DNA of 64,000 bases from Sipunculus nudus (taxonomy: Eukaryota > Annelida > Sipuncula > Golfingiida > Sipunculidae): contig CM049306.1 in the NCBI GenBank assembly GCA_026874595.1, forward strand, positions 83,416,142-83,480,141, read 5' to 3'. Positions 1-64,000 of the stretch are shown here, one piece after another. Under the pieces are notes generated by a model, which saw only the letters and a program-made list of their open reading frames with translations, was not told where the DNA came from and ran no database searches. The translations under genes were made by a program, and so were the position numbers. Numbering within the stretch: the first letter of the stretch is position 1; the number at the start of each line of letters is the position of its first letter.

Positions 1-192
1 ATTTATGTAAAATATCTAGTCTTGTTGGTAAGCACAAGTTTCCTGTATTACTAAAATAGCATTGTTGAGTTATGAATCCTTTTTCTTAAATTATTAATAC
101 AAATACATTTAAACTCAAATTATCAATGATATTTGAGAGCATATGTATATATTTTACCGCAAAATGTTTTTCTTTACTTCTCTAATTAACAG

Positions 193-286
193 TCACCATA
201 TGCTCAGCTGCTAGCAGCTACGACATTGACAAAGTTAGTGTCCAGAGCCAACTTGACATTACCACTGGAACAAAGATTACAGATGA
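193..286 (+). CDS. XPO7: XPO7 exon A (first in window)
   Basis: Acceptor AG at 191-192, donor GTAAGT at 287. It begins in phase 0 and ends after one base of an Arg codon. It encodes the N-terminal segment with [17 protein letters not shown]. At least one coding exon lies upstream of the window. Confidence 0.93.
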
Positions 287-3200
287 GTAAGTGGTATCTT
301 AAGTCTGTGGGACATTATAATGGTGACATTCCATCACTTTAATGTTTTTCAGATGCCCTCATTTGCTTAAAGAATTCTGCATTTCTGTAAATGTTTTGTT
401 TAATATGTTTTAACTTGTAACAAGTGTCAACAGTGTCCTCAGAATAGACAGTGAGTGAGAGTTTGATTGTTGAATGTCAGCTGCTGATAGTAAAGCATTT
501 GATTGAACCTGTGAGCTTATGTGAATGGTGTGGCATCATCCATCATCTGTATGCTTTAGACCCATTCTTTCTCATAATCAGCAGGAACTAGCATCAACAA
601 ATTTTTATGCAAAAAATAAGTCATCTAAACTTTTTTCTGCTATTTGCATTGACTTAGATTTTATAGGGAGAAAGCTTTAAAAAAAAACTTCTTCTCAAAA
701 ACTGTCCAGCCAAATTGTTCAATTTTTCAAGAAATCTCTCTCAAGTTTGTTCATATGGTTCCAGTTTGATGATTTCCAGGAAGCTGAACTTGGTCATTTG
801 GCCAAAAAAGCATACTAAAATAACAATCCTGGGAAAGGGTTGGAGCTATCATCACCTGATTTTGCTTTAAATAGGCACACAATATTATTCTAAACATTTT
901 TGAGAAAAAAATCTTATGAATATGTCAGCATGAAAAAGCATAGTAGCTTAAGTCTCTCAATATGTGTGGGCTTTCTTGTACACAAGACTGGTGTCGACAA
1001 TGATTTTGCAGAGTGTATGTTCCTGCTTATTTCTCCGGGGGAATTGATATATCAGCCTGAAATTGTGCATATCTTAACATCTCAGATAGCTTTGTCTACA
1101 CAAGACTGGTGGCGCCACCTACAATAATTTTTGCAGAGTGTATGTCCCTACTTGTTTCTCAGGAGTGATTGGACATGTCAGCCTGAAATTGTGCATGTCC
1201 ATGCATCTTATATAATTTCATTGTATTAAAGACTTGTGGCACCACCTGCACTTATTTTTGGGTTTTCATGCATCTGTTCACATAGCTCTAGAGTGATTTT
1301 AAGTATCTGAATAGAATTTTGCATGTCCATACATCTTTTATGGCTTTCTCATTCACAAGACTGGTGGCTCCTCCTACAATAATTTTTATGTTGTGTTCAT
1401 CCATGCCAGTATTTTAGGAGTGATGTTTGTGTTATTAGTGCTTGTACTTGGGTTCAAAATATTTAGTACTTGCCTTGTATATGTACAGTCACACATGTTT
1501 TTGAAAATTAATCAAGTACTCTTCCAGTTGTAAAGCATATTATCTTCAAGCATTATATCTGATGTATATCCCATTGCACAGGTTTATATTAGGCCTGTAG
1601 GCCTTGTTTATTCATTAAATATAATGATTGAAATGACAGTACTCTTATATTCCATTCAAAGAAATGAATTATACAATAAATTTGTCAAGTCAAAAAGAAT
1701 GTTAAACTCTGTAGCTTTGCAATCTGCAATTTTCATAATTTATGATATGTGCATTGTGCAAATATCTTTATTGGACAGTCCCCCGCCCCCTCCCCCCCCC
1801 CCCCCCCCGACATGCTTAACCAAAAGTTTGAAAAATCATAAGCTGGTGTATTGTATTAAATTTTACATACTAATGTCAGTAGTGTGAAAATATTCTTACA
1901 CTTGATTCATTTGTAAAAGAATATAAAAAATTAACCTGTTGTAAGATAACAGTTCATTCTGTTGGTCCAGTGGTTTTGTGGCTGCTGATCTTTATTTCTG
2001 GCTTTGTCTTTCAGGAAACTATGTTCTCAACTATTTGGGTTCAAGGCCGAAACTTGAGAACTTTGTGTCCCAGGCATTGGTTCGTGTAAGTATAGTTAGA
2101 CTGCTTACTTGTGAGAAATTATCATTTGTGCTCATGCCATATAAATTTTGCTATACATAATTGATTTTATAGTTTTCATATTGCTCTGAAATTTAACCAT
2201 AAAACTTGTGAAATAAGATCACTGGTGGGACTGGCAAGGGGTTGCCTTAATTGTATCTGCCAAAACAGAGTTTCGCGGATACTATGTTTTCAGCTGGACG
2301 CTGCCGCCGCATAGGTGTTTAGAGAACTCCATAACCGCTGGGTTATTTACGAATACCGGGTTTATGTTCAGATGACATGTGAACTGCTGCGCCCTGATTT
2401 AGTTTTGACCTCTGACCTCTCCTCTCTCCAGTACGTCCATCTGTGCGTCTGTTTTGATACATTAACCCACATATCATGGGAACCATTTGACCGATCCGGG
2501 AAAATTTTTGCACAAATGTAGCCCTTGGATAGCTTCATAACATACATAAAAAATGGTGGCGCCAACTGCAACCGTTTTTGCACAACGTTTTTTCTGCCGT
2601 GGGATAAAATCACTCATATCTCTGCACTGGCTTGACTCATACACCTGAAATGTTGCATGTGTATACATCCTGGACAGCTTTCTTGATTTTATGACAGGTG
2701 GTGCCACCTACATTCACATTTACGCTGCAGACATCCAAGCTCATATCTGGGGAACCGTTTGACCGATTGGGCCAAAATTTTGCATGTGTATAGATCTCAC
2801 ATAGTTCTTTATCATACGCATAAATGGTGGCACCACCTGCAACCATTTATGCACAGCGTCCATCTGTTTGTCTGCCGTGGGATAAAATCACTCATATCTC
2901 TGCACTGGCTTGACTTATCCACCTGAAATTTTGCAGGTTTATACATCCTGGACAGCTTTCTAGATTTTATGGCAGGTGGCGCCACCTACATTTTTGTTTA
3001 CGCTGCAGACATCCAGGCTTATATCTCTTGAACCGTTTGACCAATTGGGCCAAAATTTTGCATGTGTATAGATCTCACATAGCTCTTTATCATACACAAA
3101 ACTGATGGCGCCACCTGCAACCATTTTTGCACAGCATCCGTCTGTTTGTCTGCTGTGGGATAAAATCACTCATGTCTCTGCACTGGTTTGACTTATCTGC

Positions 3201-6200
3201 CTAAAATTTTTGCAGGTTTATACATCTTGGATAGCTTTCTTGATTTCATGACAGGTGGTGCCACCTACATTCACACTTACGCTGCGGACATCCAAGCTCA
3301 TATCTCGGGAACCGTCTGACTGATAGGGCCAATATTTTGCATGTGTTTAGATCTCACATAGCTCTTTATCATACGCACAACTGGTGGCGTCACCTGCAAC
3401 TATTTTTGCACAGCGTCCATCTGTTTGTCTGCCGTGGGATAAAATCACTCATATCTCCGCAGTGGTTTGACTTTGCATTTGTATACAAAATTGATAGCTA
3501 TCTGGATTTTGTGGTAGGTGGCACAACCTACATACAGATTTTCGGCTGCAGACATTCATGCTAATATGCAACACACCTCACTCTATTTTCCCTTGTTACT
3601 CAATCCATGCCTCACTTCACCCGTCCCACTCTGATTTCGGCAGATACATGTGGTCGCTTGTCGACTACCCGTATTCTAGTTCAAAGGTGGTCTTAGACAA
3701 GTTGTTTCAGACAGGTTCTACTGTGTATCATGTTTATCAATATCAGTGTCTTCATGTTTTAAAAAAAAATGCCACAGTCATTTTGTGATATATACATAAT
3801 GATTGATAAACACTTGTTTTGTGAGTACTGTGTTCAAATATGAGTTCAAATATGTCCCTTACTGATCACTACTATGACATTATAATGACAAAAATGATAC
3901 TTTTATAAGATATATTGTGTACTGCTCCATCACCTTAAGAGAATTTTTATTGCTTTTCTGTGGTCACAGAAGTTTCACTATTCACTCTGTTGTAGTTGTT
4001 TGCCAGAATCACCAAACTTGGGTGGTTTGATGTCAGCAAAGATGACTATCTGTTTAGAAGTGTCACTTCAGATGTCAGCAAATTCTTACAGGTATGGACT
4101 AAGTGTATGCTTGACATAGAATTTAAACATTTATGAGAAAGAATTTACTTATTATGCTTGTTTGTAAGAAATGTTTTAATTTTTTTATGATATCTCTTTA
4201 TAGATAAAAGCAGATAAAACTTATAATTAAGTAAATAAAATCTAGTAATTATGCATTTAACATAGGAATCATTTGCATCAGTGGTAATCAAGGGAGACTT
4301 CTTATGCTATGTTTTATGTAATTCTTTCTTGAAAAACCTTATGGATCCATTTTCCAAAAGTAATTCCAAGGAGTAATCCAGAGGTAATGTAGCATTTTTA
4401 GCCCAGCTGACTGTAAGTCATCTGAACTATAGTGATCACCCTTTGTCCGGCATCCGTCTGGCAGTCTGTCCATTAACAGGGCACAAATCATAACAATTAG
4501 GTCATGGTGACCTATATTTTGTGACTTACGGGCCGAAAACATGATTTTGAGCACCCAGACAGTCAGCCGGGCAACAAATTGTATCTATTAGGCCTAGAAA
4601 CCTCTAACCTGACATTTTGAGATATCCTAGGCAAGTGTCCTTGGAAAGCTGAAACTAGGTCACTGTGACCTATATTCTGCGACCTATAGAGAAAAGATGT
4701 CATATGAGCACCCTGAAGGTCAGATTGGGACAAATTGTATCTGTCGAGCCTAAATTAAAGAATCTTCTAACACACTATCCTTGGAGTTTCTGGGCAAATC
4801 TCCTTGGAAACCTGAATTTAGGTCATGGTGACCTATATTTTATGACCTACGTGTCGAAAACATGATTTTTAGGCATCCAGAAAGTCACACGGGGCACAAA
4901 TTGAATCAGTAAGTCCTAAAATCCTCCAATGTGACTTTTAGGGAGGTCCTAGGCAAATCTTCTTGGAAACCTGAATTAGGTCATGGTGACCTATATTTTG
5001 TGACCTACAGGCCGAAAACATGATTTTGAGCACCCTGAATATCAGATGGGGACAAATCGTATATGTGAGGCCTAGAATCTTTTAACTCAATATCCTGAGA
5101 GTTTCTAGGCAAATCTCCTTGGAAACCTGAAATTAGGTCATAGTGACCTATATTTTGTGACCTATGGGCCAGTCATGTATTTGTTATGCCTAAAATCTTC
5201 TAATGTAACATTCTGAGATGTCCTTTGCCAATGTCCTTGGAAAACTGAAATTAGGTCACCATGACCTATATTTTGCAACCTATCATAAAAAATATCATTT
5301 AAGCACCCAGACAGTCAGACAGGGCACAATTTGTATCCATTAGGCCTGGAATCTTTTAATATAAAAATCAGGGAGGTCTTAGTCAAGTGTCCTTGGAAAC
5401 CTGAAATTAGGTCACGTCGACCTATATTGTGTGACCCATGGGCTGAAAAATGATTTTGAGCACCCAGACAGACAAGGCACAAATTGTATCCATTAGCCAT
5501 AGAATCTTCTAACATGACATTCAGGGGAATCCTTGGCAATTCTCTTTGGAAACCTGAAATTAGATCATGGTGACCTATATTCTGCCAGCTATGGACCAGA
5601 AACATGATTTTGAGCACACAGACAGACAGGGTACAAATTGTATCCATTTTCCTTGGAACCCTCTATTTTAAAATCCAGAGGGGTCCTGGGCAGGTCTCCT
5701 ATGAATCCTGAAATTTTTATTTTCTGTCCATTTTTTCAACACTGTAACTTAAGCCATAGGCTATTCTCACAGACAATATATAACATTAATAAAAAAAATT
5801 AGCACCCATTCTAAATTAGCTGAGCGCCATGGCCCATTGGCCACTTGTTAAAGTTTTATAAAATTCATTTTAAATAATTTTAACAAATTAAAATTAACAC
5901 CATTTTTATGCATAATGTGATTATATATTGGCCGAATTGGGTGTAAAATATTGGTGCAATTTAGAATTGTTAATTCTGAATAAAGTTATATTTACAGGTA
6001 ATCAATATTTTGCAAATTTATAAAACATTTGAATATATATAATATATATAAAATTGAAAATAATGTGGTATAATAAAAAATGATAATAATATATAATAAA
6101 AATAAGTGATCTAACTGAAGATATGTGTCACTGCTGAACATGTCAACAATTTATCAAAGAGTCAACCAGTGATTATGGTAATAAATTCAATCTTATGTTT

Positions 6201-8521
6201 ATTTATAAACTGCTCACATGGTTCAATTAGAAAGCACATTTTCAGATCACAAAATATTATTTCCTTACTCATCAATTCAAACCAATCATTTCAGCCATTA
6301 TCTCTTCCTCTCAGACTTTTTTTCTCAATTTGTTATTGTTTAAGATTTTTACCTACAAGGTCAACTTGAGCTGAGCACCGAGACCCACAGGTCCCTTGTT
6401 AATAAGACTGGCCAAGCATGACTACTTGACTACATGTATATCATGATGTGTACATTTTAATGTAACTGGTTATCTTACTTTATATTATAATACCCCTGTT
6501 TCTGCTACTCAGAGTGTGGTACATGGCTGTGTCATACTTGTGTACTATGTTATTTCTTCCACAGAGTGGGGTGCCACACCTGGTGATGGTGGGAGTCCAG
6601 CTGCTGTCACAGCTAGTCTGTGAGATGAACCAGGTCAGCGAGGTAGTCAAGAATTAACATCTATCTGTCCTATCTTCTCATAGCTAACCCAGCTTTTTGT
6701 TTTAATTTACTCTGCTTTAATATAGATATTAAGCTGTGTGTTGTGAACTCTGGGCTGTGTGCCATAGATAGTTGGCTTTGTGTCACACACATAGGCTTTG
6801 TATCACATACAATAGGCTCTTTGTCTTAGACTTGGACAGTATACACTCAGTTATAGACAGTTGGCTTTGTGTCATAGATAGTAGGCTTTGTGTCATAGTT
6901 GCTTGCTCTTTGTCATAGTAGTATACTTTATGTCATAGATAGTAGGCTCTATGTCATAGACAGCAGGCTCATAGGCTCTGTGCAATAAACAGTAGGCCCT
7001 GTGTCATAGACGGTAGGTTCTGTGTCATAGACCCTTGGCTCTGTGTCATAGACACTTGACTCTAATATTTACATTTTACTGTATATATCAGATATCTGTC
7101 ACTGTAAAAGACATTTTACTGTGTAGTGGACTTTCTGATGTGACTTTCAGAATTCTGAATCATAAATGCATAGCTCTTACATTGACACTTCACTCTGTGC
7201 TATAGATATCATGCTCTGTTACTGACTTTCCACTATGTCACAAGTGCTTGATCTGATAAAGCCACCTGGCAATGGCTCACAGGAAATTCTGATTTGGACA
7301 CATAATCATGTATCCATATTAGAGTATCCATATTAGAGCTTTATTTCCCCACTGTTCCACTCTTTATTTTACAAGAGAATTAACTGTATGTCATACACGT
7401 TTCTGATATAAGGATGTCATATACTAGGATCCATATCAGCACAATGTGAATTCTGACCTCTGTTAGAAACAGATACTTTGTCCTTGTTTTGATAGTCTGA
7501 TCTAAGATGCTTTGCAGTGCATGATGTACACACTGCACATCCATATCTGTCTCCTATATGCCACACTGCCTATATAAACTGGGCTCTTCCATAGATAATT
7601 GGCTTTTATGCTTTCAGACACTGAACTCTGTGTTAATGACAGTGCCACTTACCAGCCTTTGTCTTAGACACTTAGTCATACTACTTGGCAATTTCGTTTA
7701 ACTGCTTGTCTGTGGTAATAGACTAGTGTAATATCATTGTAAGTATAATGAAAAGTATAATTTAATACGACAAGCAGTGCAAAATGACCTTTTACGACAA
7801 AGTTTAGTGAGATAATATGAGTGAGAGAGAGTGCAAGTCCACACCCACCAGTGTATTATAGTGCAGATGCACTTTTAAACCTTTACTGGTACAAGTTGTT
7901 AGTCCGACACTGCTGAATCTTGATTTTTTTTACTCAACCCAAGGAAGAACTATATATCTTTCGTAACAAAAACAAAATTTATGAAGTGTTTTTTTTAAAT
8001 TTATAGGCTACATAACGCTTTCTGTACGTTTTATTGACCAATATCACTGATAGCATGGACAGTGAGAGTGGGCAATCACAATGGCAAAACTCACTGTGCA
8101 CACAGGGACGAAATACTTTCAAAAATTTGATTTTCAGACAGTGATCGTTTGGTTTTTAATTTCGTGGATAAAAGTCACCCACAAATTCCACGATAATAAA
8201 AACCCAACAAACAATTCTGAATCCACAATATTTTTGTTTTTCATTTGGTTCACATTATTACATTAAGCAAGTTTTTGAATGGTCTTGTTGAATAAGATTT
8301 TGGATCTGCTGTTTGAGCTGTTCAGTGCATGTAAAATATGCAGTTGGAGGAAAGCTGCTGAATGGTTTGTGGGTTTAGTATGTAGTGTTCAGTAGTGACT
8401 TACCACTAACACAGTAACAGCATGGCAACAGGTAGATGTGTATTCTCAAATGTGATGTTATCTTCTAAATTTTGTCCAGGTATTAGATGTATTAGAGGAA
8501 AAGTTATTTATAACTTGTAAA

Positions 8522-8575
<54 letters not shown>

Positions 8576-11500
8576 ATATATATAAGTGGTATAGCTGTGT
8601 TAGTCTGTAGTTGAAGCGAAAGTTAAGATAAACAGTGACGCCTTTTAGATAGACTAACTAGTTTATTAACACACTTGCTTTCGAAGTACAAAGACTTCTT
8701 CGTCAGGTGTCAAGACGAAGAAGTCTTTGTACTTCGAAAGCTTGTGTGTTAATTAACTAGTTAGTCTATCTAAAAGGCGTCACTGTTTATCTTAACTTTC
8801 GCTATATATATATATTTGTATCAGTATGATTAATTAGTAAGTAAATTCAGGTTAAATCAGCTGAACTATCCTGAATGTAAGAATTTGTAAATCTTTCTTG
8901 GATACTTAGAATTTGATACTAGTATATTATATGTTACATTTCTGTTCTGTAGAACTGAAGAAATTCATTTGAAAGAAAAATTTATAATATTCTGGTACTT
9001 TCCCTATTCTTTTGGCCTAAGTTTTTGTAGATCTTTCTTTGGATAATATGCAGGTATTTTAAGTAAAATTAACGGGTCTGACCTGTTTCGTAGGTTAATA
9101 AGACAGAGTTTCTGATAGGATGACCTGTGCTCTGATATGTGGTTTTAATGTTTTAACATACCAGGCTGAGGGTAGCAGGTCACTAACAAAGCATCGGAAG
9201 ATTGCATCATCCTTCAGAGACATGCAGCTCTATGAGATCTTCCAGCTGGGCTGTGGGCTGCTGCGTAAAGCTGAAGAAAATATCAAGAGCATTGACTTCA
9301 ACAACACAGACCAGGTTAGTCACATTTACTGTGGAGTATTACTCTATTTAAGTCCATGGACTATCTTTGCCAGTTTTAGTACACATACAGTACATTCAAA
9401 AGTACTTTTATTGTCCTCCACTTCCTCGGAACAGGGGACATTGATTGAGGTATGTCTGTCTGTCCCTCTGTCTGTCTGTGTTTGTCCCTCTGTCAGGTTC
9501 TTTTTTCCCATGGGATAACTTTTCTAAATATTTCATTCAGATTTGGGTCAGTGATTGCTCTCATGCTTTACTTGGTTGGGATTACTGTTGGAGTGTCTGT
9601 CTCACAAAATAATAATACAGTATGATATTTCATTTTTGATATGATGAATCAGCACAATTAGTTTCACTAATCACCAACAGGTGTCGCTAGCGGTGGACAT
9701 AAATTACTTGAATTTCTGCAGTAACTGCTAAGTGCTGCCATCTGTTGAGCGTGGTTAAAATATTTGCAATTATTCACCACTTGAAGGTGCAAGTGGGGGA
9801 CATTATTTCCTTGAATTTGCTTGTTTCTTACTGTCTTCTAACTGTAAAAACATTTGTCTTTAAATTCTTTAATTTAGATAATGAAATTACATGTAGATAA
9901 AATGCAGAATATATATAAAAGCTTTATGCCTACTAGTGGAGAGGACTGTAAAAAGATTTGTTCACACAATGTTTATACTGGATACTCTGTATCATTCCAG
10001 CACGGCTTACTGAGTCACACATTACAACTGGTACATAACTGTTTAGCGTTTGACTTTATTGGGACATCAACAGATGAGTCAACAGATGATTTAAGTACAG
10101 TCCAGATTCCTACCAGCTGGAGGCCAGGTAAACAAAACTGCTAGAAACTTTACCTCTTTTACACAAAATTGTTCATTATATAGATTTGAAACTTTGAATT
10201 CCTATTATTTAAAAGAGATAAGTCATTAAATTTCAGGGTTATTACTATCATAAAACAAAGATGTTTAAATTTACCTGTTAGTGTTATCATATATATCCAA
10301 ATCTGCTTGCTAGTGAATTTCATCTATAAACTAAAACACAAATTCTACATTTAAAACTTTTCAGTCAGCTGTGAAGCAGCATTTTGTATTGCCCCATCAG
10401 AACTGTAAATGTGTCACCTGTACCAGAGATACATTTGATATTTCTCTTTCAGCATTCCTTGACAGTTCCACCATGAAATTGTTCTTCACATTGTACAGTC
10501 ACCTGCCACCAGCACTGTCACCCATGGTAAGTCTCTTATTTTACTGTTTGGTCTACATGTATGAGCTGAACAGAAGATGGTGGTGAAAAACATCATGTTT
10601 TAGTCATTATGAATGTTTTAAGTTCCTGATGGTCAATAATTGAAATTGTTTTCCTAATTGAAATTGTTTTCCTGGTCTCATAATAAGAAAAGCACATTTG
10701 TAAATATTTTTAATTTAACTGCTTATGATGAAATATATTATGTGATGGTCTCATTCAAAACTAAATCATGATAATATATTTCCTTTAAGAGCATGGCTGT
10801 TCACTGAAATTTAGAGGCGTCACTGACACAATAACTTACGGAACAATCTGATGCAAGATGCATAACAAGTTCTTTCTGGCAATTTGCAGTATAACTTGAT
10901 TTTAAGCTCATCTGGCATGAGAGTGTGATTGAACCATATGTCAATTGCATTCATACCCTTTTGTGTGTTATGCTGAGGGTCAAGTACAGGGGGTCAGTAC
11001 TTGAGTACAGGTACAAGTACTTCAGAATTTGTCAAGTACAAGTACAAGTACACAATTTTTCAATGTACTTGAGTACAAGTACAGGGGTCTGTACTTGAGT
11101 ACAAGTACAAGTACTTTTAATTAAAAAAGCAATTTTTCTGAATATTTATTGATAAAAAATTACCTATATTATACACACTGTTACACAGTCAGATATCAGT
11201 ACTGGTACACAAAAAAGTGGGGTTGATGCTCCAATTGCTAAAAGTTTTTTTTTTTTGTTATTCTAGGTAATCCATGGTGACAGTCTTGATGGCCTTTCAG
11301 TATTTATATACACTATTACACAGTCATATATCAGTACACAAGAAATGGTGCTTTGATGCCTATTCTGAATGACTATTCTGAATCTGCCAATTCTGTCACT
11401 TATTATATAGTGGCTTGACAGTCTCTGTACTACTCTGTCAGGTGTGTAAAACTCACAGCTGATCAGTTAAACAGTCCACCTGAGGGTTGTGTATAGTTCA

Positions 11501-14500
11501 GCTGTGACAACTCAATTCCAGATTTACTCATTACCAAAAAGTGGTGGGCCGATTGAGTTTTATTGAAAGTCAGTCAGTTTCCTGCCACTTTCAAGTGCTC
11601 GATTGACAAAGGCAACTATTGATTACATCATTATCATGACTTTTTTTCCCAGAATGCATATTATCTTATAGGCTTAAATTATTCTTCCAATTTTTACAAA
11701 TTCCGCGCCTCAAATAATTAGTCTTTGTTCCCATACTAACTTCCGTATGTAACTGAGTATAACACAGTAGATGCGAGAACAGAGTACTTAATAAATCTCT
11801 GTGAACTGGCAGAGAGCTGCAGAATTAGTAGGGAGTTTTGTAACAAGATGTACATTGCACAGTATGGGCAGTATGGCGTTAAAATGCTCCATAAATTCTC
11901 TAGGTCTATGCAGCAAGTAGATGTCCTGAATAGTGGTTTAATTCTTGTTTATTATAAATAATTACAATGAAACTTTGAAAAGCATATCTTACTTATAATA
12001 GGAAAATATAAAAAAGGCAAAACTTCTTTTCGTTAGGTAGAATTACTAAGACATGCTGCCTGGGTTGAGAAAGTACAGTTTCACAGATAATTGCATATTT
12101 CATTATATTTGCCTGAACCGATTACTAATCGATCATTGATCGGTTTGCTTAAACCGATGATTCAATTATGAAAAAGGAACTGACTCCCCCCACTAATACC
12201 AAACTGACAATCTCAGTTACCACCGCTAATTGGCCTGGTGCATGAGCAGATGTAACCTGGAACAAACTTACTCAGCAGAACTATTAAGTGGGTAGTGTTT
12301 CCACAAGCTGTTAATATAATCAGGTCTGAGGATAGACTATTACAGCTTTTTCCATGTAATAGTAATAGTAATGGACTAAAAAATTTGAGCTGTAATAGTA
12401 ATAGTAATAAAAACAGAAGGCAAAGTAATAGAGTAATACATATTACTTCCTGTGAGCCCCTTGATCATGAAGCATATCAGCAAATAATGCTAAACAGACT
12501 CAGTTCTTGTCCAGTAATTGCCCAGGATGTGCCTATTGTGGAGGCAAGCATGGGCCAGCTGCCACATTGCTGGTGACCACTGGTGCTAATTACATAAGAG
12601 AACTGGACAGAGTAGGTCACAGTCAAATAAGTTACCTGGCACAATCTGACCTTTGATTAGTAATCCATGGATAAACAGAGGCATGTTTGATGTTAAATAG
12701 TGTAGGCTATTATTATTGTGACATGTACATCTTGTCTCACATCCATCAATCCATATGCTCTGTATTCAAAATAATTTAAAAATATACATGTACTTGACTA
12801 GTACTTGAAATGTACTTGATTTTTCAAGTACATTTTTAGCAAGTACAAGTACAGTACAAGCACTGTACTTGGTAAAAAGTACCAAGTACAAGTACAGGCC
12901 AAGTACTGAAAATTTTGTACTTGAGTACAAGTACATGTACTTGACCCAAGCCTGCTGAGTGTGTGTGTTTATTTCAGGCCCTCTCATGTATAATGCTGAC
13001 CATTTTTAGCTCAGCTGACTGTAAGTCATCTGAGCTATAGTCGTGGTCCTTTGTCCGTCGTCCGTCCGGCCGTAAACAGGGCACGTTTTAAAACCGTTGG
13101 ACCTACGAATCCAAAATTCTGCATACCATAAGATGTCCCCAAAATCTCCTACCATACCGAAAATTGGGTCATTAGAACTTCGTTCCTTCGAGATATTAAG
13201 GAAAAACCTCCGTTTTCCATAAAAAAGCAATTGTTACACTTCAAGTCTGCCTAATATCAAAACCACTGATCTGTTTTTGATCATATTTAGTATTCATATT
13301 CTTCCATATATTTTCTGTGCACATACCAAAAATTAGGTCAGTATTGGGTATTATTAGCTCAGCTGACTGAAAGTCATCTGAGCTATAGCGATCACTCTTT
13401 GTCCGTCGTCCGTCTGTCCATCCGTTAACCAGGCACAAATCGTAACCGCTGGACCTAGAACCTTGTAACTTGGGATTCTAAGAGTTTCATAAAAAATCTC
13501 CTTGGAAACCAGAAATTAGGTCTCTGTGACCCATATCCTTCGAGCTATGTGGCCCCAAAGTACCCCCCAGAAAAGTCAAAAATTTCATACAAAAACTTCA
13601 ATATCTCATTAACTACTTGACTGATGGTCATGATTTTTGGCATACATATTGATCATGAGATGTTACATCACTTCCTGCAGACTGGTGGCGCCACCTGTAT
13701 TTTTCGATTTTTTACGAATTTTTTTTCTCTATTTTTGAGACCTTTAAAAATGTGAACATCTGTTAACAAGGCACAAATCATAAAGACTGGACTTAGAATC
13801 TTAATTCTTGACACACTGAGAGGTCCATGAAAAATCTCCTTGGAAAACCAGCAATTAGGTCTCTGTTACCCATATCCTTCGAGCTATGGGGCCCCAAAGT
13901 ACCCCCAAGAATAGTAAAAAATTTCATACAAAAACTTCAATATTTCAATAACTACATCACTGATGGTCTTCATTTTTGGCATACATATTGATCATGAGAT
14001 GTTCGATCAGTTCCTGCAGACTGGTGGTGCCGCCTGTACTGTTTGATTTTTTACGATTTTTTCCTCTATTTTTGAGACCTTTGAGGATGCTGTCATCTGT
14101 TAGCGTGGCACAAATCGTAACGACTGGACCTAGAATCTTCATTTTCGACACACTGAGAGACCTATGAAAAGTCTCCATGGAAACCAGAAATTAGGTCTCT
14201 GTTACCCATATCCTTCGAGCTATGGGGCCCAAAATTACCCCCCAGAATAGTCAAAAGTTTCATACAAAAACTTCAATATCTCAATAACTACATCACTGAT
14301 GGTCATGATTTTCGACATACATATTGATCATGAGATGTTTCATCAGTTTGTGCAGACTGGTGGCGCCACCTGTATTTTTCAATCTTCACGAATTGTTTTC
14401 TCCATTTTTGAGACCTTTAAGGATGTAGTTATCTGTCAACAGGGTACAAATCGTAACGACTGGACCTAGAATCTTCGTTCTTGACACACAGGGAGACCCA

Positions 14501-17500
14501 TGATAAGTCTCCATGGAAACCTGAAATTTGGTCTCTGTTACCCATATCCTTTGAGCTATGGCACTCCAAAGTACAGCTCAGAATAATGGAAAATTTGATA
14601 CAAAAGCTAAAGTATCTGAACAACTAATGCAGAGATAACCATAATTGTTTGCATGGATATTGATCATGGAGTGTTTCATAAGTTTCTGCAGACTGGTGGC
14701 ACCACCTGTATTTGTTCGGTTTTTTTACGAAATTTTTCTGTATTTTTGAGACCTTTAAAGATATGAACATCTGTTAACAGGGCACAAATCATAAAAACTG
14801 GACCAAGAATCTTCATTCTTGACACACAGGGAGACCCATGAAAGTCTCCATGGAAACTTGAAATTAGGTCTCTGTTACCCATATTCTTTAAGCTGTATGG
14901 GTCCAAAATACCCCCCCCCCCCCCCAGAATAATGGAAAATTTGATACAAAAACTGCAGTATTTCAATAACTACAACACTGATGGTCATGATTTTCGGCAT
15001 ACATATTGATCATGAGCTGTTCCATCAGTTTCTGCAGACTGGGTGTGCCACCTCTATTTTTTTTCAAATTTTTACGAATTTTTTTCTTTTTTTTTGAGAC
15101 CTTTAAAGATGTGGTTATCTGTCAACAGGGTACAAATCGCAACAACTGGACCTAGAATCTTCATTCTTGTCATGCAAGGAGGCCCATGAAAGGTGCCTGT
15201 GGAAACTTGAAATTAGGTCTCTGTTACCCATATCCTTCAAGCTATAGGACTCCGAAGTATCCCTCAGAATAATGGACAATTTGATACAAAAACTGAAGTA
15301 TCTGAACAACTAATGCAGAGATCACCATGATTTTTTGCATGGATATTGACCATTAAGTGTTTTTATTAGTTTCTGCAGACTGGTTGAGCCACCTGTATTT
15401 TTGTATCCGCCAAAACGAAGTTTTGCGGATACTATGTTTTTGACCGAGTTCCTCCACCGCGGCGGCGTTCGTTTCCAGAGAGCTCCTCGGAGACTAATGG
15501 ACCGATTTTTCCCAAACTTACACCTATTATCGGGTCACGTGTGAACTGGTGCCTAACCAATTTGCGTTGACCTCTGACCGTTCCTCTCTATCCAGTGTCC
15601 ATTTGTGGGTCTGTTTCCACTCATAAACCCTCATATCTCGGGAACCGTTTGACCGATCAGGAAATAAAATTGTTACAAATGTAGCCCTTGGATTGCTTTA
15701 TAACATACACAAAAAATGGTGGCGCCACCTGTAACCATGTTTGCACAGTGTCCATCTGTTCATCTGCCTTGGGTTAAAATCACTCATATCTCTGCAGTGA
15801 ATTGACTAATTCACCTGAAATTCGTCATGCGTATACATCCAGGATAGCTTTCTTGATTTTGACAGGTGGCGCCACCTATGTTCACGTTCACACTGATGAC
15901 ATCCAAGCTTATATCTTGGGAACCGTTTGACCGATCAGGAAATAAAATTTATACAAATGTAGCCCTTTGATAGCTCTGTAACATACACAAAAAATGGTGG
16001 CGCCACCTGTAACAATGTTTGCACAGCGTCTGTCTGTTAGTCTGCCGTGGCCTAAAATCACTCATTTCTCTGTAGTGGTTGGACATAACTGCCTAAAATT
16101 TTGCAGGTTTATACATCGTGGACAGCTTTCTTGATTTTATGACAGGTGGCGCCACCTACATTCTAGTTAACGCTGCACACATCCAAGCTCATATCTCAGG
16201 AACCATTTGACCGATTGGGCCAAAATTGTGCATGTGTTTAGATCTCACATAGGTCTTTATCATACACAAAACTGGAGGGGTTACCTGCAAAGATCTTTGC
16301 ACAGTGTTTGTCTGTTTGTCTGCCATGGGCAAAAATCACTCATATACATGTAGTGGTTTGACTTTTCTGCCTAAAATGTTGCAGGTGTATACAACTTGGA
16401 CAGCTTTCTGGATTTGTGGTAGGTGGCGCAACCTACATACACATTTAGGCTGCAGACATCCATGCTAAAATGCAACATACCTCACTCTATTTCCCCTTGC
16501 CACTCAATCCATGCCTCACTATCCGATTTTGGCAGATACATGTAGTCACTTGTCGGTTACCCGTATTCTAGTTTTAAAAGTTTACACATTTTTCTCTATT
16601 TTTGAGATATATAAATACAGACTAAATCTTGGCCTGTTGGTTAATCTGTTTGATGCTTCAGTTGAATGGGTATATACTACCATTCTAATGATAAAATTTC
16701 CTTTTGCGAATCTCTTCCCAGTCAGCTGAGCGTCATGACCCATGGGTCACTTGTTTTGAAGTTATAGGCCCAAATATAATGCAATTTTTTAAAAATCAGG
16801 AAATATATTTGCTCACTTAACATGAGAATTGCTGAAGCTGAAGACTTTTTTTCAGGAATATAACTTTATTTAATCAAGATTAAATTGTTTACCCAAAATT
16901 AGATCTGAATTTTGCAAATTTTTCAAGTTATTAGCATAAATAAAAAATTAATACCTTAAATTTTGTCCAACTTTGGCAGTGGCACGTTTTTTCCCTGTAA
17001 GCACTGTTGATTTAATTTTCACAGCATATATACATAAGGATTTATTCTTTTAAAATCTGAAATTTCAAAGAAATTGTTTGAAAAGAGTAGCTTTTATTCA
17101 AGTTTTCATACACCATGTCAAGTGTTGTTTATATCTGGTCCACCTAGTAGTACAGCCTTCACTTGCATTATGTAACCCACCCAGGCAGCTTACCTTGACC
17201 CAGCTTGGCCACTACTAGCAGGCTTCTCCTCTGCCCTGCACTCAACCCCCCCCCCCCCCCCAGTTGGTGCATAAACTAGATAAAAGTTATAATTTTCTGT
17301 ATTTTATTTTATTCTTGGACATGCTACATTTTAGATTTTGGATTGTACCACAAGGGTTACAATGATTAAAGTGCACATTTAATTGTGTCCACAAAGTGAT
17401 GTATTGCTATGAAAGTATGGATGTTCATCAGATAAGTAATGCTTTACTTCAGAAGAGTAAAACTTCACCAGGTGTGAAATTGACTATTAATTCCAGTTAT

Positions 17501-20500
17501 TAATTATAGCTTAGATTGTAATTAGCATAATGATATTGTTTGTCCCTCATTCAACCAACAGTGTGTATACTTTATTTGAAAAGATGTTTTTATTTTATCA
17601 AATTTACTGAATCTTTTATTTTATTTCGGTGAATAAAATTAAGCTTGTCCTGAAAACTCCAATGTGCAAAACTTTTTAATAGGAATTCAAGGAATAATTT
17701 TGTAGATGCCATGTTGTGGCATTATTTTCTTTTACATTCAGTTTAAACATTTGATTTAAAAATAATAAAATATATGTGTATGCATAATATGACCCAATGT
17801 GAGCTACAATCTGGATATATAATGATTGCAACTTAGAATTCTAATATTTTAACTTATATTTTCACTTTTATATTACAAATTTAAAACACTTGTAAATAAA
17901 AAAAATGAATCAGATAAAAACTATTAATGAAAAAAGTGGATGTGCTAAAAAAATAGGCTTGTATATAAACTTAAATGCATTATTCCTTTGAAAGTGAAAT
18001 GAAGGTATTAGTCCATTCTGTCCACTTGCCTGTCCATCTGTAAATTTTTCATATGCATCACAGTATCTCAAAACTTTTACTGTTTTTCTTCATGACAGTC
18101 TTGTCAGAGTATTAGTTTGCAATCATATATTGAGAACTTTACTATAACCAAGTAGGAGGACCCTTTCCTCTTAGCTTTTCATATGCTTATATAGATATAA
18201 AACATTACAATAGAATATTTTTCATATTTTGCATTTGCAAAAATTTCAAACTTTTGTCATGACCCATGGGTCCTTTGTTTATATTCTGGATTCTCCACAT
18301 CATTGTTTGGCTAAAACTGAATAAATACCAGACATGGTGCAAATACTTTGCAAATGTATATGAATATGAATATGAATATGTACTCCATTATAAAATTTTT
18401 TGCATAAGAATGGGAATTCAGGTAAAAATGAAAGTATTTGAATACCAGTGCAAATACTTTTAAAATGTATTCATGAATGCATATATTCTATAATATTATT
18501 TTAATAATTAGTTCAGTTATATTTTATTAAAAAAAATCATATGATTCTCTTATTATTTTTAATAAATATTATATTGGCACAACATTTGTTATTAAATTTT
18601 AATAAATAGTTGAACTCTTTTATTTTATGTGCTGCTTATAAGTTATATGGCCAGGTCAAAATCTGTGTGACAATAGCACTCCATTTGTTAATAAAATAAA
18701 TGAAATAAATCCTCTTCCCTGTCTCCAAAAATACTATCAAAATCATACATAAGCTAAACACCAACAACTCATAATAAAGCTTATATTTATTACCACACAA
18801 AACCAGCATATGCCTCTTTCCCAAATCATATTTTTTATCATATATAACAGCTGAGCGCCGTGACCCATGGGTCCCTTGTTGTATATTTCAGGCCCTGGTA
18901 TGTATAGTGCTGAATGTATTTGTATATTTCAGGCCCTTTCCTGTATAGTGCTGATAGCGTCAGTGAGGCGGTCATTGTTCAACAATGAAGAACGAGGAAA
19001 ATTCCTGAATCATTTGGTGCTGGGAGTTAAAGCTATTCTGGAGAACCCAAGTGTAGGTTTTTTTTGTCTGTTCAGCAGCTTATTGTATCCACCAAAACAA
19101 AGTTTACTCCGAAACTTACTCATATCTCTGCAGTGGTTGGACTAATTCACTTGAAATTCGACATGCGTATACATCCTGGATAGCTTTCTTGATTTTATGA
19201 CAGGTGGCTCCACCTACATTCAACTTTACGCTGATCCAAGCTCATATCTCGGGAACTGTTTGACCGATTGGGCCAAAATTTTGCATGTGTATACATCTCA
19301 TATAGCTCTTTATCATGTGCAAAACTGGTGGCGCCACCTGCAGCCATTTTTGCACAGCATCCGTCTGTTTGTCTGCCGTGGGATAAAATCACTCATATCT
19401 CGGCAGTGGTTTGACATATCTGGCTAAAATTTTGCAGCTTTATACATCCTGGACAGCTCTCTTGATTTTATGACAGGTGGCGCCACCTTCATTTTAGTTT
19501 ACGCTGCAGACATCCAAGCTCATATCTCGGGAACCGTTTGACCGATTGGGCCAAAGTTTTGCATGTGTATACATCTCATATAGCTCTTTATCATGTGCAA
19601 AACTGGTGGCGCCACCTGCAGCCATTTTTGCACAGCATCCGTCTGTTTGTCTGCCGTGGGATAAAATCACTCATATCTCGGCAGTGGTTTGACATATCTG
19701 GCTAAAATTTTGCAGCTTTATACATCCTGGACAGCTCTCTTGATTTTATGACAGGTGGCGCCACCTTCATTTTAGTTTACGCTGCTCATATCTCGGGAAC
19801 CGTTTGACCGATTGGGCCAAAGTTTTGCATGTGTATAGATCTCACATAGCTCTATATCATATGCAAAACTTGTGGCACCACCTGCAACCATTTTTGCACA
19901 GCGTCCTTCTGTTTGTGTGAAAAGGGCAAAAATCACTCATATACATGTAGTGGTTTGACTTATCTGCCTTAAATATTGCATATGTATACAACTTGGACAG
20001 CTTTCTGGATTTTGTGGTAGGTGGCACAACCTACATACACATTTTGGCTGCAGACATCCATGCTTATATGCAACACTTCACTCTTTTTACCCTTGCCACT
20101 CAATTCATGCCTCACTTCACCTGTTCCACTCTTGATTTTGGCGGATACATGTAGTTGCTTGTATTCTAGTTTGTATTATGAAAGTACAAAATGCAAAGTT
20201 AAAATCAGATTTGCTGGAATGCAAGTCAGATAAAATAATATTTCAGTTGACGAATTTTTACTAGAGACTAATCTGTGATATAACATTGATTTAAATTATA
20301 TTTGGCTGTTTCAGTTTAGTTTTAGATTTTGAAATTGACTGACATCTTGAAAGATCCACATAGTTGTGTGTTATCAGAAAAAAAATGTAATTTTGAGATG
20401 CTTTTCAGAAGCGGAATGGGGGGGGGGGGGGCAGGGGGCCTGGACCCCCCCCCCCCCTTTTTTTTTATCCGAAGCATCTTTTTTTAAGGGCTTCAGACAA

Positions 20501-23500
20501 GGTTTTGCAGCCTTGACCCCCCCCCCCCCCTTTTCTAGACCTCGGGACCTTTTTTGGGGTTTTCATTAGTCCTCCTGGGTTGGACCCCCCTTTTTTTCCT
20601 AATTCCTGGATCAGCCCCTGCTTTTGATATATTTTTAAATACTTATATTGCAGTGACTTAGGATCAGAATCAGACTATATAAAATGTGGATTTTAAAATA
20701 AATGGTACAGCTCTACCTTTATGCACATTTTGATTTTTAATTACTTCTCTTAAACAGACTCTTGGTATAACCTGTAAAACACTAATGTGTTAACTATAAG
20801 TATATAAGTTTCTGCCAGTGCTGGTTAAGCCAAGTTTGTATTCTTTCAGGGTCTACAAGAACCAAGCAGCTATCATGAATTCTGTCGACTTCTTGCTCGC
20901 CTTAAATCAAATTACCAGCTGGGTGAGCTGGTAAAAGTCGACAATTATTCTCAGGTCATCAAACAGATTGCAGAGTTTACCGTCACCAGTCTCAGGGTGA
21001 GTACAAAGAAAAGGTAGTTATTAGAATATACAGAATGTTTCTTTTGGGAATGTTGACAATATTTTCTTCCGTTATATAATAACTAGGATATGTATTAACT
21101 AGTATTTTCAGAACTCTTGGGGTTTGTACAAAATAGTTTATCTTCCAAATATTTGGTATTTGTATAAAATGGCATATCCATAAAGAATCTGTGTAAATGG
21201 AATGAAAGAACATTTCAGAGATATTTAGCTCCTTAAGATTTAATATGATTCTTATACCAGTTTTCTCTTTGCTTGCAAATAGACTTGAGTAATATTGGTA
21301 TGAAAATGCAAAAGGTAATTAATATAATTCTTGAGGGTTTAACCAGAGCGAACAGTGATGCACATTTATTATTGTTGAGTCTGTAATATGAACAAAATGT
21401 TGTGGATAGTTTTCTCTCCTCTTTCCAGATGTGGCAGTTTGCTCCTAACAGTGTTCATTATCTGCTGAGCCTGTGGCAGCGCATGGTGTCGTCTGTGCCA
21501 TATGTTAAAGCCTCCGAGCCCCACCTGCTGGAGACATATACTCCTGAAGTCACCAAGGCTTACATCACCTCAAGGATGGAGTCAGTGCCTGTCATCCTTA
21601 GGTAAATGTACACTAAAACCAGTTCCGGGGTGAATATACTGTGGTAGGCTTCATAATTGGGAGGTTAAAATTTTGCGATTTCAACCATTTCACTGTTTCA
21701 TGAGGATTTCATTTTCGCGATCTGACCATTCAAAAGACAGTTTACCATTATTATATGAATAAATTGTTTGAGATATTTTGTGCACTAAATTTTACTTATA
21801 AGAGGTATTGTTCTTTAATTGCAAACAAATAGGAAAAATCTTATATCATTTACAGAATCAATATTTGAACATTCACAATCTAATTAATCTTCTTTTTTCT
21901 ATTCTTTTTCTATTCTTCTATTTTCTGTTACCTTTTTACTCTTATCTTTGCCATTTATTGAACCTCTTATTCACAAAGGTTTTATTTTGATGATAATTGC
22001 CCTTTTTGCAAATATTGTGAATTTGAAATTCTTGTGAACAATAATGCAACACCAGCACACAAAAACTGCATTGTATGTCTGATACCCTGCTTTTGGTGTA
22101 GTCATAAGCTAAATGACATTTAATTATCATAACACAGCACCTGCTTGTGTCAAACCTCAGATATATCTCTGATAAGTCTTCTGATAGTCTTTTGGACCTC
22201 TGACAGTCTCTTTGGCACAACATCATTTTACTGTTTAAAACAGGTCTTTCTTTGTATATATTAAGCGGTTATTGCAGATATTTTATTTCATCAATTTGGT
22301 TTACTCATCTATTTGGTGTCTCATTTAACATTGATGATTTTATCCCACAGAGAGGGCTTGGAAGACCCGCTTGAAGACCAGGGGATCATTTCTCAGCAGT
22401 TAGATCAGGTAGGAAGAACTGCTCAGAAGCACAACGATAGCAAGAAAAATTTTCTTCATTGACATTTGATTTTAATTAATCATATCTTTACATAACTACA
22501 GGTTAACCACACTTGTATCTCAGGAAACAATTAACTAACAATAAACATTCAATGACATCATGGTCAGAAAAATATTATAAATCCACAACAATCTTAATTT
22601 ATAGGGTTCTCTCAACAAATAAAGTTTTCAATATCAGATAATAGAATCATAGTTTATTTATATACAAAAAGAGAATGAATAAACAAATCACTCCTTAGTT
22701 TTAGAAGTATTATTTGTTTCACTTCAAACAAATGATCATTTAAAATAGGTTTGAATTACTCCTGTTGAGTAAAACAGACACATTTTAATGTTTTTATTGT
22801 ATTTGATTTTGAAGCAGATTCATACTTTCCATTATAGCTGTCAACAATAGGGCGTTGTGAGTACGAGAAGACATGTGCCCTGCTGGTCCAGGTGTTTGAT
22901 GAGACAGCTCAGCGATATCAGGAACTGCTGTCAGCGGGGCAGAGTAATAACGCTCAGATGGTCGCAATACAAGAAGGTACCCTCACAGATATACTGATGA
23001 ATAAAGAAACTTTAGCTTAAATGTCATGTCAGTACCAAGGTCTTAAGGACACTATGGAATAAATAATGCTTGATCTTTCTAGAAATAAAATGGAAATCAG
23101 TGTAGTTACATAAAAAAGAAGAATAAGTGCTTTAGCATATGAATACTTTACTAGTTCAACAGTTATAAAGAAGCTCAACAAGAGACACTCCTTGCCAGTG
23201 TGAATAATAAAAAAACATATATAGGCTTCACCTAATAAGTTAATATATTTAGGATTAGTAAGGCTCTGTATCTACATAAATATCAATTTTAGGTATGAAA
23301 CGTGTTATATTAATATCACACATTATATCCATCTTGACCTGTAGGTCAGTTGACTTGGCTGGTGTACATAATCGGAGCTGTGATTGGGGGACGAGTATCC
23401 TTTGCCAGTACAGATGAACATGATGCTATGGATGGGGAGCTGGTTTGTCGGTGAGATACCTTAAATGTGATCACATTATTCTAGGATTGCTTACCCTTGA

Positions 23501-26500
23501 CACAACATTTGTATTCTTAAGGTATTAAGGCATTTCCAGAAAGAATGTGATAAATTATTTCAGTAATGGCTCATGTTTTGGATTTACAAATTTCTGCAAC
23601 TGTCATCAACATCTAAAAATAACATGCTTCTGTAAATGAATAAAGTTGTATGGAAATCAGATGGCAATACCTCCCAAACAGTCCAAAATTGTAAAGACTT
23701 TAGATCTACCTGTAAAAACTTTTAGTACCTGATGACAGTCATGGGAAGTTGTAAAAATACAAAGTTTCATGGTGGAATATATGCTGCTTGACACAACTTA
23801 CGCATTACTTTAATTATATGTCCGTCTATGATGGGAAGCATTATGGTATACCCACTGTCCGTCCGTCTGTTTCTCCGTCTGTTATCTTAAATTGTCAGGC
23901 AGATAACTAACTGGGGCTTTGATGGATTTTCACAAAACTCACCATAACTACTTCCAATAGATTATCTCACCTAAATTCAATTATTGGCAAAATCCACACA
24001 TTTTTTTATAAGGTCAGAGGTCCCTAGGCTACTTGGTGGTGTTGCCGCAATAACGAGGAATATGATGTATTTTGATAAACAGAAATGTAAAACAACAAAT
24101 ATCTCACCTATGTTCAATTTCAAGCAAAATCCACACATATTTAATGAGGTCTGAGGTCACTGCACTTTAGAGGCACCTGGTGACTTACCAAAAGTCCCAT
24201 GATTTTCATGTAACTCATTATACATATTTTCCAATAGAGTTTCTCACCTCAATTAAATTCTCAGCAAAATTCATACATATTTAATTAGGCCAGAGGTCGC
24301 CACACTTTGGTGGCACCACCAATACACCAAAAATCTGATTGATTTTCATATAACTCATGATGAGTATTAACCAATACAGTTTTTCGCCTGAGTTACATTC
24401 TCAGCAAATATTTAATAAGGTCAGAGGTCACAGAAAATGCAATGAGCATATTATGCACCATTTGCAGTGCTCATGTTAATTAAATGCAGTAAATTCCTGT
24501 TTACATGAATGATTGAATGTTTTTTGCAGGGTTTTACAACTGATGAACCTTACAGACTCTCGTCTGGCCCAGGGTGGCTGTGAAAAGCTTGACCTGGCTC
24601 TTCTCAGCTTCTTTGAACAGTTCCGTAAAATATATGTGGGAGACCAAGTCCAGAAAACTTCCAAGGTGAGAAGGAAATTTTATTATACATTATTGGCTGG
24701 TAAAAGGAACAGTTATCCACACACTGCATATAAACTTAGTCAGATCTCAGTGACTGGAGTATAAATTATAACAGTTTTCACAGTCACACTTAAAGCTTCA
24801 CTCACACATCTGCTCTTCTTCCATTTCACAAATGATTTTAGGATTTAAGTGTGGTCCAAAAACTTTGATTGCTATCTAGACTGACCAAACACCTCCCTTG
24901 CCCATACACCTCCCCTTGCCATCACATTCTCTGTGCAGCTAGAAGACTTGCCTGGGCCCTGCCCTGAGAGTACTTTCATGTCATATTCCCAGGCCCTTAA
25001 CTGCTCATAGGTGAAACTGGTCATGTGGTCTGCCATTTTTGGGTACACACTAAAATCAGGATGTCATAGGTCACATGTCAAATGACTTCCGCCAATTGAT
25101 CATAAAACCTAGATGCCGAAAGGTGTTGATTAGAAAAACCAGAGCATTGTTGCATTCTGGAAAGGTTTTTCCAACCATAAGAAAATCATCAAGATACAAA
25201 ACTGTTTTTTTACCCATGATGGTTTATTATGTGCCTTAGACCCAGTTGTGTCTCTGTTGTAAACTCAGTGCCACAGGTCGCTGACTTCATTTATCTAGCG
25301 GACAGGAAGACATGCACTGTTAGATGAAGGTGAGCCGGGGTGATTGTTTCAGCCAGCTGTGTACAGTGCACATGTTACATTAACTCTGCTAACTTCCTGA
25401 CCCACCCTGCTGAAATGTGACACATGCACCTGGCCCACTGAAACAATCCAGTGTGTAACCCTGGTAACATGCGTAGGCAGTGGTCTTGTGTAGTGAGTGG
25501 TCCAGTTAAAAGGACACTCACAGCAGTGATGATGTAACACATGCACTGCATAGCTCTGGCTGAAACAATTGCCCAGGTTCACCACACACAAGATAAGATG
25601 TACTTAAACTGGGTGCATCTTCAGAAGATGCATGCATTCCCGTCCGCTAGATAAATGAAGGCAACAGCCTATGCCTCTTGTGTTTACAACAGAGCCTCTC
25701 CTGGGTCTTTTTGTGCCTAACAGCTTGTGAAAGACATTGAAATATTGCAGGTGCCATTATTGACCCGAAAGGTAAATTTTTATCTTTTAAACATGATGAA
25801 TGGATGGGTATATTGCTTATTGTTACTAATTCTGAGTTCCCCTTTCCCCCACTGTTAAAGAAAAAAAATAAATTTGTTAACTTCCTGATTTTAGTACCTG
25901 AACTGTCTTTGTTGTTAAGTCCTAGGGAAGAAAATAATTACAGGCATAGGGAGAGTTCCAAAAAATGTCCTTGTAGATGCATTATATGATAGCTATCCTC
26001 TGAATCTAAAGTGATTTTAGAACTTATTTTTTGGTATTACACATATCCTGTTACTTTGTGAATACTTAGCCAAGACAAATAAATTGAAACTATTATTAAA
26101 GATTGAGAAAAGTTAATGAGTAATTAGTGTTAAGGAGAATTTTTTATTTGAATTAATATTTAGTAGAATATTTTTCCTCTCTTTGTTGTGATATGTGGTG
26201 ACGAGGGCATGTTTTGAGGGGGATGTCATGCTGACAGGGAGTGATTACTGAGGACTGGTGATGCGGGGTGTTTGTTTTGTTTGTGTGAGGTGATCATTGA
26301 TTTGCTTTGCTGTTTGTTTTAGGTGTACCGGCGTCTATCTGAGGTGTTGGGCTTGAATGATGAATCAATGGTACTTAGTGTCTTTATTGGAAAAATGTAA
26401 GCATTCTTCACTCAATTTTACTGGTGAAGACTAAACAGTACCTAAATGTAAACAGTTAATGAAAAATTTATGTTTACTGTAATGAATAATTTTCACATAT

Positions 26501-29500
26501 ATACGGACAAGGATTATACATTTCAACTGCTAAAATAAAATGCCTCAATTCTAAAAAAATTGGGTTCAAAGAAAGCTCAGAACTTTTTCTTTGGACTGGA
26601 ACTTGAGATAAAAAATAACTGTAATTTATGATGGAGGTTGTAATTAGATTTATTTGTGGTATCAGGGATAATAAATTTTCGAGACCCAGCTTAATATTGC
26701 CATGGAGTTCTCCTGAGCAGTACGTTCCATTATGCTGGAGCACCAGAGAATGAGGGGTATATTTGAAGGTAATCCCTAGCGATGGTATTAGGCAAGATAA
26801 GGTTAGTATCTAGGGGCCATTTCCCATAATCCTTTCATGACCCTCTGAAGGAATTTGTCCTTCATTTTATCATAAACATTTAACTAGGGATTCTCTACTG
26901 AACAAAATCCTTGTTCTTGTTTGACTTTTGGAACCACAAAGCACTTACGTTGGGCTGTTAATTCCTTAGAATCTGCTGGGAGGAAACTTGTATATGCAAT
27001 TATTATGAAAAATTAACATAAGTGAACTCAAAGGAGTATATGAAATGACATTATGTTCGTGCATAATGTCATACGCCACATCATTTTGTTATTAACCTTT
27101 TAAGATGAAATATACTTGATTAATCCCTTGCCAGGAAATTATATTGTGGGCATTGGCTCTGGTAATTTTCAAAGACCCAAAATTATTGCTGGTGAATATT
27201 TAATTGAATAATCAGTTTGAAGTTCCCATAAATTTTTGTGTTCACTTGAAAGACTTTTATAAAACCTATTGATGCAACATTAATTGTACACAAACAGCTT
27301 ACTCTAATTAACCAATAAATGTTATAACATGTTTGCCACAGCATCACCAACTTGAAGTACTGGGGCAGCAGTGAGCAGATCATCTCTAAGACACTACAGC
27401 TGCTGAGTGACTTGTCTGTGGGCTACAGCAGCGTCAGGAAGCTTGTCAAGCTGGAGGCAGTGCAGTTCATGCTCAGCAATCACACAGTCAGTCTAATGTT
27501 AACATAATCACTTAATGTATTTTTAGTGTGTTGAGAATAAATGTTCCCATTGAACAGTATTCTGTTTATAACTTCAAACTTCTGAATATGGCATGTCAAA
27601 AATAAATAACTGATATGTTCAGCAAGCTTCAGATTAGGTATTCCCTTTATATATTAAGTCGTTTCTACAAAGACAATGTTCAAATCTGTAAAAAATTCAG
27701 AGAAAGCCTAATATTTATAGTTATTTCATTGAATAATTTATATCTGTTCTTTCAAACTAAACATTAACACATTTCAATTTTTTTTTACTGTGCATAATTT
27801 TACCTTACATACTATTTGTACAAGGTCTGTGTAACTTCTTTTAACATAGTAAACAGATCGTGAGATGTGTGTGAGAGTAACATGTGCCACTAGACCAAAT
27901 TTTTCTCATATTTTGTTTTTCAGAGTGACAATTTCCAATACAACAGTACTTAATATGTGAGTGACATGTGGTGAGGGGCCACGTTTTAAGGTTTCTCATA
28001 TTTTGTGTTTCAGAGTGACCATTTCCCGTTCCTGGGTGTGAACAACAGTACTAACCACGTGAGTGACATGCGGTGCCGGACCACGTTTTACACTGCCTTA
28101 GGACGACTGCTGATGGTAGACTTGGGGGAGGATGAGGAGAGATTTGAACAGTTCATGATGCCACTAACTGGTAAGCAGCATCACACATCACCTCATCATT
28201 CAGAGCTTGATCAGATATTACTATAAAGGAAAATGTAGATATATATAATTGTTTCCCCAGACAAAGTCGGGGGATACTATGTTTTCATACCGGTGCCGCC
28301 GCCGCATATAAATCTTGTTGGCACGATAACTCAAAAAATATTTCACGGATCTGTACCAAACTTGGTATATATATAGATATGGGTGAGAGGACGACGCCTA
28401 TTTAAAATGAAGTCATGACCTTGACTAGGAGAGTGTCCTTGACCTTGAATAGGTCCAATTTTGGGAAAAAACACAAAAATTCTTAAATATCTCATGAAAT
28501 CTTGCATGGATTGATCCCAAAATCAAGTTGATGGAAGATCATGGATAGGGTTGTCATGTTCCAGAAACTGGTGGCGCCACCTATGATTCTTTGTTTTCGT
28601 GCCGTTTAATACCCCCAGAATTGCCACTTGACAGTACTGTGAGCATTATAAGTAAAAAACTAATGAACAGATTTCTTTTTATATTATGCATATACATAGA
28701 TATGGGTTATGGGATGATATTTATTTGAATTGGGGTCATGACCTTTCCTGTGAAAGTGGCCTTGACCTTGAACATTGAAATATATGGTGAAAATCACACA
28801 AAATCATTAATATCTCAATAAGGGATGCATGGATTGGTCCAAAAATCAACTTGACCGAAGATCTTGGATAGTAATGTCATGTACCGGAAACAGGTGGCAC
28901 CATCTGTTATTCTTTTACTTGTTTTCGTGCCATTTAATACCCCGTCATTGCCACTTAACAGTACTGTGAGCATTATAAGTTAAAGACTAAAGAACAGATT
29001 TCTTTTATATTATGCATATACATAGACATGGGTTAGGGGATGAGGTATATTGAAATTGGGGTCATGACCTTTTCTATGAGAGTGACCTTTTCTATGAGTG
29101 TGGTCTGATATTAATTGTTGCTGAAGATGGGGGGCCTATTCTTGAAGGGGGGGGGATTAATTGTCTGGGGATACTATGGCACCTGCGGTGCCAAGAAATA
29201 TTTAGTTAATTATGTGATTTACTAATAACATGAATAATATTAAAAAAATAGTTCATCCCATACTTACACAGGAGCTTCTTTGTTGTATACTTTCAACATA
29301 AAGTTTGTGCTTTATCTTAACATTGCAGCCAATAAGCTCATGTTTTCCTTCATGTTTACCTATTTGTGAACAGGATATGTAAAGCTATTTTCATAGTTGT
29401 GTGAGATGTTTAGAAATCCTTTTGAGTGTGATATTGAGGGAGTGTTTACTTTTCATTATGGTAAACAGACGCAGGTGGACTGTGTATACTCTCACTCAGA

Positions 29501-32500
29501 ACCATGCCAACATATAAAACAGGTGAATTGGAGATAGTACGTCTGTGTGTTGTGATGGTTTTCCTAGGAAATTTTAATTCTGCCAGAATGAAAATATAGT
29601 GTGAGAAATACATACAAAATTCTATGTCATTGTACCTTTCATGATGAGAATTCATCCTCCAGGTATTTCTTCAGTACAGTTATCTGTGTATATTTTGTTC
29701 CTTTTAGCCCAGTGTGATGCCCTTGGATCCTTACTTGCCAATTCAGACTCTCCTATGTTTCAGACAGAGGAGGCCAAGGTAATCTTTGAAAGCGTGATAG
29801 TTTGTAATATGTAACATCTCTCTCTGTTTTTAAGAATGAAGAAGTATTTTTTTTTTACAAAAGAAAACTAGAACTCATATTAATTTGTAAAAAACATCAG
29901 ACCAGCTTTCTTCAGTGATGGACATAATATTGTGACAAAGGGTATCCAAGAAAGCCACTCTTAATTGTTGCTTAATACAAAGATAATGCATTTGTATTAA
30001 TCCTCTGGTCAGTGTATCTGAATCCATGCAAGTCAGAGATTATGTTTAGAATGTGTACAGAAATTCATTGAAATATTCCTTTGGTAATCTTGTCTTTTGT
30101 TTATTTTTTAGCGCTCCTTAATTGGTATTGCGAGAGACTTGAGGGGAGTGGCGTTTGCTTTCAATACCAAAATTAGCTACATGATGCTCTTTGACTGGAT
30201 GTATCCTTTTCAGATTAAAAGAAATATCTTTTGTTAAAAAACTGTTATTTTTGTGATGTCTTCGGCTGTCTGCTAGCATAAATTTTGATATTGATTCTCA
30301 GACCAGATTCAGGAATTGAAGAAATTAGGAGAAGAAATATGCATATATCCATTATTTGCCAGGAATTATTTATAAAGTATCAGTATTTTCATGACAAGAA
30401 TGTATGTAAATTTATATATAAATGCCTGGCAATGGTGAAGCCATTTGAAAACATATAACAAGTTATAAAAAGAATTGTGCTACTTAAAATCTGTATTATC
30501 TGTTTATCCATAGGTGCACATATCAATATCAATAGAACCTTGCTTGTTCACAAATTAATCTTTTCTAACAAACAGACACACAGATTCTTTGACATTTCTC
30601 ATGAACTGTCTGGATTTTGTTAAGACAAGAATTCCAACTGTGCTCTTCCATATAGTAGTATTGACTGCTAGTCCAGAAGAATCTCAAATTTACGAAAATT
30701 CGTTTTACCTAAATATAAACTGAGCAACCAAAATTTACCTCTATTAACAGAAAAGTAGAAAAACAACATTTGGAAAATATATTTTTCCAAAAGTCCCAGT
30801 GTGACTCTAAGGATAACTTCCTTCAGTAGCATTCACCTGTCTGTGAAGAAGAACACATGGTATAATTAGCACATCTAATTAAGCATAAGTGTTCTTATGA
30901 GTTATATATGCTTAACTGTTACGGTGCATGCATTCATCTGGTCACCTGTAAGTGTACTGACATAACACTGTCATCCTTGTTTTGATCTTTCTATGATTTG
31001 TTATGTGGGTCTCCCCTGGTATACATGTTGAGTTTTCCTTGACATTAATTTGGCTCTGTGATCAAAATACAATGTATAAGTTTTCTGTGCGTTGACTGGC
31101 TGTGAAAGCTGCGCTGTTATTTGGATGAAGGTCACTTACAATCCAGTTAAATCATTCAGTAATTCATATCACCAATTTGTATCTGCGGTATTTGCATAGC
31201 CTACAATCTTTACATGCGTTGTGTTTAATCATTATTTCCCATAGATGGCAGCACTAATTAGCTTATAAAAAGCATGCCATGTGCAAACATTCCTATAGCA
31301 GCTTTTACCATAAACCAACAACTCATTGAATATAAATGCCAGCTTATAAACACTACCCTTGCAAGCTGTATGGATATACAGAAAGTTGCTAATTTTCTAT
31401 AAACAGAGTTAACAGTTGTTTTAAATCATTCACTGTTTTAATATAAAAATATTATTTTAAATAAAAATCTGATGAGATAAGGTTCCTGGCATAAGCTATT
31501 ATTTTATTGGAATCTTGTTTGCTGAACTTAGTAATAGTGTATACATACTGAAAAATTGGAAAATCTTGCATATCCATAACCTCAAATATCCGAACAAATT
31601 TTGTCCCCCAAACTATTTGGATATTGGAGGTTTTACTGTATCAGTATATTGATCTGACCTGTGAACCTTAACCATGACTCAGTTACCCCACCTACACACC
31701 AATATTGTTACGAGCCCTTGAACTGTGGTACCATGACCCTGCTGTCACGACGCCTGTGTTGAAGCTGATGGCAGAGCTAGCCCAGAACAGGTGAGTTTGC
31801 TAGCACAGCCCTGTGTCAGCAAACGACTGCCATAATGCTATCAGTACACTAAGGAGTAAACCTTTTGTTATATCCCCAGACTGAAGGACTGTGGTGGACA
31901 ATTCTTGTCAGTCAGAATGATTGCAACTAAATTATTGATTTACATATTTTCTTCAGATTTTGCTTGTGCATTTATATGGTGAGATTGGTCCTAGGCGACA
32001 TCTGTTTAGAAACGGAGGTTAGAATCTTTGACCATGAACAGTACATATTTGTTCAAATTAAACAAAAACTCTTTTTTTCTCAAAAACAGGTGTTTTGATA
32101 TGGCTGTGTAATATTGAATAACTGAAAATGTGAATAGCTTTTATCTTATTTAAAGGACAGGTGGTATTACCTACAGACCTTTTAAGTTTGTTGGGTGTAC
32201 ATCCCTCATGTCAATAAATATGAGTCTGGATCACAGGGCCTATTTAAAGGTGGTATTGTAAAGGTTTGGAGGCACTGTGGCATTGATGATTTCTGGTTCA
32301 CACAAGTGTGCATGTCATTCAAACTTTTATTTGAAGATATTTTGGTGGAGATAACGGCCTCCATTTTTTATGCTCATATATTTCTTAATCTAAGTATATA
32401 CATCTGCCAAGTTCCATTTCTGTTCGGGAGTACCTCACTGGGCGGTAGCACTCCCTTCCTATCATATTATTTTTGTATCCTGGTGTCACACAGGCCCGAT

Positions 32501-35500
32501 GTCTACAGCACCTGCGGGTGATGAGTGTGTAATCATCCCCATTGCTGAGTCATAACACCAAGGAACCCCCTCAAGACACTCTTTTGTAAGTCATTCAGCC
32601 TTCCCATGAAGCCTGCAGAGCGCTTACCCTGCGTGGGGACGGACCGTGAAAATCTCACGGCCTGAGCTGAGATTTGAACTCGCGACCTCCCTGCTTTGAG
32701 TCCTGTGCTCTACCCCTAAGCCACAGATGCCAGTGTATCATTCATACTCCATTGAGGGTTTGGTTCTCTAACCATGATAAAATTAGCACTTGATAGGCTT
32801 GCTGAATTATTTATAAAATAACCATATGAGATTCTCTCATATGATAAGAAATTATTCTTTCTCCAAGGACCAGACTATCTTCTTCATTATGTAACTTAAA
32901 ACAAATACAAGTAATGTCTAAAGAATAAACAAATAAAAAATAACAGATACTAGAGTGAATTAAGGTTTTTGTATTACACCCTTTTAATTATTTATATAAC
33001 TTTTTTGTTACAGGTCACAGAGGTTACAGTTCGATGTGTCTTCACCAAATGGCATTCTGCTTTTCAGAGAAATTAGTAAATGCATTGTAAGCTACGGTGA
33101 GTTATTTGACATTTATCAACTGAATCTCATACATTTTGTAAAATTTGTACATTAGAAAAAACAAAATTACCCCTTTTTCGGCTACTATTGTCATATCATC
33201 CCCTCCTGTTCACAAGTTTTTTTTCCTGTGAAAATTTTAATTGGTTGCATTTTGAGGGAGTAATGATAATATAAGGTGGAAGAGTAATGGGCCTAACTTT
33301 CAACAAGGAAAATAAACACCTGCCTTACATGATATTTAAGAAACATTCATACAATTTTTATATTTGTATCTTCATGTCAGCAGATTCTGTATCATTCCAT
33401 ATATTCTAAATCAGTTGAAGAAAATATTTTATATGTAACATTTTTACAAATTTTGTACAGTAAACTCTGATTTAATCTTGGCATCTCTTGCTGATATGTT
33501 TTGAAATTATAAATTCTATTTCTTGCAATACTTTGTCATAATTTTGATTTTACTACTCAACAATTCGAGATTTATTCTCTGTTTGTAGGAACAAGAATCT
33601 TAACATTGGCAGACATTCCAAAAGACCAACTGTATTCACTAAAGTATCCTTTGAATAGTATTTGTGATGGCACACAAGTGTTGAAAGGTCCCTTATGTGC
33701 TCATAAGATTTCTCTCATTTTGTTTTAAAAATTTGAACTGATCATTTATTTAATGTTAGTGTCATATCCTGTTGATACACTTCAATATGAGGAATCATTC
33801 ATTTAAAAATTTATGAGCTTCAAGGATCCAAATGTTGCTTTCCTGTTTTCCTGTTGGAAAGTTGTAACAAGCATGGGAAAGCTATGTCAAATCTTATTTT
33901 CCCAGGAAATAAAAAAGCTGTCGGGGGGAAATTTATACAAAAAGTCACATTTGGGCAGAACTGGCATGACATTGGCAAGCTCAAAACTTGAAATCAAATC
34001 AATACAAACATCCCAAAGTTCTCCCTCTTTTTTTGGAATATTCCAGAAGAAAGTGCTGTATTAGTCTGTTCAGTGGAGGCAGCCATGTTTGTCATTTGGA
34101 ATCCTTGGCCCTAATCAGGCAAGTTTCCCGCTGTACACAAGTTTCCCAAGATCCAATAGTTCACCTTTCAATGAAAATTTACCATCAGTTGAGAATAATC
34201 TATTTTAAAATCTGGGAAATCAGTTTTCACCATTGCTTTACCAGGGAGAGCAATTGTTTTTCAGGGAAAGTTATATAACAAAGGAAAGTAAGATTTTCTC
34301 AACATTTTGAACTCTGTGCTTATTTGTAATGTTCATTTTTAAGTTTGATGTTCCACTTATTCAAGCCCAAAGAACTCTCGGGGGCATGGGGTTAATTTTA
34401 GTAGATTATTACTGTCTGTGTGATACTACTGAGCTCATTAATTGTATTATATCATCCTTAACCTGTAAAAGATTGAAAGGTATATCAGTTTGTTTCTCCA
34501 TGCTAAAAGCTGCACTGTGTGGTAACTACGTCAACTTCGGTGTATTCCGATTATACGGGGACGATGCATTACAGAATGGTTTGGGCATGTTTGTGAAAAT
34601 GTTGCTGTCCATAGAACAAAATGATCTCTTGGTAAGTGTGAACCTTATTTTTTTTATATCAGTTCTTGAGCTAAATTTATATAATTTGAAGAAGTATATA
34701 CAATATTTGTAACGGTTGCATATTACTTTAAATAATCTGTTGGTCCTGATTTATTTAGAGAAGGTTACCATCTTTAATAGTAACCTCTTTTATATTAACA
34801 TTTATTGCATGGACATTTTTCACAGTTGAAGAACATGTTCATAGTGATGTAAAAATACTTTATAATCTTGTGACAAACAGAGATTACTCATTCCTGAAAC
34901 TTTTATTCCATGCTTGCACTGTATTATAAAGCCTGGAAAAAATATAACCATTTGTTGGTTTACCTCAAGTGAAGGGATTGAGTTCAAAGTACCAAGTTTA
35001 TCATTAAATTAGGTGCCAAGTACAAGTGTAAAGTCATGGGGCATTCTCTTAATTAGATAACCAAGGAAGATAATTGGTAATTGGTCTCAGCTTAAATAGA
35101 CATGCAGGTAACAACAAAGTCATGTATGTAAAAATAAATGAGTTCTTTTCTTTTAGACTTTATAGAAGCCTTTGGCATTGATGTATAGTGATACTTTGTA
35201 ACATTGTAGAATATAAAACAAGTAGATCTGGAAAATCAGGTTAAGTGTTAAATCTTACAGATAAATGTTCAAAATGTTAGCAGTTCTAAGACTTTTTAGT
35301 ACTTTCAATTCATAGTCGCTGTAATGTTAGATATTTCATCACTAAATTCAGATATTAATAGTCAGTTTTACTGTAATTCCTGTAATTAACTGATGTAGAC
35401 ATAAACTAATACATCCTGAGTGACAAATAAGTTATATTAAGCAAAACTTCAGACAAATTTTCTGCAGGACAGTTGACTGTTTGCATCCAGCACCACTTTT

Positions 35501-38500
35501 TGAATCAACGGAGTTCAGCGATTCTGCACTTAGAACACATACAAATGAACATGACTATTGTTCAGTAAAGCTGCATAAATATGTAAAGTGGATAGTAAAA
35601 TGTTTACAGTCCAACTTGTTTTCTATAAATTCTGCTATTTGTTTTATCTATCTTTATTGAACAGGACTACCCCAAGTTGAGCCAGAGTTACTATGCCTTG
35701 TTAGAGTGTCTAGCTCAGGATCATATGCCATTCATCAGCAACTTGGAGCCACGTGTGTTCTTGTACATATTGTCAACGATCTCAGAAGGCCTAACGGCCC
35801 TCGGTAAGGAAACACAAATTGTATGCTTCCTCTATATGTCATTTTCTGGGCTGGTGAAGAGAGTATGTTAGTAAGATTAAATTTATCTTTGCTTGATTCT
35901 ATAGATATTTTTCCTAATTTTTAGACCTTTTGTATCCAAACATTGGTTGGTAAGATCAACTTCTGATTGATTTATTGATAACAGTTCAGCATTTGATTTA
36001 TAACAGGTATGCCAATCATCTGGGCCATGTTGCAGTCGCCTAATTGTATCCCCCAAAACGAAGTTTTGCGGATACTATGTTTTTGACCGGGTTCCGCCCG
36101 TTTCCGGAGAACTCCTCTGAGACTACTGGACAGATTTTTCCGAAACTTACACAAATTATCGGGTCACATGTGAACTGGTGCCTAACCAAGTGACCTTGAC
36201 CTCTGACCTTTCGTCTCTGCCCAGTGTCCGTTTGTGCGTCTGTTTCCACACATAAACCCATATATCTCGGGAACCGTTTGACCGATCCGGAAAAAAATTT
36301 TACACAAATGTAGCCCTGGGATAGCTTTATAACATACACAACAAAAGGTGGCGCCACCTGCAACCATTTTTGCACAGTGTCCATCTGTTCATCTGCCTGG
36401 GGTTAAAATCACTCATATCTCTGCAGTGGTTTGACTAATTCACCTAAAATTTGGCATGCGTATACATCCTAGATAGCTTTCTCGATTTTATGACAGGTGG
36501 CGCCACCTACATTCACGTTAACGCTCCACACATAAACCCATATATCTCAGGAACCGTTTGACTGACCGGAAAAAAATTTTACACAAATGTAGCCCTGGGA
36601 TAGCTTTATAACATACACAACAAAAGGTGGCGCCACCTGCAACCATGTTTGCACAGTGTCCATCTGTTCATCTGCCTGGGGTTAAAATCACTCTTATCTC
36701 TGCAGTGGTTTGACTAATTCACCTAAAATTCGGCATGTGTATACATCCTAGATAGCTTTCTCGATTTTATGACAGGTGGCGCCACCTAAATTCATGTTAA
36801 CGCTCCACACATAAACCCTTATATCTCGGGAACTGTTTGACCGATCCGGAAAAATTTTTTACACAAATGTAGCCCTGGGAATGCTTTATAACATACACAA
36901 CAAAAGGTGGCGCCACCTGCAACCATGTTTGCACAGTGTCCATTTGTTCATCTGCATGGGGTTAAAATCACTCATATCTCTGCAGTGGTTTGACTAATTC
37001 ACCTAAAAATCGGCATGCGTATACATCCTAGATAGCTTTCTCGATTTTATGACAGGTGGCGCCACCTACATTCACATTAACGCTCCACACATAAACCCAT
37101 ATATCTCGGGAACCGGTTGACCGATCCGGAAAAAAATTTTACACAAATGTAGCCCTGGGATAGCTTTATAACATACACAACAAAAGGTGGCGCCACCTGC
37201 AACCATGTTTGCACAGTGTCCATCTGTTCATCTGCCTGGGGTTAAAATCACTCATATCTCTGCAGTGGTTTGACTAATTCACCTAAAAGTCGGCATGCGT
37301 ATACATCCTAGATAGCTTTCTCAATTTTATGACAGGTGGCGCCACCTACATTCACGTTAACGCTGCAGACATCCAAGCTCATATCTCGGGAACCGTTTGA
37401 CCAATCAGGAAAAAAAATTTACACAAATGTAGCCCTTGGATAGCTTTATAACATTCACAAAAATGGTGGCGTCACCTGCAGCCATTTTTACACAGCGTCC
37501 ATCTGTTTGTCTGCCTTTGGTTAAAATCACTCATATCCCTGCAGTGGTTTGACCAAATTACCTGAAATTCAGCATGCTTATACATCCCGCATAGCTTTCT
37601 TGATTTTATGACAGGTGGTGCCACCTACGTTCACATTCATGCTGTAGACATCCATGCTTATATCTCCGGACTCATTCAACCAATCAGGAAAATTTTTTTA
37701 CACAAATGAAGCCCTTGGATAGCTTTAAAACATACACAAAAATGGTGGCGCAACCTGCAGCCATTTTTGCACAGCGTCCATCTGTTTGTCTGCTGTGGGA
37801 TAAAATTACTCATATCTCTACAGTGGTTTGACTTTTCCACATCAAATTTTGCTTGTGTATATATCTTGGATAGTTTCAAATAACAGGTGGCGCCACCTAC
37901 AATCATGTTTATGTGGCAGAGATCCGTTCTAATATTTAACACATGTAACTCTATATCCCCTTGCCACTCAATCCATGCCTTACTACACCCGTCCTTCTCT
38001 GATTTTGGCGGATACACGTAGTGGCTTGTCGACTACCCGTATTCTAGTTTAAAAATATGTTTACATGAATATTGGATTCATTTGGTCTGAAGTATTTTAA
38101 TGTCAGTTAATTTAAGTACAACATAAATTATGTGTAGCAGATATACTGATACAAATATTTAATGACCATGCATTAAAATGAGACTGGCACCACTCCACTA
38201 AATGATGACCAGTAGAGCTGTAAACAGCAAGCTAAATGTTGTTGTAATATTGACCTAGTAAATATTATCAACAACCAGACCAGACATGTCTATTTTAGTG
38301 CATATGACCTCACAATGTGATGATATACATTATTACAGAATTTAATGCTGTAATGGTTGAGTTCTATGTGGAATGGTTCGATGACCCATTATTAGTGCTA
38401 GTATACATTAAATGCTCTATTTTGTTTCAGATACAATGGTGTCTACGGGTTGCTGTGCGACACTAGACAATATAATCACCTACTTGTTCAAGAGGTTGAC

Positions 38501-41500
38501 AAAGAAACAGAAGAAACCCCACCCAAATCATGTCCAGGACAGTGAAGCCTTCCTCAGGATACTAGAGCTTCATCCAGATATCCTACAACAGGTAAGAAAA
38601 CCCCACCGAAACCATATCCAGGGCAGTGAAGCCTTCCTCAGGATACTGGAGCTACATCTATTTATTTTACAACAGGTCAGAAACCCCACCCCAACTAGTC
38701 CAGGACAGTGAAGCCTTTCTCAGGATACAGATAATTGGTGAACACTCAAGTCCTGAATATTATCTTTCAGTTGTATTGCATGGTAAGATAAACCAAAACA
38801 CCAGTAGTTCTATCCAGACATTCTAAAGTATAAGAGCTCTCTCAGAAGAATATGAGCTTGCCTTTATTAAATAGAATCTGTCAAACCATTCAAGTCCACT
38901 GATACTTGCAGGTTGATGTATCACATAATAGTTGAAGGAAAAACCACTTGCATATTCTTGTATTCCTAAAGTGCATTGGGGTATATTGTTTTGCTCTTGC
39001 TGCTTTCTGTTGTTTGTTTGAAATATGTGTCCATGCAAATTTTGAAATCATTAAAAAAATTTGCATACCATTTCCAAAAGTAAGCTGCAATGAAAGATAG
39101 AAACTTGGGCCAACTTAACAGGAATGAAACGAAAACCATACCTTACAAACTGTTGTTAATGCAAGTAAGTTAATATTCTGATTTGAACCCTGGTTTGAAT
39201 CCTGATTAGATTATCTTGTGAAAGCCACTTTATGATTGAGTTTAAATCAGTGTTGACTGGTGAATTCTCAATATACATTATGAATTTGTATCATTAATGA
39301 AAGTGAACTGCTAATGAACTAAGAAATATAATTACTGTATTTCAGATGTTGTCAACCATGTTGAATATCATCATGTTTGAAGACTGTAGGAATCAGTGGT
39401 CCATGTCCCGTCCTTTGCTGGGTCTAACCCTGCTCAATGAAGAGGTATGTCTCTCATAGTACCCATCACAGTCACACTTCATAGTCACCAGACAAAACCT
39501 GTGATTGTCACCCATCATAGTCATCTGTCATAGTTACCTGTCATAGTCTCTTTTCATATTCACCTACCATAGTCATATGTCATAGTCACCAGTCATAGTT
39601 ACCTGTCATAGTCTCTTTTCATATTCACCTACCATAGTCACATGTCATAGTCATGTAACCTGATTACTGCACAGTCAATCTTTAAAATCTTTATACATTT
39701 GTTATTTATGTTAATAACTAGAATCAAAGAGGTAACCTTGATATGCATATAACTTTTATCACTTAACTTGCATCTTAAATTGTTGAAACTGATTCGCTCA
39801 AATATTTGTTCTTTTGAAAAGCTGCATATAAATATGTAGTTATGACTTTTGGAGAATATAAGATGTTATAAACTTAATTGTAGTTTGAAAAATCTGATGT
39901 AATAAATGTATATTAGACAACTTTTACCCATAATTTGTTAAAATTTAAAGAAATATCTTTTAATGTTTTATGTGACTTAGAAGAATTTTGTGGTGCATAA
40001 AAGACTTTTTTTTTAATATAAATTTACATTTATATCTGTCATGGATTTCTACTTCAGTATTTTAAACGCTTCCGGGAAAACGTTATCAGCAGTCAACCAG
40101 CAGACAAGCAGCGAGTAATGGCACAGTGCTTTGACAACCTCATGGAGGGGATAGAGCGCTCACTACTGGTTAAAAATAGAGACAGGTAGGGTTTGGATAT
40201 GAAGTAAACAAACAATCAACGTCTTATTTAACATTTAAATTAAAAATGCGTCCAATATGGGGACTGCGTGGAAGATAGTGTTCAAAGCTGGTGCCATCAA
40301 ATGTTACTTAAACCTGTGATATTCCTGGGAACTTTTGAACTGAAAATATTTTGAAAAACACCCTGGACATTGTGGTAATGTGTCCTTGATTATAAACATA
40401 ATGAACAACCACCATGTCGCTGCCCTTGCTTTATACACATTGGTTAATAACTGACACCTTTCAGGAAAACTGCAATGTCATTGTCCTCTGTGACGTCATG
40501 ACTAGCACTCCAAAGATTGCCATGTGGTCACATTCTACGTTCTGGTGTAAACATATTTGCTATAAAACCCCACGAAATACTTATCCCGGGGTTATTTACT
40601 GTTGGATTTACACCAAAATTGTTCTTCTTTGACACTCCCACAAAACCACCTACCATATTTATTCTATTTGGCGACCACTTAAAAATAATTAATTTTCTCA
40701 GAGGTCGAGATAATGGAGGATATTTGAAAATAATCTACCTGCAGAATTTGCGGTGGTCAAGATTTTAGAGGCATGCGACGGGATAACCTTCCCTAGAAAT
40801 CCCGAGCCACTCTGACACTCGAGCGGTCATATGGATTGAGTGATAATATGGGTGTTTATAAGTTTCTTTTGTTAATTTCCTACAAACGGGCTTCCAACCG
40901 TCACATGAAAAATACGGAGTCCACCAGTGATTAATCAAACTGAGCTCAGTCACTTTACAAAATGATCACTGCTTCGTGTATAGGTACGGTCACTTGACAT
41001 AGACGGCAACTTGTGTAACTGCCAGTTGTTTCAAGTTTACCCACCAGGCGGCGATATCGGCGGGCCGAAAAGGGACAAGCAGCTGCACGGAAGTTGGAAG
41101 AAGACTTTATAAAAAATAAATACCTATTATCAGATAACTTTTATTTGTATAATACGTAATAAATATAGGAAAGTAAATGCATCTTAAAATACACACGACC
41201 GGAAATGGTCCTAGCTTCCGAGCCCTCGATCGGGCCCTGTTTTGTACGCGCGGTCACCCATCCAAAAACTAACTCGGGTCGTTTAATCCTAACTGAGATG
41301 ACAGTTGCAACTGTGTCCCAGTTGTTCCACCACATGTGCCTTCCCGTATCTTGTAATTATTGCTAAATACCCATGTGAATTGCACACGAGGCACGTGCGT
41401 ACCAGGAATCCTACACAAGTTTGCTTCATCACGGACACCCATTTTGAACTTGAACACTTTATCATGTTTATATATAATAATGAAAAACGCATCTTTGTAT

Positions 41501-42309
41501 CTTCAAAAATTTTTTATTGCAAACAAGTTTGATGTGGATGCTCAGTGTATTAAGAATATTGTCAGATACAAACTGCGGAGCCTGCGAGAGACGGAGGAAT
41601 TTCACGTAAACATCGTTGACAGAACACATCATCGGCAGTCGCGAAATTAGAGTCATTTTAGAAATTATGCTTTCAAAATATTTTCTTGGGGTCGAGAAAT
41701 AAGAGGGATTGCCAAATTGGAATAAATACGGTATATGAGAAATTTCAATAACATCTGTCATACCATATCCAGATATGGTACAGACACGCACACACAATCA
41801 AGTTACACAATAACCTTCACTTCGTGCAGGTTAAAAATAAATTCCATCCTGAATTGGTCATTTTGTTCATAAATGTATTTAGTAAAAGTTAAATTAATCA
41901 CCCAGGTCTGAGCGTTCAGTTGGTATTAGCCTTAAGGTCACTATCAGCCAGTACCAATCGGCTAGGGTCATAAACCATGAGTAATTTTTTTGCTGTTCTA
42001 GCAATCTGTGGTGTGTTTTTCATTTGATATATTCTGATGTGTTATGTGCCAAAGAATACCCTCTGAGTCAGTTAAGTGACATGGTCTATAGGTCACTTGT
42101 ACCAAATAACAAAAAGGTGTTGGTTTTCATCCTTTTACATATATTAACTTTTGCAAGTAGTCTCAGATATTTGTACACTTAATCATTGATTTCCTTTCAG
42201 GTTTACACAAAACTTATCAGTCTTCAGGCGTGATGTCATAGACAGCCTCAAATCTCCCAGCACAAACAACAACCTTCTCAACTTACAACAGAACGATATG
42301 ATGAGCTAA
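193..42309 (+). CDS. XPO7: Exportin-7 (RanBP16), 5'-partial, 28 exons
   Basis: Nuclear transport receptor of the importin-beta family, which binds Ran-GTP and cargo and crosses nuclear pores. Exons: 193-286, 2015-2085, 3996-4091, 6565-6633, 9165-9314, 10001-10127, 10453-10526, 18933-19052, 20850-20996, 21429-21601, 22351-22408, 22838-22976, 23345-23450, 24530-24665, 26323-26396, 27342-27486, 28014-28170, 29708-29778, 30112-30200, 31683-31790, 33014-33096, 33589-33643, 34472-34631, 35665-35803, 38431-38591, 39346-39444, 40058-40185, 42201-42309. They sum to 3138 nt (1045 codons plus TAA), all junctions keep frame, and the translation is collinear with vertebrate XPO7 from about residue 58 to the end (human protein about 1087 aa). 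Recognised stretches include [57 protein letters not shown] and a C-terminus ending NDMMS. The N-terminal Ran-binding region starts upstream of the window. RANBP17 is the only close alternative; invertebrates usually have a single member. Confidence 0.96.
960..1430. repeat. Degenerate tandem array with the GGTGGCGCCACC core
   Basis: Three to four eroded units of about 120-130 bp, each with 'acaagactggtgg', 'tttttgcagagtgtatg' and 'cctgaaattgtgcatgtcc'. One unit keeps the exact palindrome at 1109. Related to the larger TATCCGCC-type elements. Confidence 0.6.
2015..2085 (+). CDS. XPO7: XPO7 exon B
   Basis: Acceptor TTTCAG, donor GTAAGT at 2086. It completes the split Arg codon and encodes [16 protein letters not shown]. 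Ends in phase 0. Confidence 0.93.
2252..3682 (+). mobile_element. TATCCGCC-type array-bearing element, copy 1
   Basis: The head TGTATCTGCCAAAAC with a self-complementary partner (TTTCGCGGATAC) is followed by a spacer. Then come several units of about 140-290 bp alternating 'acaggtggcgccacctac' and 'atggtggcgccacctgc' cores. The tail is 'ggcagatacatgtggtcgc' and 'gtattctagtt'. A perfect DR1 (TGACCTCTGACCT) lies at 2406-2418. No coding capacity, so non-autonomous. Lies in an XPO7 intron in the sense direction. Confidence 0.75.
3996..4091 (+). CDS. XPO7: XPO7 exon C
   Basis: 32 codons, phase 0 at both ends, acceptor TGTAG, donor GTATGG. It encodes RITKLGWFD followed by a divergent segment ending KFLQ, matching the family. 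Confidence 0.93.
4395..5850 (+). mobile_element. AGCTCAGCTGACT-type element with ERE-like tandem array
   Basis: Starts with a variant of 'tttttagctcagctgactg' and ends with 'agctgagcgccatggccca', giving short inverted termini. The inside is about eight units of roughly 120-170 bp. Each includes 'ccttggaaacctgaaattagg' running into an inverted AGGTCA repeat, then 'gtgacctacgggccgaaaac' and 'cagggcacaaattgtatcc'. No ORF. Located in an XPO7 intron. Confidence 0.7.
6355..6402 (+). mobile_element. 3' terminal remnant of the same element type
   Basis: 'gagctgagcaccgagaccc' and 'acaggtcccttgtt' match the 3' end of the AGCTCAGCTGACT family. The body upstream (5851-6354) is AT-rich and not recognisable as array units. 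Confidence 0.45.
6565..6633 (+). CDS. XPO7: XPO7 exon D
   Basis: 23 codons, phase 0 at both ends, acceptor CCACAG, donor GTCAGC. It encodes a helix-rich segment with [15 protein letters not shown], aligned with the vertebrate GVTILSQLTNEINQ. Confidence 0.9.
6765..7060. repeat. Imperfect tandem repeat (24-bp-like, 'ggctttgtgtcatagatagt')
   Basis: About a dozen imperfect units of 'ggct(c/t)tgtgtcataga' with variable spacers fill the intron just after XPO7 exon D. Low-complexity origin is likely; no function seen. Confidence 0.6.
8524..8576. repeat. (TA)n microsatellite
   Basis: A run of alternating TA next to the hairpin at 8616-8802. Likely length-polymorphic. Confidence 0.9.
8616..8802. repeat. 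Near-perfect 187-nt inverted repeat (89-nt arms, 9-nt loop)
   Basis: Left arm 8616-8704 and right arm 8714-8802 are reverse complements with only about three mismatches by eye, separated by AGGTGTCAA. The arms contain 'acgaagaagtctttgtactt' and 'aggcgtcactgtttatctta'. Flanked by TA-rich sequence. It is transcribed within the XPO7 pre-mRNA and would fold into a long hairpin. Probably two head-to-head copies of a short element. Confidence 0.85.
9165..9314 (+). CDS. XPO7: XPO7 exon E
   Basis: 50 codons, phase 0 at both ends. It holds the strongly conserved [13 protein letters not shown] block. Flanked by CCAG and GTTAGT. Confidence 0.95.
9410..9830. repeat. Probable short TE fragment with GTCTGTCTGTCC tract
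   Basis: Directly after exon E. It begins 'tcctccacttcctcggaaca' with 'ggggacattgattgag', has a short (GTCT)n run, and closes with 'gcaagtgggggacattatttcc'. Resembles eroded bivalve-type repeats; no ORF. Confidence 0.4.
10001..10127 (+). CDS. XPO7: XPO7 exon F
   Basis: 42 codons plus one base. It encodes [15 protein letters not shown] and VQIPTSWR, almost identical to vertebrate exportin-7. Donor GTAAAC. Confidence 0.95.
10453..10526 (+). CDS. XPO7: XPO7 exon G
   Basis: Completes the Ala codon split with the previous exon, then 24 codons ([11 protein letters not shown]...LPPALSPM). Donor GTAAGT opens the 8.4-kb intron, the largest in the gene. Confidence 0.94.
10978..12952 (+). mobile_element. 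hAT-like non-autonomous DNA transposon rich in 'caagtacaagtac'
   Basis: Left end GGTCAAGTACA and right end TGTACTTGACC are inverted. Sub-terminal zones at both ends are packed with CAAGTAC/GTACTTG in both orientations. TGCTGAG flanks both sides (10971-10977 and 12953-12959), 8 bp with one mismatch if extended, as expected for hAT target duplications. The interior has one modest open stretch (12295-12576, ending QLPHCW) that I do not recognise as transposase. In XPO7 intron 7. Confidence 0.6.
12971..13000 (+). pseudogene. Decoy copy 1 of XPO7 exon 8 acceptor and start
   Basis: TTATTTCAG followed by bases that would read A-L-S-C-I-M-L, the same frame and nearly the same residues as true exon H at 18933. 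Truncated after about 23 nt by the start of the array element at 13003. Confidence 0.75.
13425..15400 (+). repeat. Tandem array of about six 337-bp units
   Basis: Unit starts ('aacaagggcacaaatc'-like) at about 13425, 13763, 14099, 14435, 14772 and 15120; spacing is 336-348. Each unit holds 'cttggaaaccagaaattagg', 'tatccttcgagctatgg', 'tgatcatgagatgtt', and 'gcagactggtggcgccacct' or a mutated form. Open frames here are chance by-products of the array. Confidence 0.85.
15402..16575 (+). mobile_element. TATCCGCC-type array-bearing element, copy 2
   Basis: Intact head (TGTATCCGCCAAAAC, then GTTTTGCGGATAC) and tail ('tttggcagatacatgtagtc', 'gtattctagtt'). Four exact GGTGGCGCCACC cores at about 15719, 15864, 15998 and 16144. 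A near-DR1 (TGACCTCTGACCG) is at 15568-15580. Confidence 0.75.
17246..17262. repeat. Poly-C run
   Basis: Homopolymer C in otherwise AT-rich intron sequence. Between 16750 and 18840 I see only AT-rich sequence plus a further family 3' end remnant near 18258-18275 ('catgacccatgggtccttt'). Confidence 0.7.
18846..18880 (+). mobile_element. 3' terminus of an outer AGCTCAGCTGACT-type element
   Basis: 'cagctgagcgccgtgaccca' then 'tgggtcccttgtt', directly followed by decoy copy 2 of the exon 8 acceptor. The matching 5' end is probably at 13003, so the whole 13003-18880 block may be one insertion with later nested ones. Confidence 0.5.
18884..18913 (+). pseudogene. Decoy copy 2 of XPO7 exon 8 acceptor and start
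   Basis: TATATTTCAG followed by bases reading A-L-V-C-I-V-L in the exon 8 frame, then running into the true acceptor 41 bp downstream. If used, translation would meet a stop soon after. Confidence 0.75.
18933..19052 (+). CDS. XPO7: XPO7 exon H (true exon 8, third acceptor copy)
   Basis: 40 codons with the conserved [14 protein letters not shown] block. Two upstream partial copies of its acceptor and first codons lie at 12971-13000 and 18884-18913. Only this copy continues into the full exon. The in-frame donor is GTAGGT at 19053, not the GTGTAG two bases earlier. Confidence 0.94.
19084..20173 (+). mobile_element. TATCCGCC-type array-bearing element, copy 3
   Basis: Degenerate head (TGTATCCACCAAAAC) and good tail ('ttggcggatacatgtagttg'). 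Two almost identical 277-bp double units, shown by the repeated 'aaaactggtggcgccacc' at about 19322 and 19599. Begins only 31 bp after XPO7 exon H. Confidence 0.75.
20405..20625. mobile_element. GGATCC-type short element with poly-C/poly-G blocks
   Basis: Blocks of G and C up to 14 long alternate with 'ggggcctggacc' and 'tcctggatcagcccctg'. This resembles the GCGGATCCAG elements at 52.6 and 52.9 kb. Internal order is degraded by the homopolymers. Confidence 0.45.
20850..20996 (+). CDS. XPO7: XPO7 exon I
   Basis: 49 codons, phase 0 at both ends. It encodes [20 protein letters not shown] and ends at FTVTSLR before donor GTGAGT. Confidence 0.95.
21429..21601 (+). CDS. XPO7: XPO7 exon J
   Basis: 57 codons plus two bases. 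It encodes [15 protein letters not shown] and [15 protein letters not shown], among the most conserved parts of the protein. Donor GTAAAT. Confidence 0.96.
22351..22408 (+). CDS. XPO7: XPO7 exon K
   Basis: Short exon: completes Arg and adds 19 codons ([19 protein letters not shown]). Acceptor CCCACAG, donor GTAGGA. Confidence 0.95.
22838..22976 (+). CDS. XPO7: XPO7 exon L
   Basis: 46 codons plus one base, starting [20 protein letters not shown]. The middle ([11 protein letters not shown]) diverges from vertebrates. Confidence 0.95.
23345..23450 (+). CDS. XPO7: XPO7 exon M
   Basis: Encodes [20 protein letters not shown] and [10 protein letters not shown]. Starts by completing a Gly codon and ends two bases into Arg. 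Donor GTGAGA. Confidence 0.96.
23820..24440. repeat. Degenerate tandem array with DR1-type AGGTCA pairs
   Basis: A (TCCG)-rich lead-in is followed by about four units of 130-150 bp with 'aaactcatnata', 'ccaatagagtttctcacct' and 'cagcaaaatccacacatatt'. Each unit ends in AGGTCAGAGGTC-like pairs (perfect at 24418-24430). One unit has the GGTGGCACCACC variant of the palindrome. Confidence 0.6.
24530..24665 (+). CDS. XPO7: XPO7 exon N
   Basis: One base plus 45 codons: [35 protein letters not shown]. Acceptor TTTGCAG, donor GTGAGA. Confidence 0.96.
25234..25713. mobile_element. Inverted-repeat MITE, about 480 bp
   Basis: Outer arms of roughly 100 bp are inverted and share 'ctctgttgtaaac', 'cttcatttatctagcggac' and 'catgca'. 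Inner pieces carry 'attgtttcagcc' and its complement. Nearly the whole element can fold on itself. No coding potential. In the intron between exons N and O. Confidence 0.7.
26323..26396 (+). CDS. XPO7: XPO7 exon O
   Basis: 24 codons plus two bases: [12 protein letters not shown]...VLSVFIGK, then Ile split over the intron. Donor GTAAGC. Confidence 0.95.
27342..27486 (+). CDS. XPO7: XPO7 exon P
   Basis: Completes Ile then 48 codons: [36 protein letters not shown]. Donor GTCAGT. Confidence 0.95.
27898..27990 (+). pseudogene. Decayed partial copy of XPO7 exon 17 start
   Basis: A copy of the intron end ('tctcatattttgtttttcag') and exon start lies directly before the true one. It reads S-D-N-F-Q-Y-N-S-T then a stop, with an internal deletion relative to the real exon. 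A still fainter third copy may lie at 27855-27900. Confidence 0.75.
28014..28170 (+). CDS. XPO7: XPO7 exon Q (exon 17)
   Basis: 52 codons plus one base with [21 protein letters not shown] decayed partial copy of its acceptor and 5' part lies directly upstream (27898-27990) and contains stop codons. Confidence 0.96.
28249..29202 (+). mobile_element. CCCCAGACAAAG-type array-bearing element
   Basis: Head 'ccccagacaaagtcggggga' with 'tactatgttttc', tail 'attgtctggggatactatgg'. Contains two and a half units of about 340 bp with 'ttttcgtgcc(g/a)tttaatacccc'. Extended half-sites TGACCTTGA lie at 28416-28424, 28440-28448 and 28763-28771, with one exact GGTGGCGCCACC at 28570. Similar in design to the TATCCGCC family but different in sequence. 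Confidence 0.65.
29708..29778 (+). CDS. XPO7: XPO7 exon R
   Basis: Completes Ala, then 23 codons ending FQTEEAK. Less conserved than its neighbours (the vertebrate equivalent is [20 protein letters not shown]), but phase and position fit. Confidence 0.88.
30112..30200 (+). CDS. XPO7: XPO7 exon S (upstream of a U12 intron)
   Basis: 29 codons plus two bases: [14 protein letters not shown]...MLFDW, then the first two bases of Ile. The donor is the minor-spliceosome motif GTATCCTTTT. Confidence 0.94.
30201..31682 (+). other. XPO7: U12-type (minor spliceosome) GT-AG intron of XPO7
   Basis: The 5' end is GTATCCTTTT, a perfect match to the U12-class donor. The 3' end has CCTTAAC at 31666-31672 with its branch adenosine about 12 nt before the exon, and lacks a strong polypyrimidine tract. 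All three traits are diagnostic for U12 introns. The exon join (Trp-Ile-Tyr-Pro) only works with this donor. Confidence 0.93.
31683..31790 (+). CDS. XPO7: XPO7 exon T (downstream of a U12 intron)
   Basis: Completes Ile and encodes [20 protein letters not shown] and [12 protein letters not shown]. The preceding intron end holds CCTTAAC 11-12 nt before the exon. Confidence 0.95.
32515..32740 (-). mobile_element. tRNA-derived SINE
   Basis: Read on the minus strand, 'tggcttaggggtagagcaca' is an RNA polymerase III A box and 'gtcgcgagttcaaatctc' a B box. A conserved-looking core ('tttcacggtccgtcccca') and a unique tail follow. Not a functional tRNA: cloverleaf and anticodon arm are not kept. Confidence 0.75.
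33014..33096 (+). CDS. XPO7: XPO7 exon U
   Basis: Encodes [20 protein letters not shown] and ends one base into Gly. Acceptor TTACAG, donor GTGAGT. Confidence 0.95.
33589..33643 (+). CDS. XPO7: XPO7 exon V (upstream of the second U12 intron)
   Basis: Short exon encoding [17 protein letters not shown] and two bases of Lys. The donor is GTATCCTTTG, again minor-spliceosome type. Confidence 0.95.
33644..34471 (+). other. XPO7: Second U12-type intron of XPO7
   Basis: Donor GTATCCTTTG at 33644. TCCTTAAC at 34455-34462 followed by a short gap to AAAAG with no pyrimidine tract. It splits a Lys codon after two bases, the same phase as the other U12 intron. Confidence 0.93.
34472..34631 (+). CDS. XPO7: XPO7 exon W (downstream of the second U12 intron)
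   Basis: Encodes [15 protein letters not shown] and [15 protein letters not shown]. The intron before it ends with TCCTTAAC about 11 nt from the exon. Donor GTAAGT. Confidence 0.96.
35665..35803 (+). CDS. XPO7: XPO7 exon X
   Basis: 46 codons plus one base: [20 protein letters not shown] and [13 protein letters not shown]. Donor GTAAGG. Confidence 0.96.
36044..38050 (+). mobile_element. TATCCGCC-type array-bearing element, copy 4 (longest)
   Basis: Good head and tail. The core is a homogenised array of 280-bp double units with 'caaaaggtggcgccacct' at about 36344, 36624, 36903 and 37183, alternating with 'gacaggtggcgccaccta'. TGACCTTGACCTCTGACCT at 36191-36209 combines an extended half-site and a perfect DR1. 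Nine exact palindromic cores counted. Confidence 0.8.
38431..38591 (+). CDS. XPO7: XPO7 exon Y (exon 25, tail tandemly duplicated)
   Basis: Completes Asp, then 53 codons with [16 protein letters not shown] and a variable basic tail ending [13 protein letters not shown]. The last 84 nt are repeated immediately downstream with a second usable donor at 38676. The 38591 boundary gives the vertebrate-like length. Confidence 0.93.
38592..38735 (+). repeat. Tandem copies of the XPO7 exon 25 tail
   Basis: Copy 2 (38592-38675, 84 nt) is open in the exon frame and ends at a second donor, CAG|GTCAGA. Copy 3 (from 38676) has lost frame and a donor. Copy 2 repeats [12 protein letters not shown] of the exon. 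Confidence 0.85.
39346..39444 (+). CDS. XPO7: XPO7 exon Z
   Basis: 33 codons, phase 0 at both ends: [20 protein letters not shown] and [13 protein letters not shown]. Donor GTATGT. Confidence 0.96.
39450..39660. repeat. Imperfect tandem repeat ('catagtcacctgtcatagtc')
   Basis: Ten-odd short units built from 'tcatagtca(c/t)' fill the start of the intron after exon Z. Like the 6.8-kb repeat, it starts close to a donor. Confidence 0.6.
40058..40185 (+). CDS. XPO7: XPO7 exon AA
   Basis: 42 codons plus two bases: [33 protein letters not shown]. Donor GTAGGG. Confidence 0.95.
40651..41733. mobile_element. Decayed DNA transposon in last XPO7 intron
   Basis: Left end TACCATATTTATTC and right end (reverse complement) TACCGTATTTATTC extend over about 26 bp of imperfect inverted terminal repeat. 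Inside, 41046-41136 reads [20 protein letters not shown], weakly reminiscent of the basic start of pogo-type transposases. 41530-41648 reads as another open patch. GC is raised against the intron. No intact transposase. Confidence 0.45.
42201..42309 (+). CDS. XPO7: XPO7 terminal exon with stop
   Basis: Completes Arg, then [17 protein letters not shown] and the conserved C-terminus NDMMS followed by TAA at 42307-42309. Acceptor CTTTCAG. Confidence 0.96.
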
Positions 42310-42315
42310 CAATAC

Positions 42316-42332
42316 TGCACCACCTGGTGGCA
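42316..42332. promoter_or_regulatory. CTCF-core-like palindrome just after the XPO7 stop
   Basis: Seven bases after the stop codon lies GCACCACCTGGTGGCA, which contains CCACCTGGTGG. This fits the reverse complement of the vertebrate CTCF core. It sits at the 3' end of XPO7, facing the convergent tetraspanin gene. Function is inference from the motif only. Confidence 0.3.
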
Positions 42333-42483
42333 AAAGAAGGAACCAGGCGGTGCTATGCTCCGGATCTCCTGACGGGACAGTATATAGCACTGACGCTGGA
42401 TAACCATCAGTGCAATATATGAATCTGTATGGGTCTATAGTATGCCATGGGAGGTTCATAAACGTGTGTCAATCATTTATTCA

Positions 42484-42486
<3 letters not shown>

Positions 42487-42536
<50 letters not shown>
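42487..42536. repeat. (TA)n microsatellite in the XPO7 3' region
   Basis: About 25 TA dinucleotides directly downstream of the stop. It yields a spurious Tyr-Ile repeat ORF. Confidence 0.9.
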
Positions 42537-42543
<7 letters not shown>

Positions 42544-43224
42544 TATGTCACAAGGCAAACACTGGTCCAATAAAAAAGTTGATACTTTAAGGATAAAGTC
42601 TGATACATCTTTGGGGGAGGACAATACGTAGTTGGTAAGATTTTCTAAGAATTGGATTGATGGTCCTTTTTGGACAAACTAATGGTAATCTGGCTTAGGA
42701 TGAACTCAGTCTTACAAGGTTAAATTCTGTAAGGTTTAAGTTTCTGCTTGGACAAACTTTGATCTTTGTGTCCTGTAGTTTTGCCTTGAAGCATATATGT
42801 TGTATACAGTGGGAAATCTGTTAACTGAACATGTTTGGGAAGTCCTCCAACTAAACACCCAGGTAACATAGTACATTCAGATACCTATCATTTAGATAAA
42901 TGGTTAATTTACATCATATTAATGAAAAAAATCAGAATTCCAAATTTATATGAAATTCATTGTTCAGATAATGGAGGCCCAACTGTATATATTACAGAGA
43001 GATGATGAGCAATTGACACATTGATGTATGTCATGTACAAATCCTAGTGTGGAAGCTTAGTGACCTGCTATCAGAATCAGATCAGGGTATTTATTGTTGG
43101 GGGGAGGGTGGGGCGGTGTGCATGAGCTGTAATTGTACATTGATATCTGTCTTAAGGGGAAATTGTCAACTGAATTTGTAAATTTATCATTTCTGAAGGT
43201 TTTTCATTTTTCTAGAGCAATAAA

Positions 43225-45180
43225 TTGTCTCTGGTTCAGAAAGCATACAATATGTTTATGCTTTTCATGTTATCTTCAATATATTTTCTGTAAAATCCTG
43301 GGGGATCTTTTGCTTTTTGCCCTCGTCTTTTCTGGTCATAGGATCTTTATTATTTTACAAACTGCTTAAACAGAGGTCATGGCTTTTAGTTCTGCTGAAA
43401 TATATTGGTTACAATATTGCATGCTTTATTAATATATTTCTCTTTAATCAAGACTTAATTAATTGGGCAACATAAAATAGCAGCACAGAGCTATGCAGGA
43501 TTTTTCAAAGTATGTGAAATGTCTTATTCATCTCTCTGCAGGTGATGATGTTAATAAAATCAAAAGCTAACAAAAAATATAAACAACCATGAAGCATTTT
43601 TAAAGGCTCAAGAGAAAGTTCAGGAAAGGGCAAATATTGTATTTAATTGAATTATGGCTATATTTTTTTAATTGATGTTGATACAAACTAATATATTTGG
43701 TAAAGCTGTATTTTAGTGAAACCCTACAAATACCTGTATTTCTACACTTGTATTTTATAGCTGGTTCTGTTCCCCAGTTTTCCCGTAATTTGCTACATGC
43801 AGAACATGCCAGATACTCAACTGCTGTTTGGCTAAATATAATTTGCTATACCAACGTAAAATTTCTTATTTTATCCATAATACAAGGAATATTTACCGTT
43901 TCATAAGATTTACTAATGACTGCATTTTGTTCCTAATAATCTATGGTCATCTTCATCATTTACCACAGTTATATCTTAAGTGTTTATAGGCACAGTTTCA
44001 AGTTCTTTTAGACTGCATTTAATTTAAAGTTTTTCTCATTGTAATGCTGCTGACAGAAGGCCCATGCCCATTTCTGCATTAATACGGAAATGATGCCGCC
44101 CACATGGAAATGATGCTGCCCGATCAAGGCAGAATATGTTCTTGATATGAACAAAAACTGTTGCTATTACAAATGTCCCTTTGCGCAGTAAACTTATTTT
44201 ATATAATTCAGATGTCAACTTTTCAACTTTTTTTTTATTTTTGCATGCTACAATTAATTACTTTATTCAATATATTAAAAGTATAACAGTTTAGTATATA
44301 CCACTGATAAGTGTTTCAATATTTTCCATAAAATGTGCCATACTAGTAAAGGTTATATAGCTAATTAAGAGTTAATAAAACAAATATATCTCTTTGATTT
44401 AAATTAATGAAATCAGTACATGAATATGTGATACTGTATGTAACAAATTAAAATTCATAAATCTTGGGAGATTTTAACAGGCAGTAATATTAAATAAGGG
44501 CAGTATTGAATCAAGCATTTGGCTAAGTTACAAAATTATATCATTGCTGAACAGAGTTTGGAATGGAGGTATACAGGCTGCTATTATTTGAATAATTTTG
44601 GATGAGATAATTCTTTTTTTTTCAAATTCTAATAATAAATTTAAACGCAAGCCTGTTAAAGCTTGTAGCCAAAAGGCCAGTTTCTTTCTCAGTGTATATT
44701 CAGAGATGGATCACAAAAATTTTTAATGTAAATTTAAAAATTAATTTTTCCAAAATAAGAGGCACGTAAATGGACAGACTAGAAATTCTGCTCCCTTAAA
44801 TAACCAGTCACTAAATTTAGCCATATAAACCATGTGATCTTTTTGATATGTAGCATGTGAACAAACCTATCCAGATGTATCAGTAACTAACACAAGATGG
44901 TTCTCGATTTTTCATGAACTCTTTGTCCTGCAGTATATCCTTTCGATAAGAAAGCCAAAACTTCCTATTTTACTGGTGATGTTATCGTCATTTAAGGGTT
45001 AACCAAATGAGCATTAATTATCTAACATGCCATTTGAGGATATTTCGTATGCATACATAATACGAAATAACAAGATAAACTATCCAAAGCAACGCCACCT
45101 GGTGATTAGTTCATTCCCCAAAATGCATTTGTACTTCTAACATGCCACGCTACAAAGAGCATAGCTCAGATGATAATTTT

Positions 45181-45211
<31 letters not shown>

Positions 45212-48013
45212 ATATGTATGTTTTCTTGTCTCATATTGATGTGGTAATTAGCAAAGCTAAATTACTGGCATCATGTAATTTGTAACAAATATATGTAGTG
45301 TGCTGGCGTGGATGGGAACTTCAGCCGGGGTATAATATTATAAAAAAAGGACACATGGGAATGGTCAGGTGAGGGGTGGGTGGACCGTTGCTTTCATTCC
45401 AGGATAGGTTTTGTGATTTTATAAATGAAGGGTAATTTTACTTTTCTAGCTGGTTACAGGTAACACTTTGAAAACAGGACATCATCGTTTAACGCATCGT
45501 TTAACACTTGATAAAAGTTATAGTCTCACGGCTTGAGAGGAGTGGTTGTAACATAACTTCTATCAGCGTATGGGTAGTTTTATTTCCGGGGCAGGGTGGG
45601 TGTTCTTCAATACTAATTTCACAAATGGAGACTTTTTATCAAATTTAGACTTAATTGTGATGAATACAAAAACAGACACACAGTCGTTCATAGACATTAA
45701 TTAATCCTAACCCTTTCTTGCAGATGTATGAAATATTATGAATAAAACCATTTTAGCAGTATTAGTTAATTTAACTAGTCCAGAGGCAATTATAAAGAAA
45801 CCACCCACATTTCTATTATCGTCAGGAGGGTTGAAGGATAAAGAACTAAAGTTGTTCTTTTACAACAGGATTACGATAGTAACAGGGTTAAGGTCGGTTC
45901 TCGGCTGGTAATGGTGTTCAGTTCAGAGTAATTTGCTTCACATTACAGAGTTTGCTTGAGTTTGGGTTTCGTCATGTAAATTACGTTATATCTGTGTAAT
46001 GTTTCAATCTGTGCAAAGGTTATCAACCACACGTTCTTATTTTGTAAGTTTTGTACATGTTCTGACAGCCGTGGGTGTATCATGATCGCTGTTAAGTTTT
46101 GAGAAATAAATTTCTATTGGTTTGGTAAAATGCGTTTTCGTTAGTAACAGTAAGACTCCAGCAGAGGTCTCAACTGTTCCATGATACAAGAGGAGCGCCC
46201 CTGCAGCTGACTCCCAGCAGGCCACGTTTCAAAACTTATAATTTGAGGATTTGGGTGTGGTAAAAAAAAGGGTCATTCCACACTCAACTTTGCCGATACA
46301 CATCCTCTTCCCCTCTAAATTTTTGCCTTGATGCTGTCATTTGATTACTTTCGAGTCGCATATCCGCACCCTTCTCGAATCCTGGCATGTTTATTTCTCC
46401 AATTTTCTCTTATCAGCTCAATGGGGGGGGGGGGGGCATTTTGCGTACACATCAAAACTTGCGTGCAACAGGTTACATGTAAAAATTAGGGGTAAACCGC
46501 CAGTCGGATGAATTATGAACACGTAATATCCCAAACGCACAAAGGCTGAAAGTTATTGGTAATTTTCATTATTGGCAGGCCTGGAACAGAACCTTTTTCT
46601 ATAATTTTCTTCGCCATGGTGCGCTACTATTCCTTCCAATATGCTGCCACAATCTTTAAAAAGAGTCCTAGGAAAAGACCCCCCACCCCCCAAACAATTT
46701 CTTGCGACTGATTGTGACCGACATTAACACTAGGTACAATTGTTTGCAATTGTCTTTGATTCAATGCCACCACAACATATGCTGTGATTTCAGGGGCGTC
46801 AATACAGAGGGTTATATATCCTCCAACACACACGCACACTTTTTAGCAAGGGTGATGGTCAATGCCATTATCCCCCTGATATTCAGAGAATAATTTTTAT
46901 ATATTGGAAATGATATACATATATATATTAATAATTAGAAGTATAGACTTTGGTTCTATTTCTGGGTTAACCCTTAACTAATTTATATCTAAACCTCGTT
47001 TAGAATTAATATATACGTGAAACATACCTTATTTTAAACCTTATACTTAATTGTTATAATATTCGAAATGTGTCACACAGACAATAAAAGGTACACATGT
47101 TTATATGTGTGAGTGTCCCAGCGTCGATTATCCTCCCACGCTTTCGAAGCATCGTCCCCCTCCTACCCCCCCCCCCCCCCCCCCCACCCAAACCCTCGGA
47201 GATAATTGACGGCACTTTGTGAGTTGGTACTCTGTGTGCACAATTTCCTTCGGGTACACCACGACGCGTCCCCAGTTTGTGAAAATGACCTAATCCCTAC
47301 GATTTTCGACGATTCCTACGCTACAATTTGCTATGACTTGAACTTAAGAGACAAAGAAAGGCTTAGAAATCATATTGTGTGAGGTCTGCTTACACCCCCA
47401 TCACACTCGGGCTACATTTCCAGTGTGTCCCCAAATTTGTGCGCACAAAGTAAGATCTTTCTACGTGGTCGCAAGACAGGAGAAATGGTAAGGACGTTGT
47501 TGAACTTCTGAAATGTTCAAAATAAATATGGTGGGGACGTGGTCGCATCAGGAAACAATAAAGGCAAGTAATGCGGTATTGATGTAGAAACGACTATAGT
47601 AAAACCTAGTTTGTACTTCATAGAAGCGTCGCGCGGACGGGAAAGATTGTTTGCACGGCGTGCTAAATTTACCCAGTTCCTCACACCATCACTTCGGTTT
47701 CAACCATAGGTTTGCAAACACGGAATCAGAAACTTTGTCTGCAAAGTGTTCAGCTTTAAAGGCAACACGTTATACTTGACGCAAAAGCTGCACTTATGTT
47801 GGTGAGAAGGAATAGAGGACCTCTCTTTGACTTCCCCCATGCCTTCGGTGACACCGTTGTAGACTGTAAAGGTAGTTGATTGTTGAACGAAGATGTGGAT
47901 ACAAGAACGAATGATAAGATGCAGTGCTTGGTACAGTTGTATAAGGACCGAGTGGACGCAATGAGAACGCGTGTTGTTTGGCCAAACTATGGAATGTAAC
48001 CTGATTTCAATTA
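43225..48013. other. Intergenic stretch, no gene recognised
   Basis: Mostly AT-rich with short ORFs only. It holds a T-then-G homopolymer block at 45178-45210, a G run near 46424, a C run at 47167-47185, and 'aacgccacctggtgatta' near 45090 (CTCF-core-like). 47100-47700 is more GC-rich and may be an eroded repeat ('ggggacgtggtcgcatcagg'). I cannot assign any product. Confidence 0.6.
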
Positions 48014-48958
48014 CTGTATCCGACAAAACAGTTTTGCGGATACCATGTTTTCACGCGGGTTCCGCCGCGGCGTTCATTTTCGGAGAACTATTAGGCCCTT
48101 GGACCGACCTTTCCGGAACCCAGCATGGTTATTCACTCACCTATTAAGTAGTGCGTAACAAAGACTAGTGGCGCCACCTGCAATCCGTTTGTACGGTATG
48201 AATCTGGATGTCTTAGTGATAACAGCCCATATCTCAGGAGTAGTTCAATATATTGAGCTGAACTTCTGCATGTCCATAGATCTTGGATCTCTATCTGCTA
48301 CTCGAAACTGGTGTCTAGACCAGACAGGTGGCGCCACCTACCTTCCCGTTTTCGTAGAATACATTGATGACCTTTTCTCAGGAGTAGTTTGTCGTATTGA
48401 CCTGATATTATACCCATAGATCAAGTTTGCATACCTCCATCTCGTACACAAGACTGGTGGCGCGATCTGCAATCGTTTTTGCGTAGCGTCTATCCATATG
48501 CTTGCATTGGGTGAAAATTGCTCATATCTCAGGAGTAGTTCCATTTATTGGTCTGAAATTTGGCATGTCCGTCCATCTTGGAGAGTTTATTCATAGACCA
48601 AACAGGTGGCGCCACTTTCCTTTCCGTTTTCGTAGAGAACATTGGTGCCCTTTCCTCAGGAGTGATTTGTAACATTGGCCTGAAATTGTGGTGCCACCTT
48701 CTGTTCTGTTTTTTATAGAATACTTGAAATATTAAAATATTACAACATGCAATATTTTTATAGAAATATTGCATGTTGTATCCATCTGCAGATCGGTTTT
48801 TCGTTAAACTTGTTCATATGTGTGGAGGAAAGTGCCATCTCTGATGCCACAAATTTGGAGTCTTGTCATGTAAGGAACATTCAATGCCTTACTTTACCCA
48901 TGCCTCTGTGATTTGGCGGAAACATGTAGTCGTTTGTCGACTGCCCGTTTTCTTGTTT
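48014..48958 (+). mobile_element. TATCCGCC-type array-bearing element, copy 5 (divergent)
   Basis: Head TGTATCCGACAAAACAG with TTTTGCGGATACC, tail 'tggcggaaacatgtagtcg' and 'gactgcccg'. Units resemble the eroded array at 960-1430 ('atatctcaggagtagttc', 'cctgaaatt') more than copies 1-4, so this is a subfamily. Exact core at 48327. Confidence 0.7.
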
Positions 48959-49064
48959 AAAAAAATGAGTATACTGACTATGACGTGTTGTAATTTTGTC
49001 GAGAGAAGTGAATTTGAAATGAGATTGAATCGTGAAGAGGTCTCTGATAAAGATTGATGGGCTG

Positions 49065-50246
49065 TGTTGCAACCACTATTGTAATAACGTTCACTATTGT
49101 AATAATTATTACAATAGTGGTTGGTAAGGGCCAGTTTTGGCCAACCACTGTTGTAATAACGGTCACTATTGTAATAATTATTACAATAGTGGTTGCAAAT
49201 GCAACCACTATTGTAATAATTTTTTATTACAATAGTGGTTGATGTTGCAGGCGGAAAATTTACCTAGATTTGTCGAGTTTCTTCCAAACAAATGACATTT
49301 CCGAAAAAAACCCTCACAATTCATACTCTGTCTCACAAAAAAAACGCATAAGTTTGTATATCATATGTTATGACACTAGTGAACTTTATAACATTAGTGG
49401 TCGTGTCGAGCAACCACTATTGTAATAACGGTCACTATTGTAATAAAAAATAGCCGCCACTGTTATCTCAAAACTGAAGAATATTTCTCTCATTGTTCAT
49501 CTTGAAATGCCATCATCTTTTCACATTTGTGTTCAAGTGTGATATGCTTGGGAATTAAAGTATTCCAAACGTAGTAATCCATCCTTACTTAATTAATTTT
49601 ACCTATAAAGAAATTTATTAGAATAGTGAACGTTATTACAATAGTGGCCGTGTCGAGCAACCACTATTGTAATAACGGTCACTATTGTAATAAAAATTAG
49701 CCGCCACTATTATCTCACCACTGAAGAAATAATTTCTCTCATAGTTCATCTTGAAATGCCACCATCTTTTTATATTTGTGTTCAAGTCTGATATGCTTGG
49801 GAATTATAGTATTCCAAACGTTGTAATCCATCCTTATTTAATTAATTATACCTTTAATGAAATTTATTACAATAGTGAACGTTATTACAATAGTGGTTTC
49901 TCGACTCGGTCACTAATGTAATAAAGTTCACTAGTGTAATAACATATAAAATACAATCTGATGCGTTTTGGGGGATACTGAGTATGAATTGTGTGGGTTT
50001 TTTTTCTCGGGAATGTCATTTGTTTGGAAGAATTTCGACGAATCTTGGAAAAATTTCCGCCTGCAACATCAACCACTATTGTAATAAAAAATTATTACAA
50101 TAGTGGTTGCAAATACAACCACTATTGTAATAATTATTACAATAGTGACCGTTATTGCAATAGTGGTTGGCAAAAACTGGCCCTTACCAACCACTATTGT
50201 AATAATTATTACAATAGTGAACGTTATTACAATAGTGGTTGCAACA
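49065..50246. mobile_element. Foldback element with about 385-bp inverted repeats
   Basis: Begins TGTTGCAACCAC and ends GTGGTTGCAACA; GGGCTG flanks both sides (49059-49064, 50247-50252) as a 6-bp target duplication. The arms extend to about 49447 and 49862. They are themselves built of short inverted modules of 'ccactattgtaataa' around 'aattatt' centres. The middle holds two direct repeats of about 240 bp. No transposase; only short chance ORFs (Thr-Ile-Val repeats). The target-site duplication implies transposition. Confidence 0.9.
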
Positions 50247-50396
50247 GGGCTGCCATCTGACGGTCGTACTATCAACCACTCCAGGGCAGTCGGGGTCACC
50301 TGAGAAAACTGCAAAGTGAATTCACACCACCATGCGATTCCTTCAAAACAATATTTCGATCAGCAGAATGAAAACCCTGAAATATTCCGATAACAC

Positions 50397-50745
50397 TTTA
50401 CACGGCTGTACGGTAATATTTAGCATGTAGTGTACACGGCTGTACGGTATTATTTAGCCGGCACTGTACACGGCTGTTCGGTAATATTTAGCCGGTACTG
50501 TACACGGCTCTTCGGTAATATTTAGCCGGCACTGTACACGACTGTACGGTATTATTTAGCCGGCACTGTACACGGCTGTTCGGTAATATTTAGCCGGCAC
50601 TGTACACTGCTGTACGGTAATATTTAGCTGGCACTGTACACTGCTGTTCGGTAAAAATTCAGCCGGCACTCTACACGGCTGTACGGTAATATAGTCTGGA
50701 CTCTGCACTCCTGTAGGTAATATTTTCCCTGCATTGTGCACGGCT
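50397..50745. repeat. 34-bp tandem array, about ten copies
   Basis: Contiguous units of 'tgtacacggctgttcggtaa' plus 'tatttagccggcac', decaying towards the right end. Units alternate between ctgtacgg and ctgttcgg variants, suggesting higher-order duplication. Lies 150 bp right of the foldback element. Confidence 0.85.
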
Positions 50746-51121
50746 GTATGTCTGAATATGTCGAGAATCCAAAACTTTACCTCTCAAACCTCTCAAAGTG
50801 CGTGTACCGTTATAATGACGTTACAGTTCACAGGCGACTTCCCGGACGACATGTCAGAAAAGAAACGAGGGTCAAAGGGCTATTTGTGTTATTAAACGGA
50901 TCAATGGTATAATAGTGAACATATCATCATGTCAAACTACGTACCCAGCTTATATTTACGTAATAATCAGTACAATGATGGGCAGCGAAATGCCAGAAAT
51001 TCTGTGATTTAATATCAGAGGTATTCTCTGCGCTTATCAATAAATATAACCATGTCAATATGTATTCAAAATGTTAATACAGTGGTCTGTAGAATATCTG
51101 CATAACAAATAATTGACATGT

Positions 51122-51122
<1 letters not shown>

Positions 51123-51190
<68 letters not shown>
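51123..51190. repeat. (TA)n microsatellite
   Basis: Over 30 TA dinucleotides, the longest in the window. 51191-52050 holds nothing recognised beyond a short open patch (51487-51640). Confidence 0.9.
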
Positions 51191-51193
<3 letters not shown>

Positions 51194-52059
51194 ATAGATC
51201 ATGAAAAACAAGCCGATGACGATGATTATCGTAAGTTTTCAGTCGATTAAGTTTTCACTATAGCGAGGTTCCCAAAGAAGGGTCATCAATTAGTTTATTT
51301 TTATGGCATAATGCATTTGACGCCGTTGGTTTGTTTGCAACGTGGCAAGCAGACTTTGATGACCTTTTGTGGAGGATTTGGGTTACACCCGAGGAAAAAA
51401 AATCATAAAATTTTAAAGTCTGTATCACCATATTATATTTAGTTTTGTCTGAAGGATTTGATATCATTTTATAATATAGCGCCATTCCGGCCCTCTGACA
51501 GAGAGTATACGACCAGCCTACTGGCTGTCAGAGTGCTGTTAGTGCCTTCAGTGAAGAACGCACTATTAGGCTCTATGAGGATGCAAATATTTTCGTCATT
51601 TCTGACACTCCTCATGGCCCACATGTACACTGTAAATTGACATAAAGCAGATAACCGTTATCATATTTAGTGTTTTTTCTATCAATACCAAACATGAGCA
51701 AGAAATGTTCCGTTTTAACTCAGCATATTAGTAAACCCCTCCGCACGTTGTTGAATATCTGACTGCATGAATACAGGCATGGCTCGCACGGGTTACTGGA
51801 CTCGGCCAACTTGTACGCGATCAGGAAATGACTTGGTACCATGGAGACGGAGTTTCGGTTTAGGTTGTGAGTTCACATGTATTTTTTTTGTGTTCATTCA
51901 TCATTTATAGTATTATGTTAAGATTATAGGCTGTTTCCAACAATGTGAATGCAACATGATGGAATACCACTGCCATGCATTCCTCGATATTGCTTGTATC
52001 TCGACTCAAGTAGTTTTACCAGCCCAATTATCAGTGCCTTCTGAGTCGTTTTGCCACGG

Positions 52060-52878
52060 CTATGTAATTTTAGGATTGAAAGGAGACTTGCCAAGAACCT
52101 CCCTGGATGTCATATTAGAAGGTACTAGGTCCAACAGTAAAGTTTGGTGCCATGTCTGACTTTCTAGGTGGTCATAGGCATATTTTTAGCTAGTTGCTTG
52201 CAGAACTTAGGTCACCATGACCTCCTTTCAGGTTTGAAAGGAGATTTTGCCAGAACCTCCTTGGTTTTGTGTTATAAGATTCTATGCCTACAAGTTAAAA
52301 TTTGTGTTGTCTGACTGTCTGGTTGTTCAAAATCATGTTTCTTGCCAGTCTCTCGGAGAATATAGGTCATCATGACGTTATATCAGATTTCCTAGAAAAT
52401 TTGCCCAAGACTTCCTTGGATGTTACATCAGAAGATTCTAGGGCTAAAGGATTCAGTTTGTGCACATCTTACTTCCAGGGTGTTCAAATCATGTTTTCCC
52501 CCATAGCCCATAAAAAAATAGTTCACAGTGACCTAATTTCATATTTCCAAGGACGTTTACCAAGGACCTCCCTGAATGTCCTGGGGCGGATCCAGGATTT
52601 TTTAAAGGGGAGGTTCCGACCCAGGAAGACTTAAAGAAAACCTAAAAAAAGGTCATGTGGTCCGGAAACTATGGGTCCAGGTCGCACGATTTGGTTTGAA
52701 ACCTTGTTTCGGCTCAATAAGGGGGTGGGGGGTGGGAGGTACGGACTCCCTGGACCCCCCTCTTGATCCGCCAATGATGTCACATCAGAAGATGTATGCC
52801 AAATAGATATAAGTTGTGTCCTGTCTGACTCTCTGGGTGCTCAAAATTATGACTTTCAGTCAGCTGAGCTAAAAACCA
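52060..52878 (-). mobile_element. AGCTCAGCTGACT-type element, minus strand, interrupted
   Basis: The 5' terminus reads on the minus strand ('agctcagctgactgaaagtc' ending at 52876). Units with 'aggtcaccatgacct' (52209-52223) and relatives follow. Split by the GGATCC-type insertion at 52583-52782. Confidence 0.65.
52583..52782. mobile_element. GGATCC-type MITE inserted in the previous element
   Basis: Ends 'ggggcggatccaggatttt' and 'ctcttgatccgcc' are inverted. The host element is interrupted with ATGTC on both sides, a likely 5-bp target duplication. G/C-rich interior ('ggggtggggggtgggagg'). Confidence 0.6.
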
Positions 52879-52930
52879 CTGATGTGTCACGGACATGAAC
52901 ATATCGTGTATACATACAGCCATTCGCGTT

Positions 52931-53812
52931 GCGGATCCAGAAATTCTAGAAGGGGGGGGGGGGGAGTGGGGTTCACCATGTTTTCCTTAAATTTGTTTAT
53001 AGGTACATGGGGGGGGGGGGGGAGTATAAATTGGTGGGGTGTCCCCCAGATTGGGAATTATTTTGCAATATGCAATGTAAAGAGGACTTTTTTAGGAACC
53101 TGTCACCTAAAATGTGGGGATTTTTTGTTCCTTTACTACTATTCTCTTAAATGATTTTGCATAACGTAGTCAAACTGTACGGGTTAGGGTTATATTAACG
53201 TGTGGCCGGCTTTTAAGTAGGATATTAACTAGAAAGTAACATGTTGATGTCAATGGTGAAAATGCGCATTGATGTTTATAACTTGCAAAATAACATCTTT
53301 AAAAGTAATTCTCGAGGTAAAATATTTGTTAAAATGTTCAAGTCGTATGTCTTTTTACCGACGTCTGAGGTCTATACATCGCGACGGACCTAGCAGAGCA
53401 CAGGTCGTGAGTTCGAGGATCAGCCGAAATTTTTCACGGTCGACCCCAGCCCAGGCTTACGGGAAGGCCGTGCCTTACTCACAGGCGAGTGCAATTTTTT
53501 TTTGTGGCGGGGGGGGGGGGGTTCCTCGGTGTTATGACCAGCAGAGTTCAATAACGGAAAGACTCCTTCCATCTTTATAGAACTATTTGTATGCTGTCTT
53601 ACTATGGAGTAAACCACTAAGCTGTTCATTGAAATCCTCAACTTATTAATTGGAAAGTAATAACTGTGGATAATTTAATAATCTAATTGCTAGGGAATAA
53701 AAATGAAATCTGAAAAAATGAAATTAATCACGAATAAATGGGAAAAGAAATAGATAAATAGATTAAATGAGAGATGTCGCGTCGCGGGCGCCCCCCTCTG
53801 GATCCGCCTTGC
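52931..53812. mobile_element. GGATCC-type element pair enclosing a SINE
   Basis: 'gcggatccagaaattctaga' at 52933 and inverted 'cctctggatccgcc' at 53797-53810 form termini. The interior has two long G runs (near 52955 and 53009) and a SINE-like insertion at 53385-53490. Confidence 0.45.
53385..53490 (+). mobile_element. tRNA-derived SINE fragment
   Basis: 'agcagagcacaggtcgtgag' and 'gagttcgaggatc' resemble A/B-box remains. The following 'tttcacggtcgacccca' matches the core of the SINE at 32.6 kb, so both belong to one family. Confidence 0.55.
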
Positions 53813-54363
53813 ATGGTACAACACTCGGGCTCACTTCGTGAGGCCGTCAAGCGAGCAAATAGGGTGCTCAAACCAGGAATAGGTCTCTCGTCGGCTGAAA
53901 ATGTACATTATCAGTTTCTTTAAGCACGTTCTCATAGAGGCACTGAATGCATTACGCCACACGCTGTGATGGACATGCATTGATGCGTTTTAACTATAAA
54001 TGTACACGTATATAATTAAAGCACTTATACGAGGATGACGAACACGGGTGGGTGCCATGACACTAGGTTGCCTTTTAAAATTCAGCTTACATCAACTAAA
54101 TGTGATGAAGATAATTATTGTGTGCATCGTAACTTTGTTGAGCGGAGAGAATTAAATGGAATACTACAATTTAAACATGTAGCTCAGTTGAGTTGCACCA
54201 TTTTATTTGCAGGTCAACGTTTCAAAATCTAAGCTTTTCACATCTTCCGCATGGTCAGGGTAATCAAACCATGTGGATATGTAAACGTGTCAGCGTGTTT
54301 CTCCAACTTATGTACTGTCAGGTATATATATCTTTCGCTTTTTAAGCGACGTTGCTTGAGAGA

Positions 54364-54660
54364 CTTAGGCCAAAAAAATTAAAAGGTATTGTTCTCAAGC
54401 GTCAATTTTAACCCCCCGCATCAAAAATTTTTATTTTGATTATCATCTTTCAAGAGGACAAAATAATACAATTTTGATAAAAATTCCTTTGTTATGTAGT
54501 GCTTTTACCTGTTTAACCATAAAATTCTGTTTTTCATGCTTTTCCCTGATCTCATGACATTTTTATCAAAACATACAAAAAGGTCCAAAATAAAATATCG
54601 CCCACCCGCACTGATTTCTGAATAAAGGTACCTGAGAACTATACCTTTTTTTGGCCTTAG
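54364..54660. mobile_element. 297-bp MITE with 'ctwaggccaaaaaaa' termini
   Basis: Left end CTTAGGCCAAAAAAA and right end (inverted) CTAAGGCCAAAAAAA, each followed by 'ggtat(t/a)gttctcagg'-like sequence. AT-rich interior, no ORF. Confidence 0.65.
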
Positions 54661-56095
54661 ATTTGGATTTTCGAAGAGATGAAGGCCTGAAGGCCTATCT
54701 CTGTATCACCTCCGCAGAAAAATATACCGTGTCACAAATATTGAAACTGAAATTTAAATACCAACTCGCCCCGACAGGTTATTTCAAATATATGTAAAGA
54801 TAGCCAGGGCAAAATATATTTACAGCCTCTATTATATCCTCTCGGTACATGCCCGGTAAAAATAGCAAATCAGGAACTCCATGTTGCAAACCCTGAAACA
54901 TATTTGAATTCACTTTTCATGTTATCAATCAATTACCGTATAAAAATAATATCACTGAACTTCCAAATATTTTATATATACATTAATATAATTTTTCATA
55001 GTAGCAGCCGTAAATAATCTGTCGGCTGACGCAATGTAATTCGTGATTTAATCATTTAAAGTTAAACAATGTCATTCTGGATGAGATATAGCTCAACACT
55101 CATTGATCTGTCTCTGGTTCGAAAGAATTTGGCAGTTCGCTTTCCAAATCACCTCATATTTTCTTTTTAGTGTTGTTATTCCAAGAAAAGATATATACTC
55201 TTCATCATACAAGTCTGTTTATCATATATTAAGAGAAACCATTAGTCTGATTCCAGACGGGGATACTCTATGTCTAATCACTCTCCATCGCCGCTGTGTA
55301 TTTTTTTACGATATCTCCTCTCTCAGTCGGAACACCTGGTCTCCCCTCTCTCCACATGCATGGTCATCAGTCCCACTGTGACTTCTGTTGCTTTATTTGC
55401 CAGGCGTAATTATGCGCGAAACAGAGAGCTATGATCTGGAATATAGAAAATAATTCTGCAATCACTGAAAGAAATCTTCCCATACATACGATCCTTATTT
55501 ATGTACATGATCCTCTTGTTGTTCATTATTTTTGTTTCTGTTAATTTCTTACAATGCCAAAGATGCCACAATTAGCTTCACAACAGTCCATTTTGGCATT
55601 TTTATATATTCAATTTTAAATTTGCCCTTTGAATTATTACCCATAGTAGATGCAGATACTAAAATAGTGTATATTTTAACAACAGAATGAATGAATGTGG
55701 ATTCTTGTGTGTTTCTTTAGCTTTCCCTCCGCTTAAGTTATTTGTTTTAAAGCCAACTGATTGGAATTGTCCTAATATTGTACTGCGGACAGCCGTATCG
55801 GTCTCAGGTCGGCAGGGCCAACCAGCTTGCCCTTAGGCCGATATTAACTCACAAAAAAAATAAAAAAATATAGGCCTATTTATACGAATAACATCAACCG
55901 TATAAAGCCACTTTAATTCTTAAAATATAGTGTTATTTTATTTGATCGCACTACACGCTCAACGCATGCCCGCAGGTGGAAACATCCAACCAAGTCATAG
56001 CTCATGTGGTCGATTTTATCCCAGAATTCGGAGCGCTTGATGCATGGTACCTGTACCCAGTAAAAATTATACTAAAGAACACCGCCTGAACCTAC
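54661..56095. other. Region downstream of the last found tetraspanin exon
   Basis: The missing C-terminal exon should lie here or further left. I checked minus-strand acceptors followed by hydrophobic codons and found no convincing candidate. Otherwise AT-rich, nothing recognised. Confidence 0.5.
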
Positions 56096-56212
56096 CTGAA
56101 ACAGCATGACAGCGGCACAGACACCGCCGACCAGTATCTGGTTGTTTTGCAGCCACATGTAAAATGCTTTGATACACCCTTGTGTGTAAATGACCTCTTT
56201 TATTCGCTCAGG
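56096..56212 (-). CDS. Tetraspanin exon 6: last loop cysteine and TM4
   Basis: 39 codons: [20 protein letters not shown], then most of TM4 ([15 protein letters not shown]). Acceptor TTGTTTCAG, donor GTAGGT. A further exon must complete TM4 and the cytoplasmic tail. Confidence 0.93.
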
Positions 56213-59200
56213 CTGAAACAAACATACATACATACATACACATGAAATCAGGCATACATTTATTATCTTGAGTACCAAACTTATGAAATCAAAAGAAATA
56301 CAACCTCTCTCACGTGTCATCTAAAGACTGAACGTCCATGAAATTACCGTGTAACCTGTCTGAAAGACCACCTATCTATTACGACCACCCTTGGATGAAC
56401 CGGAAGCAGTCACATTGGTTATAATTGACCTATCAAATTATACCACCTTCTAATTAAGACCACCTAGGACCAGTTCTATGGACTTTTGTTTTACACAATT
56501 TTCTCTTTATTTTTTTTTGTTTTTATTAGTGATCATGTTTGACGATGGATGCATAGAATTGTTTCCTTGATCAGGTTTTCACGTGTTACTGAACACAAAT
56601 TTCAGACATTTCACTTACTTCATAATTCTGGACGTTCTTCCCACACATTTCATTAAGCAGCTGATCCTGTAACAAAAAAATATGTATTGTCATAACCAAA
56701 ACGGCATGACATGTAAGAATGCTAGACATCAGGGTTAAAATATTAAACTATTTCTATCGCTTATTATCAGGCCTAGAAATCGCGAATAATGTTAAATATT
56801 ATCAAGTACCTGCCCGAATTTAGCCATGAATTATCGATATACGTTGAATACAGTCATACTATCTGTAATTCTAAGTGTTCATTTCAATTGTAATCATCGC
56901 AACAACACGGATAATCAAATATTTGGCAGCACGTTTTTCGAGGGTAATTATCAGAAGAAGTACAGCATTATCGTGATAATGCAAACAGGGAGGCTTCATG
57001 ATTTAGCTGAACTTCATTTCTCTTGAATTATAATATTAATGATTGTAATGTTCTGTACGGTAGAGAATAACATTATTATATTTTTTTTTACTGTGCTAGC
57101 TTATGAAGTCTAACTATTAATCATAGCATTTGATAATTGGATCATCGGATAATCCCATTAACCGTGTCAGAAACATCGAAAATCGTTTTGTTCCCCATAA
57201 TAAGCGTAATGATCCGTGTTAGAGTCATAGATAATCAAATTGTTCCTTGTCAGAGTCATCGATAATCACACTGATGCTTGTCAGAGTCATCGATAATTTG
57301 CATCGATTTTTGTCAGAGTCATCGATAATCACACTGATCCTTGTCGGAGTCATCGATAATCACACTGTTCCTTGTCAGAGTCATCGATGATCACATGGAT
57401 CCTTGTCAGAGTCATCAATAATCACACTTATCCTTGTTGGAGTCATCGATGATTTTATCGGCCAGTTTGCATCTTTCGATATTTTCATACATATCGCGCC
57501 AGTGCAACTAATATTGATTTTGGCCTGTGTACCTGACGGTACGACTGAGATCGCGCCCGTCTTTGTACGTGTATCCCTTACCGCTCTCCTACGACAGCAC
57601 GAGGCAGGCACCCAGCAGCTGAAGAACGACGGAGGCTGGCTGCTACAGTTGTAATATTCATTCTCTGACCAGTCCTTGTATCCTCGCTCATCGTCAATAC
57701 CACAGCAGCCAAGCTAACAAAAAAAAATAAATATATATAAATTAGCCTACATAAAAGATCAAATAAATTACTCACAAAACAACGAAAAATAAAATTAAAA
57801 ATTGATAAATAAATAACAACATTAATGAATTAAAATAAAAGTAAATTAATTAGAAATTAATTAATGAAATATAAATAAGAAGGTTGATCGTTTCTCGCGC
57901 CTAGAGGACTTATCTTTAATTTTTTTTATGCTGAATCGACATCTAGAACTCTGAATATAATTTTTGTAAACTGTGCTTTTCCCGTTTGTACATTATATTT
58001 ATGTATTGATGTACAATCTACGTTCTTGTAGGAAAAGCGTGACGTTTTCCTCTTCAATTCAAGATAACACGGTCCGTGGATTTTGCAAAAATGTAGTTTC
58101 ATTTGTATATAATTTGTTACGGAGCCTAATATCAACAGATCACGTATGTGAAATGGACATAAATTTTGTCAAGGAGATATAAAAAATCAGATTCTGTAAC
58201 ACCAGGCAGCGTGAAATGTCTAGGAGAAAGAAATAAAGAAGTCAGTGTTTTTTTGTCAACAATAACTATAATTTATTCTTAAAACAACCCTAACATTACA
58301 ATACACTAAATCAATACAATTACACAGTATAACAGCTATACAACAACAAATCAATACAATCACACAGTAAAATGAACAAAGTGCACAGTGCCTGTATACC
58401 ACCACTGTCACAACGATAAATCCTTTAAAATGTATATGCCGGATGAAAACAATCTTGTAACCTCTTGTAACAATCCAGAAAGTAAACTTGAGGCAGGCAG
58501 CATTAAATTGTATAGAGTTAGTAATAGCAGAATCCCTGAAATTACTGGATAATCGGACAGGTCCCACAAACTGACATAAAAACGTCTGTGTCGGCTGAAA
58601 TATTCTCTTAACTCTCTCTGCTTTAAAACACAGCCCCCAATTTATAACTTCTTGCCCCAAGCCGAGAATTTTCCACTTCTGGAACAGTCTAAAGGATCTA
58701 ACATAATACACAATAAACACGCGTTACAGGAAGCATCTAGAAGAACATCGCTGTGTCTCTACATACCAGGGTCCTCACGTGAGCCCGACCCGGCTCGGAC
58801 AGGCAAGAAAGCCCCAAGCTGGCATGACAACGAGAGTTCAACCAGTGCGGATTAAACTGAGAGTGCAACTACGACACGAGTTACGCCCGTGTCACATAAT
58901 GAAAAGAGCACCTGTAACAAATTGGACAATTAAGATTTCCTAATCTTATTTCTTAACCGTTCTTATTTGACAAATGAGACTCTTTTTTTTTTCACAATGA
59001 TGCGATGCCGGGCGTTTGCTCCGTGACAAATGTACAAATGGATGTAAAGGCAGTCATAGACAAAACACTTTGAGAAAATATTTAATTTCATTCAAGTTTT
59101 CAATATTAAAGGGCTTTGTTATTGTTTTCATAGGTTTTGGTCTTCCAATATACCCTAATAAAAATATTCACATGGAGGTGAAAAAAGGGAAAATGGATGT

Positions 59201-62200
59201 AAGAATCATGGTATCACGCCCTCACACCATTTTGGAAACAATGAATCATTAATGGGGTTGATATAAGGGTTCTATATATTTGCTGGGTACTGGCATTACC
59301 CACCCGTGCATTAGGAATGGTCTGCGTGACTTCCACAGGGGTCGTCCGGAACGGATTTTCCATTGACCGACTGCGCTCGCTGGATAACCTGACCTTGTTC
59401 CAAAAAGATAGTGTTGCGATACATCTTTTCGGGCTTCAAAGGAAAAAATGGCATTTCCGGGGCGTTTCCACAGGGAATCTGCATGACAACGATTGAATGC
59501 CACCGTCACTAATAATATAGATTTTCTCCTGACTTACCGCTTGCTGCACCGAGTCAATCAGTGCCCGCATGTGATCGTTATCCTCATCCTCGTACCGGCG
59601 GATCGCCTGCTTCAGTTCGTCAGCGGGCACCAGGAAACCCATCGTCGTACGCAGCTCCGGAAGGAAGTGCATCAGGACCAAGAACACGCCCAAAAGGAGC
59701 TCCAGTAACAACAGGAAACACAACGCTCCTTCGTACTACAAATGATAATAGCCCTGTTAAATCTGCACTGGGGGACACCGCTCATTGACCGGGGCAAACA
59801 TGGAAACCTGACGAAAATAGACGGTGATATCTCTAGTGAACACGGGTGCACTTCGAAGGAAAATAAATAAAATTGACTGTACAAAAAATGTATTTATATA
59901 TTATAAGAAATAAGGTATGGAGATAAGATATAAACACATTGTATTGCTCCTTTTACATATCCCAACGCAAATTTAAACAGTAAAGGCGGAAAAACGAAAT
60001 CTTAGTCTGATCTAAATGAAATGCATACAGGAATGGTATGCAGAGACACAGATTTTTATGAAAGAAGATTGTAGAAATGCAGGTAACTGCAATGTGTGTA
60101 CGTACAATCCTTCATTTTTATGTGTTCTTGCGAATCTTTAAATATCACAGTCTACTCATTTCTGGAACTGTTGTTGAGAAAAAAAAATCCAACAAGTGAT
60201 CAGAGGCAAAACATGCCATCGGCGGATTGATATATGGTTTTAGAAAAGGGCAGGGATGGGTTTAGAATGGATGTGGAGGGCCATGAGGTTTTCTGAGGAT
60301 TGTGAGGGGGGGGGGGGGGCACATATAGCAAGTCTGCGAAGCGGCGTAGGCGAGGCACTAAGCGGCCAGGGGAACTGGGGGATAAGGTATAGGGGGGAAG
60401 TTTATTAACCTTTGAAACATTGAGACTTTAATGGTGCAACCTGAGGTAATTTCGCCGTCGGTTGTGCTGGGGTTCAGGCCCCTCCCCTCCCCCCCCCCCC
60501 CCCCCCCACCAACGATTCCCTGTATGCTGACACACGTACGAGTCTTAGAAGGATAATGTTGTCCCTCAGGGCTCCAATGCAGCCACAGAATGACATGAGG
60601 AAGATGATGACGCCGGGGATCATGATGAGGATGGAGGGGTCGAACAGCACCTGGAGAGCGTCGTTTATTGACTTGTTTTTCTCAACTTGTGTGTACACTC
60701 CCATGCCTACCAGAAACAGGGCTGCAAGCTGAAGAGAAAACAGGGAAACAAGGGGTTATTATATTTGCCACAAAGTAAAATAACAGTAATTCCATGCCTT
60801 GACAGACGACGTTGAGTCCGGAACGTCTGCACTGGCTCATACTTGACTTTCAGAGAGCCATTGATTAGTAATATAATTTGCCGCTAAATGTCACTACCAT
60901 CTAGTACGTAGGGTAGAGAACTTTACCGATTGGGCCAGTTTAAAGGACTGCTAGAAAACTGATCTGGAATGATAGGAGATCGATAATGAGGAAATGATAT
61001 TTATTTTGTAATTGACGTTAGGCTGTAAAAATAAACATTTGAAATGGTATATAAAAATATGCTTTATTGGAAAATACTGTACAGATTACAAGATATGGTT
61101 CCATATTCAAATAACTATGTAATAAAAATGCAATGAGAAGAATATTTAGCTCATGAAAAAAAAATCATTAAAATAAAACAGTAGAACCTCGGAATTACGA
61201 ACACTGACGAGACCGGATATTTTGCCAAACAATAAGAGGTGTCCTAAGTAGGGAGGTTATAGATTTCGGAACCAACTTTCAAGGGACTGCCCGTTAGTAC
61301 CCGTAAATATGAGGTACTCTTAGAACAGAGGTGCCCGTACGAAGAGGTTCCACTGTATATCCAAGAGTTAATGACTGAAACGGGCAATTTTGCCATTAAA
61401 AACACGATCTTAAAACAATGTAATTTTTATTTTTTTTTTTATTAATTGTATACTTTTCTAATTTTGTAGAGAAACACCTTTTCAAATCTAGAAATGAAAG
61501 GATTCATGAATTTTTTATAAAATAGTTTTTATATTTCTTAACTTCTTGTAGACAAATAGTCCTTTACCTAGAAATGCTAGAATTCAATAAATTTCTACTA
61601 TTATACTACATAATGGAATAGCTAGGTGTATAAACGTAGAAATGGGCAAAAGGTCATACATAAATAAATTATCAGTTATACAAGTCTAAAATTGGAGGTC
61701 ACAAATTATACGTAAATTCTATGTATGTTATTTATTCTATTTCTCAGAAATAGTTAATATAACATACATTAATAATTATCAGTTATTCATGTCATTATAT
61801 AAGTCTAAAACTAGAGCTCACGAAATGTACGTAGAAATACTTAAGAAAAAAAAACATACATAAATGTCATACATGTCATAATATAAGTCTAAAACAGGAG
61901 ATTATGAAATTTACGTAGAAATAGGTAAAATAACATTCATAAATAATTATCAATAATTCATGTAATAATATCAGTCTAAAACTGGAGATCAAGATATAAC
62001 CCCTACTCTCTCGCCTTTAAAGGTTTAAAATTTAGAATTTTCACATGACTTTTAATACTTACCCAGAATAACAAATTAAACCCGAAGAGGATATACTTGA
62101 CCCAGAAACTGATATAGTTACGGGGTTGGGGCCGTCTGGGCTTGCGCCGTCGCTTCTTCCGATGTTCGACATGATGATATCCTGGGCTCTCCTCTGTCAT
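56096..62200 (-). CDS. TspanC8-type tetraspanin (TSPAN33/TSPAN15-like), 3'-partial
   Basis: Four-span membrane scaffold. Exons read downward: 62200-62063, 60728-60540, 59735-59538, 57713-57582, 56666-56619, 56212-56096. All are multiples of three and every junction is phase 0, giving 274 codons so far. The ATG at 62198-62200 opens a basic cytoplasmic tail ([14 protein letters not shown]). TM1 follows, then a small loop, TM2 with the [11 protein letters not shown] signature, TM3 ([17 protein letters not shown]), a large loop and most of TM4. The large loop has eight cysteines: the CCG motif, an NC, a CW, the PASCC motif, an MCG and the GC before TM4. In vertebrates this count marks the group (TSPAN5, 10, 14, 15, 17, 33) that carries ADAM10 through the secretory pathway. 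The final exon with the C-terminal tail was not found below 56096. Ortholog assignment within the group is open. Confidence 0.92.
56619..56666 (-). CDS. Tetraspanin exon 5: 48-nt loop exon
   Basis: 16 codons, [16 protein letters not shown], carrying the seventh loop cysteine. Acceptor TTGTTACAG, donor GTAAGT. Its small size makes it easy for gene finders to miss. Confidence 0.9.
57150..57460. repeat. 31-bp tandem array in a tetraspanin intron
   Basis: About eight to nine contiguous units of 'ccttgtcagagtcatcgata' plus 'atcacactgat'. Starts eroded on the left and ends about 120 bp from exon 4's donor. The unit includes ATCGAT. Confidence 0.85.
57582..57713 (-). CDS. Tetraspanin exon 4: CCG and PXSCC motifs
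   Basis: 44 codons starting LGCCGIDD, with [14 protein letters not shown] (an N-glycosylation sequon, NCS), then SCWVPASCC. Acceptor TTTTGTTAG, donor GTAAGG. Confidence 0.94.
57714..59537. other. Tetraspanin intron 3
   Basis: AT-rich start, then a GC-richer block (58250-58930) that holds the longest ORF of the region (58256-58720, minus, 154 codons) with no recognisable domain. It looks like an old TE fragment; no terminal repeats located. Confidence 0.5.
59538..59735 (-). CDS. Tetraspanin exon 3: TM3 and first half of the large loop
   Basis: 66 codons: [19 protein letters not shown], then an acidic, helical stretch ([21 protein letters not shown]) typical of the A/B helices of the large extracellular loop. 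Acceptor TTTGTAG, donor GTAAGT. Confidence 0.92.
60489..60507. repeat. 19-nt C run (G run on the coding strand)
   Basis: On the minus strand this is G19 followed by further G-runs, starting about 31 nt after the exon 2 donor. It can form G-quadruplex structure in the pre-mRNA. Confidence 0.8.
60540..60728 (-). CDS. Tetraspanin exon 2: end of TM1, small loop, TM2
   Basis: 63 codons: [17 protein letters not shown], then [20 protein letters not shown] and [13 protein letters not shown]. Acceptor CTCTTCAG, donor GTACGT. A run of 19 G on the coding strand starts about 31 nt inside the following intron. Confidence 0.93.
60729..62062. other. Tetraspanin intron 1
   Basis: AT-rich. 61640-61990 holds three or four eroded units of 'ataagtctaaaactggaga' with 'tacgtagaaatagg' at about 120-bp spacing, a weak tandem repeat. 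Nothing else seen. Confidence 0.5.
62063..62200 (-). CDS. Tetraspanin exon 1 (coding): N-tail and TM1
   Basis: 46 codons from the ATG. Very basic tail, then [18 protein letters not shown]. Donor GTAAGT. The frame stays open upstream to a possible acceptor at 62257-62258 (rc TAAACAG), so a longer N-terminus or a spliced 5' UTR is possible. The ATG used here is the first one in this frame. Confidence 0.88.
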
Positions 62201-62207
62201 CCTGTAC

Positions 62208-62241
62208 AGTGACGTCACAGGGTCCTCTACAGTGACGTCAC
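62208..62241. promoter_or_regulatory. Two full CRE palindromes in a tandem duplication
   Basis: TGACGTCA occurs twice, 23 bp apart, within an imperfect duplicate of about 23 bp, just upstream of the tetraspanin ATG. Known consensus for CREB/ATF. It may lie in the 5' UTR or in coding sequence if the protein starts further upstream. Confidence 0.45.
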
Positions 62242-62349
62242 AACAACTGTCCTCGACTGTTTAAAAAGGTTTAACCTGTCAGTATAAAAATATTTGAGAG
62301 CTTTTGGTGTATATGTATAGAAAATTGTAAGGCATTCTTGCTATAACCC

Positions 62350-62352
<3 letters not shown>

Positions 62353-62417
<65 letters not shown>

Positions 62418-62427
62418 TCTCTCTCTC
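62353..62427. repeat. (CT)n microsatellite upstream of the tetraspanin start
   Basis: About 36 CT dinucleotides with one TTTG interruption, roughly 160 bp upstream of the ATG on the minus strand (GA tract on the coding strand). It may bind GAGA-type factors if within the promoter; that is inference. Confidence 0.9.
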
Positions 62428-62870
62428 GTGCTCCTGTAACTGAAATATATTAGGGCTTTATTATTAACTGGAAGCACGTTTCTGTGCTCCTGAATATGCT
62501 ATAAAAGCGCAGGGTCTAGTCAAAGGACAAACCAATTAGTGACTTGAGGTGTCCAATAAACCTGGATCGTTTACATGTATACAGGTATATATGGGTACAT
62601 GAATGTAATCCGTTCTTTCTCTCTCCGTTTAACTTTTCTTCTATAAGTAAACTTACCTGTCTGTCTGCATACTCGCCTGCCAGTTAAACTCTGTTCCAAC
62701 ATCAATCCCCACCTAAATTTTGGCGATATTTCATTCAAATTTATTTTGTTTGCCACTACAAATGAGCCTTTATAAAAGGAGGAATCATTTCAAGAGTTCA
62801 TATATCTGTTTATCCCATGTAAGGTAGGAGTTATGTGACGTAACAAAAGTGTTACGTACAAATACAACTG

Positions 62871-62878
62871 TGACGTCA
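62871..62878. promoter_or_regulatory. CRE palindrome
   Basis: A further TGACGTCA upstream of the tetraspanin, with a TGACGTAA variant near 62836. Another full copy is at 63949-63956. Confidence 0.35.
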
Positions 62879-63596
62879 TCTCTGAATCTTCAAAAGGATA
62901 TTCTTATAAATCTTTCTGAATTGTTTATATCAAATGCAAAGATGGAGAGCATTATTTTGCTGTTAGATATTCGCCACCTTTGTCTGATTTTCCTCTGAGG
63001 TAAATAAAGGTAAGCGTTGGTGAACTGTATAAAACTTATAAAAAAACAGGTGGGCAGGTGTAGTGGAATATAGGAAGTCTGCTAACTGTTAGTTAGTCCA
63101 CACTGCTTTTCCCCCGCAATTAATTCCTCAAATTGTAACGTATTGTGTCATCTGCTTGGTTATACAAAAATGTGTCCGTGAAATATAACGGTCGACTGTG
63201 GTGATATATATTGATTATGAGAATTACTACTGTAACATAATCATGTCAGTTTATCTTTTAATGTAACAATTCTGACATGTATTCAGGTTTTGAATTCGGG
63301 CCAGTTTAAAGGACAAGCTTAATTGATATGCATTTGTTTAATACACTTGGATCGTTAACGTGGACGCATACAAGACAAAGCAATCCGCCAATCCGAGTCC
63401 CACGAATCCCGTAATTGCATGTATATATACACAGTCTAACGATCAGTGCGTCGCACTGTAAAACCTGATATAAACGCTGAGGTCGTTAACAACGGGAATT
63501 TTAGTACACCGACGGCATCTACCCCTATCCAAATATCTGGCTTAGTTTTAATAGAGTTAATCTTATTATGGATACCTCGTCAATTAATGTACGTAC

Positions 63597-63838
63597 CTCA
63601 ATACACAAACATCGGTGGACGTTGACAACCCGGCTTTCCGCGTGACGCTGGATGTTGTGTTTATTAATAACCCAAAGACGACAGATACAGTTACAGGTGA
63701 CTTCCTTACGGGGTCAGACGCAGGCAACCGGATCACCATTATACATACACCGTGTATCCAGAACATCCTTGTTAAACCCACGTTAAACATCCCAACACGC
63801 AACAGGATAGTACAGCCTCCCAGGCCAGATCTTTTGAT
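63597..63838 (-). other. Candidate unassigned exon or conserved patch
   Basis: On the minus strand a 242-nt segment lies between TGTTTTCAG and GTACGT. It is open in one frame with a hydrophobic translation (GLGGCTILLRVGMFNVGL...). The plus strand is also open over 63615-63842 with a hydrophilic translation that ends in a stop. Base composition is more GC-balanced than the surroundings. I do not recognise either product. Joining it to tetraspanin exon 1 in the required phase meets a stop, so it is not its coding exon; a 5' UTR exon or a different gene remains possible. Confidence 0.2.
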
Positions 63839-63882
63839 CTGAAAACACAAAATGACTAGGCCTACCCACAATGTGTTGGTCT

Positions 63883-63902
63883 GTGTGTGTGTGTGTGTGT
63901 GT
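63883..63902. repeat. (GT)n microsatellite
   Basis: Ten GT dinucleotides next to the candidate exon. Confidence 0.85.
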
Positions 63903-64000
63903 CTGATGGGACTTTTGTATGTGTGTAAATCTTTACTCAGCGCATATGTGACGTCACGGACAAAATTTAAAAAATAGCTCAAATCTGGCAATACCTGGTT

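Follow-up and report, generated by a model that had tools for sequence, protein, structure and literature searches.

A symmetric 12-bp word, GGTGGCGCCACC, recurs through a family of tandem repeats in the genome of Sipunculus nudus. The source lineages of these repeats keep the palindrome, while single genomic copies of it decay like their neighbours, the central CpG fastest. Judged by this pattern of sequence change, the palindrome looks like a working part of a mobile element rather than a switch that the animal looks after. Together with the T that follows it, it is probably a cis-acting site for the propagation of HINEs (non-autonomous Helentrons) or for the growth of their arrays, and a candidate for binding by a sequence-specific factor.

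In the window, the whole 64,000-nucleotide stretch of DNA analysed here, the interval 1108-48338 contains 23 exact copies of GGTGGCGCCACC, against 0.00 expected from 100 dinucleotide shuffles. At most one mismatch is found at 38 sites (0.03 expected), and sites with 0, 1, 2 and 3 mismatches number 23, 15, 11 and 4. Across the whole assembly (1,426,538,692 bases, 153 contigs) there are 111,729 exact copies, whereas the word in reversed letter order occurs 14 times. A sample of twenty 10-kb stretches, taken at 5 and 15 Mb on ten contigs, holds 35 exact copies, confined to 7 of the 20. An earlier note on this DNA had put the count at about 23 exact copies plus one-base variants, in at least three repeat types (TATCCGCC elements, a 337-bp array and a CCCCAGACAAAG element); both statements are borne out, and a fourth palindrome-bearing array lies at about 985-1411. 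The alternation of flanks that it described is also real: acag-core-tac monomers and act- or aat-core-tgc monomers, about 149 and 130 bp long, follow each other in turn (e.g. cores at 36347, 36496, 36626 and 36775). The palindromes and the repeats that carry them are as follows.

1108..48338 (first to last), no strand assigned: the 23 exact GGTGGCGCCACC palindromes, by exact-match count.
985..1411, plus strand: array of about three diverged monomers with cores at 1108 (exact), 1235 and 1363, from the core-masked profile.
2252..3682, plus strand: TATCCGCC-type HINE with 8 alternating monomers, cores from 2555 to 3528, from its ends and monomers.
13357..16755, plus strand: composite of a AGCTCAGCTGACT-type HINE with the 337-bp array and a nested TATCCGCC-type HINE, 3' end CAGCTGAGCGTCATGACCCATGGGTCACTTGTT, from its ends.
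13488..15402, plus strand: 337-bp array of 6 units, cores at 13684, 14023, 14359, 14695, 15041 and 15382, with weak core-masked homology.
15402..16574, plus strand: the nested TATCCGCC-type HINE with 6 monomers, cores at 15718, 15865, 15996, 16145, about 16274 (degenerate) and 16422, from its ends and the profile.
19085..20172 (approximate, limits by eye), plus strand: TATCCGCC-type HINE with a degraded 5' end and 7 monomers, cores from 19203 to 20031, from the profile.
28255..29185, plus strand: CCCCAGACAAAG-type element with cores at 28570 (exact) and 28893, from its ends and the profile.
36045..38050, plus strand: TATCCGCC-type HINE with 12 monomers and 9 exact cores, from its ends and the profile.
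48013..48958, plus strand: diverged TATCCGCC-type HINE with cores at 48167, 48327 (exact), 48456 and 48605, from its ends and the profile.

Within the aligned window monomers, the palindrome holds a fixed position in a unit of about 130-150 bp, whose consensus runs through CATATCTC, a TTTGAC block, TTTTGCATG, GATAGCTTT and the palindrome to a T-rich stretch. The four main TATCCGCC elements alternate two types of this monomer. The repeats had been described as otherwise different, which proved wrong: a profile with the core masked, built from the remaining families with each family left out in turn, detects relatedness beyond the palindrome. It recovers 3 of 3 monomers in the ~1-kb array (E 5e-8 to 4e-11), 3 of 4 in the 48-kb element (best E 8e-17) and 1 of 2 in the 28-kb CCCCAGACAAAG element (E 1e-7), and reaches a best E of 5e-15 in the four main TATCCGCC elements. 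In the 337-bp array the signal is weak, with one of six copies below E 0.01 (7e-4); the reversed-sequence control never fell below E 1.6. At the level of sequence profiles, the repeat families are shown to be remote relatives sharing one ancestral monomer, most weakly for the 337-bp array. Because the masked profile finds the families left out of it, common descent within one old repeat family is the best reading of the shared palindrome, rather than its introduction into repeats of separate origin. A one-mismatch site at 24309 was excluded from the family, as the tandem repeat around it, with a 140-bp unit, is another one and gives no match to the profile.

These monomers make up the central tandem repeats of elements that are built like HINEs. 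A 5' subTIR, a close inverted repeat and a GCC or GTCC microsatellite are present in the TATCCGCC, CCCCAGACAAAG and AGCTCAGCTGACT families; in many copies the subTIR and its nearby inverted repeat take the forms TATCCGCCAAAAC-gaa-GTTTTGCGGATA and AGCTCAGCTGACT-gaa-AGTCATCTGAGCT, and in the CCCCAGACAAAG type the 5' inverted repeat is imperfect. As in HINEs, central tandem repeats are combined with a microsatellite, here GCC or GTCC runs that follow the 5' end. A 3' subTIR and a 3' palindrome are seen in the TATCCGCC and AGCTCAGCTGACT families. In the TATCCGCC type the 3' subTIR is TTTTGGCGGATA, about 36 bp from the end, and the 3' hairpin GTAGTCG-cttgt-CGACTAC is by eye perfect in several copies and imperfect in others; on the 3' side of the AGCTC type, CAGCTGAGC is followed by TGACCCATGGGTCA (a hairpin by eye), and the 5' flanks of that family mostly finish in T runs. 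The CCCCAGACAAAG-type element shares GGATACTATGTTTTCA with the TATCCGCC type. Such end anatomy is described for HINEs in the parts of PMC4067079 and PMC7492417 that treat it, including mite elements whose 3' subTIR lies 38-60 bp from the end (PMC4067079). The whole assembly contains 143 matches to the Helitron-like Rep family PF14214. Nesting is recurrent: an identical junction between the 337-bp array and a TATCCGCC element occurs in 8 ends.

A second dyad, AGGTCAnnnTGACCT, is found in the window at 4499-5576, 6358 and 52209-52534, with 7 exact sites and 12 at no more than one mismatch, 8 of the 12 within the array at 4400-5715. Ten simulated sequences held 0, and the fixed-position stretches held 0 exact sites and 2 with at most one mismatch. 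AGGTCAnnnTGACCT has the letters of a perfect estrogen-response-type element. It may be to a second family of HINE repeats what the palindrome is to this one; by eye, one half of the 337-bp unit resembles the AGGTCAnnnTGACCT unit of 4400-5715, and the other half bears the palindrome monomer. AGGTCA-type half sites (TGACCTcTGACCT, TGACCTTGA), also noticed by eye, lie between the 5' end and the array in TATCCGCC and CCCCAGACAAAG elements, at 2402-2420, 15568-15580, 36190-36210 and 28413-28450. Other repeats of the window include clustered long inverted repeats made of CACTATTGTAATAA units (49060-50250) and an inverted repeat of 90 bp with a 9-base loop, 97% complementary (8615-8803).

Conservation of the palindrome was measured in several sets of monomers. 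Among 47 window monomers, selected by their core (2 of 49 sites dropped), the core is the best-conserved block of 12 columns, at 1.61 vs 0.62 bits. That selection raises the possibility of an ascertainment or alignment artefact, in which the core would seem conserved merely because sites were chosen by it. We consider this most improbable: a core-blind profile run on the 20 fixed-position stretches agrees with the window alignment and contradicts such an origin, as does the genome count of the word against its backward reading. The core-blind profile gave 79 matches, 71 of them spanning the core, with 29 exact cores and 22, 10, 5 and 5 with one, two, three and more changes; in copies with no more than three changes, CpG transitions make up 19 of 57. 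In these 71 monomers the core again tops the 12-column blocks (0.859, rest 0.69), with a small lead over the next non-overlapping block, ATATCTC (0.839). With 54 internal and 45 terminal changes, a block overlapping the latter is not depleted of changes on internal branches.

The pooled set combines the window, 17 array stretches chosen for holding an exact core and the 20 fixed-position stretches chosen without it; 230 of 271 profile matches span the core, and 41 were dropped. After de-duplication, 181 monomers fall into six clusters, all with GGTGGCGCCACC in their consensus. Core divergence in the largest cluster (71 copies) is 0.084 vs 0.135 in the flanks, not significantly lower (p=0.67), and in the second (70 copies) 0.033 vs 0.110 (p=0.002). 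Comparison by pair depth, leaving out 11 of the 181 for a gap or more than four core mismatches (several resembling one-base alignment shifts), separates young from old differences. In recent between-locus pairs the non-CpG core differs by 0.064 and 0.078 and the flank by 0.039 and 0.082; since the core is no better conserved there, individual copies decay neutrally. In deep between-locus pairs the core difference is 0.092 at flank differences of 0.454 and 0.534. The ratio of core to flank difference falls with depth from 1.65 and 0.95 through 0.53-0.32 to 0.17-0.21 in the deepest three bins. Better conservation of the palindrome than of its flanks in genome-wide copies, a comparison that the earlier note had proposed, therefore holds strongly between diverged lineages (0.092 vs 0.45-0.53) and fails between recent copies; neutral decay of single copies, one half of what that note had set against its own interpretation, is what the recent pairs display.

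The contrast between core and flanks arises on deeper branches. A tree was built on flanks only and changes were counted in non-CpG core columns for 218 of the 230 monomers, 12 being dropped for a gap or more than four core mismatches (again several resembling one-base alignment shifts). Terminal branches carry 54 core and 666 flank changes, or 5.40 vs 5.74 per column, and internal branches 14 and 644, or 1.40 vs 5.55 per column, fourfold fewer in the core (p=2.6e-6). With all 230 kept, the core has 102 terminal and 16 internal changes and the flanks 776 and 708 (p=4e-14), terminal changes per column then being higher in the core (10.20 vs 6.58), partly through alignment shifts. The fixed-position stretches alone give core 28 terminal and 4 internal vs flanks 286 and 303 (p=1.2e-5, 63 of 68 monomers; p=1.1e-11 with all 68), and the window alone 16 and 2 vs 295 and 240 (p=0.006). 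When the 116 blocks of 12 columns are ranked by internal changes, the core and the block shifted by one tie for the lowest count, and the eight lowest blocks all overlap the core; by terminal changes, CpG included, the core ranks 95th from the lowest. The tree and pair statistics take copies to evolve without gene conversion, and tandem copies and pairs are non-independent.

Lineages that keep the motif while single copies decay neutrally fit a cis-site for element propagation, not insulators maintained by the host. In the proposed mechanism, GGTGGCGCCACC and the following T would form a cis-acting site in the central monomer of several related HINE families. A sequence-specific factor, most simply a dimer on the dyad, would have to bind it for replication, transposition or array growth, and source elements that lost the site would stop propagating, or their arrays would stop expanding. 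A DNA hairpin is a less likely role, judging from folding of the single strand at five sites: the palindrome pairs with itself in 3 of 5 best folds, in a stem of 4-5 bp, and the one fold clearly stabler than shuffles (z -2.75) is a different one, the rest lying at z -1.52 to +0.79. As the folds are mostly no stabler than shuffles, a conserved hairpin is not supported.

The binder might instead be CTCF, whose core the palindrome had been said to resemble on each strand. The resemblance stands for the AGGTGGCGC half taken alone and for AGGTGGCGCC, which matches the core, AG[GA][GT]GGC[GA][CG], on the minus strand in each of the six cluster consensuses; it fails for the upstream half, CCASY in the vertebrate matrix, which the cluster consensus sites lack, scoring 0.2-11.7 of 31.8 bits. 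The best palindromes of the window and fixed-position stretches score 16.9 bits. CTCF-like sites of at least 17 bits number 15 in the same sample and 1 in the reversed control, and 0 of the 15 lie within two mismatches of the palindrome; of the seven sites of at least 20 bits, four strong ones (22.9-24.0 bits) share one 10-kb stretch. An intact CTCF orthologue is encoded in the genome: it is 56% identical to the human finger region, has CTCF as its best PDB match (1.6e-113) and shares SVYDF. Its fingers 3-5 agree at the usual contact positions. The CTCF query also matched zinc-finger frames, 320 in all, many of them close together among the matches listed (contigs C16, C7, C9, C6 and C11). These comparisons argue that the animal's CTCF would read the usual longer motif, for which the palindrome would be at most a weak site; CTCF as its binder is weakly supported.

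We judge it very unlikely that the palindromes act as CTCF sites which the elements have dispersed and which serve the host as insulators or loop anchors. The fit of AGGTGGCGC to the CTCF core and the orthologue with conserved fingers 3-5 and YDF stretch would allow it, and precedents appear in the relevant parts of the literature: CTCF sites borne by transposable elements in mammals (PMC6598467) and a CTCF-like motif enriched at squid TAD boundaries (PMC9023564). Against it stand the missing CCA half, the stronger canonical sites enriched in the same sample, none of them palindromes, the neutral decay of copies on terminal branches, and the equal conservation, per column, of the half that CTCF could dispense with. 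That the element rather than the host gains from CTCF or another zinc-finger protein at the site (through open chromatin, replication or transcription), so that source lineages keep it, is somewhat less strained yet still doubtful. It would explain the same internal-branch constraint, and the conserved 3' T yields the minus-strand AGGTGGCGCC, next to which the six cluster consensuses have T or C. However, the conserved unit is the entire symmetric 12-mer plus one T, not one half, which is more than one asymmetric CTCF footprint needs.

The palindrome could also be a signal for recombination, replication slippage or junction formation that drives growth of tandem arrays, such that arrays losing it stop growing; this is possible but on balance unlikely. 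Analogous proposals exist for palindromes and conserved boxes in mollusc satellites: the sections of PMC5139131 on these repeats report 13 of 16 array junctions of phBglII400 in a 12-bp palindrome and a conserved palindrome close to the repeat junction of DTC84, but also satellites with junctions away from palindromes. Of the 31 distinct element insertions in our data, 5 fall in the 30 bp on the 3' side of a core, where the share among T-run ends of the same sequence is 3.0% (517/17,082; p=0.002, post hoc). This enrichment was noticed before it was tested, the sample is small, and the monomer's own T-run may account for it. A broader and rather speculative proposal, to which we give little weight, would make the one symmetric word the functional core of a rolling-circle repeat superfamily: a dedicated factor would bind the more than 100,000 exact sites, source lineages would be selected to keep the word, and the same spot would serve as a landing pad for further elements, building nested composite arrays.

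Several searches returned nothing that bears on the family. The extended motif turned up in one viral and one Geobacter contig, which we attribute to chance since the monomer profile gives no match better than E 1.2 to either, and an earlier scan of viral sequences for the motif found nothing. Rfam at the gathering score gave 0 matches to a known RNA family or ribozyme repeat in the window, and palindrome-bearing strings in the open-licence PubMed Central literature gave an unrelated match only. Two exon peptides of the host gene, presumably exportin-7-like, had no PDB match. A tandem repeat at 38511-38728 (84-bp period, 2.6 copies) includes an exon-like stretch, a pattern suggestive of tandem exon duplication.

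These findings bear on why HINEs carry central satellite-like repeats. A word kept by source lineages and lost neutrally by copies suggests that such repeats have a use for the element, and the 13-bp GGTGGCGCCACCT offers a bait for finding the factor. More generally, the presence of a motif in thousands of repeats does not by itself make it a host regulatory site, and comparing terminal with internal branches can tell an element-kept from a host-kept motif by sequence alone.

Rodent SINE B2 carries CTCF sites and, like the monomers here, spreads a repeat-borne word resembling the CTCF core; it differs in element class, and the palindrome is without the full CTCF motif. Closer in class are ISX of Drosophila miranda and the HSF-1 sites in C. 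elegans Helitrons (PMC6598467, PMC8896005, in the parts describing them), rolling-circle elements by which a word resembling a binding site is likewise multiplied; their sites are used by a known host factor, whereas the palindrome copies here decay neutrally. DINE-1/HINE elements of Drosophila and mite share the end anatomy, optional central repeats and perhaps the T-rich insertion sites, although the sections of PMC4067079 on those repeats describe no conserved symmetric word. Bivalve BIV160/Cg170, pearl elements, DTC84 and phBglII400 form an ancient repeat family with two conserved motifs, and palindromes lie in or near the repeats of these rolling-circle elements, a likeness of description; the corresponding parts of PMC5139131 assign the motifs no definite role. 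The Pacific oyster Cg_HINE and Cg170/HindIII satellites differ in that the sections of PMC7492417 concerned describe neither their common segments as a 12-bp palindrome nor a test of terminal vs internal branches, and they are likened here by description, not sequence. In those sections they are otherwise much alike: non-autonomous Helentrons with a 5' subTIR and inverted repeat, microsatellite, 3' subTIR and palindrome, central tandem repeats of 138-181 bp (the consensus lengths shown), and diverged repeat types with common short conserved segments (PMC7492417).
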